Assembly (NCBI RefSeq): GCF_022201045.2
Contig: NC_068559.1
Span: forward strand, 1,488,001 to 1,552,000
DNA: 64,000 nucleotides
Direction of reading: 5' to 3'
Source: Citrus sinensis
Lineage: Eukaryota; Streptophyta; Magnoliopsida; Sapindales; Rutaceae
Within the stretch, counting starts at the first letter, position 1, and each line of letters opens with the position of its first letter. This document shows, piece after piece, positions 1-64,000 of the stretch. The notes under the pieces were generated by a model. The model did not search any database. It saw only the letters and a program-made list of their open reading frames with translations, and had not been told where the DNA came from. The position numbers were made by a program, and so were the translations under genes.

Positions 1-199
1 AGAAACAGCTAGTTTTTCACATAATTATGAACTCAGTTGTTTGAACAATAATATATTCTTGTATTTCCCTTGCTCTAATCCGCCTCATGAATTGCTAAAC
101 ACGAAAAACAGCTCCAACCATACAATGGTTTAAAAATTGTCTTAACGAACCAAAAAAAAAAAAAAAAGGAAACAAAAAAATCAAGCTACACTGCACTTT

Positions 200-3015
200 T
201 CAATCCATAAACCCAGAACTTGAATTTTCCACATCAACTTCTCCCATTCCTGTGTCTTCCTCTTCTTCGCTATCTTCATCACCACTTACCTCCTCATTAT
301 CTTGATGTAGCTTAGCCATGTGCTCGGCGAGCAATTTGTCATCTCGTTCACTCACCTGAATCAATGAAACAGAAGTCAGAACCCCAAAAAACAACAATAA
401 CCACCCATATTAAGTAACAGCTTGACCCAAACTGAGGGTTTTCAATCAATGGATTCCCATTGTCAACACATCAACGGTTAACTGGGAGTAACAAAATTTA
501 AAAGACACTCACCGCTCTGGGCTCTTCCTTCACAGTAAGTTTTCCCTTGTGCTTCTCTATAGCTTCAGTGCAAGCCGCAATTGCTTTATTGAGAACTGAG
601 ATCCCTTGCTCCTGTCCAACCAAATATAGTGCAATAATTTCAATATGATACTGCTCTTCAATCATCCATAGATAGCCTAGTGCAGGCAGTATCCATGCAT
701 AAAGTACAGGAACAACCCAGTAGTATGCCATATGATTGATTAAGATATCTTGAATTATACATGATAGAGGTTTTTAAGATACAAGTATATGCAGGGACAC
801 AAGGGCAGAGGCAAAGTTCAGCTACACATTTTCATTATAGCAACCTTCCAGGACAAAACTAGTGGTGCTGACCTTGTCAAGGGTCTGAGTGGTAAGCACA
901 TACAAGGGGGGAGCAACCAATTTGATTTTCACAGGGCAGTCATTGTTGCCAGCAGCCTCAGCTTTCCGCATGGCATCCTGCAATATCAAAAATAAACATA
1001 AGCAAAAACATAACAGCAATCTAAAATTAGTTGCCTTCACGGCTAAACCCTATAACTCTAAATTAATACCAATCAAACAAAGGAGTACAGGGAACAAGAG
1101 AAGGATGTAAAAACAACCTTTATATGAAGAACTCCATCAAACTGGAAGCATTTCATTTCAACGTCAGCTCGAATCTTCAATGGCTGTGGGGTCATTCTTC
1201 TCCTAATATTTTTTACCAAAGCATCTTTCACTTCCTCCGTCACAGCAGGAATCACCTTAGTTACCTAGAATGGGACAACGATGACCTGAGTAATCAATGA
1301 AGAGAACGAGACAAAAAAAAGCCTACCAAACAAAGTTTACCTCCTGTCCATCAGGGCCAATTTCTTTGACTTCACGAGTGAGGGAATTCAAAACAGAATC
1401 AGGATCAGTAACAATGATTTTGAATGCCTGCACGTAAAATAGAATAGAAACTATAATCAACAACTATGAAAACAATACAGAACTTCAGATCTCCAATTAC
1501 AAACTTGGAAAACACATCTCAAAAAAGTTGTTAGCTCTTTCACCTCAAAAGCATGACCATATTTCCAGTACAAGGGCCAGCCAATATTGACATACAGTTC
1601 CTGCAATTGAAAACTTATATTTAGCAGTGGCCAATCAACTGATACCTTGGGGAAAAAACCATACACTAAGCTAGACAGGATAGAAGCACCAAACCCCAAA
1701 CAATAAATTGTGTGGAGCAAGTCTTTGACAAGCCAATGAGAATAAGCATAATAATAACAAGTACAAGTTCAACAGCAACTAAAAACACTAAAACAACTAA
1801 GCAGGTTGCATGGATTAGATTTGTCCAAACTCTCTTTAGGCTTCAAAGAATTGTAATTTTTAAGTCATAAATATTGATCAATGAAAAAGCCGCCAACTAC
1901 AAGTTTACATAATTTCCAAAATATGAAAATAATAAGAAACATCCAAAACTAAAATCTCTCAAACTTGCTTCTTCAACACTGGGATCCAAGAGGACATAAG
2001 ACTACTCTGCCAACCCCAATCTCTTTTGAAAAACAACATAAAATCATAAGAATCATAATTTTCCTGTATTGAAATTGATTTCATCCTCCAAAGCACAATT
2101 TGTAAATTACTTCCATAAGTTAACTAATCCACATTTTCAAAGGCAAACTAACACACACATGCAAAAGCACCAAAAGTTTATTTCCACAAACCTCTCAAAC
2201 TAAACAGAAAGTATAACATGAGAACTAAACAAACCAACGTAACACCATGTGCCTTGCAAGATGACTGAAGCAGAAATTATTCCTCATCCCGCACTCTCAA
2301 AAACTAAGGCCCTAGTCAACTGACACTAAATCAGTTACAAAAGCCAAACTCTTCATAATCTATCCAATTTGCCTTAATATTCCCATCAAATAAACAACAG
2401 CAAAAGAAAAAAAAAAAACAAGCATTATTACCCAATTCATTCAAATCTGAAAGTAAATGCATAAAACCAAAACTTAATTCGTCAATAAACCTAAATTACT
2501 ACGTAATTCATATTCATAACCAGTCAATCATTATAAAATATCAAAAAGCAAATCCCAAAAGTACTCCAATTAAACCCCCAAAATTACTCAAAAAATTAAC
2601 AATATTTCAACAATCAAATCAAAATCATTACCTCTAAATCGATGCCCAAAGTCTCAGCCACGTGTCGCATGATAGAGTGAACGAGCTTGCTCTTGTTGTA
2701 CCTCTCCTCACAGGCTTGAATATCCTCTTCACTAACTCTTCTTTTACTCAAATCAATGTAACCTTTTTCCTTGTCGACACGCAGGACCATGACGGGCTCT
2801 ATGCGGCCGACTTTAATGAGGCTACTGACACTACGAATACGACGTCGCGAGAGCTCCGAGAAAAGGATCATCCCTTCGATGTTGTTGTACTCGAGCAGCG
2901 ACACGTAGGCGCCCATGTCGGCGATGTTCTTCACTTGGATCATCACGGCCATGTCGACTTCCGGGTACCTCGCCTCGTACATCCGGCACTCCAGGTTGGG
3001 CGAGTGGCTTGCCAT
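200..3015 (-). CDS. eIF2A (eIF2-alpha): Eukaryotic translation initiation factor 2 subunit alpha
   Basis: Alpha subunit of the eIF2 GTPase complex that delivers initiator Met-tRNA to the 40S ribosome in the cytosol. Seven exons join in frame: 3015-2632, 1600-1544, 1427-1341, 1264-1118, 977-873, 611-513 and 355-200, giving 344 aa, the usual plant length. Exon 1 encodes the S1/OB-fold (about residues 15-90) with the [14 protein letters not shown] loop; Ser56 is the conserved site for GCN2-type kinases. The helical and alpha/beta domains follow, and the tail is acidic ([13 protein letters not shown]). All introns have GT-AG ends; intron 1 is long (about 1 kb). The start is the first ATG of the open exon and matches the family N-terminus ([21 protein letters not shown]). 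A telo-box lies about 75 bp upstream of the ATG, as is common for plant translation genes. Identity is very secure. Confidence 0.97.
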
Positions 3016-3087
3016 GATTGGTTGCTCGGAAAACTTTTTAGCTTTTGCGTTTTCTCGGGAAAATTCGAAGGGAGTGGGAAGAAGAAT

Positions 3088-3096
3088 TAGGGTTTT
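3088..3096 (-). promoter_or_regulatory. telo-box in eIF2-alpha leader
   Basis: The minus strand reads AAACCCTAA here, about 75 bp upstream of the eIF2-alpha ATG. Telo-boxes near the transcription start are typical of plant ribosomal-protein and translation-factor genes. The match is seen directly; the function is inferred from the family. Confidence 0.6.
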
Positions 3097-3137
3097 AAGA
3101 CAACCGGAGAGAGAATCCGCGAGACAATGCAGAGTAG

Positions 3138-3232
3138 TATGGTGTTGTGCGTTTTGTTGTTTTCGATGGATATATGTGTAAATTATAGATAAGGGAAGGG
3201 TACAGAGGTAGTTGCACTACGGTGCCGTTTAT
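3138..3232 (-). promoter_or_regulatory. eIF2-alpha upstream/core promoter segment, unit A of a dispersed repeat
   Basis: AT-rich segment directly upstream of the eIF2-alpha leader, with TATA-like stretches on the minus strand (around 3168-3190). The same roughly 95-bp stretch, diverged, occurs three more times in the same orientation at 4249-4605. Shared blocks include a GCGTTTTG-like word, GATATATGTGTAAATT and a GGGAAGGGTA-like word. Confidence 0.5.
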
Positions 3233-3255
3233 AACAAAGCTTGAAGCTCAAGCTA

Positions 3256-3710
3256 GGGTGCATTTGATTCGATTTTCCTCTCCGTGCTTATTTGGCATGT
3301 CTTATTTAATAGTTATAAGTATCTATTTAATCTTATAAATTCTTATCATAATTTTTATTCTTGTTTGGTTGTTTTTCTAATAGAACTTTTTAAGGTTAAA
3401 TAAATTATTTTGTCTTTATTAGTAAAAACTCAAATTTTGAGCTTTTGGAAATACATGTTGAAAAAAAAAATTTAAACGTTAAAATATCTCAAATATCCTT
3501 TATTTATTTAATAATTTTATTTTATTCTTTTGATAACATCATTTTTAAAAAACTTACCTCTTAAAGTAATTTAATAAATTTTTAATAAAAGCTCTTATTG
3601 ACAACCAAACAACTAAATTGTTTTATAGTAAAAACTTTCTTTATAAAAGCTATACTAACAATAACTCTATTTAAATAAACTATACTTGAAAAACTGTACC
3701 AAACGGAGCC
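3256..3710. mobile_element. Degenerate PIF/Harbinger-like MITE
   Basis: AT-rich 455-bp block with imperfect terminal inverted repeats: GGGTGCATTTGATT at the left, and the reverse complement of the right end reads GGCTCCGTTTGGTA. It is flanked by CTA/TTA, like a 3-bp TWA target site. The interior (for example ATTGACAACCAAACAACTAAA) recurs near 18.3 kb, which supports a repeat family. It lies between the eIF2-alpha promoter and the tRNA. Confidence 0.55.
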
Positions 3711-3980
3711 TTAGCAACAATTTTGTGTTAGAAACCTATAAGTCGAACTGTTTTATAAAAATAAAAAGTGTTAGCTATCTATAAGCCGATCGGTTTTATA
3801 AAAATAAAAATAAATCAAGTGGTAATTATTATTTGTTAATTATTGTTACATAACTTCCCAATTTCTTAAAAATAAAAACTATTTAAATTGGGGGAGCAAT
3901 GATTGCGTGGGATGAAGCTATGATTAATCAAAGTAAGGGAACAAGGATTTAGTTTAAAGTATTTTAATTTTAAATAGAGT

Positions 3981-4168
3981 ATGCATTACTTACCTAGTTG
4001 AGATGTTTGTATTTCCAATTGATGTGATAAACGATATATCACTATCTCATTGGCTCAAGTGATAAATAATTATTAAATCTTATCATTTATAATACAAATA
4101 ATAAATTTTTATTGGTGACACATCAATTGAAATATAAATTAAGTATTGCAATTGAGTAAGCATACCTA
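3981..4168. mobile_element. Possible short foldback MITE
   Basis: The two ends are loosely inverted: ATTTCCAATTGATGTG near 4012 on the left, and ATTTCAATTGATGTG on the reverse strand near 4120. Otherwise the block is only AT-rich. Weak; ends and target duplication are not defined. Confidence 0.3.
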
Positions 4169-4248
4169 TCACTCATAAGAAGGAGTATTGACATAAAATT
4201 AACGTAAACTGCAAAAGTAATAAGATGAATAACAGTGGAAATATCTCA

Positions 4249-4605
4249 AAAGATATGTTTTGTACGTTTTGATTTTTCGATGGAGAGATATATGTAAATT
4301 TAGAATATGGGAAGAGTATATGCGATAATTCTACAATGGAAGCGTATACGGTGAAAACATTTCAGAAAATGTGTCTCGTGCGTTTTGAGTTTTTAATTGA
4401 GAGATATATGTAAATTTAGAATATGGGAAAAGTATATAAGATAATTCCACTATGATAAGGTATAAAATGAAACTTAATGCCCTGAAAATATTTAAAAAGA
4501 TGTGTGTTGTAAGTTTTTGATTAAGAGACGTGTGTAAACTTAGGATATAAGAAGGGTATAAAGATAATTCTACTACGACAACCTCTAAAAATGAAACTCG
4601 ATAAA
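4249..4605. repeat. Tandem array of three ~120-bp units related to the eIF2-alpha upstream segment
   Basis: Units start near 4250, 4372 and 4495. Each carries an ATGTGT/TTTTG..TTTTT block, then GAGATATATGTAAATTTAGA or a variant, then a GGGAAGAGTATA-like block, then GATAATTCTACTA(C/T)G. The segment at 3138-3232 next to the eIF2-alpha gene has the same order of blocks. The array ends about 20 bp before the tRNA-Ser gene. Confidence 0.6.
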
Positions 4606-4624
4606 ACTTAACAAAATAAATGCT

Positions 4625-4706
4625 CGTCGACAGCAGGATTCGAACCTGCGCAGGCAAAGCCCAACAGATTTCGAGTCTGTCTCCTTAACCACTCGGACAT
4701 ATCGAC
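4625..4706 (-). tRNA. trnS-CGA: tRNA-Ser, anticodon CGA
   Basis: Nuclear tRNA gene of 82 nt including the discriminator G. The acceptor stem GTCGATA pairs with TGTCGAC (one G-T pair). The anticodon arm is ACAGA-CTCGAAA-TCTGT, giving anticodon CGA for Ser UCG codons. There is a long variable arm as expected for a class II Ser tRNA, and the T arm contains GGTTCGAATCC (B box); the A box is around TGTCCGAGTGGTTAAGG. There is no intron. A TTTT run 10-20 nt downstream on the minus strand can stop Pol III. CCA is not encoded. Confidence 0.95.
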
Positions 4707-5398
4707 CATTTAGTGACTTAATTACGTCTAGTAATAAATATCGATATCTGCAGCCAAATTTTTTATTTATCATATGAATTAATTTTGGAATTGATAATAA
4801 ATTTAAAAGATAATTAAATAATAATTTATTAAGAATAGATCATGTGTTGTAAAATCCTTCAAGTTCATTAATCCACCTACCAATAGCTTTTGTTTCTTAA
4901 AGATGGAAAATAGATCCCTTAACCCCATTAGAAGTCCCAACATTAAATCATATCAAACAAACTCGAAACTTCTACTCAATTGAAAATTACTTAGTTTTTC
5001 CTAATCAATCAAATCATTACAATCATCTTAAGTAATCATGTAGACATTCTCTCAAGTACACATAATTAATTAAACAACAAAATTACAATTACGAATTTAT
5101 GGTAGAAAGCATACAAAATAATGAGATGATTAGTGTTTTATTACTTGTGATGCAACATACACCTTACTATTAAACTGAATTACAAATCCGAATTTTCTTT
5201 AATACAATAGTGGGTTAATGCATTAACCATTAAATTTGCACAATATCTATGAACCAAAAAATAAAGTAAAAGGAAAAAGCAGCAGAAAACAAACAAAGCA
5301 GAGCAATATAACCCCGAAAGAAACAAAACTGATCAACTCACTTCCAACACAAAACCACTTTCTCTCCAAGCTTGATACGCACTGAAAACACTACTACC

Positions 5399-7703
5399 AT
5401 GGCAAACTTAGCAGTGCAGGCAGTAGCAGGAGTGGATGCTGTAAGCCTTGTGAACACGATCATATCATCGGCTCGAAAGGCAGCAGCTCACCGGAGGAAC
5501 TGCGAGCAGCTGGCTGAGCACGTGAAGATGATAGGAAACTTGTTGGAGAAGTTGAAATCAACGGACCTGGTGAGCTTGCCGGCGATAAAGGAGCCGTTGG
5601 ATTGCTTGGAGGAGGCTCTGAAGAAAGCTCTGGACTTGGTCGAGAGCTGCAGGGACAAGAGCTATTTGTACATGCTTGCCATGGGGTGGAGCGTAGTGTA
5701 TCAGTTCCGCCAAGTCCAGGCTGAGATCGATCGTTACCTTAGGCTAGTGCCCTTGATTTCTCTGGTTCATGAGTTTCGCATGCAGGTCAGTTAGTTCAAG
5801 CATAATCATTCGTTTTTGTTTTAGGACTTTTGGTTCAACCCAGTACTTCCCTGAAGTTCACTAGAATCTGGACCGCTCAATATATGTGGGTCCTGAAGCG
5901 GTGGTGGGGCCTCTAGTGATAAGATTTCTTGAATCTTGCAAGGCTTATAATATGATTAAAGATCAAGAAATTAAATTTAGAAACTCGCAACTTATTATTG
6001 AATAATTTGTCGGTGGTATTGACAAAACTTATACGTGTGTTTTCCACTTCTTATCGCATGTCATTTTCCCTTTCTCGGTCACTTACAAGAGGTTGGAGAA
6101 AACTTACATGGGGCACCACATCATCCTTAAACTCATTTAATAAAATATTTTGATATAAACATATTTATTTTAAAATTGACTAATTGCGACGTAAAAAGAA
6201 AAATAACTGAAAATACATGTATTTATTTGACGATCTAATTGCGGCCATCCCATATAAATTTGTTGTGTCTAGATTAAAAAAAAAAAAAAATTGCCCAAGT
6301 TGTCACTAAAAACTTTTATCGTTCTAATTTTTGTCGGAAAAATTCTTCATGCAATTTTTACTTTGACGATGCCACCAAATGATCTTTCAATGGAATGGTG
6401 ATTGAACCCAGCATTTGAAGGATGGCCTGCAAGCCATTGAAGCGGATCAAAGAGAGTACACTCTTGATGAAGAGGATGTTCAAGCACAGAACGTGATACT
6501 AAAACCTGATCGTTCAAAGAAAGATGCAAGCATATTGGAGAATTCACTGTCAAGAAAATATCCTGAGCTGGGATTCCAGGAAGCTCTCCTCGAAGAAAAA
6601 GAGAAACTGCATATCGAGCTCCAGCGATCAAGAACCAACAATGATACCAAGCAGTGCCAATTGATTGAACATCTCATTGATGTTACCGAGAATGTTGTTA
6701 ATGAGCTTCCAGGGAAGAAGATGCAGAAACTTGTTGCTAATGAACCAACTTATGTCATCTCAGGGTAAGCGACCAATGCTGTGCGAGAGTATATTGTATA
6801 AAGACCAAATGATTTTGAATGATATACTAAAATGTGATTTGATTATGGCACAGTTACGTGACCAATGCTGTGAACTCTGGCTATGGGGACCCGGGATCAA
6901 AAGCTGCAGATGAGAGTCGATCAGAATGGGAAGCTGATCTTTTTGGTTGTCTTAGAGAACCTTGTTTAAGTGAGTTCTTATAATTAAAATGGTGATAGCT
7001 AGTCTAGAATTTTTTTTTTTAACTTGAGCTGAATTTATTCTTTTTGTTCTTTTTTTTTTTTGGGGGCTTGATCTGTGTTACTGCAGGCTTGAAGACTTGC
7101 ATATATCCCTGTGGAACATTTTCAAAGATAGCTAATGCAGTGACAGAAGGGAAAATATGTAAGCGGATAGAGTATCATTATGAAATTGTCAATGTAGTAG
7201 TGTAGATCCAACTAGATTCTGATGAAGCTGCCTGTTCAATTGTTGCTACAGCTCGTGAGCAAGCAATCAATACTCTCATGGCATATTCTATCTTCTGTGG
7301 ATGTTGCTGTTATAGCTGTTGCATAAGGAAAAAATTGCGAGAAACTTTTAACATTCAGGTGCCCTTTTCCCCATTTTAGGTGAATCCTGAGACCTCGGTT
7401 ATGATGATTAGAAATGAAAGAACCCCTCGACTTAAATCTATTTTGCAGGGCGGTTCGTGCGATGACTTCTTAACTCATCTCATGTGTTGCTGTTGTGCGA
7501 TGGTTCAAGAATGGCGTGAGCTTGAACTCAGAGGGTTTGAAGGCAAGTGCAATACGTTTTAACTTGTATTTATGCAAAGATTTATTTATTTATTTATTTT
7601 TAAAATGAAAAAGTTCAATGTATCATGACACAAAATTCATTGCTTTCTAGGTTGCCAAGGGAGAAAGATGATTCCTCCGCCGTACCAATATATGAAGCCT
7701 TGA
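5399..7703 (+). CDS. MCA1 / cell number regulator 13-like protein (PLAC8 domain)
   Basis: Relative of the plant MID1-COMPLEMENTING ACTIVITY proteins, plasma-membrane proteins linked to calcium influx and mechanosensing. Seven exons: 5399-5785, 6421-6764, 6854-6969, 7087-7158, 7252-7358, 7449-7542 and 7651-7703. They join in frame to 390 aa (Arabidopsis MCA1/2 are slightly over 400). The N-terminal part matches the MCA helical region (GVDAVSLVNTI, NCEQLAEHVKMIGNLLE, SCRDKSYLYMLAMGWSVVYQF). The DQREYTLDEEDVQAQNVILK stretch is conserved. The C-terminal PLAC8 region is Cys-rich, with FGCLREPC, CIYPCGTF, FCGCCCYSCC and CCCCAMVQEWRELE. The last intron uses a GC donor (AG^GCAAGT), needed to reach the conserved PPPYQYM end. 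The start is the first ATG in exon 1. It is shorter at the N-terminus than MCA1, so it may be a CNR13-like paralogue rather than the orthologue. Confidence 0.88.
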
Positions 7704-8257
<554 letters not shown>

Positions 8258-11200
8258 CTACAACTCTACTTTGTGAGATTGGGTATCATCATTCCACCGT
8301 GGGAACAGCCAACGAAGCAGTAGTGACAACTTACTAGTTTTAGACTTATGTATGGCTTGTTCCGTCTGAACATTACAGAGCGTATTGTAGTCATACTTTA
8401 AATGTGGAGCAACAATTCTTTCCTGTGGAAAGACAAAACAAAACGGTCGCATGATTAACATGTGGGAAGCAATAATCTCTAATGATATGAGTTTGTAAGA
8501 TTTCTGTACCTTAAAAACATCAAATGGACAGAAATCTGTACCATTGCAACCCTATTCACAAATATGAGAAATATTAGTACATATAGAATTGCTATAGCAC
8601 AAATCAGAAGGCAGACAAATAATAAGGCATGAAGTAATAAAATCAGCTAGGCTTTACTTTGTAATTCATATTTAATCTGGCCACTCAAGCACATGACAGA
8701 AGTAAAATTCCATATCTTTCAAGTAATGAAAACATACGCATGCAATCAATTGCAGGTGAAAAACCACACACCACAAACAACGCGAATCACTTAAGAAAAG
8801 GAAAGAAAGAATCCAGAACTTACTGGCATTGAAGTCGGATGTTCATTGTGCAATACTTGTACAAAGTACTTGTCGGAAGAGTTGGCAGGACAGCTGTACA
8901 GAACCAGCATGTTATTCCCAGTAAAGGGTGCCAGAATGCTGCCTCTCCAATTTCTACTCTGGGGAGGCTTTGGCGGGAGTGCCAAGGGTTCTTCCTTTTG
9001 TATTTGTTGGAATTCTACAATATTCAAAAGTTCATTGAGAAAAAAGGAGGTTTTAAACAGTTTAATCCTTCCAAATATCACACGAGAATTCAAGGAAGTA
9101 ATGGCAAGGTCCTCACCAGATCTTTCAAGGAAAAGTCCAAGCAAACAAGTAAAAGGAATCACAGTTTCTGCATGTGCAAACCGAAGTCTCGCCTTTTCAT
9201 AATTTCCAGAAGTATGTTTCTCTACAAGATCCATAGGCAACATTAGAAGCTAGAGAGAAAAGATGCCATTAACGATAGTACAATATCCTTTCACTGTTCC
9301 ACAAGCTGAACCAACTTTTTTAGACAAGGGAAGACAACAAGCAAAAGCTTATAAGTGCATGAATAGAAAAATCAGTTGCCAGAGATCTCAAAAGCAAAGC
9401 CTGTGCTATTCCTGAGGCACAAGAAGCGGGAACTCACTAATTATCAGAAAATAACAATAGATATACATCTGGGCAAGCCAGCAATGGTTCGAGAATTATT
9501 AGCAGGTAGTTTGGCAAAACCTAAATAATATCCATAAACAGTTGATAGTCGCTAACAACAATAATTGGCACCAATTGCACTTCTAGCCCACTAGTTTTAG
9601 AGCTGTTCCATGGAACCGGCTGTTCTAACAGCACCATTCCCTAAGAATCTCAATTGCAATAACCCACATGAAAGTCCAAATCTCCCCCCTTCCATTAAAA
9701 GTAAAAAATAAAAATTTGTGGGATCATGCGTGTTGGCAAGCAATAAGAAAAACAGAGATTTATGATACCTTCTTTAGCATTAATAGCTTGTTCCATTGAT
9801 TGAACAATGTCCTCAAGCAGAGGAACTCCCATTCGATAATTTAATGATTTACCATAACCCTTCAATATAAACACCTCTAAGTCATCTGTCCACTCCAGCA
9901 AAGCAACCTGCAACATGTGAACACATTTTGCAAGTTAATAACATGATGCAAGGAAAATAGAATAATTCTTGTATTGATGGAATGGTATTGATTGAGAGGT
10001 TTAACTTACAAATTATTCAAACATACAACAAAAATCATAGTTTTCTTAAACTAATCAACTATATAATGTATTAATTACTTCAACTTAATTTTTATAGTCA
10101 AGAGACAAAAATGCTGATTATCTGAAAGAAAAAAAAATGTGATCTAATTAAAGCACTATATGTTAATGTGCACAAGCATTACAATCAGTAATAATAAGAG
10201 TCAACAACCCAAATCTTAAATAACTTCAATTTAAACACATGATAATGATTTATCACTATGGAAGGACATACAGAGACAAAAGAACAAAATAACAAGAAAT
10301 ATGATCAAAGAACAAAATGAAGATATCATTTCCCGTACCTCAGAAGGACTGAAGAGGCCACAAGCTTGATCAGTTATATCCAACAAGGATGCTTCCTGTC
10401 AAATTGAAAGCGAGTAGGATATCTCAGCATAAGTATATCCCAACGGGATATTAATTTTGGACTCATGAGAGAATTTTTTTTGTTTGCAATGAATGCGAAT
10501 TAAGAACTCGCCTGTTTACATAAGAACCAAAGAGAGGAAACATCTTGTCTTGTGAAATTCAGTTCATATTGCCTTGCTATCGAAGAGGTAATTTCATCAA
10601 GAATCGGTTCCTTAAGCCTCTCAACTGCAGGGGCCTGACTTATCCTAAAATCCTGCATCCATAATAACTTTTAAGCAACTTTAGGAAAGAAAAAAGTAGG
10701 CCACAGCAGCTCAAGCTTCTATGATCAAAGATCCATTTCACCACATAAATTTTTAGAATATCAAAATCAAGAGCTGTTTTATTATCTTGAAATTTCAGAT
10801 TTTGCCAATTGTAAGATTTAGGTGTGACAAGGTAAGATCACTCGACATGATTCTTCACATCCATCAAGGGAAACTGAAAACACCAATATTGTAAGCAGAC
10901 ATGAGAGACAAATGAGCAATGGTTGGGGAATTGGAGACTATAACTATAGATTTATAACAACTAATTCAGAATATGGTTAATGCAAAACCAATATGAACAG
11001 GAAATAAGTAATTCTCTCCTTCAGCCATCATAATAACTTTAAATTTAAGTAATTAGATTGAATACTAACATCCTGCTAGAGAACTAAAATATAAGAAATT
11101 CACTAGCCTGACGAAAACCCAAATAGAAAACACCAAATCATATAAATACCTTGTAGTTGTCACAACAATCATGAAACCTCAGCTTTATATCACTTGCACG

Positions 11201-12228
11201 GCTTTCACTTGTAACAGCAAATGCTCGATGGCGCCCAGGTCCTAGAGTCCCTCTCTCGTTAAAGAGCCCCATGCCAAATGCTACTGCACTCGCAGATGCG
11301 CGAGGAACCTATTTCGTCAAAGAAGAAACAAATGTAAGACAGTAATATATCTAATATGCAAATCATCTTAGAGTTAAACACAAGAAGCATTTCAATATAA
11401 GGCAGAATTACATGATTAGAAGAGAAGACACCCAACCTGAGTAGCCTTAATGGGATAGACATCCGGGTGATATTCCTCGCTAAACAAATCTGGATATTTT
11501 TCTCTAATCCTGATTCCGAGATCATATAACTCATCTTCTCCTTTGCTAATCAATTCACCACCCTTCAGTTTCCCTTGCCAGGGAGACTTCCATCCCTGTA
11601 ACCAGCCCGGAACTTTCTGTAAAGACGAACCCTTTTCTTTGGCTTCCCTTATAAGTACTTCCAAATGATCAGCCAATCTTTCCAACTCCCTCATCCGTTT
11701 CTTCGTGGGTGCACGAGTCCCGTGCCTTGCCTGGCAACCCAAAAAGACAATTACTTTCATTTTGCGCCATTTTACAATAACATGAAGCTAATTTTTTATC
11801 TCACCGCTCACTAGCTCAGCCGTTGTTAATATTAAACAAAATGTAGTGCTTTCAGTAAAGAGACAGGTAACACATTATATATATATATATATATGTTAGA
11901 TGGAACAGAAACTTAAATTTTAGAAAGAAAAATTACCACAAGATTTAAGTGAATTGGAGTACATCCATCGGGAATTTCAGAAGGTACAAAGTTCTTATCA
12001 ACGACGTCTTTTACGAAGTCGTATCTGCATACAAAAATAATAAACAAGCAAAAATGCTAAGGAGAAGAATTAACAAGAAAGAAATTTAAAGCTGTGGCAG
12101 CAAAACGGTAAATACCTTGAGACAGTCGAGAGGTGCCGTCGAACGTCGAAATTTTGAACGGCGTCGTTTAGATGCGTCAACAAAAGTACGCACAGGATCA
12201 ACATAAAAGAAGCCGTAGCTTTCTTCAT
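8258..12228 (-). CDS. MINPP: Multiple inositol polyphosphate phosphatase (histidine acid phosphatase)
   Basis: Phosphatase of the histidine acid family, expected to remove phosphates from InsP6 and related inositol phosphates in the secretory or extracellular space. Ten exons: 12228-12116, 12024-11937, 11730-11437, 11308-11150, 10652-10512, 10395-10339, 9907-9769, 9221-8824, 8551-8510 and 8422-8258. They join to 531 aa. Residues 1-25 form a signal peptide (hydrophobic SFMLILCVLLLTH core). The catalytic RHGTRAPT lies at residues 69-76 and the HAE proton-donor motif at 347-349, which marks MINPP rather than HD-type phytases. LHNEHP and a CNGTDFCP segment near the end match plant MINPPs. Exon 8 begins at the second possible AG (9222), since only that choice keeps frame. 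Intron 5 has a GC donor (CAG^GCGAGT). The start ATG is set by the signal peptide. The C-terminus has no obvious ER-retention signal. Confidence 0.93.
11876..11894. repeat. (AT)n microsatellite in a MINPP intron
   Basis: Uninterrupted AT dinucleotide run inside MINPP intron 2. Confidence 0.85.
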
Positions 12229-12393
12229 TTTCACCGTCTCTGGTTTTGTGCTTTGATGATGAAATAATTTCTCAGCTTAGACGCTCCGCTCACGAACGAG
12301 TAAGATTCGGTGTGTCGGTAACTACAGTGCTTATACAATCGGGGATTTGATTGACGATTGATTTGGTAGCAAGCAACGTTAGTGCCCTGCCAC

Positions 12394-12403
12394 GTATTTA
12401 TAG
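12394..12403 (-). promoter_or_regulatory. Candidate TATA box of MINPP
   Basis: The minus strand reads CTATAAATAC about 170 bp upstream of the MINPP ATG, a good match to the plant TATA consensus. A CACGT core lies directly beside it. Confidence 0.55.
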
Positions 12404-12796
12404 TTTTTACACCTCGACAATGACGCAATCATCAAATTAGGGTGCCTCGCGGCGGACCGGCAGTAATGTTTATGTGCTGCTTTTAGAATTAAATCATTAA
12501 TTTTCGTCTCCTTTAAAAACAGAAAAAAGAAAAAGAAAAATTTCCACGTCGGCAAAGAATTTGACCTTGCTTGGGCCTGGGCCTAGGATCGGGTTTAAAA
12601 ATTAAGAATAGACAGGCCAGTGCGGGTCGGGTAAACTCCAGGGGTTGTTATTTTACTTGTCAACAACCTGCAATTGCAGTGTCCTGGCCTCCTGGGTGCA
12701 TGAAGGCGACATACACGCAATGCAACTAACCTATGAATAATGGGCAAGTAACAGTTCCCAATTAAAGATAGATTATAGTCTTTTATTTTAAGATGA

Positions 12797-12940
12797 TTGT
12801 TAAGTTATATAATTATGAAACATATATTAACCCGACAATTATTACTAGTAACACAAAAGTATAACCAACAAAAATTAACTGTTCGTTACTGATAATAACT
12901 ATTGGGTTGATGTATGTTACATAATTATATAACTTAACAA
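12797..12940. mobile_element. Foldback MITE / long hairpin, 144 bp
   Basis: Arms 12797-12852 and 12885-12940 are inverted copies of about 56 nt with roughly nine mismatches. The outer 21 nt (TTGTTAAGTTATATAATTATG) are perfect. The loop is about 32 nt. No target-site duplication is obvious. It lies about 570 bp upstream of the MINPP start. Confidence 0.75.
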
Positions 12941-14320
12941 AGTTTTTATTTTAATGAATAAAATTGTTAGAAGTAAGAAATAAAATTATGCTTAGATTAT
13001 TCATATTTTTTTTCAAATCAAATAGGATCAAGATAGGTGTGGTCTTTTAGCTACCAAAGAAAGTCTTCTTTGGGACAATCTCAATAGGAGACAAGGGTAA
13101 TTGATAAAGCAAGGTCATGTGTTTTTTAGCTCTCTCACATATGATAGCCTTGATCATAATTAGTGAATTTGTCCTTTAAACAATTAAACGACTAATTTTT
13201 CAGAAAATAGAAAAGACATCATCTCGTTTTAAAGCTATGGTTATATGACATGCAGTGCATTGACACACATTCAAAATGTGACTCATTTGTTAAACAAGTA
13301 AACGACTTGTCGTTTTTAATTTGACGTAATACTTTTCTCTCTGTGGCGGGCTCATGAGTGATGACAGTAGGTCGGCAAAGAATTGCTTGGGCCTAAGCCC
13401 AAGACGGGGTTTGAGGCTATGAAAGAATTTTTGGGTTTAAAGTGTGACATTGCTGTAGGCTCTTCCAATTTGTTGCCTCTAAAATCAAGGGTAGCCTTCA
13501 ATAGAGAGTTCTAAACTTGGCCCAAAAATCAATTGTTGGAAGCTGAAGCTTACGCCCTTATAGGAGTGATGAAACTGTGCAGGCAGACAGAGAAAAAGAA
13601 GCAGCACATTCAGGGATTAGGGATTGTTGATTTTGAAAAGTTAAAAATTAATTTTGGTGTTTAATAAATTTAAAAAAATTAATTTTAAAAAAATAATTTC
13701 ATCTTATAACAGATTTTGAAATATAAAGAAAGAATAATTTTTTAAAATCTAATTTTAAGAATTACTTTATATTTAATACAATTTCATATACACACACTCT
13801 ATAAAAATATAAAATTATTCTTATTAATTAGAAAACAAAATCATTAATTTAAAAAAAATTATTATTATTACCAATTATAATGAGATAATAAAATAAATAA
13901 TAGAAAACATTTTTTTAATTTTCAATTATTATATATTAACAATTAAAAACATTTTATATACATGTTTAAAAATATGTAAATAAATTTTATTCAACATTAT
14001 GTCTAATTTAGTCATTAATATTCTTACTACAGTTTAATTGTAAGATTTAACAAATACATATAATTATTTTTAAAAATAAATTCTACCAAATATTTAACTA
14101 ATTCTTTTCACAGCCAATTATTTCTATAAGTGAATTTTACCTTCTTCCATACAAAGAGATCTATAAGTGGGTAAATCAATTATCTGTGTGCTTAATCATA
14201 ATACGATTGACTTGAATTCAAAATTTTGAGCTTCCTATAGAGACCCACAAGTGACATGCAATGTCATCCAAATGAGTACAAAATTAACTTAATACAACAT
14301 ATAAGTAACCAGTAAGTGAA
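12941..14320. other. AT-rich intergenic DNA
   Basis: No gene seen. 13620-14110 is very AT-rich and resembles the interior of the PIF/Harbinger-like MITE at 62841-63529 (GATTTTGAAAAG..., TTTTGGTGTTTAATAAATTT), so it may be a decayed relative. A 50-bp block at 13372 resembles one at 12549. Confidence 0.35.
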
Positions 14321-15198
14321 TGAGTAAGTGACAGCATCAAATTATATTCTCAACAGTTTAATGAATAAAGTTGCGACAAGTTGTTATAAAACTCATAATT
14401 TATTTTTTAAAAAATCCAGATGGGATGGTGATAGGTCTGATGTTGCTTTGTTCAAAGTATCCGATGCGCATCTGAATCCATGTTCGTTTTCCTCAATCGC
14501 AGCCTTCGACAGCTTAATAGCGGGCTAGATTTGGTGGGCAGGTGGCGGATGAAATAACCTGATGATATAATGGAGCATAATTTGTGGCTTGTATGTTTCT
14601 TTCAAGTCTAAAAGGTCTATTCAGCGGCGTTATGTTTTGATGCAGTTATAATAGAGGAGACGACACTTATGGCCATAACCAGAACAAGTAGACACATCAA
14701 AGCAGATACCAATAATCAATAATGGTCCCTCCTTGAGTGAAAACATGTCACACAATGCCACTTGCTCATGTTGCAGATTGCGACAGAGCTTTTACAAGAA
14801 CGGCATGTCATATATGACCTTGGTCCCCATAAAGGGGACCAGGTTCCATGCCCTCCATGAATTCAACAAATAGAACATTCGCAGCCCAGAATACACTGTC
14901 TAGCTGAGATATTATGAGATCAAGCCATTCATCAACTTAAAATCAAGCAACAATTATATATTATATAATTCACCCAAATTGCAAGATTGAACTTCAGAGG
15001 ACTCCTACAGAGAAAGAAAGTCAGATAAGCCTGATGTACCCCATATGCCATTCATCTATCAACACAATGTAAAAGTTTCTGCACTAATTGCATGCCTGAA
15101 AGTTTCTAAATTAAGAACTAGTGAACAAAAAAACAAAAACAACATAAAGATCAAGCCTTAGTAGGGATAGTCAGGTGACAAGCAAGATGTGTCCACCA
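14321..15198. other. Downstream flank of ferritin, including its 3' UTR
   Basis: No second gene was found. The region next to 15198 must hold the ferritin 3' UTR. A short perfect hairpin (TGGTCCCC / GGGGACCA, 5-nt loop) lies at 14821-14841. Confidence 0.4.
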
Positions 15199-17563
15199 TC
15201 ATGCGACGACTTCCTCCCCATGGAGCAGCATTTGATCAAAGTGCCAGACACCTGAAATTCCCCACCATAACAACCCGTTTAGAAGGAGAAGACAGAAGAC
15301 AATTCAGATAATTGATGATCATATTTAAAAGGGGGGAAAAAGTCAAATTTGTAACATTAATTAAGAAAGAAATTTTGTTTTGGTTCCTACCATGCCCCTG
15401 GCCAACTCTTCTCAGCTGAGCAACATATTCAGATATCTTTTTGATGGCTTCTACCTGCAAAAGACAAACAATTGAAATGGCAGATTTGAGGTCATAAAGC
15501 AGTCTTCTCAGGGCATGGAAACAAATCCATAACAGCAAATAAAATGAAAGTTTTACTTTACCTGCTCATGTAAATACTCGCTTTCAACGAAATCTGCCAA
15601 CTGCACATCATGGTTCTTGTTGGCCACCTGTTGGTCCAAAATAAACCGTGGTTCAAGAGAATTGACGGGAAAACAAATCTCAACTTAAGCATTTGCATTT
15701 CTAAACACTATGACCTTTATGAACAAGGCTCTGATACCATCTGCTAATTTAACATCATAATATGTTCGAGGAAGTAGTGAACTTACCTTGTGCAAGTTGA
15801 GGAGTTTCTCATTTGTTAGCTTCTCCAGAGACAGCGTAAGCTCCATGGCTGAATCATCACAGTTGCAAACAATTAGTGTCAAAAAAATAGATAATTTACT
15901 CACAACAAGTGCATCGTAATGGGCAGTTCTCAAAGGTCAAAAACAGCTCCATGACTTCATCTATCATCACCCAAGTAACCACTTGATTATTCATCTACAT
16001 CTAACCACCACACATGCAAACCAACAAGACATTCAGATATTATTGTCTACATCTCCCTACATGTTATCATCATAAGATCAAGTCTGCACTCATTAAACAA
16101 ATTTAACATGCATTAATGACGTACACCCCATAAAGACTTGCATAGAAAGCATTCCGTATTCCATATTTACCAATAGTCTCATGCAACAAAATGCAGCTAA
16201 ATCCTTTAACAACAGTAACAGCAATGCTAGGTGAACAGATATTAATTCACAATTCTCAAAGTAGCATAAATGAGATATTGCTCGGTGCATTGTATTGAAG
16301 CACATTCCATAAGTGATCAAAATCATACACAATTCACATTTTGGGCTAATTTTCAAAAAATAACCATCCCTCCAGTAGAGTATACATCTCACTATGTCAA
16401 ATGATACTTCGTAAAATGCAAGATAGCATCATGAAAAACATGCGTCATGAAAAGCATGCATTGAATCATGACACTTACCATACAAAGCATCTCCTTTCTC
16501 AGCATGATCAAACTCAGAGAGAGGCATCAATATTGATTGCAGCTTCACTTTACCTCCTCGTTTGTTCTAATGATTAGAAACAAAGAAAATTTAGAAAATC
16601 AACTAATGAACGTCTGATGCACAAAAACAATCACAAAAAACCATGAAAGCTGCCAATTAAACACCTGATATTCCATCAATTTCTCAGCATGCTCTCTTTC
16701 CTCTTCACTTGATTCCTTGAAAAACCTATTTACAATGCAAAATAAGAAGTAAGCTTTAACCAAAACAAGGAGAAAGCCAAAACAACTTTAAAGTGTTGTA
16801 AAATTTTTTTTGGAAAAAAAAAATTACTTGGCGAGACCCTTGAGCGCGACATTGTCTCTGTCAAAGTAAGCAAACATGGCATGATACACATAGGAGACAT
16901 TGTATTCCACACTGTCACAGCACCCAAAAAAAAAAAAAAAGAAGTCATTAGAAGAAAACAAACATCAATACATAGAAAAGGCAACTTTTTTATCACGGAA
17001 AAACAGAGCTTTTAAGCAAACACTGAAAGTTACAAAGAAACTTTACACGCCTAAAATACAACAGATTAAGAAAGGAATCCAACAATTTTCACAAGCATAT
17101 AACAGAAACTAAGACTGCATGAACAATCTTGCAAAAAAAAGAACTAATTTAAAAACAACATGCAAAATAACCTAAAAAATAAATATTTTCGAGGAAAAAG
17201 ATAAATTTTTAATTATCTAAAGCGTTCAAAGCGAAGAGAAAAAGCAACCCACTTGATCTGCTCGTTGATTGCGGCCTCACAATCGTCAGTGAACTTGTGT
17301 CTGGCAAGAGACAGTTGAGGCACAGTTGGGACCAAATCGAGCTCCTTTTTCACCTCTTCAAAGGGAGCAAAAATGACGCCGGTTAAGGGGCTGTTGTTAG
17401 CATTTTTAGAGGCGCAAACCACCACGCCGTTATCATTTTTCGGTGAAGAAAAACGGAGACTCGGGTTCGGCGGAAAGGCTGAAGAAACAGAGGAAAACAG
17501 AGGATTTAGAGCCTCCTTTTGGGGGCTCACGAGGGATAAAGCTGAAGATGCTTCGAGCAACAT
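15199..17563 (-). CDS. FER: Ferritin, chloroplastic
   Basis: Iron-storage subunit of the 24-mer plastid ferritin shell; oxidises Fe2+ and stores it as a mineral core. Eight exons: 17563-17253, 16911-16828, 16725-16665, 16566-16479, 15848-15787, 15627-15562, 15454-15391 and 15251-15199. They give exactly 262 aa, with the exon layout known for plant ferritin genes. Residues 1 to about 50 are Ser/Ala/Pro-rich, as in a plastid transit peptide. The plant extension peptide follows ([20 protein letters not shown]). Ferroxidase residues are visible: E106 and Y107 in INVEYNVSY, and the [10 protein letters not shown] helix. The end [18 protein letters not shown] is typical. All splice sites are GT-AG. 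Iron regulation is suggested by an upstream IDRS-like element (17797-17810). Confidence 0.97.
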
Positions 17564-17702
17564 TTTTTTTTTTTCAAATGTTTTTGTTTACGGATTTCAA
17601 GGACAAAAAGATTTGAAAAGAGGAGCAAATGAAGTGAAACGCAACGGTGGCTGTGAGGCTGTGAGGGTTGATGATGATGATGGAGTGTGGTGTGTGGTGT
17701 GA

Positions 17703-17712
17703 ATATAAAATA
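17703..17712 (-). promoter_or_regulatory. Possible TATA box of ferritin
   Basis: The minus strand reads TATTTTATATTC here, about 140 bp upstream of the ATG and about 90 bp downstream of the IDRS. Placement is plausible but not proven. Confidence 0.4.
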
Positions 17713-17796
17713 CGAGGGTGACTGCTAGCTGGAGATGGGGTGGGCCATTGGATCGTAACACGTGTACGGCTATGATTGTGAGGTGGCTGTGGGCGC

Positions 17797-17810
17797 GTGG
17801 CGTGCTCGTG
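17797..17810 (-). promoter_or_regulatory. Iron-dependent regulatory sequence (IDRS) of ferritin
   Basis: The minus strand reads CACGAGCACGCCAC, about 235 bp upstream of the ferritin ATG. The published plant ferritin IDRS is CACGAGNCCNCCAC; this site matches all fixed positions but one (A for C at position 8). In Arabidopsis and maize the element represses ferritin transcription under low iron. A G-box-type ACACGTGT lies at about 17758-17765. Confidence 0.7.
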
Positions 17811-18039
17811 TCACGTCATCAATAGAGGTTTCTAGTAGAATATTTGGGAAATATCTGGCCTTCTGGGGGGTATTATGGGAATTCGATATGACGAAAATTA
17901 TTGTTAATTTTTTTTCTATTGTTGGCGGTCTAATCACTTTCTTAGCTGTATGGCTAAAATGAAGACAAAAATTTTAAGAACCAACCATGAGTATCGATTC
18001 TATTATAATTAGCAAATGACTGTTAATAAGAAGTGATTG

Positions 18040-18395
18040 ACTTATCCAACTCCATAAACTTTTATTTTATTGCTGTTTAGCTTTTGTTAGTAGAATTTTT
18101 AAAATTTAAATAAATTATTTTATTTTTATTAGTTTGAACTTTTGAAGTGGAGATTGAGAAGTTTTTTTTAATATTAAAATATTTAAAATATCATTTATTT
18201 ATTTGATTATTTTATTTATTTTTTTATAATATAAATTTAAAAAATTTACATATTAAAGTAATTTCATAAGTTTTTAATAAAAATTTTCATTGACAACCAA
18301 ACAACTAAAACTTTTAGGTTAAAACTCTATTAATAAAAGATTTAATTAAATAAGTTTTACTTCAAAAGCTGCAGCAAATGAAGCTTAATAGTAAT
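18040..18395. mobile_element. Second copy of the 3.3-kb MITE family, degenerate
   Basis: The order of blocks matches 3360-3710: GTTAGTAGAATTTTTAAA, TTTAAATAAATTATTTT, TTGACAACCAAACAACTAAA, and a CAGCAAATGAAGCTTAATAG end that resembles ACCAAACGGAGCCTTAGCA. The left terminus is unclear. Confidence 0.45.
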
Positions 18396-21300
18396 TTCAA
18401 ATTTTTATCTCAAATTTTATTCTAAATAATATTTAACCAACTAATGAATGTCATATTCTTATTTGAGATAAAATTTTACAATGTGTAACACTATTTTAAT
18501 AAATAATGTTATTATTTAAAATAAAATAAAAAGTCTTTTTATATTTGTGTAGATTGACCTACCGCAGATCTAAATATATATAATTATATTATCATTCAGA
18601 GGTCTATTTATAATAACTAAAATATCTTTAATTAATAAAGATAAATAAGTTGAGAAGATAGGGATTAAAAAAATTGATTTAAATCTTATTCGTTCCCCAT
18701 CTTTAAAAAAAAAAAGTAAAATAAAAAAATCTTATCCCGTATCTGTAATTATTTAATATTTTAATACATATAGAAATGGATTTTTTTTTTCTTTTAATTA
18801 CTATATGATATTGACATGTTAATAAGTTATTGCTTTTATGGAAAGGCAAGTGTGCTTTTTTTAATTGTGGGAAGCAGGTGTGAAAGGGCCTGTCAAAACG
18901 ATCTTTTGGGACTGGTTATCAAAATGATTCGATAGGGAGAATAAAGTAGATATGGGCTTATAGAGTATCTTAAGGATAAGATGAAAATAATCCACACTAA
19001 CAATCAAGCTAATCAAACATGGTTAAGGTGGGAGTATTCATAATTGCATAATAAAATATTTGTATGTCACCTGTAGATATCCTTATTTACCAATTACCAT
19101 ATTTGGACTGATGTTAGCAAAACGACATCGTGTGACTTTTTTTTTTTTTTTTTTTGCCCTTTTGGGGGATATTGATTGAAGATGGTAATAGAAATCATAC
19201 ATATAGGAGCAGTAAAGAAGGATTCTCATATCGAAAAGGAAAAGAAAGAGGTTAAAAAGATCGTGACTGAATAATCCAGCCCACTGGATCATTCCATTTC
19301 ACAATGATTTGGGCCATCAGAAAGGAATCCTATGGGTCTGCCAAGTCACCCCGAGTGTTCTCTAACTAATTATTGGGCTCACAAACATGCAAAATAGATT
19401 TTATTGGAAGGGGTCTTAATAGCACCAATCTTTTAAGAAGGAAAGTCCAATTGCAAAAACTCCGAGCCCGTCCAGTTTATAGTTCGATAAGGAATTTTAA
19501 AGAAATTAGGTTATAATTTTATTTTCAAATATAAAACGTATTTAGTATTTTGTAAAATTTCGGTACACTCTTGATGCTAATATAAAAAAAAATTGTTTAG
19601 TGAGTTTTTGGATTGATTTTTAAACCTATAAACAATATTTTATTGCGTTGGTGTCGAGTTATTTACCATTGTAATTTGAATTTCATTTTTTAAACGTATA
19701 ATAAACAAAATAACTTTTTTTTCGAAAATGGATGACGTGAAAAAAAATAATAGTTAATGAAAGAGAATACTTTGGTTTGTTTATGGAAGATAATTACTAT
19801 TTTACTTTACTAATTTAAGGAATTGATTTTAGAAAACAAAAGAAAAAAATCTTGGCTATCCACGCAACTTATTGCTACTTGTGAGAAGATCCTCAAAGGA
19901 CTAGGAAGAATGAGATTAGGATAAAATCCACATCCAATAAATAACATTGTTAAATGACATCTTATTAAAAAAAGTACTAATTTTAGTTAATAATCTAATT
20001 TTATTTAATATCCTCAACAAGAACTTCAATGCTATATAAGATTATGACGGTTTATCGTATATTTGTCAATGCAACCCTATTATGAACATATTTCTAAGAT
20101 CTTAAACTCCTATTCTTATTGAAAGTTACTTTGTATAAGCTATAAGCTAGTTTGAAATATGGTCAAAAGAGGAATTTCAGTCAAACACCCATCTATATAA
20201 ATTAAACATGTACAAAATAAATTTTTTAAAAAATGCACGAAATTATCAAAATTTTACTGACCATTGACATGGATCTCGCTTTGCATATCTAAAAGATGAG
20301 GAATTTCATTGAATACCATTCGATAGGGGGTGAAGGTAGAGGTTAAAGTTCTTTGAACCCCTTAGCCAGATGTCTCAAAGTACGTAGATAAACTTGTTTC
20401 AGAGCTTATGTGGTTAGATTTTCAACATCATTTCCCATCTCTCTTCACACATAATCTTCAACTCAGTAACTCAACCACTCGCATCAACTTATTACTTACT
20501 CTTCGCTGCTCGTCACACCTCCACAACTTGGTAACTTAAGCCGCTTATGCTTTTTCTTAAGAATGTAATGGGAATATAGGGTGGCAAACAACCGACAAGA
20601 AGCAATTTTGTTATATTATTTTTAAACGTAAAATCAAGACTCAGCATCAGCAAGGGCTTATGTCGTCCACGTGTCGTGCTGCTATATATAGACCTCGTGT
20701 CATACATATTTTGTGTTGATATAGGCCTCGTGTCGTGCGTGTATCGTGCTTATATCGTGCATGTGTTGTGGACAATATATAGACTCTTTTATATATGTTT
20801 GATGTATTGTATGTACCTTTTTAGAACAAAAGATTGGTGTTATTATATACATATATATATATATATGAAAAGATAACATTATATAGAAAGCAGATCAGAA
20901 AGAGTCATAACAACAAGGACGATTATTACAATTGGATAGCTATGGTGATCACTTAAAAGTCACTTAAAGTCACATAGAACTTTTAACTTAGATAGTGGAT
21001 AGAAATAAATAATAAGATCAAAATAAGAGCAAAATTATTTAAACAACAGTAGCGACTTACTAATTGGCGGGAGGCGGAGCTATAAATTCAAATTTTTCCA
21101 CATTGCCACAGGCCACTCTATTGCCTTGAGTGCAATAAAAATCGAGTATTCCAAGTTCATCTCGGGGTGGCATAGTGCAAATGAAGTGAGCTAGTGTACC
21201 CTTTACCACGGGAATTTCACCGATCATGCAGCATGATGTTCTTCTATAGTGAGTATGGGTTAAAGTGACGAGTTGGTTCCATTTTATTAAACCTTAGTCG

Positions 21301-23199
21301 GATGAAATTCAAGCACATTAACAAGCAATTCATTTCCATTATTGTTAGCCATTTGTTGACGAAGGAGTTTATTCATTTCCATCCTTAGTCGGGTGAAATT
21401 AAAGGATAACGAGCAGCTATCGGCGTCACGTCTTGCATATTTCATGCTGATATAGCCTCATGTCGTGCATGTACGGTGCTTATGTTGTGCGAAAGACCAT
21501 AAGAAGACATTGTTCTAATTAGACGCTTTTTCTTCTCCTTCAAAATGTAAGTGTTGATTATGTGTTGCAATTTACCTGTACTCTAATATGAAGTCCATCG
21601 GTCCAACTAAGTTTGAAGTTCACAAAACGTACTTTCTTACACCACTTGTCTCTCTCGGCAGGGTACTTTTCGCCTATCTAACTAGCAAACTTTTTTAGTG
21701 TGGGCTAAGATTTTTTTAATTACCATTCATGGTCAAAGTGCAACGATATTTTTAACTTTACACTATAAAATAAAAATAAATTATAACAAAAACAAACCTT
21801 TGATTTTGCATTATAACATTAAAATAAAAAGCAACAAGAAACTAGTCATATTCATATCTCTCATTAAAATGTTAAAGTAAAATTCTTGTTTTTCGAAAGC
21901 TAAAATAAGATAATATCTTCTTGTCATCATCTCCCCCAAATTTGTAAAATAAGTAGTCCTCTTCTTCTCTAAACTCAACAATACTAAGTTGGTGCCATCC
22001 TCACATTAGAACCTGAAAGTCGACCCTTACTTCACCTAACCGTCAATGGTTGCCCTCCGTCAATGGATCCAATTCATGGAGCCATCAACACATTTAATTG
22101 CCAATGCTAAGCCGCCGTTAGTTTACAATTTGTTATGTTTAAAAAAAATTTAATGTCAAGAAATTTTTTTTATAATTTTTTTTTTCAAAAATCTTAACCC
22201 TAGGTTAGCCTCTCTTTAGCTTCGCGGCTGCTCCTATCATAAGCTTCTGCTACATGGCCTTTGAATAGGCTTTGAAACAGTCAAGAGGTTGTGCTACTAT
22301 TCATAATTTTTCAACATGCATATGGGAAATGATTGAAATGGCAGATTTGAAGCGTATTAAATGCATTATCGTATTAAGATAATATAAGTCATAAGAAATG
22401 AAATGAAAAAAAAAAAGTTGTATCGATCCAACTCATCTGAAGTTAGAACTGAACCAAATCGAATATATCAGTTCAAACTAAAGACTGGCCCAGTGGCCAA
22501 CCCTAAAATTGAATCCCATCAAATTATTATCTTTGATTATTTTCTTTTAATGTAATATGTACTCCCGTTAAAAAAAAAAAAGGAAACCTTTATGTTATTA
22601 CAATTATCATACTAGCCAAAAAATTGTCGTGCACTCATTTAAAAATTTGCTCTCTCTAATTTTAAAGATAGATAAATCCAAATATTTTGAAAGGATATGA
22701 AGTCTAATAAGAACGTGAATACGACAGGACGATGCACCTAAATTAACTCTAGAACCATTTAAAATGAATAAGAGTGAAGTTTATCATATTTCTCTATCTT
22801 GTACACTTCACAATTCTATACCTACGAAAGACTTTTTCGTACAAAAATGAGCTTTCTACCAATCTCGTCTGCTAGTAGTGAGATTACCAAAACGAAAGAC
22901 AAAACTATGATCATAATATCCTGATAGAAAAATATGCATCTCGAAAACGAATCTTGCTTAGCCACGATGCTCATTTAATGCATGCATTGGATGTCTCATG
23001 TTTTCTCTTATTTTCCTTCAAAGTTGATAAGATGTCTGTTTTTTTCCTTCTAAATTATTGCCTCAAATTTCGAACATTAGTTCACAGAATCCAATCAAAC
23101 AACAGAGATCTAGTTTCTTAACGTTGTCTTTATGCATGGTCTCATCTTTCTAGAACTTCGGGTTTTGTGATTATCAGAAACCCCATTTGATTCCGTTTT

Positions 23200-23200
<1 letters not shown>
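18396..23200. other. Gene-poor AT-rich region
   Basis: About 4.8 kb without a convincing gene. It contains poly-A/T tracts and two related blocks with repeated CGTGTCGTGC-like words (20660-20790 and 21425-21500). 20930-21420 may be decayed transposon sequence, but I could not place it in a family. Confidence 0.4.

Positions 23201-23202
<2 letters not shown>

Positions 23203-23230
<28 letters not shown>
23203..23230. repeat. (TTC)n microsatellite
   Basis: Nine or more TTC/CTT units without interruption. Confidence 0.85.
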
Positions 23231-26200
23231 ATTGTATAATCTATGATAAAAGAGACCGACATATTTAATGAAAATGGAGCTGTTTTGTACTGGAAGTGAA
23301 AAAAGAAGCTTTGGAATCATGTGATGGGTCATTAATGCAATAGTGAGTAATAGAACTTAGGGTTCCACAACTCGTATGCAAATTTCAATATTAATCTCCC
23401 CCTCGAAACCGGTTTTCATTTTAATAGTCATCACAGCTTAATTTCATGTCAGTATAGCATTAATTTCTTAGTGGGGTTGCGTGTTTTCTTCGATTCCATT
23501 ATCATGATCGGATTATTAAATTTCTGCTGAGATTCATTAGCTTACCCTGCAATTGCACATTTGTATATCTTGTATCTAACAACATTGTTTCTTACGGCCA
23601 ATTGGTCATTGGTGTGCAATGTCATGATTCATGACTAACAACTAATGTTTTTGAATGTGAAATGAGTCAATGCTTTTAGTATAATTAAGTTGGGTTAAAT
23701 CCCTTTACAGGATTTGGCATCGTCTATAGTTTTGAATAACTAAATTCAATTGAGAATCAATACCTAATTCTAAATATTAAATGAGAATTTATATGATTAC
23801 AAGTTTCATCATAACAAGCGGAAGCAAAAAATGTGTTTACTCATAAAGATAGAGTACTCATTCTTTTGAAGATAAAAAGTTCACTTAGTCTTCATATTTT
23901 CGGTTAAATATCTGTTTATTTTATATATTTAAAAAAAAAAACTCAAAACATCCTTACTCTTAAATATATTATACTCCTAGCATTACTTTTTCCTTCCTTT
24001 TACAATAATATCCTTACAACGATATTCTTGGGGATATTAATGAAAAAAAGATAATTTATCTAATTAATTTTAAAAGTAACATAAAAATTGACACAAATAT
24101 TTTTATTGTTATTTTAATTTTAAGATTAATTTAGTAAATTAATTTTTTATAAAATAATTATCAATAAGATTACTGCAAGAATATTAGACATTGTTTTAAG
24201 TTTACTTATATTAATTTATTTATAAACAATTATTAGAAAGATTGTTGCACTGTCTAAAAAATGCTAGTTCTTTCACACTAATAGTTGTTGGTTAATTTAA
24301 TAATAAGAGTCACAAATTAATTAATGTCAAGAATATTGTTGAAAGGATATTATTATAAAAGAAAGGAAAAAATAAGAGTAAAACTGTAATATATTTAACT
24401 ACATGTTGTTTTGAGGTACTTTTTAAAACATAAAGACTAAATGGACATTTAAATAAAAATATAAAAAATAAACGAACACTCAATTTCTTTTGATTTTGTA
24501 TTATTGTTTAGTAAAATAAGAGTCACAAATTTCTTCAAGCCATATAGCCAAAACTAATGATATAATGAAATCAGAATGAATCTCTTCTGCTATTCTGTGA
24601 AAACGATTATGAAAATGACTCGTTCACGGGTCAGTCTACACTCTCCACTTACCCACTGAGAACTAATTATGAAAGCCAAAATATATGAAGAAAAATATTA
24701 GCAGATATGTTTGGCTGGTCAATTAACTAATTCTTGATGCCGAGTATCTATTTCTCAGCTTGTTTACTTACAAGTCGTGTTATTATTATTGTCCTTTTTA
24801 GAAGACGACAAGTCATGTTATTGAATCAACTATAAAACAAAGCTAAAGCAGCAGAAGCACTTTAAAGTGTCCAAAAGAATAAGACGGTTCTTATTTCTTC
24901 TGTTATGTAACTCTAATCATTGAACATCACAGATGAACTTTAATTATATATTGTTTAATTTATATATTGTTTGTAATATCGTACTGGTTAACATCTCAAC
25001 GTTAAAGGGAGTTCTATCGATTTTCAAAATGAGCAGAAATTGGTTAGTTTTAGCTATCTTCCCAATTCATATTTGCTTATCAAAGGTTTTTACCAGTTTT
25101 ATACCAAAATATATAATTCTGAAATCGATGGTAATTATCTTTGAAATTAACCATTTATATCATGGGAATAAGTCGAATTTTAATCTGTTGATGCACCACC
25201 AGATTAGTTCCTCCACGCATATAATAATGAAATTGTTATTTAAGTTAATATGATTATTTAATATGACCAGTGTTTGTTTGATCTAAATAATGATTTTGAG
25301 TCAAACCATGTGGTCTGGGGAGAAAATTAAAGAGGTGTTTGTCTTTGTTTTGTGCATTCACGTGAATGTTTGTGTGCTTAACAAACATTCACGTTGAGCC
25401 TCTTCTTTGGTGTCTCGGTCTTGGTCTTGGTCTTGGCTAATTAGGGTTTCCCGTAGTTCACAACTTTTTTCTTGACCATCTCTTGCCCTAATTTAAGAAA
25501 CAAAAAAAAAAAAAAAAAACCCAAGCTCATGCACGCACAAAGAGGCTTGAAAATTAACATTGGCTAGAGCTCTTTGATCAATTTTATTAGAGCTAGAAAG
25601 AAGATTAAAATAGGGAACGTGGATGCCATAAAAAAGCCTATTATTAAATTTAGTATAGGTGCCAACCCAACACGCCTTTTGGTTAAGGTCAACTACAGTT
25701 GGGTTCACTCAAACTTTATATTGATTAGCTAGGTATATATGTATGTAAATATTTGTTTTTGAAATATTGTACATGGCAATTAGTGTGGTCTACGTTTTAT
25801 CAAGAGTCTAATTAAATTATTATAATTATAGCATAATTTAGTGGTTCGTTTAAAAATCTGCCTCAAATTAAGACTTATAAAGTTGAAAGTTTGAATCATT
25901 AAAACTCAAACCCATTAATCCCATTCATTATGAGATTAGAGTTGATTCTACATTCAATTTGTTGTCTCTATTTTCATCCTTTTTGAAATTCTATAGTCAT
26001 ACTTAATTACTGTAATTAGCTAACAAATGAAAGGACCAAATTACTTGAAGTATACCATGGGCAGGTTTTTATAATTTATTTTAGACAGAAGCTTTCTTTC
26101 AAGATTTGTCTTGAATATTCTTTAGCAAGTTGTTCTTTTATGAAAAACTTTGATTTTTTCAAAGTTTATAGATCCTTCTCCTACATCGTCATAATCAATA

Positions 26201-26480
26201 GTTCATTTTGCACTCATCCAATAATCTATAGCCGCCCTCCTGCTTTGATCTATAACGTGCTGCTACAGCATCAACATGAGGCCTCTCTTAATCAATACTC
26301 AATCATATACTTAAATCAATTACTCTCCTCCCTCAGATATTAATATTAATTAATTAATCAACTAAACCCAACTCATATCTTTAATAATTATTATCATTGG
26401 TATGTAGCTCCTAGCCTTTTTCTTTTCTTTGCTTTTGATCTATAGTACACTCGACTCACACACTCATCACATGTCCTTAA
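23231..26480. other. Intergenic, upstream of the LBD gene
   Basis: No gene supported. Short open frames here (for example 24933-25253) have AT-biased composition and no recognisable domain. A strong palindrome sits at 25355-25393. Confidence 0.45.
25355..25393. repeat. Palindrome with three CATTCACG arms around a G-box
   Basis: CATTCACGTGAATG (25355-25368) is a perfect palindrome containing CACGTG. Its right half also pairs perfectly over 13 bp (CGTGAATGTTTGT) with 25381-25393, with a 7-nt loop. Two alternative hairpins can form. Confidence 0.65.
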
Positions 26481-26484
26481 CTAC

Positions 26485-26492
26485 TATAAATA
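26485..26492 (+). promoter_or_regulatory. TATA box of the LBD gene
   Basis: TATAAATA about 119 bp upstream of the LBD ATG, followed by a pyrimidine-rich leader (TCTCATTTCTCTTC). Good spacing for a plant core promoter. Confidence 0.65.
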
Positions 26493-26610
26493 CACAAACC
26501 CCCTATCTCATTTCTCTTCAAGCCCTTAAAAGCTAGCTCTGTTGTATCTCTATAGCCATCTTCTCCTTCCTAGAAGCACTTTTTTTTTTTTTCTTTTTTC
26601 ACAGAGGAAA

Positions 26611-26775
26611 ATGGGTGGAAATTCTCCATGTGCCTCTTGCAAGTTGCTGCGTCGCCGTTGCGCCAAAGACTGCATCTTTGCTCCTTACTTCCCTCCTGAT
26701 GATCCCCACAAGTTTGCCATTGTTCATAAGGTCTTTGGTGCTAGCAACGTTAGCAAAATGTTGCAGGTCTCTGCG

Positions 26776-26808
<33 letters not shown>

Positions 26809-27483
26809 CATCGGCATAACATGCATACGTACATAGATGCACATGTATATTTATGTATATCTAGTTATGTCTTCGTACGTGTATATATGTATGTATATAG
26901 TTAGATGTGGGTGCTAGCTAGTTAGTGGCAGAATCGTGATTTTCCTTTGGGGGAGACACAACGTATAAATGACAAACCTAAGAGGGCCATATCATAAAAA
27001 CAGTAAATCTGACTATCTGAGGGGAAAGGGTCTCAACATAGTTCAGCCCCTGATACTAGTTGATTTAACAGATAAAATCAGAAAAAAGTTTGTGGGGTTT
27101 GAACCTCGCTTAACCTTGTATGTTTCATGATGATGCAGGAGCTTCCGGTGCATCAAAGGGCAGATGCAGTGAGCAGTTTGGTTTATGAAGCAAACGCCAG
27201 AGTGAGAGACCCAGTATATGGCTGTGTTGGTGCCATATCTTTTTTGCAAAACCAAGTGTCTCAGCTGCAAATGCAACTAGCAGTGGCTGAAGCAGAGATA
27301 TTGTGCATCCAGATGCAGCAAGAACCGATGATGCCAACTCCACAAATAGACCCAGATGACAAGTCGTTTCTTCTCCAAAATAACCTCCCCCATCAATACC
27401 TCAATTTTACTTCATCGAGCAATAATGTAATTCATGACTCCCTCAAGAGAGAGAGCATCTTTGGACATGACATGGTTTCTTAA
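26611..27483 (+). CDS. LOB-domain (LBD/AS2-like) transcription factor, class I
   Basis: Plant-specific DNA-binding transcription factor of the LATERAL ORGAN BOUNDARIES family. Two exons, 26611-26766 and 27139-27483, give 166 aa; the single intron sits after KMLQ, the usual position in this family. The LOB domain covers about residues 6-107: the zinc-binding C block CASCKLLRRRCAKDC, the GAS block (FAIVHKVFGASNVSKML), and the coiled coil (VGAISFLQNQVSQLQMQLA). The tail AEILCIQMQQEP resembles Arabidopsis LBD12/ASL5-type members, but exact orthology is unproven. The start is the first ATG, with AAAATGG context. The intron holds a (CT)n microsatellite. The C-terminal 50 residues are poorly conserved and carry no motif I recognise. 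Confidence 0.95.
26778..26804. repeat. (CT)n microsatellite in the LBD intron
   Basis: CT dinucleotide run just after the splice donor of the LBD gene. Confidence 0.8.
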
Positions 27484-29298
27484 TTAAAATCTGCCCTCTG
27501 TACGTTTTTCAACTTCTTGTTAATTAAATATTATGACTGGTAGTTAATCATTGTGAAAGTAGGTCATTAATTTGACACAGATGAATTTGTCTTAAACAAG
27601 GGTTGAGTAAATAGGGTCAACTTTAGCATGTGCATGTGAGAAGTTAACTAAACTAAAATCTTTTTCAAGTACGTACTTTAACTTGCTTATTAAACAAATT
27701 ATGCTTCTACTTGTAAACTTGTGAGAGTTGGCAGGGCGGGTCGGTGACTTCTTAAAACTATATTAATTGACATAAATTCTTCAAGTTAATTTATTATTAG
27801 TTTATCAAACACCCATCTACTTTTCCTTGATAGCTAATGCTTCCATTTCATAACAGCTATAACTTCAAAGTCATGAAACCTCAATCCTGAAGATGTCCTA
27901 CTAAGCCAACTTCTTGTAATCTTTTATTTTCTCAAACAAGTAAATATAAGAATTCTCCAAGTTACAGAAATAAAGCAGTGTTTGGTTGGCATGTAAGATA
28001 GGGCCGCTATTTGTATATATGCTTTTACATTTTGCAAAGATATAACCATTAATTCCACTTGACAAGGCCAAAATCTATCTCCCTACCACCAATGGAGAAT
28101 GACCAAAACCAAGACTCCAGCATATAAATGAATCTAAGCGTAGATCATTGAATAAATAATGTGGCTTAGGCTGATATGCATAACATAAATTAAATTTTGA
28201 GGTACCAAAGTTTGCAATATATATATAGAGACACACACACACACACACACGTATATATAGGAAACAATAGATATTATTATTATTTTACTGTAAAATAATG
28301 TCGTATTACTTAATTTTTGTAGTAACTCGATTTCGTGTGAACTCCACAAAAGTGAAGAACTAATGCTTAACAATAGCTACATATTTTCCAATTATATATA
28401 TTATCTCTAGACTACTTGCATAAATAAAAAAAAAAATCTCTAGAATACTTGCAAATCAAACTATTGATTATATGCTAATAAAATAGAAGAGAAAAGCATG
28501 AACTTGGCTTACTAATGCGTACGTGCCATCAGCTCACAAGTTCGTCTTCAAGTGTGTTCACGTGGGGCAGTGTGAGCAAGTGCTCAGTTCATGGGAAGTA
28601 GTATATGTGAAATTTTCAATATTATAATTTAATTTCTAAATCCATCTCTGATACAATTATGTGTCGAATCAAAGCAATAGTTTAAAAGAAGATGATATGA
28701 AAAAACAAAAGGGGGCAGGAACTGAGTGAAAGATTCCTCATTTGGCTTTGTTTAATCTTAAAGCATTTTTACAAGTCAAACTTGAAAGTTTTGCAGCAAT
28801 ATCCTTATCAACATACAGCTTTTTGTATAGCCCTTTTGAAGCAATTTGTAGCTGTACGCATGAGCTTATCAAACTCTATGATTATAAATTAGTGATTGAT
28901 AGGCTTTATGGCTAGTTTGATTTGTCAACTTGTGTAACACATTCCACTGAGATCACGTCTTTTATGATTTGATTTTTTATTTTTTTTGTCTTTCTTTGCA
29001 TTGGCTTCTTCTGACTCAACGTGTTTCTCTGGTGTTCATATATATGAGCTGCAATGAACATGCAATAAGTGTTTCATTCTTTCATGCTTCAATCGGACGC
29101 TTAAAATTTGTTCATCAAAAATTTGAAAATTACACGATCGTGCCACGTACTGGTATTATTCTCTAGAATGGTGATAGCGTCCTTGGGTACTAGAACAAAT
29201 AATTTCCTAGCAACAACGGAAAGACAACATTTACCTAGATCTTAAGGTTTATTTTAATGGACAATTAGATTTTTTATTTTCCCTAACAACAAAGATAA
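27484..29298. other. Intergenic between LBD and the duplicated block
   Basis: Holds the LBD 3' UTR and then AT-rich DNA with an (AC)n microsatellite at 28233-28250. No gene seen. Confidence 0.5.
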
Positions 29299-30130
29299 TG
29301 TTCACAGCTTAAATGTCTGTGCAAGTTCACATGATTCTGTTTGATAATATGCACATCAAATACTCGACCATTCTTATGAAAAAGTCAAGGCAGCCGAAAA
29401 GAAGCCATAAGATTTAATTATCTAATAAATAAGACAAAATTCGGGCATAGAACTTCTAAGAAAATTGACCCATTTTGGTTTAGTACATGAATGAACTTCC
29501 CGCCGGCTAGATCAGGATAGAGGTTAAGTGAGAGTCAAATGAAGTTTAAAGAAACAGAATTTAATTAAAAGTCACCATGAAAAGACTAAGGAACGCGCTT
29601 GCCTTTTTTTTTTTAAAAAAAAAAAAAATCAACTTCCATTTTTTTTTCTTTTTCTTTTTATAAATCTCAATGGAGACAAGAAAGATATGGAATCCTCATT
29701 TTCTCTTTTGAGGGCTCGAGGATAATACTTCCAATTCAATCAAATATCTTTCATTCTTTCGATTAATTATCTTATTTCTTGATCACTCTCATTTCATATA
29801 GGTTCCATTTATTTAAGGCCCTGTTCACGGTGTAGCTCTTCCTTTTTATTGTTCTATAGCAGTTAGTTTTGGAACTAAGCGCAGAGTCCAGTGTTCTTGA
29901 TTCTTCAAGCCATGCATGCCTATACCCTCTTTCAATATCTTTGTTTAGTCTATGCGTTGGGGACTCACTGAACTCGAGAAAAATATTACCTAGACAAAAG
30001 ACGATAGTCTCTAGTTTTGACTAACTCAGCTCTGCTCTTTTTCGGTAGAAAAAATGGAGAAGTTTGTTGTGTGGTAAACATATTACTAATGCCAATGTGT
30101 CATCACAGAACAGTTTTAGTGTAAGGAATA

Positions 30131-30390
30131 ATCATACAACAGTTGCCAGATACAAACAACATTATTCTTCTTTTAAGGGGATGATAAAGTGCTAGAATAT
30201 TAAGATTACTTATCTTTGACATCCAGTAGAAGAAATGGAGACTTGTCCATTTCTTGGACAATCATACAACAGTTGCCAGATACAAACAACATTATTCTTC
30301 TTTTAAGGGGATGATAAAGTGCTAGAATATTAAGATTACTTATCTTTGACATCCAGTAGAAGAAATGGAGACTTGTCCAGATTCTGGCTT
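30131..30390. repeat. 130-bp tandem duplication at the ENGase 3' end (copy 1)
   Basis: 30131-30260 and 30261-30390 are near-perfect direct copies. The right unit contains the true last codons of the ENGase (PFLLLDVKDK and stop). The left unit repeats them as a non-coding or readable remnant in the 3' UTR. The same structure is present in copy 2, so it is older than the segmental duplication. Confidence 0.9.
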
Positions 30391-33300
30391 GTCCCCTCAA
30401 CACTGCATACTTGAATAATGAACTTGAGAGCATCAGTGTTTGAAGGAATGATGAGGTCGGAAATGTAAAATGATTCAACTCGTGCCACCCCAAGATACTC
30501 TTGTGTTGACTCTACCCTTCCATCCAGACTTCCGACTGCCTGTTTTGCTGGTTTCCCAAGATAGATATTATACTGGGGGAATACAGAATCATTCCCGTCT
30601 TTTAGTTTCCAGATGATCTTAGCACTTAGTGTTTTAGTACCCTGAGAATCTGAAGCAAATTTAACATATTGTGCCTCAACGAGCCATGAACTAGACAGAG
30701 GGAAGTCCGAGTTCTGTCCACTAGTTTTAATAGAAATATCCCCAAGGATTGCAAAATATTCTGCCGGAGTGTGAACTGATGCATTATCTTGAACATTTGA
30801 TGCGGACTCTAGAGTCCGCCTGCTGTTTTCAGGCTCTGGCCTGTAGCATACAGCACTGATTCCTGTTATTGTGTATCCACCCATTATAATTCTAGCTTCC
30901 CGTGTGGCCCATTCTGTGGTAGTTTCTAGCATTTTAACTTGGCGTGGAACAATCAATTCACTGAATTTGGTTGAAGATTGGTCAATTCTACGGGATGCAA
31001 GAAGTACTGACTTTCTTTCTTTTCTGGCCGAAGAGAACTCGAGAAGGAGGCCAAGTAGAGAAGTTTCTTCTGATTTTACCTGCAATGGTGGTAATTCTCA
31101 CAGTTAGTCTAGATGGAAGTAGAATTACACTGTGGATTATACTAAGGTAATTGGTGGGAAAAAGAAAAAGAAACTCAAAGTTCTTGCATGGATCCTAATG
31201 CCTGCTTGTGTACAGAATGTTCTAAGTTTCTAGTTTCAGAATGCAGGCATTGAATCAATCTCATTTGCACGCATGTTCTCATCAAATGGCCAGGTGAACG
31301 TAAGACATCAACATAAAACTTAAGTCTAGTATTAAAGCTGGTAATAATCATTTGAAATTGTGCTTTTCCTTCTTGATCTATAAAGAAATAGCTTACAGAA
31401 TATGTGATATAAACAGGCAAATTCCCCAACAGAAGCTCTGCCTGAAAAAGCCTTGCAATGAAACTGGCATTCTCTTCAAGAGTTCCTTTAAACGTTACAT
31501 TCCCCCCTCCACTATATGATGCTTCCTTGAAACTATAATTGCAAATAAATGATTAGGTGAGGCAGAGCTTTGATGCACAATATAGATCAATGGGTAAACT
31601 TCAATTAATCCCCTACTTAGAATGACAATCTTTAATCTACCCCCTTTTGCTGTTAAGAAGACAAAAAAATTCCTCAAGAAGCCCTCCATTTACCCTCATT
31701 TTCTGAACGAAAATTGGGGTAAATTGGGGTTTCACACTTTTGAGGGGTAAATTGAAGATGGTTATTTTATTTAGGGATGAATTGAAGTTTACCCTAAACA
31801 AATTAATGAAAAATAGAGATTGTGAACGAGGAATGCACTGTTGAGGTAATGTATGACAGCTTAAGCAACTAACAGCAAATCCCACCAAAACATGGAGATA
31901 CTGATGTATTCTAATTCCATGCTTAGATCTAATTTTACTTTGGATGCTTTGCTCTTGAGTTTTGATGGCAGGAAAAATAGAGCTGTGCAAGAGGTTGAGC
32001 AGACCATTTTTCATCCTTTGGGACAACATACTTTCTTATTCTCATGATAAGACCTATAATCTGATGTATCACAGAAAGATCAAAATATATCAAATCAGAT
32101 TACAGTACTTAATGGCTTAGACAACTTCCCATTACCCACATAAGAAAATGTATATCATGTGGCATACCATCCATGGAAATGGAAACTGTAAATCAGTTGA
32201 GATTTTACAAATATTAGGAGAAATAAACGATCTTTAAAACTTACTCAACAAGGACTTGAATAGTATCTGGATTAGGGTCATCTTTAAACTCAAGCATAGG
32301 CTGCCACAAGTATAGGGGAAAGTTAAAGCGGATAAAGAGTTTGATGGCTAGAGCAACAACAGGTCATGTTTACGTAGAACATTTTCATTTCTGGAGTAGT
32401 ATGACTATTATTATTGTCAATATGACCACAGTTTTAAACTACAAAAAGTAAGAACAAAAGAAACACAGGTCTAATCAGTGCTTACCTGAAAGCCTTGGGA
32501 AGAAATGTTATTCCACGGAGTGTCTAACATTTGCTCCCCCTCAAGAGAAATATGTAAACCATGACCCTGAACAATGTTGTGATGGTCAGTATTCTATGAA
32601 CTGGCATCTTATGAGCAGCAATTGACTGGTGCCCAGCACTAAGGTTTTAAATACAAGAACAGAGTATGAAATTTAACATAGTTGCTACCTGATCAAAATT
32701 TGAGTAGAATGGTAATACTTTGGGGTAATTTTGTAGAATTCCCCATGACTTTTCAACAAGGGACCACCAACTGCAGAAACGAACGTATATGAAAATGAAG
32801 CTTACCAAACCATTGTATAGATATTAGAGGAAACTATCTCAACAATGAAAGTAAGAGTTACACTGCTATAGATGAGCAGCATTGGAAAGATCTTCAAATA
32901 ATTGAAGTAGTAAAACAGAACATAAATCATAGTCCGGGACAGGTCAGGTAAGAGGAACCCAAGTATCATTGAAAGAATTCAGCAAATTTTGAAAATTTGT
33001 GTGGCTTTAACACTAAAAGATATGAAAATCTGTTGCTATGAGGAAAAAGAGGAAAGTTTTGAAGACGAGAATAAGTTCAGAAGTGAATAGTGACATTTTT
33101 CAGCTATTTATGCTCCTAAGAAGAGGGTCCATATGGCGTCCCAGATGAGTGCTGTTCCCACCTTTGTGAAATACAGTAAACAGGGTATACTGATAGTAGC
33201 AAAAATACACAGCAGCTGTGTGTGTATGTGCGCAGAACTTCCACATTCATGGAATTTCACAAAGGATAGGAGGATTACTGATTTTGAGCAGTCTGAAAGT

Positions 33301-35820
33301 CAGGTGGCTGCTTAGTCTCATAGATCCATCCAGGAGCAAATATGGCAGCTGACACATCATCCTTCTTTATCACATCCAGAGCGACATTTGTCTGATTTAC
33401 AAAGAATATAGTTACGAAAGAAAACTTTCCACACTTCAAAAAATTCAAACTACCAGAACTTGTACATAACTCTGTTTTACATAATAATATCTGGCATCAT
33501 GATGTGAATATACTTTAAAACATGTCTAGTAAGTAAAGACTCAAAAGTACATATTACATGGGAGTTGAAGATAATTTCGCAACCAATAAATGAAATACGT
33601 CGAAGTATGCTACTTCAACAAGAAAAACAATCAAACAGGTAATCTTAATTTGGTTTGACAGAAAGATGAGCTAATTTATCTTGCTTACCGAACTAGTATG
33701 TCACCACAAGTGGGTAGAAGAGACTTTTGAAAAAAAAAAAAAAAAAAAATTCATAGAAGCGACTTAGAAGATGGAAAAATTCAAACTTCTCCTAATAGGG
33801 TCCACATTGAATGAAATCAATTGGAAGATTAGATATAATATAATATAGAATTAAAACGTAGACTGTAAGAAACTTTTAAGATGAAGATTCACAAATCTCA
33901 TAAAGTTAACAGGTCACATACATTCCATTTTCCACCTCCAAAAGTGTTCCTTCCAAATACATCTATTCCCATGTAGACATCAAACTTCCTATCACCTGCA
34001 ACAGCTGCTGAAAGCTTTGGATAGTCTTCCTACGAGGCAACCAAGAATTATTGAATACAAGAATCCACCATTAAGTTCCATACAAGGGGCAAAGATAAGG
34101 GCTTACCTTCCATGTATAGTTTACAAATATGCCGTCACATATATCAAAGAAAGGTTTATTTTTTTCATTCAGTTGGTCTTGCCAGTCAAGTTTCCCATCA
34201 ATTGTAACACTGTCATACCTGCAAAAACAATATTAATCGATAAAATATAAATTCAAGACAAATTACTACAGCACAAAATTCAAGAGAACGTAGCATATCC
34301 TAATGGTCACACTCACCAGATAGCCAAAGATCCAGGCACTGAGGAGTGCATAGTTTGAGTTAAATGGCTGACAAATTCTTTCAAGTTAGGGATTTGATCT
34401 ACATCCAGTTCAACCTCCATATTAATCTGCAAGTAACAGTTCCCATATCAACAACTGAAAGGGAGTGCACAGACGACACTCTATGTAGCACATAAAACTG
34501 AAAAAAGCTAGAAGAAAATCAAAAAGTCAGAGATTTAATAAAACCTATACCAGCCACCCATCAAAGCCCAAAGCAACCGCAAGCTATGCCAAGCGCTCAG
34601 CATAAGTATGAGCAGACTCCTTTGTAGATAGCAATTCAGTGGCAATAACTTTTCCTTCATCCCCTTCTGTGATGAAAGTCCCTAAAACCTATTATTCCAT
34701 GAGCACAAGAGAAATATCATCATATACAATTAAAATTCCTCAAGTCATTCACTTATCACTCTCATGGATTGAGAATAAAGTACACCATCAATATTCAAAA
34801 TGTCAAGCTACCAAAGGAATAAAAAATAAAAGGCAAATCATGGTCTATAATAATAATTAAAAAAAAAAACTCCCAATTGGATAGCCTTGCACCACCATGT
34901 CGTAATCATATCATGGATACCATCTAGACATTGTGAGCTTACACTGCACCAACTGTAAAGCATAGTACTTGCCCTCGGAAAAAATTTCTGCTCAGTCTCT
35001 ATAATTATTGTTATAACAGCTATGGTCATTTCCCATAATTGATCAATCTTTCATTCAAGAATTTAACCCCCCACCCCCTACTCACACACAAACTCACAGA
35101 AAAAAAGGAAAATCGTCTTGATGAGTACATTGTCGTTGAACATATTATATTAAAAGATCATTAATAAAGTTGAATAAAGAAAAAGCAAACACTACAAAGA
35201 GTAAAAGCTTATATGAGGTTTTTATCCACAATCAATCATTTCCTCCCTTAAACTCCATACACTACAAACAGTGAAAGCAAACACAAAATTAAAACCAAGA
35301 AGCAAAGAAAACAAAAGCAAAACATAAAAGGCATGTCTTTTAATTTTCAACTAACTAAGCACTTATTGTTCAAGAACGAAATATAAATTAAAAAAAAAAG
35401 AAAAAGAAAAAGAAATTGCACTACCTTAACGCCATGTCTGTGAGCAGTGTTAGTCCAACAAGGAGGAGGCAAAGTGACCAAACTATGAGAAAAATAAACA
35501 AAAACATCCATCAAATGCCAATGCCAAATAGCGTAGGCGTCGGCATTGGTCCCACCTTGGACCCACTTATCATCCACGTAGCCACCTTGCATGTCATGGC
35601 AAACCAAAATCCTCGGCCTGGCAGGTAGAGTTGGAGACGCACCGTTCAGAGGATGAAGAGGAACAGTCGACTTATTAAAAGGGTAGTGAAAGGAGTCAAA
35701 GTAAGCGCGAGAGTGAAGATCTTGGAGGGTTTTAATGGGGTAAGAGATGGGAATCGACGGCTGCAATGGGTCGAACGGAGGAGGATCGACGGCTGAGGAG
35801 TCGTCGTTGGAATTGGACAT
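30336..35820 (-). pseudogene. ENGase (copy 1): Cytosolic endo-beta-N-acetylglucosaminidase (GH85), copy 1, broken by one nonsense codon
   Basis: GH85 enzyme family that cuts the GlcNAc-GlcNAc core of free N-glycans in the cytosol. Eleven exons keep frame throughout: 35820-35425, 34688-34551, 34426-34317, 34218-34107, 34029-33922, 33391-33279, 32770-32689, 32566-32486, 32300-32245, 31532-31397 and 31079-30336; 691 codons if read through. Family landmarks are PRILVCHDMQGGYVDDKWVQG, TLPPPCWTNTAHRHGVK, GFDGWL-INME (Asn180/Glu182 catalytic pair), FVNYTWK and YMGIDVFGRNTFGGG. Codon 167 in exon 2 is TAG (34584-34586) where copy 2 has GAG. This truncates the protein before the catalytic pair. All splice sites look normal. 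Exon 2 is 138 bp and phase 0, so skipping it would keep frame but delete part of the barrel. A longer N-terminus from 36006 is also open. Confidence 0.88.
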
Positions 35821-36006
35821 GGTGATGAAGAGAACGAGGGAGTGGAGAGTTTTTTTAAGTGAGAGGAGGGAGTTGCGGAGAGTTTTTAGAGTTTGACGAT
35901 TGATGTAAGTCCGAAGAAGATGATGAAGTATTATTATTATTAAGATACATGGGACGACGACGAAGACGAAGACGAAGGTCAAGTCTTGACAGTGAGTTTG
36001 GAACAT

Positions 36007-36675
36007 GGCAGGAAGCTTCGCTTTTGCTGTGCCTTTAAATGCTTTTGTTGACTTCGTTCTTGGTCTTCGTCATCGCTTACAGTCAGTCAGTCAGTCAGTC
36101 GACTGTACATCAACAACTATTCTACAAGTGCTGGTGAATATAACATTGAAGCTTGAGACTACTCAGACACCTTCACCATTATAGAAGCATATTTCTTTCA
36201 TCCATCTCTCTGTTACTATTCAGTTCCGTAAATTTTACCAACAATCACAAGGAAGAGCAAGTAAGCTAAGATATTTCTGGAAATTCGGATCCAATCAATT
36301 TCATTTGTACCGGTGTTTATCACATGCTTTAAAGTCATGGTTACTTCATAGCGAATGGCATAATTTATTCAACTGAATATAACAAGATCAAATACAGAAT
36401 TACTGATTATTAAGAAATGCACAGGGAACTCCAGTGAGAGACAGTTCTTCTAATCTACAAAATTATTTAAATATTTTTGTATTAAGTGCCAATGGGGCAA
36501 GAAATTTCCCTGAGGTGTGACAGAACACCAATAATGCATATCATTAGAGGAGGGCAAAACAAGCTTTACATGGGTTGGGGCACAACCAGACGGCAGGTTA
36601 AGATTTCTTCTCATTGAGGGCTGACAACACCCAATCAACATCAAAACTTGCAGAATCATGACCTGCATGATGCAC
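36007..36675. other. Spacer between helicase and ENGase genes (copy 1)
   Basis: About 670 bp holding the helicase 3' UTR and the ENGase promoter. It has a short CAGT repeat run at about 36081-36100. No gene seen. Confidence 0.5.
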
Positions 36676-39600
36676 TTATAGCAACTCTTCTGTCCCCGTC
36701 ATCTTTGCAAATTCACTTTCATCTATACTACCCTTTTTTAGCTTTTTTAATAGGCGGTAATCCCGGGCCAGCTCATCTTCGTCTTCGATTGCCTGGGTAG
36801 CACGTCTCTGTTTTGCTGTTTTCTTCCTCATCACAGTAGTTGCAGCATCTGAGGCCTTGTTTGGTTTCTGTCGTTTTGGTTCTTTCTGCTGTGCCTCTTT
36901 CTTTGCTTGCAAATTCTTCTTCCTTTGTTTCTCACGTGATTTATCCCTGATTTAATATAGTTATCAGCTATGGTCACAGGCGTACACAGATCTTAAAAAT
37001 AAAAAAATAAAAATTAATTCCATCAATGCTGCATATGTGAAAAAGCATAAATGATAAGAGGAATGTGATGTTGGATGATTCTTATACAAAAATCATAAGG
37101 TTTCCCATCATTTTCCTTTCAATACTGAAAAAAGAGGCAAAAGAAATTCAGCTAATTTTGCTGCAAGTTTGCCTTGGAAACCAAAAAGGTTTTGAACAAT
37201 GGTCTGTCTGAACTTGGTTGAAAAAATAAATTTATCTTTTAAAAATATTGAAAGAAGTCAATATCTTGCTAAATGAAAAAGAAGAAGACTGGTTGTGAAG
37301 TGAAAGCATTTAAGAAATTCACAAATCGAATATGGGGTTTCTTCCTCTATGATGACTTCCATGTCAATTGTCAATGCAAATTATTAGGCTCTTTGATTCT
37401 ATTTAATCAACAAATTTTGATAACACATTGTTAGTTCTTACTTGTACTTGATGTCCTCCAACTTGATGTCTTTAACTGGGACGAAACCCTTGGTGGAAAG
37501 AGAATGGATCTTTACCTCAGACATTGAAGGAAGTTGTAGTAAGCCATAACCCATAGCCAATTTCCCGACCTCAAGTTCTTTCCACCTATATAATATGATG
37601 GATAAAAAACATTATAACGAAACAATAAAAAATGCAGAGAGAAATTATGGATAGAAGGCAGTAGTGACCTGAAGATATACGAGCAGTGATGCTCTTTATA
37701 TGCACGTATATAAGAAACAAATGCTCTGAGACCTTTCTCCATGACATCACGGTCTTTTTTTGCTGCAGATCGAATCTGAAACAAGTTTTGATACTATGTT
37801 GGATCAACCATTTTCTTCTCACTACACACCGGAATATATAGAACAAATTTCCAAAACCAAAAACAATGGAAGAGAATAAGATAGAAATCATGATCACCTC
37901 AGGAACTACATCAGAAGCATCATCAGAGCATTTCCTCTCTTGAAGAGGAACCCTTCTTATCCGCAGGAATTCTACATAAGCTTCCTCCTGAACAAGTATA
38001 ATTAAATTAATTTCCCTAGAAATTTTTCTTTAACAAGAATAGTACATGATAAGGGAGTCAGTATGCGGGTGAAAGACACCTTGGGTGATAGGAAAACAAT
38101 GGAGCGCCCTTGTCTACCCAACCTAGCAGTTCGACCAACTCTGTGAACGAAAACATTTGGATCTTGAGGGGGATCATACTGCAAGATAACAAACACATTA
38201 ACCACCACACATAAAGTAACACGGATAATGACTGGTCTACTTTTCTGCAATTTACAAAGTCACCTGCACTATACAATCAACACCAGGAATGTCAAGTCCA
38301 CGTGCAGCAACATCCGTACATAGAAGAATGCCACTTGAAAGAGATGTAAATGAAGCTAATGCTTTCTCCCTAGCAGTCTATTTGTAATCAAAATCAATCA
38401 AAATGAGTAATAATATACACCAGCCGACTTCTGAAATTGTAATATAAGATTCTGAGGATATTTCAATAACTAACATCCTACCTGCTTCATCTTTCCATGA
38501 AGAGGAATCAACGAGAGACTCTTCAAAACAGCCAGACGTGGAAGAACAACTCCCCAGTAGTCAACACAAGCACAAGTCATGAAATATCTGAAGACATACA
38601 TTAATCCTATTATGAAATTATGATTAATCATAGGCCATTAACTACAAAAAGATAGCATCATCCATCCTCTGAGAAATTTCCATGCTGAACTTACATTATA
38701 ATCTTTTTAGACTTGTTCTTTATAAGCAGATCAACAAGTTGTGATGGTTTCTCATCTGGTTCACATTCCAAATACTGCAGAATCAGAGGAGAAATTAATT
38801 CAGAATAAATGCAGAACTTACAAAGACTATTAGTGTTCAAATCATAACAAAGGGTTACTATTTTTGTCAAATTAGGGGGGGGAAATCCAATTAGTCTGAA
38901 ATGACATCAAACATGAATATTTAGCACAACCCAGAGTTTGCTTTATGGCTTTGAAGAAGAGGATAAAAAATTAATTCAAGTGACTTCCAGATTCAATAAA
39001 TGTCTTCCAGGATCTAATATGTCAAATTAAAATTCCAAAAATCATTATTTGAGTTTATTTGGCTTCAATTCTGTTTAACCACATGCAACGTAAATTGCAA
39101 CCAAAATATATTCACACACAACACCTCAAGATGAAGGCCTAAAGGTGTTTTCGAAGAGGCTAGTTGCTGCGATGATGCCGATACATGATGTGATTTTGAT
39201 TCTGCTCGCACTTCAACCCTCACAGGATTCCTCAGCCCTGCTTTGGATAGCTCTTCAACTGCCTCAGTTTGAGTAGCTGAAAAAAGGCCAGTTCTACGAA
39301 GTTTAGGCAGGCGAGATATGATGTAACTGATCTGTTTCTGGAATCCCATATCCAAGAGCCTGTCAGCCTCATCTAGAACCAAAATCTGCACAACCAGCAA
39401 GATGAAGCTGTAAGGTCACCAAAGTACAGGATCCAAGTATTATCTTTGTGAAAAATTGTTCAAAAATTACATTCTAAATTAGTGTAATCTTCAGTCATAA
39501 TCATTAAACATCTGTCAATTGTCTAGTTAAGTCTTCATTAAACAAATCCAGAGGCTACTGATCCTTGCACTCATTGTGCATTGTCAACTGACAAACTATA

Positions 39601-40680
39601 AATTCAGCAACATGGATTAAAAGTCCTCTAGATAATCACTAACAACAAAAACAAGGTGTGAATTGAAGCCAAGATTTCCATAAAATAGAAAAGACAATGA
39701 AGATCATCAATCTCTATCCAAACCAAGATTAGAAATTAATACATTATAGAGAATCAAACATCCAAGCAACTACCTCAAGGTTCCGAAAATCCAAGACATC
39801 CATACGTTCCATTATATCATATAGCCTCCCAGGTGTCCCGATCAACAAATTTGCTCCTTCTTCCTCTATTTTCTTCACATCTGCTTTCACCTCCACACCT
39901 CCCACAAGAAGCACAGACTTAACATCCGGTAAAGTTGAGATGAACGGCTGTGCAACATGGTATATTTGCGATGATAGCTCCCTTGTTGGTGAGATAATCA
40001 TCCCCATTATCTGCTCTCAATTCAAAAACTAATTTCTCAACAAAGTAATCACTAAAAGCAAATGCAATTCACTCGATACATAATAAAATTGCCAGTGCAA
40101 TGCAATCAATTTATTTAGAATCAACTACAACTAGAAGTAAAAACTATTCAAGTACTTAGAAGAACTATTTGACTATTTTCTAGTGCGGTGCTAAGAGAAG
40201 CAAAAGTGCTCACGCAAAGTGCTTTTCAAAGAATCAGTAAGAGTTTTTGTAGAAAATTTAACTGAAAAATAAATCATATGCATTTTTTGGGTAAAAAGTA
40301 AAAAAAAAAAAAAAGCTATTTGAGCTCGTTGAGTTCATTTAAATATAAATTTCTATGTTTTAATTTAATTTTCCTGAAGCTTCTAGGCAGCCAAACACAA
40401 ATGAGAAAATGTTTTGGACCTGGTGGGGTTTCCGAGCAGAAGAGGCACGGCGGAGGATCTCCACTAGAGGGACGACAAAAGCTAGGGTTTTGCCAGAGCC
40501 GGTGGCGGCGTCCACGGCTACGTCCTTGTAGCTGCATAACAAAGGGATTGTGGCAGCTTGAACAGGCGTGCAAAACTCAAAGCCGGCTTCAGCTAAGGCT
40601 TCGAGAACTGGCTCGGAAAGCGCCGGCTTCAAATCGGAAAAGCGAGTTTCTGTTAACGCTTTGTTCGGGTTGGACTCCAT
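36676..40680 (-). CDS. RH18: DEAD-box ATP-dependent RNA helicase, RH18/DDX55 (Spb4) type, intact copy
   Basis: Nucleolar-type RNA helicase of the Spb4/DDX55 group, expected to act in 60S ribosome assembly. Eleven exons: 40680-40420, 40010-39774, 39385-39125, 38774-38695, 38587-38482, 38377-38264, 38178-38080, 37987-37898, 37775-37669, 37585-37442 and 36946-36676. They sum to 1770 bp, 589 aa, close to Arabidopsis RH18. Motifs in order: FCTPVQ (Q motif, about 36-41), AATGSGKT (58-65), PTREL (95-99), GTPGRL, DEAD (171-174), SAT (202-204), [18 protein letters not shown] (365-372). The C-terminus is Lys/Arg-rich, with the Spb4-type [17 protein letters not shown] block and [13 protein letters not shown]. 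The start is the first ATG. It lies about 670 bp upstream of the ENGase gene on the same strand. This copy has no lesion. Confidence 0.96.
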
Positions 40681-41994
40681 TCTAACGGTTCAAGGCAAGC
40701 GCGGATTCGGAGTCAGATAGCATCCATTGATACCTACTGAAAACATATCAAATCAGTCCCTTAATTTTATATTTATTTCTCGATGAAAAACAAAGGCTTC
40801 GGTAGACAGTGGAGTTGTTCTACTGTAGAGAACTGACGGTGATCCTTACGTTATAGTAATAAGTGTAGATTTAATATTTATTTTTATGATCGTACGGTTA
40901 TCAACAATATTTTACCATTGAGTAGATAATTTTTTATGATTGAGCGGTGAAAATTATGAGCATGACCCTATTATTGAATAATGTAGTATAACTACTATAA
41001 ATTAACATTCTTTGAACCATAAAAAATCTATTAATTTAATAAATATTAGTACATCGAGTACATCGAGTAAAGTTGTATGATACATTTTAATTAAATCTTG
41101 TTTAAATGTATCAATCACTTAATAATTCATTGATTAGATTGTACAACTAGATTACAATTATATAGTAACACATTAGAAGAGCACTTGGAGGAAATATATT
41201 AAGTTGACCTCTCTCTTATTCCTCTTCACATATTACATTAGTATAATAACAGAAATTAATTTCAAGCACGAAACATTGAAAATTTATTTATCAAAAACCT
41301 CATAGACATATGATATATATTTAGTTTCAATTCAGGTAATTATTAATATACCTATTAATTGGGTCGGTAGAAAAACAAGAATGTTTTGAAAGTTTTTTAT
41401 TTAATAACTTCTCAAATGATTAAGTTATCATGTTGGTCCCAAGTTGGGAGAAAAAAGTAATTATTTAATCAAGATTATGAATTTATCGAGTATTAATTTA
41501 ATGAAGTTCTGTTGTATAGTCAATTTTTTTATTTTTCTATTTTTTACTAATTTTATAGTCAATGGACAAAAGTAGCCATCATTAGAACCCCCTTTGGGAT
41601 TATAGTTAAAATGCTATAAATAATTTATTTCATAAGTTTTGGTAAAAATGGTGTTTGATAAATTTTTTAAAATGTTATTTATTTTATAAGTTTCTACATT
41701 TTTGCAGCAGACTTTTAAAGTTTTTTATAAACAACTTATTAAATAGAGTACCACACTTTTTTAATTTTTTATTGTAATTTTAATATTTTAACAAAAGGAT
41801 AAGTATATCTTACTTTTTCACAAACTCTTATATGCTTATATACAAACAAAAGAAAATTTACACTTATGTTTATTTAGGCCATTATATAATAAAATAGTAC
41901 TTTGATAATAAATTTACCAAAGACACATACTTTTTTTTTAAAAAAACTGAAAGTAATTACAATAACACAATTTACTAAACACTGAGTTATTTTT
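40681..41994. other. Upstream flank of RH18 copy 1, then AT-rich insertion
   Basis: 40681-41040 still aligns, more weakly, with 61972-62300. From about 41040 the sequence has no counterpart in copy 2. 41590-41960 has MITE-like words (CCCTTTGGGATTATAG, TTTACCAAA) but no clear ends. Confidence 0.4.
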
Positions 41995-43250
41995 GTTAAC
42001 ATATATGTTTTCATAATGTTGATTTTGATGATAACAAACAAGATTAAGAATGATATATTTTTTAAGCTCAAATTATTTTTGTGAAATCATTCTTTAAATA
42101 CATGAAATGTTTGTCATCATAAAAAAGGGGGAGATTGTTAACATATATGTTTCCATAATATTGATTTTGATGATAACAAACAAGATTAAGAATGATTAAT
42201 CTTTTAAGCTCAAATTAGTTTTTATACATTTTAAATAAATCATTATTTTTACATTATAAAGGTTTTATATTTAATGGAAAAATGATTTTATGAAATTGAT
42301 TGTTTTTAGTTTTTTAAATAAATCATTATTTTCACATTATAAATATTTCATATTTAATGGAAAAATGATTTTATGAAATTGGTTGTTTTTCAAAGTTTAT
42401 GGTTTAATTGAAAGAATTTTGAATACTTTGAAATAAACAAGTATTGCTTGAAATTTTGGTAAATGACTTATTTGAAAAGTGTCATAGCATCTTTGGCAAT
42501 ATCATAATTTCAAAAAGTTTTGGGATTAACAAAATATTATTTAGAAATTCTGAAATTGGACTTATTTGTAAAGTTTCATAACGTTTTGGGCCGTAGTATA
42601 GTTTTGTAAAGTTTTGAGGTCAAACTATAATTTCAAAAAATAATGCACTGTGAGTAACGGCTAGTTTTTGAGTTCAAACTATATAAACTCAAAACCAATT
42701 CATTTTTGCAAATCCAAGCAAGCAAGAACAAGTGCACACAACATATATTGAGCTTCAACTTCTTGAATCATCATTCATTAAATCATCTTTGTTCTTCAAT
42801 TTGTATATCCACTCTTAAAGAGAGATTCATTGTTGTGTTTTTCATTTCTCATCAAATTGTGAGAGTACAAGTGTGAAAAACACTTGGGGTGAAGAGATTG
42901 AAGATATAATCTCTTGTTGTAAAAGTTCATTGACACCTTGAAGTCAATTGTAAACGTTTGAAGTCTTAGAAAGGCTTGGATAGTGGAATCCTCAAGTTTG
43001 GATCGCTTGGAGGCGTGGACATAGGCGGGGATTGCCGAACCACGTAAAAATTCATGTGTTTGTTTCTCTTCTCCTTTACTCTTTAATTATTGTGCTTTTG
43101 TTGAACTTATTGCTTTCAATTTTTATTAAGACATTAGATTACTTGTTGTGTGAATTTGCTAGGATAATTTTTAAATTTCCAATTCACCCCCCCTCTTGGG
43201 TTGCAAACTTGTATTTTGAATTTTTTCAACTAGCAACTTATTTCAACCGC
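41995..43250 (+). mobile_element. Copia-type LTR with polypurine-tract remnant
   Basis: A probable LTR starts at 42137 (TGTTAACATATATG), directly after AAAAAAGGGGGAGAT, the classic Copia polypurine tract. The LTR body has the typical Copia words GGAATCCTCAAG..GGATCGCTTGG, GGCGTGGAC and GGGGATTGCCGAACCACGT, and ends near CAATTCACCCCCCCTCTTGG. An 80-bp copy of the LTR start lies at 41995-42076, on the internal side of the tract. No gag-pol remains. Absent from segmental copy 2, so inserted after the duplication or lost there. The right end is approximate. Confidence 0.7.
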
Positions 43251-43843
43251 ACAACATAAAACATCTTATTCCATCCACTACAAGAATTCTAAACTAGTCC
43301 TGAGTCTATTGCTTAGTCATTTGTGTACACTATTTGAAATGAAGTTGTGGGTTTGAGTTTTCATGTATTTATGGTTTTTTCGAAATCCACACAATAAAAA
43401 CTAATGTGGGTAAGCAAATAAGAAGTGTAGGCCAACAACCTCATTAGGAAAGCACTGGCCATGGTAATGGTGTTTTAAGGTTTTAGGATTTTATGGGTGG
43501 GTAGAGAATGGTGCATTTTAGAAAGTGAGTGTCCATAGTATTGATATTTTATTAAATAAGAATATAATTTACTTATTTATATTAAATGTGTGTTTTTAAA
43601 ATTTTTCCAAATGAACTACCAAACAGTTTCTTAATCTTAGACCAATGACCAGCACTCACTAACGTAAACTCCTGAGACCGGGAATTTGGTCTTCTTATGA
43701 GGACTTGGTTAACAGAGCACTGCAAATTATGCATTTAATTAATAAAATATTAATGGGCAGGGATCTAAATGATAATATCCCCATAATAAACGAAAACCAT
43801 TCATAAATAGTAAAAAGGATTAAACAACGTCGTTTAAAAGCCC

Positions 43844-43985
43844 TATAAATTGTACAAAGACAAGCGGCTGCAAAACCCTTTAGCTTTTCTTCTCTTGAAC
43901 CTCTCATCACACTAAGCAGTAGCCGACATAGACATCGAGGAGAGAAGACGGCTCGTATCTGGTAACTTAACAGCCCTTCTCTTCG
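43844..43985 (+). promoter_or_regulatory. Orphan promoter and 5' UTR-like piece
   Basis: CCTATAAATTG, then a CT-rich start-like region, AAAACCCTTTAG and a possible splice donor (CTG^GTAACTT) resemble a plant housekeeping-gene promoter with a leader intron. No coding exon follows: the downstream DNA is microsatellite and Copia scrap. Possibly a truncated gene; speculative. Confidence 0.3.
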
Positions 43986-44332
43986 TCATTCATTTAACTT
44001 TCTGTCGATGCAAAATGTATAAACCCTACTAACCTTGAATAGTACTTTTTTTTTTCTTTTTAATAGAAGAAGTCGTCATATGTATTAGATTGAAAACGAG
44101 TTCTATTTATTTATTTATTTTTGTTAGGCCGAACCTGTGATTGCTTGACTGATTGATGTCCGTTAATTGGTTTTCACTGTGTTAATTTGATAGTATGTTT
44201 TTGATTCTTCATGAATAAAATTATAAATTTTGTGCGTGAATTCTGTATACAACTATTATTTGTGTGCTCGAATTCAATATTACATTAACAGAGATGTATT
44301 GAACAAATATGATGTTCTGCCTGATTCCCAAA

Positions 44333-44495
44333 TTATTATGATTATGATGATGACAACGATGATGATGATGATGATGATGACAACGATGATGATGATCATG
44401 ATGATGATGATGATGATGATCATGATGACGACGACGATGATGATGATGACGACGACGATGATGATAACGACGATGACGATGATGATGACGATGAC

Positions 44496-44530
<35 letters not shown>

Positions 44531-44581
44531 CGATGATGATGATGACCATGATGACGACGATGATGACGATGATGATGATCC
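44333..44581. repeat. Long (GAT/GAC)n microsatellite
   Basis: About 250 bp of GAT repeats with scattered GAC variants. Being a pure triplet run, it is open in all frames and produces artefactual poly-Met/Thr, poly-His and poly-Ile frames. Confidence 0.95.
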
Positions 44582-44607
44582 ATAGAACCCAAATTAGCTC
44601 AACCATC

Positions 44608-44721
44608 ATGGAAGGCCAATCTATCACTAGACCTCCATTTTTCGACGGAAATGATTATCCTTATTGGAAAATTAGGGACTGGTCGTTGAAACAAGACATC
44701 TGTGCTTTAGCAGCAAACTAA
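44608..44721 (+). mobile_element. Copia gag N-terminal fragment
   Basis: Encodes MEGQSITRPPFFDGNDYPYW and KIRDWSLKQDIC before a stop. This is the start of a Copia gag polyprotein (PPxFDGxNYxxWK motif). Only about 37 codons remain. It is joined in frame to the preceding GAT microsatellite. Confidence 0.7.
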
Positions 44722-45440
44722 AGTCGCAAAGGGGCAGCTGATGTAAATAGCTGGTGATGCGAAGGGTAGATCAGGGATGAAACTTTAATTGGAGTTTGGT
44801 GATGGACGGATGTGATTGGTGATGAGTCAGGATTTTGTCTGTGGGACAGGTTTTGAATTGCGAAATTTGATGCGTTGGAGCACGTGTGAGAGTTGTCACT
44901 CGCTCCTTCTGCACTTCTTGCTTTTACTAATTGTGGCTTGATTATGGCTTAATGGGTACTTCCATAATTGCTTACCCAATCTTCAATTTTACAGCGAAGG
45001 TGTGTGTGTATATATACATATATAAATATATCTCTAAAGGCAAGTCAAAAAAAGGGAAAAATGCAAAATTGAGTTACTAATAAATATTCGTAATGCGCTT
45101 TTAAATATGCTCAGATTTTTTTTAATCTTTTTATCGGATAAATCTATAGAAATTTCCCCCCTTAAGATGAAGTCACAACGACTATCAAATAATCCGCACA
45201 CCCACCCACCCCTGTTATGGCTTAATTTGACTCCTAGCTTCAATTAACTAAACACGGTTCAATTAAAAAAAAAATTGAAAAAACAAATATAAATGTTTGT
45301 AGGGTCCAACTATGATATCTATTTGTATCATATGTTACACTGCTAAATGATTAGAAAATCAAATAAAATAGATAAAATCTGATTATCTAATAATGCCTTC
45401 ACAACCTTAACTTTAATGCAGAATTTAAATAATTTTAGAG

Positions 45441-45636
45441 TAATGATATAGTCAAAAACTCTTGTACAAACTTATTTTGTATAAATTGATGTGCCATAAT
45501 AAAATTGGTTAAAATAAATATCTCTTGCCCCACATAATTTATTTATATTATTTTATGTTTTCATTCAACCAATGAATTGATGCCACATCATTTTGTATAA
45601 AATAAATTTGTATAAGAGTTTGTAGTTGTATCATCA
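45441..45636. mobile_element. MITE with ~70-bp terminal inverted repeats
   Basis: The left arm (ATGATATAG..CAAAAACTCTTGTACAAACTT..TTGATGTGCCA..AATTGGTT) matches the reverse complement of the right arm (TGATACAACTACAAACTCTTATACAA..ATGATGTGGCA..TCATTGGTT). Total about 196 bp. Non-autonomous; superfamily not certain. Confidence 0.7.
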
Positions 45637-46337
45637 ATCATAATTTTAACATTTTTTCAAAGTAAAAATGTGTTAGATCAAGACTTTTTGCCGACAATCT
45701 TCAACTTAAGAGGAAGATATTTTGCAACAAAGGTTTTTCTATTCTGTAACTCATTGGCACATCAACCTTTATTTATGCTCTTGTGCTTCTTCTTCTTCTT
45801 CTTCTTACGACATTTGTATGTTATGTATGTTATGTATAATATACATCACTAAGAAGACAAGTCGGACAAGTGGGAAGAAGAATGGAATAAAGAAGCGCAA
45901 TGATCTAACTAGATAAAGAAATTTCATCCATTCATTAATCTTACAACAGTTGTATGTTATGTATAATAGTCCTCATCGACTTTTCACTACGATCTTATTA
46001 CCATGTGATAAATTTGTATCGAATGTAAGATACAACTATTCGAGGGTAGCACCTCTTCATTCCATACAATTATATCATAAAAAAAAACTTTAAAAATAAC
46101 AGTTGTATAAATGTTATAACAGTTACACATTTGATTTTTTTTTTTACTCAATATCATCATCGTGGATCTTATTAAATTACATATGATATAACTTGTAGTA
46201 ACCAATAAATAATTTTTTTATCTAGCTCAATTGTAGTTAGCCAAATAACTAATGCGTTATGGGAAACAACTCATAGGTTGATCGTTGATGTAAGTTACGT
46301 TTGTTGTAACTTAGTTGTTTCCCATTATTGTACCTTT

Positions 46338-46338
<1 letters not shown>

Positions 46339-46398
<60 letters not shown>
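46339..46398. repeat. (TA)n microsatellite
   Basis: About 58 bp of uninterrupted TA repeat. Confidence 0.95.
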
Positions 46399-46400
<2 letters not shown>

Positions 46401-46962
46401 CAAATAAAAATATTTTCTTTTTAACAGAGCAAATATGCTACTAATAAATAAAAAAATACAAAATTTTAACACATTAACAAATAAAAAGATGTAATACAGT
46501 TAATGTAATAATGCAAATCAATGCGTTAAACGCATTGAATGTCAAAAGTTTGACAATAGCACTAATCTTTTAGTCTATTATTTATCCTCAAAATATTTGT
46601 CTAAACAATCTACAGTCTAAACCGTTGATAAAAAAACAGTGATCTAACTAGTGATGTATTAAAATCCAACAATAACTAATTTTTTTTTCTATGGCAACTT
46701 TTAAGTTACAGGATGAAAATAAAGATAAGAGTCGACAAAATTTTGTACATATTTTACAACGTTTGATTAGTGAAGTTTCAAAAATTGAATCAAGTCCAAT
46801 CCGCTTAGAACCAAACGACGTCGTCCGTCAAAATTTCGTTGATCAACGCTCCATAAATTGTCTAATATAATTTCCTAAAGGATGAGGACTATGCCTGTTG
46901 AGTCTAGTCTAAACCCCAGCTCAAAACATTAAAAAATTTGACATTTTGCCCCTAAAAAGAGC

Positions 46963-48900
46963 ATGGATGATCGTATTGGTGAATTGCCAGATGATATTTT
47001 GATAAGTATTTTATCTCGCTTAACAATTGATGAGGCAGCAAGAGCCAACGTTTTATCATACAGATGGCGATATTTATGGAGATCTTTCACTGGTTCTTTG
47101 GACTTTATCAACCCCTACTAAATTCGGCGCTTGGCAATTTTTTCTGATCCATTACAAATCTGAAGATAATTATTTCATTCCCGTGAAAAGGCGAAACTTT
47201 ATAAATCTTGTTGATGCAATTTTGGGATTACTTCAAACTAAATATTTACAATAGTTAAGAATTTGTTGCCCCCTTAAGTCTGATTATGATGTTGATAGTT
47301 GGATTCATCAAAGGCTTGAGTTAGACTTTAATGAGTCAAAGAAAGGCGATCATGAGTTACATACTTTTTCACCATATTCAGATACTTCCAGCTTCAGTTC
47401 ACTTATGTCCCTGCGTTTAACCGATGTTGATATACCTGAAGAGACTCTTCATTATTTGCTATATTACTGTCCGTTGCTTGGGGAGTTAAGGCCGAAGGTT
47501 ACTGAGAGATTGATGCGTATTAGAGTCTCTGGCCGATCACTCTATTTGAAGTGCTTGGAGGTTCAATTTTTTAATGCCAGTTAAGCTAGAACAATCCATG
47601 TTAGTTGATCTACGCGCTTGTTGGTAGTTTTCTTCCACAATTAAGTACACTGAAAGTAAACCCGATGCCTGTTACTGTAAGTAGGTTCAATTTTATTCTT
47701 TTTATTTTTACATTACCCTCGTGCATTAGCCAATATGGAGACTTCTATGTATTTCTAAATTTCCTAATCTGAAGCATTTGGAAATGACTTTGGCTACAGC
47801 TGATCGAGATTGCTATCATCTCCATGTTGCTTTTTTGAAAGCATCTCCTTTATTTTAGGAATTCACGTTGAAGGTGGATGTTTCCCCTTCTTTTGATTTG
47901 AAATTTGAAATATTTGTTGTTTGAATTGCTGAACAATAAAATTTCACTTTTGATTCTGTGTGCACGTGTCTGGTTAAATGGTTTCCCCATAAGAGTGTTC
48001 CTATTTCATTTTCAAATCGCATATTTATGATACGAATGTGTTAATCCCTTGTCTGCTGTTATCCCATGCAGTGGAACCTTGTATATACGTACAAAACATC
48101 AAGGATGATCCTCATTTAAATCTTAGAGGAGTATCATTCATTGGGTTTGAGGGGCGTGAGGTAGATGTTGAGTTTCTGAAAGACTTGCTTGAGAATGCTG
48201 TGAGGTAGGAGAAGATGATCCTTGTAAATCACATTTTACGGGAAGTCCAATGTGTTGTGCGCGGAATGCGGAATTAAGCGCACCAAATAATTATAGAACA
48301 ATAATGGACACAAAATTTATGTGGTTCGGTAATTAAACCTACATTCATGGGAGCAAGAGAAAAATAATCGTATTATTAACAAATTTGAGTAAAGAAATCT
48401 CACTTTTTCAGAACCCAAATACACCTAGTATTCTCACACACACTTTTCAATTGCTCACACTCTCAGAACTCTTAAAAGCTTATAAACTTATAAGCTTAAC
48501 AATTTTGGGATAATTTAGAATGAAGAAATGGCTTCAATTTATAGGCTTTAAGCTTGCACTATTCCACCTAATCCCTCTGCAATTTGTCAATCTTCATCTC
48601 GGTCAATTTGACAAATTTTGCTAACTTTTCTATTTTTCTTCATTTGGTGCAAGATTGTCAAATGCCAAATATTTTACAGTTTGCAATTTGGTGCCGACTT
48701 TGAAAAACAAAAACAATACATGTGACTCACTTTTCTTTTTCAACCAAAACTCTTTGACTTTTCAACACAATGGTGTGGTCTTACAAGAGAAGTAAGGGTT
48801 ACAAGTGTGGTAGGATGTGTGAAATTGAGTCGGCAGCGAAATTCCCTCATCTAGAACTTATGACGCCAGAAATCCTTGTGCCATTAACTGATCTATGCAA
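46963..48900 (+). pseudogene. F-box/FBD/LRR protein pseudogene
   Basis: Starts as a good F-box (MDDRIGELPDDILISILSRL, then TIDEAARANVLSYRWRYLW) and stops at TAA (47119-47121) after 52 codons. Further pieces in shifted frames are recognisable: an LRR part with SLMSLRLTDVDIPEETLHYL and LKCLEVQFF (about 47400-47575), LKHLEMTLATADRDCYHLH (about 47770-47830), and an FBD-like end VSFIGFEGREVDVEFLKDLL (about 48127-48200) followed by an in-frame TAG. A solo Copia LTR (48253-48767) splits the tail. F-box/FBD/LRR proteins normally act as SCF ubiquitin-ligase substrate receptors; this copy cannot. The right limit is approximate. Confidence 0.85.
48253..48767. mobile_element. Copia-type solo LTR with 5-bp target duplication
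   Basis: 515 bp from TGTTGTGCGCGG to TTTTCAACA, with terminal TGTTG/CAACA inverted repeats. It is flanked by a perfect CAATG duplication (48248-48252 and 48768-48772). The interior has ATTTATGTGGTTCGGTAAT, a common word in plant Copia LTRs. There is no internal region, so it is a solo LTR. Inserted in the F-box pseudogene. Confidence 0.88.
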
Positions 48901-49199
48901 TGTGTTATGCTAGATACCGAGACAAATACGAGATGCTGTAATTGATGTCTGCGAAATTGTTATCAGAAATAACTTCGATCAATTCTGTGATTAAAAACAC
49001 CATGTTTGTGTACCCTATATTTTACTTTGTAAACCACCACACAAAGCAACCCAAAACCCGAGAGCTCCCCACTCAAACGATGGCGACCTTATCCACGTCA
49101 TCATCGCCACCAGAACATTGCTGGAATCCTTGGCAACAACATGATGAAAGGCGCTGCTGCCTACATATGCAAGGAGCACCGGCTTAGCTAGCGAAGGGC

Positions 49200-49950
49200 T
49201 AACTTCGTGTAGAACCATGTATCTTTAGTTAATTAGATATAATTGTTTAACTTAAACAGTATTATACTATTATTTTATTCTTAATATCACGTTCTTCCAA
49301 TTTTTTTTTTAATATTTTTATTTGTATGAATACTTGTTTTCTGAAAAAACAAGCAATAATGGTGGGAAAAGTGCCGAAGTCCCAAATAACGAATTCTAAC
49401 TATGCCATTAGTGTGTTAGCAGTTATTTAATCTTTTAAGTTTTTTAATAGTAGGTTATAAAACACCATCGTATTGCGATGCAATTTAGAAGCTTTAACTC
49501 GTATTAACATTAATCAAGTAAGAGACTAATATTTTAATTAATTAAATGCAAATCACTTTCGCATATTATTTTTTTATTTTCCAATAATGTAATATTAGAG
49601 TATAGATTATAGAGGCGTTTGACCTAGAATTCGGTTGAGTGATTTCAAGCATTTTTATTTAATTAGTCACCCGTGTTTAAATCTTGGATGAGATAGGAGG
49701 TTATAAATTGATTAGAACTTTGTACACTCGTCAGTCTTTGCACTAGAACTTAGAATGAATTAGTTTGGCATTAATCTCATAGTTATCTAATTGAATTGTT
49801 TAACCAAAGCATGTTAATAGATTTGATTTTTAAGAAAAAAAAAATTAATGAAGTTATTGTTCATAAAATGATAAAATGACAAAGGTAATCCAATTAAAGT
49901 AGTTTTTTCACCGAAGATTTTACCAAATTTTTACTGTTAATCATTTCTTT
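49200..49950. other. AT-rich intergenic
   Basis: No gene or clear repeat seen. Confidence 0.4.
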
Positions 49951-49960
49951 CAACTTCCAA

Positions 49961-50578
49961 ATGGATGTTCCAATATATCTTCTTGCTATTTCTTCCCCGT
50001 TACTAGATTTAATAAGTGTTCATGACGAATTACCAGAGCGTCGGGATAATTACTTTTTGCTTCCCTTTTTCTGCTGCAATATGTCTTCAATGATCGTAAC
50101 ACCGAGCACTTTCATGCTGTTGATCATGTCGTCGGAGATCATCATAGCGTTGTCTCTTATCAAGTCTACCAATTATAACCTCTTGAGACTGATGTCGGTA
50201 ATTTGTGCAAATGTGCTCATTGTAGGTTTGTTCCCTTCGTTGGTATGGTCACTTAGTTGAGCGAAGCTCCTCTATGAGTTGTTGTACGAGCTATCATTTG
50301 TCGTTGAGAGCATATTCTAATTGTTCTTGCCACTAATGCATGTCCTCAAGTTAGAGGAGCTAATTCATTTTCAACTTGATCTCTGTCATCCTTGGGATTA
50401 TTGGTGCCAACATCTTCAGAGGATCTAGAGGAACAGTGCCATTCAAGTCTTGAGTCACTATTATGAAGGAAATGGCGGAGGCCATAGGCATTTTGTGTTT
50501 CAAGAAATGAGGTTTTTTTTTTTCAACGTTCCCCATAGACGGTGTCAACTGTTGACACCAAAAATTCACATCATATAC
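49961..50578 (-). mobile_element. Truncated Gypsy (Tat/Ogre-like) 5' leader plus LTR stub
   Basis: On the minus strand the sequence reads GGTGTCAACA (LTR end) and then TTGACACCGTCTATGGGGAA, close to the TTGGCGCCGTCTGTGGGGAA primer-site region of Tat-type Gypsy elements. A leader open frame (50360-50569) follows. Only about 28 bp of the LTR remain before the start of segmental copy 2. The inner limit is uncertain. Confidence 0.6.
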
Positions 50579-51411
50579 TGTTCACAGCTTAAATGTCTGT
50601 GCAAGTTCACATGATTCTGTTTGATAATATGCACATCAAAGACTCGACCATTCTTATGAAAAAGTCAAGGCAGCCGAAAAGAAGCCATAAGATTTAATTA
50701 TCTAATAAATAAGACAAAATTCAGGCATAGAACTTCTAAGAAAATTGACCCATTTTGGTTTAGTACATGAATGAACTTCCCACCGGCCAGATCAGGATAT
50801 AGGTTAAGTGAGAGTCAAATGAAGTTTAAAGAAACAGAATTTAATTAAAAGTCACCATGAAAAGACTAAGGAACGCGCTTGCCTTTTTTTTTTTAAAAAA
50901 AAAAAAAATCAACTTCCATGTTTTTTTCTTTTTCTTTTTATAATTCTCAAGGGAGACAAGAAAGATATGGAATCCTCATTTTCTCTTTTGAGGGCTCGAG
51001 GATAATACTTACCAATTCAATCAAATATCTTTCATTCTTTCGATTAATTATCTTATTTCTTGATCATTCTTATTTCATATAGGTTCCATTTATTTAAGGC
51101 CCTGTTCACAGAATAGCTCTTCCTTTTCATTGTTCTATAGCAGTTAGTTTTGGAACTAAGCGCAGAGTCCAGTGTTCTTGATTCTTCAAGCCATGTATGC
51201 CTATACCCTCTTTCAATATCTTTGTTTAGTCTATGTGTTGGGGACTCACTGAACTCGAGAAAAATATTACCTAGACCAAAAACGATAGTCTCCAGTTTTG
51301 ACTAACTCAGCTCTGCTCTTTTTCGGTAGAAAAAATGGAGAAGCTTGTTGTGTGGTAAACATATTACTAATGCCAATGTGTCATCACAGAACAGTTTTAG
51401 TGTAAGGAATA

Positions 51412-51671
51412 ATCATACAACAGTTGCCAGATACAAACAACATTATTCTTCTTTTAAGGGGATGATAAAGTGCTAGAATATTAAGATTACTTATCTTTGA
51501 CATCCAGTATAAGAAACGGAGACTTGTCCATTTCTTGGACAATCATACAACAGTTGCCAGATACAAACAACATTATTCTTCTTTTAAGGGGGATGATAAA
51601 GTGCTAGAATATTAAGATTACTTATCTTTGACATCCAGTAGAAGAAATGGAGACTTGTCCAGATTCTGGCT
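51412..51671. repeat. 130-bp tandem duplication at the ENGase 3' end (copy 2)
   Basis: Same structure as at 30131-30390, with a 130-bp period and one extra G in the second unit. Confidence 0.85.
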
Positions 51672-54600
51672 TGTCCCCTCAACACTGCATACTTGAATAA
51701 TGAACTTGAGAGTATCAGTGTTTGAAGGAATGATGAGGTTAGAAATGTAAAATGATTCAACTCGTGCCACCCCAAGATACTCTTGTGTTGACTCTACCCT
51801 TCCATCCAGACTTCCGACTGCCTGTTTTGCTGGTTTCCCAAGATAGATATTATATTGGGGGAATACAGAATCATTCCCGTCTTTTAGTTTCCAGATGATC
51901 TTAGCACTTAGTGTTTTAGTACCCTGAGAATCTGAAGCAAATTTAACATATTGTGCCTCAACGAGCCATGAACTAGACAGAGGGAAGTCTGAGTTCTGTC
52001 CACTAGTTTTAATAGAAATATCCCCAAGGATTGCAAAGTATTCTGCCGGAGTGTGAACTGATGCATTATCTTGAACATTTGATGTGGACTCTAGAGTCCG
52101 CCTGCTAGGCTCTGGCATGTAGCATACAGCACTGATTCCTGTTATTGCGTATCCATCCATTATAATTCTAGCTTCCCATGTGGCCCATTCTGTGGTAGTT
52201 TCTAGCATTTTAACTTGGCGTGGAACAATCAATTCACTGAATTTGGTTGAAGATTGGTCAATTCTACGGGATGCAAGAAGTACTGACTTTCTTTCTTTTC
52301 TGGCCGAAGAGAACTCGAGAAGGAGGCCAAGTAGAGAAGTTTCTTCTGATTTTACCTGCAATGGTGGTAATTCTCACAGTTAGTCTAGATGGAAGTAGAA
52401 TTACACTGTGGATTATACTAAGGTAATTGGTGGGAAAAAGAAAAAGTAACTCAAAGTTCTTGCATGGATCCTAATGCCTGCTTGTGTACAGAATGTTCTA
52501 AGTTTCTAGTTTCAGAATGCAGGCATTGAATCAATCTCAGCACGAATGTTCTCATCAAATGGCCAGGTGAACGTAAGACATCAACATAGAACTTAAGTCT
52601 AGTATTAAAGCTAGTAATAATCATTTGAAATTGTGATTTTCCTTCTTGATCTATAAAGAAATAGCTTACAGAATATGTGATATAAACAGGAAAATTCCCC
52701 AACAGAAGCTCTGCCTGAAAAAGCCTTGCAATGAAACTGGCATTCTCTTCAAGAGTTCCTTTAAACGTTACATTCCCCCCTCCACTATACGATGCTTCCT
52801 TGAAACTACAATAGCAAATAAATGATTAGGTGAGGCAGAGCTTTGATGCACGGTATAGATCAATGGGTAAACTTCAATTAATCCCCTACTTAGAATGACA
52901 ATCTTTAATCTACCCCCTTTTGCTGTTAAGAAGACAAAAAAATTCCTCAAGAAGCCCTCCATTTACCCTCATTTTCTGAACGAAAATGGGGGTAAATTGG
53001 GGTTTCACACTTTTGAGGGGTAAATTGAAGCTGGTTATTTTATTTGGGGATGAATTGAAGTTTACCCTAAACAAATTAATGAAAAATAGAGATTGTGAAC
53101 GAGGAATGCACTGTTGAGGTAATGTATGATAGCTTAAGGAACTAACAGCAATCCCACCAAAACATGGAGATACTGATGTATTCTAATTCCATGCTTAGAT
53201 CTAATTTTACTTTGGATGCTTTGCACTTGAGTTTTGATGGCAGGAAAAATAGAGCTGTGCAAGAGGTTGAGCAGACCATTTTTCATCCTTTGGGACAACA
53301 TACTTTCTTATTCTCATGATAAGACCTATAATCTGATGTATCACAGAAAGATCAAAATTTATCAAATCAGATTACAGTACTTAATGGCTTAGACAACTTC
53401 CCATTACCCACATAAGAAAATGTATATCATGTGGCATACCATCCATGGAAATGGAAACTGTAAATCAGTTCAGATTTTACAAATATTAGGAGAAATATAC
53501 GATCTTTAAAACTTACTCAACAAGGACTTGAATAGTATCTGGATTAGGGTCATCTTTAAACTCAAGCATAGGCTGCCACAAGCATAGGGGAAAGTTAAAG
53601 CGGATAAAGAGTTTGATGGCTAGAGCAACAACAGGTCATGTTTACGTAGAACATTTTCATTTCTGGAGTAGTATGAATATTATTATTGTCAATATGACCA
53701 CAATTTTAAACTACAAAAAGTAACAACAAAAGAAACACAGGTCTAATCAGTGCTTACCTGAAAGCCTTGGGAAGAAATGTTATTCCACGGACTGTCTAAC
53801 ATTTGCTCACCCTCAAGAGAAATATGTAAACCATGACCCTGAACAATGTTGTGATGGTCAATATCCTATGAACTGGCATCTTATGAGCAGCAATTGACTG
53901 GTGCCCAGCATTAAGGTTTTAAATACAAGAACAGAGTATGAAATTTCACATCGTTGCTACCTGATCAAAATTTGAGTAGAATGGTAATACTTTGGGGTAA
54001 TTTTGTAGAATTCCCCATGACTTTTCAACAAGGGACCACCAACTGCAGAAACGAAGGTATATGAAAATGAAGCTTACCAAACAATTGTATAGATATTAGA
54101 GGAAACTATCTCAACAATGAAAGTAAGAGTTACACTGCTATAGATGAGCAGCATTGGAAAGATCTTCAAATAATTGAAGTAGTAAAACAGAACATAAATC
54201 ATAATCCGGGACAGGTACAGGTAAGAGGAACCCAAGTATCATTGAAAGAATTCAGCAAATTTTGAAAATTTGTTCAGGTTTAACACTAAAAGATATGAAA
54301 ATCTGTTGCTATGAGGAAAAAGAGGAAAGTTTTGAAGACGAGAATAAGTTCAGAAGTGAATAGTGACATTTTTCAGCTATTTATGCTCCTAAGAAAAGGG
54401 TCCATATGGCGTCCCAGATGAGTGCTGTTCCCACCTATGTGAAATACAGTAAACAGGGTATACTGATAGTAGCAAAAATACATAGCAGCTGTGTGTGTAT
54501 GTGCGCAGAACTTCCACATTCATGGAATTTCACAAAGGATAGGAGGATTACTGATTTTGAGCAGTCTGAAAGTCAGGTGACTGCTTAGTCTCATAGATCC

Positions 54601-57089
54601 ATCCAGGAGCAAATATGGCAGCTGACACATCATCCTTCTTTATCACATCCAGAGCGACATTTGTCTGATTTACAAAGAATATAGTTACGAAAGAAAACTT
54701 TCCACACTTCAAAAAATTCAAACTACCAGAACTTTTACATAACTCTGTTTTACATAATAATATCTGGCATCATGATGTGAATATACTTTAAAACATGTCT
54801 AGTAAGTAAAGACTCAAAAGTACATATTACATGGGAGTTGAAGATAATTTCACAACCAATAAATGAAATACGTCGAAGTATGCTACTTCAACAAGAAAAA
54901 CAATCAAACAGGTAATCTTAATTTGGTTTGACAGAAAGATGAGCTAATTTATCTTGCTTACCGAACTAGTATGTCACCACAAGTGGGTAGAAGAGACTTT
55001 TTTTTTTTTAAAAAAAAGAAAAAATTCATAGAAGCGACTTAGACGATGGAAAAATTCAAACTTCTCCTAATAGGGTCCACATTGAATGAAATCAATTGGA
55101 AGATTAGATATAATATAATATAGAATTAAAACGTAGACTGTAAGAAACTTTTAAAATGAAGATTCACAAATCTCATAAAGTTAACAGGTCACGTACATGC
55201 CATTGTCCACCTCCAAAAGTGTTCCTTCCAAATACATCTATTCCCATGTAGACATCAAACTTCCTATCACCTGCAACAGCTGCTGAAAGCTTTGGATAGT
55301 CTTCCTACGAGGCACCCAAGAATTATTGAATACAAGAACCCACCATTAAGTTCCATACAAGGGGTAAAGATAAGGGCTTACCTCCCATTTATAGTCTACA
55401 AATATGCCGTCACAAATATCAAAGAAAGGTTTATTTTTTTCATTCAGTTGATCTTGCCATTCAAGTTTCCCATCAATTGTAACACTGTCATACCTGCAAA
55501 AACAATATTAATCGATAAAATATAAATTTAAGACAAATTACTACAGCACAAAATTCAAGAGAACGTAGCATATCCTAATGCTCACACTCACCAGATAACC
55601 AAAGATCCAGGCACTGAGGAGTGCATAGTTTGAGTTAAATGGCTGACAAATTCTTTCAAGTTAGGGATTTGATCTACATCCAGTTTAACCTCCATGTTAA
55701 GCTGCAAGTAACAGTTCCCATATCAACAACTGGAAGGGAATGCACAGATGACACTCTATGTAGTACTTAAAACTGAAAAAAGCTAGAATAAAATCGAAAA
55801 GTCAGAGATTTAATAAAACCTATACCAGCCACCCTTCAAAGCCCAAAGCAACCGCAAGCTCTGCCAAGCGCTCAGCATAAGTATGAGCAGACTCCTTTGT
55901 AGATAGCAATTCAGTGGCAATAACTTTTCCTTCATCCCCTTCTGTGATGAAAGTCCCTAAAACCTATTATTCCATGAGCACAAGAGAAATATCATCATAT
56001 ACAATTAAAATTCCTCAAGTCATTCACTTACCACTCTCATGGATTGAGAATAAAGTACACCATCAATATTCAAAATGTCAAGCTACCAAAGGAATAAAAA
56101 ATAAAAGGCAAATCATGGTCTATAATAATAATTCAAAAAAAACTCCCAATTGGATAGCCTTGCACCACCATGTCGTAATCATATCATAGATACCATCTAG
56201 ACATTTTGAGCTTACACTGCACCAACTTTAAAGCATAGTACTTGCCCTCCGAAAAAATTTCTGCTCAGTCTCTATAATTATTGTTATAACAGCTATGGTC
56301 ATTTCCCATAATTGATCAATCTTTCATTCAAGAATTTAACCCCCCACCCCCTACTCACACACAAACTCGCAGAAAAAAGGAAAATCGTCTTGATGTGTAC
56401 ATTGTCGTTGAACATATTATATTAAAAGATCATTAATAAAGTTGAATAAAGAAAAAGCAAACACTACAAAGAGTAAAAGCTTATATGAGGTTTTTATCCA
56501 CAATCAATCATTTCCTCCCTTAAACTCCATACACTACAAACAGTTAAACAAACACAAAATTAAAATCAAGAAGCAAAGAAAACAAAAGCAAAACATAAAA
56601 GGCATGTCTTTTAATTTTCAACTAACTAAGCACTTATTGTTCAAGAACGAAATATAAATTAAAAAAAAGAAAAAGAAAAAGAAATTGCACTACCTTAACG
56701 CCATGTCTGTGAGCAGTGTTAGTCCAACAAGGAGGAGGCAAAGTGACCAAACTATGAGAAAAATAAACAAAAACATCCATCAAATGCCAATGCCAAATAG
56801 CGTAGGCGTCGGCATTGGTCCCACCTTGGACCCACTTATCATCCACGTAGCCACCTTGCATGTCATGGCAAACCAAAATCCTCGGCCTGGCAGGTAGAGT
56901 TGGAGACGCACCGTTCAGAGGATGAAGAGGAACAGTCGACTTATTAAAAGGGTAGTGAAAGGAGTCAAAGTAAGCGCGAGAGTGAAGATCTTGGAGGGTT
57001 TTAATGGGGTAAGAGATGGGAATCGACGGCTGCAATGGGTCGAACGGAGGAGGATCGACGGCTGAGGAGTCGTCGTTGGAATTGGACAT
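51618..57089 (-). CDS. ENGase (copy 2): Cytosolic endo-beta-N-acetylglucosaminidase (GH85), intact copy
   Basis: Cleaves between the two core GlcNAc residues of free or misfolded-protein N-glycans, expected in the cytosol. Eleven exons: 57089-56694, 55963-55826, 55701-55592, 55493-55382, 55304-55197, 54664-54552, 54042-53961, 53838-53758, 53572-53517, 52805-52670 and 52355-51618. They join in frame to 689 aa. The catalytic Asn-x-Glu (LNME, residues 180-182) is present; GDRKFDVYMGIDVFGRNTFG and AAIFAPGWIYE are typical GH85. Codon 167 is GAG, unlike the TAG in copy 1. Compared with copy 1 it lacks two residues in exon 11 (EN of PEPENSRR), and has WE for WK at the end of exon 4 and GQWH for GKWN at the end of exon 5. 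An upstream in-frame ATG (57287) would add 66 residues, including a hydrophobic stretch. Confidence 0.92.
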
Positions 57090-57952
57090 GGTGATGAAGA
57101 GAACGAGGGAGTGGAGAGTTTTTTTAAGTGAGAGGAGGGAGTTGCGGAGAGTTTTTAGAGTTTTACGATTGATGTAAGTCCGAAGAAGATGATGAAGTAT
57201 TCTTATTATTAAGATACATGGGACGACGACGAAGACGAAGACGAAGACGAAGACGAAGGTCAAGTCTTGACAGTGAGTTTGGAACATGGCAGGAAGCTTC
57301 GCTTTTGCTGTGCCTTTAAATGCTTTTGTTGACTTCGTTCTTGGTCTTCTTCATCGCTTACAGTCAGTCGGTCAGTCAGTCGACTGTACATCAACAACTA
57401 TTCTACAAATGCTGGTGAAGAAAAAATTGAAGCTTGAGATTAATCAGACATCTTCACCATTATAGAAGCATATTTCTTTTATCCATCTCTCTGTTACGAT
57501 TAAGTTCCGTAAATTTTACCAACAATCACAAGCAAGAGCAAGTAAGCCAAGATATTTCTGGAAATTCGGATCCAATCAGTTTCATTTGTACCGGTTGCTT
57601 TATAGCTAATGGCATAATTTATTCAACTGAATATAACAAAATCAAATATGAAATTACTAATTTTTAAGAAATGCACGGGCAACTCCCGTGAGAGCCGGTT
57701 CTTCAAATCTACAAATTTATTTAAATACTTTTGTATCGAGTGCCAATGAGGCAAGAAATTTCTCCGAGGTCTGACAGAACACCAATAATGCATATCATTA
57801 GAGGAAAATAATAACAAATCAACAGCTGAATCTTACAAGTTGCTTAGGCCCCCCAAAGAGACTAAAACTGGGGGGAGTAGCTTTCTTCATTGAGGCCTGA
57901 CAACACCCAATCACCATCAAAACTTGCAGAATCGTGATCTGCATAATGCACT
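57090..57952. other. ENGase copy 2 promoter and spacer
   Basis: Spacer to the helicase remnant. Contains the open N-terminal extension frame (57090-57287) and a sequence aligned to 36007-36675 with several indels. Confidence 0.5.
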
Positions 57953-60900
57953 TTATAGCAACTCTTCTGTCCCGGTCATCTTTGCAAATTCACTTTCCTC
58001 TATACTCCCCTTTTTTAGCTTTTTTAGTAGACGGTAATCCCGAGCCAGCTCATCTTCATCTTCGATTGCCTGGGTAGCACGTCTCTGTTTTGCTGTTTTC
58101 TTCCTCATCACAGTAGTTGCAGCATCTGAGGCCTTGTTCGGTTTCTGTCGTTTTGGTTCTTGCTGCTGTGCCTCTTTCTTTGCTTGCAAATTCTTCTTCC
58201 TTTGTTTCTCACGTGATTTACCCTGATTTAATATAGTTATCAGCTATGATCACAGGCTTACACAGATCTTAAAAAAATAAATAATTCCATCAATGCTGCA
58301 TATGTGAAAAAGCATAAATGATAAGAGGAATGTGATGTTGGATGATTCTTATACAAAAATCATAAGGTTTCCCATCATTTTCCTTTCAATACTGAAAAAA
58401 GAGGCAAAAGAAATTCAGCTAATTGTGCGGCGTGTTTTCCTTGGAAACAAAAAAGGTTTTGAACAATGGTCTGTCTGAACTTGGTTGAAAAAATAAATTT
58501 ATCTTTTAAAAATATTGAAAGAAGTCAATATCTTGCTAAATGAAAAAGAAGACTGCTTGTGAAGTGAAAGCATTTAAGACATTCACATATCGAATATGGG
58601 GTTTCTTCCTCTATGATGACTTCCATGTCAATTGTCAATGCAAACTACGAGGCTCTTTGATTCTATTTAATCAACAAATTTTGATAACAGATTGTTAGTT
58701 CTTACTTGTACTTGATGTCCTCCAACTTGATGTCTTTAACTGGGACGAAACCCTTGGTGGAAAGAGAATGGATTTTTACCTCAGACATTGAAGGAAGTTG
58801 TAGTAAGCCATAACCCATAGCCAATTTCCCGACCTCAAGTTCTTTCCACCTATATAATATGATAGATAAAAAACATTATAACGAAACAATAAAAAATGCA
58901 GAGAGAAATTATGGATTGAAGGCAGCAGTCACCTGAAGATATAGGAGCAGTGATGCTCTTTATATGCATGTATATAAGAAACAAATGCTCTGAGACCTTT
59001 CTCCATGACATCGCGGTCTTTTTTTGCTGCAGATCGAATCTGAAACAAGTTTTGATACTATGTTGGATCAACCATTTTCTTCTCACCACACACCGGAATA
59101 CATAGAACAAATTGCCAAAACCAAAAACAATGGAAGAGAATAAGATAGAAATCATGATCACCTCAGGAACTACATCAGAAGCATCATCAGACCATTTCCT
59201 CTCTTGAAGAGGAACCCGACTTATCCGCAGGAATTCTACATAAGCTTCCTCCTGAACAAGTATAATTAAATTAATTTCCCTAGAAATTTTTCTTTAACAA
59301 GAATAGTACATGATAAGGGAGTCAGTATGCGGGTGAAAGACACCTTGGGTGATAGGAAAACAATGGAGCTCCCTTGTCTACCCAACCTAGCAGTTCGACC
59401 AACTCTGTGAACGAAAACATTTGGATCTTGAGGGGGATCATACTGCAAGATAACAAACACATTAACCACCACACATAAAGTAACACGGATAATGACTGGT
59501 CTACTTTTCTCCAATTTACAAAGTCACCTGCACTATACAATCAACACCAGGAATGTCAAGTCCACGTGCAGCAACATCCGTACATAGAAGAATGCCACTG
59601 GAAAGAGATGTAAATGAAGCTAATGCTTTCTCCCAAGCAGTCTAGTTGCAATGAAAATAAATCAAAATAAGTGATAATATACACCAGCCGACTTCTGAAA
59701 TTATAATCTAAGATTCTGAGGATATTTCATAACTAATATCCTACCTGCTTCATCTTTCCATGAAGAGGAATCAAAGAGAGACTCTTCAAAACAGCCAGAT
59801 GTGGAAGAACAACTCCCCAGTAGTCAACACAAGCACAAGCCATGAAATATCTGAAGAAATACATTAATCCTATTTTGAAATTATGATAAATCATAGGCCA
59901 TTAACTACAAAAAGATAGCTTCATCCATCCTCTGAGAAATTTCCATGCTGAACGTACATTATAATCTTTTTAGACTTGTTCTTTATAAGCAGATCAACAA
60001 GTTGTGATGGTTTCTTATCTGATTCACATTCCAAATACTGCAGAATCAAAGGAGAAATTAATTCAGAATAAATGCAGAACTTACAAAGACTGTTAATGTT
60101 CAAATCATAACAAAGGGTTACTATTTTTGTCAAATTAGGGGGAAAAATCCAATTAGTCTGAAATGACATCAAACATGAATATTCAGCACAACCCAGAGTT
60201 TTCTTTATGGCTTTGAAGAAGAAGATAAAAAATTAATTCAAGTGACTTCCAGGTTTGATACATGTCTTCCAGGATCTAATATGTCAAATTAAAATTCCAA
60301 AAATCATCATTTGAATTTATTTTGTTTCAATTCTGTTTAACCACATGCAACGTAAATTGCAACCAAAATATATTCACACGCAACACCTCAAGATGAAGGC
60401 CTAAAGGTGTTTTTGAAGAGGCTAGTTGCTGGGATGATGCCTATGCATGATGTGATTTTGATTCTGCTCGCACTTCAATCCTCACAGGATTCCTCAGCCC
60501 TGCTTTGGATAGCTCTTCAACTGCCTCAGTTTGCGTAGCTGAAAAAAGGCCAGTTCTACGAAGTTTAGGCAGGCGAGATATGACGTAACTGATCTGTTTC
60601 TGGAATCCCATATCCAAGAGCCTGTCAGCCTCATCTAGAACCAAAATCTGCACAACCAACAAGATGAAGCCATAAGGTCACCAAAGTACAAGATCCAAGT
60701 ATTATATTTGAGAAAAATTATTCAAAAATTACGTTCTAAATTAGTGCATTCTTCAGTCATAATCTCATTAAACATCTGTCATTTGTCCAGTTGTCTTCAT
60801 TAAACAAATCCAGAGGCTACTGCCCTACAAAGGCTACAAGGAATTTTAGCTGATCCATGCACTCATTGTGCATTGTCAACTGACAAACTATAAATTCAGC

Positions 60901-61971
60901 AACATGGATTATAAGTACTCTAGATAATCACTAACAACAAAAACGAGGTGTGAATTGAAGCCAAGATTTCCATAAAATAGCAAAGACAATGAAGATCATC
61001 AATCTCTATCCAAACCAAGATTAGAAATTAATACACTATAGAGAATCAACCATCCAAGCAACTACCTCAAGGTTCCGAAAATCCAAGACATCCATACGTT
61101 CCATTATATCATATAGCCTCCCAGGTGTTCCGATCAACAAATTTGCTCCTTCCTCCTCTATTTTCTTCACATCTGCTTTCACCACCACACCTCCCACAAG
61201 AAGCATAGACTTAACATCTGGTAAAGTTGAGATGAACGGCTGTGCAACATGGTATATTTGCGATGATAGCTCCCTAGTTGGTGAGATAATCATCCCCATT
61301 ATCTGCACTCAATTCAAAAACTAATTTATCAACATAAGTAATCACTAAAAGCGAATGCAATTCACTGGATACATAATAAAATTGCCAGTGCAATGCAGTC
61401 AATTTATTTAGAATCAACTACAACTAGAGGTAAAAACTATTCAAGTACTTGGAAGAACTATTGACTATTTTCTAGTGCGGTGCTAAGAGAAGCAAAAGTG
61501 CTCACGCAAAGTGCTTTTCAAAGAATCAGGAAGTGTTTTTGTAGAAAATTTAACTGTGAAAGAGCTTCATATGCATTTTTTTGGGTAAAAAGTAATTAAA
61601 AAAAAGCTATTTGAGCTCATTGAGTTCATTTAAATATAAATTTCTATGTTTTAATTTAATTTTCCTGAAGCTTCTAGGCAGCCAAACACAAGTGAGAAAA
61701 TCTTTTGGACCTGGTGGGGTTTCCGAGCAGAAGAGGCACGGCGGAGGATCTCCACTAAAGGGACGACAAAAGCTAGGGTTTTTCCAGAGCCGGTGGCGGC
61801 GTCCACGGCTACGTCCTTGTAGCTGCATAACAAAGGGATTGTGGCGGCTTGAACAGGCGTGCAAAACTCAAAGCCGGCTTCAGCTAAGGCTTCGAGAACT
61901 CGCTCGGAAAGCGGCGGCTTCAAATCGGAAAAGCGAGTTTCTGTTAACGCTTTGTTCGGGTTGGACTCCAT
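57953..61971 (-). pseudogene. RH18 (copy 2): RH18/DDX55-type DEAD-box helicase, copy 2, broken
   Basis: Paralogue of 36676-40680. Exons: 61971-61711, 61302-61066, 60647-60387, 60037-59958, 59850-59745, 59641-59528, 59442-59344, 59251-59162, 59039-58933, 58849-58706 and 58222-57953. Exon 3 contains TAG (60441-60443) where copy 1 has TCG, ending the protein at residue 234, after DEAD and SAT but before the second RecA domain. Exon 11 is 270 bp instead of 271: one base is missing at its 5' edge, which shifts the frame of the basic tail to an early TGA. Other changes hit conserved positions (R318W, R378S, E to V in LLVGGVVV). Splice sites look intact. With two independent lesions it is very unlikely to make a working helicase. 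Confidence 0.9.
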
Positions 61972-62308
61972 TCTAACGGTTCAAGGGGAGCGCGGATTCG
62001 GAGTCATTTAGCACCGATAGATACCTACTGAAAACATATCAAATCAGTCCTCATTTTTATATTTATTTCTTGATGAATAACACAATTTTGGTAAGGTTTC
62101 GAGGTGGAGGTAGTGGGCCTTTTATACCGTAAAACATGATAATCGTTAGACCATGTCAGCATAGTAGTAAATATAAATTTAATATTTATTTCTACTTTAC
62201 TGTAGAGTAGGTAGTTTTCTATGATTGAAAGAGGTAAAAATTAAAAATATAATCCTATTATCTAATAATGTAGTATAACTTCAATAAATTAATAAATGCT
62301 TTTTATTT

Positions 62309-62466
62309 TTTTTGCAGATTCACGGATTTTCAGAAGTAGATCCATATCCAATCTACTGATTGCGGATGATCAAAATTTTAATCCAATCTAATCCACCAAT
62401 CCACGAATCAGATTTTTACGGATCAGACGAATTGAGCGGATCGGATAGAATTGTGAACAACCCTAA
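62309..62466. mobile_element. Possible hAT-like non-autonomous fragment
   Basis: Repeats of ATCCAATCTA/GGATCGGAT words, ending in GAATTGTGAACAACCCTA. The reverse complement begins TAGGGTTGTTCAC, like many hAT-type termini. Absent from the matching place in copy 1. Confidence 0.35.
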
Positions 62467-62554
62467 TAAAAAGCATGGTAGAGCAAATAAAAAGTGTAGG
62501 CCAACAACCTCATTATGAAAACACTGGCCATGGCAATGGTGCATTTTAGAAAGT

Positions 62555-62723
62555 AACGGCTGCTGAGCTTTTTGTTTTGCAAGAGAGAAGCTTGACGCTG
62601 ATTTGGGCGCTTTCTTATGAGGAGCTTCGTGCTTATATGTAATGTGAGCAGATTTACTTTAATATGTTTCTTTTGAGTTTTGGCAAACTTTTGATGTATT
62701 ATCAATAACTATAACTTGTTTTT
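62555..62723. mobile_element. 169-bp insertion private to copy 2
   Basis: Inserted between GAAAGT and GAGTGTCC, which are contiguous in copy 1 (around 43528). AAGT is repeated on both sides (62551-62554 and 62724-62727). Family unknown; no inverted ends seen. Confidence 0.5.
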
Positions 62724-62840
62724 AAGTGAGTGTCCATAGTATTGATATTTTATTAAATAAGAATACACTTTACTTATTTATATTAAATGTGTGTTTTTAA
62801 AATTTTTCCAAATGAACTATCTAACAGTTTCTTAGTCTTA

Positions 62841-63529
62841 GGGCCAGTTTGGGAATGCTGTAGCTTTTAAAATAATTGTTGTTAGCTGTGCTGTAGAAAT
62901 AATCAGCTGTGAAGAGAATCAGTTAAGTGTTTGGTAAATTTTGTTTCAAGAAGTACTGCGAGTTTTGAAAGCAGTTATGGACGTTTGGTAAATTTTACTG
63001 TTAAACTGCTGAGAGAAAATAAATGACTAAAATATCCATAATATAAGATAAAATTTACTTATATATATAAAAACATGTACATATAATATTTTTACTTGTG
63101 TATTATAATAATTTTTACTAAAAATAAAATTTATAATATATTTATTTTTTTTAAATAATTGATAATTAGATTAATAATATAGTGAAATAAATTTAATAAT
63201 AATTCGACCAATAAATTGATATTAATAAATTTATATTTATGAATTATAATACAAATTTTTTTATAAATTATTTTGTTTCCAATTTGAATAAAGATAATTT
63301 TGGATTTAAGTAATAATTTTAAGGATATTTATGGAATTGTATTAAATGATAAAATTGATTTTCAAAATCACAATCTAAAAGCTACTCCTTCTCGTCTTTT
63401 CAAAATCAGCTGTAGGAGAAGCTGATTTTGACAAAAGTAATTTTGATTTTTTTTTACCAAACACTAAAATTAGCTTTTAGAGTTTCAAAATCACTTTTAG
63501 GTCTCCTAAAAGCAATCTCAAACGGGCCC
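62841..63529. mobile_element. PIF/Harbinger (Tourist)-like MITE, 689 bp, with empty site
   Basis: Terminal inverted repeats GGGCCAGTTTGGGAATGC and GGGCCCGTTTGAGATTGC (15 of 18 match). It is flanked by TTA on both sides (62838-62840, 63530-63532). The matching site in copy 1 (CTTAGACCAATGAC, about 43637) has a single TTA and no element. The interior is AT-rich and non-coding. Confidence 0.9.
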
Positions 63530-63542
63530 TTAGACCAATGAC

Positions 63543-64000
63543 TAGGGATGGCAGTTTAACTCGGACCCGGCCCGGACCCGGATGAACCCGGAAAATCCGG
63601 GCCAGGTTGAACCCGTATCGGATTGTAAAAAATTCGGTATCCGGAATGAATTTTAGTAACCCGGATATATCCGGGTCCGGTTCCAGGTTTGAGTTAACCC
63701 GTATATCCGGAACCCGGACACGGATATCTTATTTTAATATTATTTTTTTAATTATATTAATTAATTAATATAAATACAAACAACAAAAAAAAGAAACCTA
63801 ATTTTATCTATTCCTCTTTCTCGTATCGCAGCTGCCGCCTGCTGCAGGAAAAGTGCCTATTCATCATCATCGGTCTAGGCTGCTGCCGTCGCAAGCTCGG
63901 GTTCGCCACCGTCGTCGACGCCTTGCGTCTTCTCTCTTCTCTCAGATCGCTCGCAATTCGACCTCAACGCCGCTCCTTCATTCGGTTTGCCCCGCTCTCT
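63543..64000 (+). mobile_element. Possible hAT element 5' end, cut by the window edge
   Basis: Begins TAGGGATGGCAGTTTAACTC, followed by many CCGGACCCGG/ATCCGGGT words, as seen at the ends of plant Ac-like hAT elements. From 63820 the sequence turns GC-rich (CTGCCGCC, CACCGTCGTCGACG), possibly a leader of a transposase gene or of a neighbouring gene. The rest lies outside. Confidence 0.5.

Follow-up and report, generated by a model that had tools for sequence, protein, structure and literature searches.

How do two neighbouring copies of the same genes come to carry a different broken gene each, and what follows from such an arrangement? The question is raised by a window of 64,000 nucleotides at 1.488-1.552 Mb of contig C4 of Citrus sinensis, the whole of which was analysed here. 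An earlier note on this DNA had described two blocks, each with an RH18 helicase gene and an ENGase gene on the minus strand, and had read them as a recent two-gene duplication whose copies have each kept one gene and could drive hybrid incompatibility.

The two blocks are readily recovered. BLAST comparison of the window with itself returns one long repeat, 29295-41005 against 50575-62292, with 95.2% identity over 11,809 columns. The repeat continues past the helicase, a continuation missed in the earlier note: when 30 kb to the right of the window is added (extended coordinates), the stretch 43409-50575 also proves to be repeated, in pieces at 86-96%, from 62477 to ∼79294, and within it 45077-50575 matches extended positions 73813-79294 at 95.7%. 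The arrangement is a head-to-tail tandem in which both unit ends are common to two adjacent copies, with the junction at 50574/50575. Unit 1 (29295..50574) measures 21.3 kb; the repeat restarts at 50575 with unit 2, which occupies 50575..64000 of the window, runs ∼15.3 kb past its end and measures 28.7 kb. The excess of unit 2 is mostly one stretch of 8.1 kb (extended 65253-73350).

Among the matches listed, the locus tags of RH18 and ENGase follow directly on each other in ten species (Ziziphus, Canavalia, Bauhinia, Rubus, Rhododendron simsii, Rhododendron molle, Paulownia, Lonicera, Rubroshorea and Xanthoceras (ACOSQ2)) and are two steps apart in Xanthoceras (ACOSP7) and Shorea. The adjacency of the two genes is probably ancestral and, since their tags are neighbours in other species, both were probably copied together as neighbours.

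The 8.1-kb stretch of unit 2 contains an open PNO1-type KH gene of 219 aa (Pfam KH_PNO1_2nd) together with a partial SNF2 gene (Pfam SNF2-rel_dom, with a sub-threshold SAWADEE match), which we take to be CLASSY-like. In its place unit 1 has 323 bp (44346..44668), comprising an (ATG)n run and, as judged by eye, a copia-gag-like scrap: a probable deletion scar. BLAST found no trace of PNO1 in unit 1 (best E 0.51). A second PNO1, 92% identical at the amino-acid level, is present on contig C8. This find led us to favour insertion of PNO1 into unit 2, an explanation that we dropped once a decayed RH18 relic was found 2.4 kb from the C8 gene, in the same order and orientation as in the tandem locus. 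The adjoining relic implies that the RH18-PNO1 adjacency predates the tandem duplication, and an older adjacency makes deletion from unit 1 likelier than insertion into unit 2. An insertion could still account for the difference; the comparison of sequences suggests that PNO1 was probably lost from copy 1. To speak of a two-gene duplication is thus too narrow, for the unit spans 21 kb and in the past probably included at least one further gene, PNO1.

Exon models were built by hand, exon by exon, in copy 1 and projected by alignment onto copy 2; every intron in all four models begins with GT and ends with AG. RH18 copy 1 (36676..40680, minus strand) is intact, with 11 exons, 1770 bp and 589 aa, and is 100% identical to C. 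sinensis protein P0121; its product, the only one of the two copies searched, contains DEAD, Helicase_C and CTE_SPB4 domains above the Pfam cut-offs. RH18 copy 2 (57952..61971, minus strand) is a pseudogene that retains all of its splice sites: codon 235 is TAG (60441..60443, minus strand), and the start of exon 11 has one base fewer than copy 1, producing a frameshift at 58222 (minus strand). The situation is reversed for ENGase, in copy 2 of which Pfam recognizes Glyco_hydro_85 and Ig_ENGASE1_C domains. Copy 1 (30336..35820, minus strand, 11 exons) is broken by a TAG at codon 167 (34584..34586, minus strand), where copy 2 has GAG and 112/118 homologues have E; copy 2 (51618..57089, minus strand) has an open frame of 2070 bp and 689 aa, with derived residues at the otherwise invariant codons 175 and 248. 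Modelling therefore reproduces the gene lengths and all three lesions of the earlier note. The GH85 domain is found genome-wide only at these two loci (8/8 matches, all on C4), and a search of the genomic DNA with two parts of the RH18 gene found it at these two loci and at the C8 relic. The ENGase start is a matter of choice: the C. sinensis model P0001 begins 62 codons upstream, at 36006.

Stops and frameshifts can be sequencing errors, and tandem copies can be two haplotypes of one locus wrongly set side by side. The latter has some initial appeal in sweet orange, a heterozygous hybrid whose haplotypes, according to the available text of PMC10873711, are much different. Public Citrus gene models are informative in this respect. 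Three of them, for ENGase copy 1 of C. sinensis (P0001) and for RH18 copy 2 of C. sinensis (P0127) and C. unshiu (P0136), agree with the window outside the lesions and are bent around the lesions themselves. In P0001 an exon stops at 34590, one codon before the TAG, and the next begins at 34426, so that a GC donor is implied. P0127 removes 33 nt (60473-60441), the last bases of which are the TAG, and takes up exon 11 from 58198, beyond the frameshift. P0136 lacks exon 3 from 60473 to its end and, before exon 11, takes in part of an intron (58473-58393). We know of no plant introns as short as 33 nt, and bent models of this kind are typical gene-finder output where the genome holds a stop. The lesions are thus unlikely to be errors peculiar to this assembly, since the introns of the public models are steered around the same positions.

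The same sequence sets bear on the arrangement of the copies. Both RH18 copies are modelled on contigs of equal length, 29,627,743 in C. sinensis (P0121 and P0127) and 2,402,814 in C. unshiu (CUMW_052350 and CUMW_052370); from the equal lengths and the near locus tags we infer that the copies share one contig in each set. Judged from these models, the tandem duplication is present in other assemblies of both C. sinensis and C. unshiu. Moreover, the junction is exactly head to tail with a repeated unit on either side, and the RH18 introns of the two copies differ by 4.2%, more than the ∼1.3% that separates sweet orange haplotypes (4.12 million SNPs over 306-321 Mb in the available text of PMC10873711); the heterozygosity quoted for Huyou, a related hybrid, is 3.02%, above ∼1.3%. 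On the junction, the other sequence sets and the intron divergence we rejected sequencing error and misplaced haplotypes, and regard an artefact of assembly as very unlikely. There is a practical lesson in these models: public Citrus annotations give near-full-length proteins for apparent pseudogenes, one of which is rescued by a 33-nt intron ending on the stop codon.

From nearly identical introns the earlier note concluded that the split is recent. The measured divergence led us to reject this: RH18 introns differ at 94 of 2215 sites (4.2%), and RH18 dS is 0.059. The corresponding values for ENGase are 2.1% (71/3399) and 0.020, and both contrasts between the genes are significant (introns, P 5e-6; dS, P 0.006); the rest of the unit, aligning from 45077 on, differs by 3.3% (180/5459). 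ENGase exon 1 also includes a run of 495 bp identical between the copies (35400..35894), a possible gene-conversion tract whose length falls between the 95% and 99% points of a uniform-rate simulation. The lower divergence and the identical run hint at gene conversion over ENGase. In a tree of 12 RH18 proteins (523 columns kept, after removal of gapped columns and of 15 columns differing only between models of the same copy) copy 1 groups with a sequence from lime (P0122, support 91) and copy 2 with another sequence from C. sinensis (P0123, support 82), while P0124 from Huyou is unplaced (support 46). Given these groupings the duplication seems older than the lineages concerned. A usable mutation rate was sought in PMC8313541 and none was found in its available text.

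The amino-acid differences between the copies were polarised, under a 50% rule for both genes, with listed homologues: 112/120 for RH18 (the best 120 of 8000 matches, with 8 Citrus or near-Citrus rows dropped) and 118/120 for ENGase (the best 120 of 1074, with P0001 and P0002 dropped). The RH18 pair differs by 18 nonsynonymous and 23 synonymous changes, and neutrality is rejected (P 6e-6). Four of the replacements are derived in copy 1, ten in copy 2 and four could not be polarised; those of copy 2 include T284A, R318W and R440H, at sites invariant in 112/112 homologues. This pattern fits constraint on copy 1 and relaxation of copy 2. RH18 is presumably necessary for ribosome assembly, as expected from its kinship with Spb4. 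The ENGase pair, with 20 nonsynonymous and 9 synonymous changes, does not depart significantly from neutrality (P 0.26); the difference between the genes in the ratio of the two kinds of change is borderline (P 0.052).

The ENGase replacements run counter to the earlier note. The stopped copy 1 has two derived ones (the stop apart) and the open copy 2 has 11, while seven were not polarised, so that 11 of the 13 polarisable replacements lie on the side of the open copy. At sites conserved in at least 90% of homologues the derived residues are equally shared, two against two, the stop again apart. Copy 2 carries D175E and N248D at sites invariant in 118/118 homologues, and lacks two residues owing to a 6-bp deletion; codon 650, one of its 11, has the copy 2 residue in both Melia sequences. 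The likely catalytic residues are untouched: N180 and E182, which align with N171 and E173 of Endo-A, its catalytic pair in the available text of PMC2646837, are identical in both copies (in copy 1 they follow the stop). The same source describes the loop 242-248 of Endo-A as controlling access to the active site. By positions counted along the alignment, codon 248 corresponds to N242 of Endo-A and codon 250 to W244; at both, copy 2 is unlike copy 1 and most homologues (T at codon 250 in 78/118).

These unusual replacements, also missed in the earlier note, suggest that the product of the open ENGase may be impaired or altered. One could argue instead that copy 2 is acquiring a changed function, with codons 175, 248, 250, 252, 288 and 317 adjusting the active-site cleft. 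The open frame is in keeping with this, as is the position of derived codons 248 and 250 in the stretch matching the access loop; yet the 20:9 ratio does not exceed the neutral expectation, and the 6-bp deletion and the other changes are scattered. We consider a changed function distinctly improbable. Conservation points to a possible functional decay of the open ENGase, against which stand its retained catalytic N and E and the equal counts of derived residues at highly conserved sites. It follows that each copy does have a different broken gene, as had been claimed, but the open ENGase is not clearly the gene that was kept, and, altered as it is at invariant residues, it lends no support to the claim that the two blocks together make one working set.

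P0001 is the only Citrus-named entry among the best 120 of 1074 full-length ENGase matches. Since P0001 represents 28 members in a protein database grouped at 90% identity, it may conceal further Citrus ENGases. When short, truncated ENGase models from Citrus were sought, no Citrus name appeared among the best 120 of 128 matches, many of which are nameless and the top identity of which is 83%.

Can the locus generate hybrid incompatibility? Under the divergent resolution of Lynch and Force, populations fix different working copies and some hybrids are left without a working gene. The mechanism requires that one and the same gene be retained in different copies by different haplotypes or populations, that the copies recombine freely and that null recombinants arise. 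A single observation keeps the idea alive: P0123, the intact RH18 that groups with copy 2 (support 82), comes from a C. sinensis contig 28,307,159 long, and implies that the copy 2 lesion is polymorphic rather than universal. Against this, none of the Citrus proteins listed points to a haplotype lacking a working copy 1 RH18, and the losses in the window concern different genes in one haplotype. The copies, moreover, are linked: their starts lie 21 kb apart on one chromosome, and a gamete with neither should be rare because it would need a rare exchange between copies so close in cis. The published cases compared here concern unlinked loci, as with the pTAC14 copies of Mimulus on chromosomes 13 and 14 (PMC5896889, in its available text). 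As for ENGase, double knock-outs in Arabidopsis are described in the available text of PMC4154441 as showing no apparent morphological change under normal cultivation, though their free N-glycans carry two GlcNAc where one is usual. A role in hybrid incompatibility, as proposed in the earlier note, is consequently very unlikely.

Together the above analyses are best explained, with high probability in our estimation, by decay of tandem duplicates in Citrus: a 21-kb unit with complementary losses, in which RH18 has been under selection and ENGase weakly constrained. The unit, the lesions, their traces in other Citrus gene models and the uneven distribution of amino-acid change are observed, whereas the order of events, the deletion of PNO1 and the activity of each product are inferred. 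In the Citrus lineage a 21-kb unit holding an ancestral neighbourhood of ENGase, RH18 and PNO1 would have been copied head to tail, with unequal exchange or a replication error as the probable cause, and the resulting redundancy would have let the copies decay. Unit 2 would have lost RH18 through the nonsense codon and the frameshift; in unit 1 a deletion would have removed PNO1 and a nonsense codon disabled ENGase, its RH18 being retained by selection. Because ENGase was, on this account, weakly constrained, both of its copies would have drifted, perhaps so far that the open one is already altered.

The decay of tandem duplicates seen here is real and ordinary, the usual fate of duplicated genes. 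What is new is the larger unit, the probable loss of PNO1, the worn open ENGase and the annotation artefacts; in the literature on citrus together with reciprocal gene loss or ENGase, no report of this locus was found among the matches listed, and the term RH18 was absent from the 8 papers listed of 330 matches. The locus illustrates cleanly, on a local scale, how tandem duplicates decay in complementary fashion, and the sequence that survives is sufficient for polarising most changes. Should the open ENGase be inactive, a fruit crop would have a natural ENGase null in this haplotype. A further reading of the sequences would combine a haplotype without any working ENGase (one copy stopped, the other changed at invariant residues of the active site), and with RH18 working in unit 1 only, with another C. 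sinensis haplotype that has a working RH18 of the copy 2 lineage. We find this doubtful; if true, a clonal hybrid citrus would shelter, in the heterozygous state, both a natural ENGase null and a pair of haplotypes that differ in which RH18 copy works, all of it hidden in gene catalogues by models whose introns skip the stops. Sweet orange, a pummelo-mandarin hybrid propagated as a clone, has haplotypes separated by 4.12 million SNPs (available text of PMC10873711), and sheltered broken alleles are therefore to be expected in it.

How does the locus compare with known systems? RH18 copy 1 matches plant RH18, a DEAD-box helicase of the Spb4 type, in domains, length and high identity (100% to C. 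sinensis P0121); copy 2, unlike plant RH18, is a pseudogene. The ENGase copies resemble plant cytosolic ENGase (GH85) in their domains and in retention of the catalytic NxE motif, and depart from it in that copy 1 is stopped and copy 2 is changed at residues invariant in 118/118 plant homologues. As a whole the locus is like nonfunctionalisation after tandem segmental duplication: the copies lie head to tail, one copy of each gene is broken (by a stop, a frameshift and probably a deletion) and the broken RH18 is under relaxed constraint. It differs from plain nonfunctionalisation in that the copies lost different genes, with losses complementary across the pair. With pTAC14 in Mimulus (PMC5896889), DGS1/DGS2 in rice (PMC5555463) and the Arabidopsis pairs (PMC8042742), each as described in the available text, it shares a duplicated plant gene of which one copy is broken. 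In those systems copies of one gene were lost in different populations, on different chromosomes in Mimulus and rice and from pairs chosen as unlinked in Arabidopsis. In contrast, the citrus locus has lost different genes, in cis, in one haplotype.

The divergence between the two RH18-ENGase copies is not even: at 36415-36675, between RH18 and ENGase, the difference between copy 1 (in unit 1 of the tandem duplication) and copy 2 (in unit 2) is far above that over most of the block, at ~20% in one 200-column window. In both units a 130-bp tandem repeat of 1.9 copies (30130-30379 in unit 1, 51411-51661 in unit 2) lies over the terminal part of the ENGase ORF; its self-identity is 100% within copy 1 and 97% within copy 2.

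A short element at 45435-45639 has its counterpart in unit 2 at 74176-74366 (in coordinates extended 30 kb to the right of the window), and matches C8, another contig of the same genome, twice: at 23745541-23745741 and, in both orientations, at 23760222-23760427. It looks like a palindromic transposable element.

Right of the window, an 8.1-kb stretch present only in unit 2 (extended 65253-73350) contains a PNO1-type gene with an open frame and an SNF2 gene that we take to be CLASSY-like. The latter seems to be without its C-terminal half; on its strand no stop-to-stop ORF of at least 70 aa occurs at extended 66150-68650. A second PNO1 lies on C8, adjoined by a heavily deleted RH18 relic that retains pieces of intron (the pair at C8:23752605-23756978); no ENGase match was found in a 40-kb stretch of C8 that holds the pair. 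Together, this PNO1 and the relic are an older duplicate of the RH18-PNO1 neighbourhood.

Elsewhere the window carries a LOB-domain ORF (26530-26904, plus strand), a tRNA (4625-4706, minus strand) and an S1-domain ORF (2614-3216, minus strand), the last resembling eIF2-alpha.

Public Citrus gene models bypass stops or run into introns: P0001 (C. sinensis, ENGase copy 1), P0127 (C. sinensis) and P0136 (C. unshiu), both RH18 copy 2, and P0126. One such model uses a 33-nt intron whose end is the stop codon. The genes behind these models are likely pseudogenes, taken for proteins in databases.
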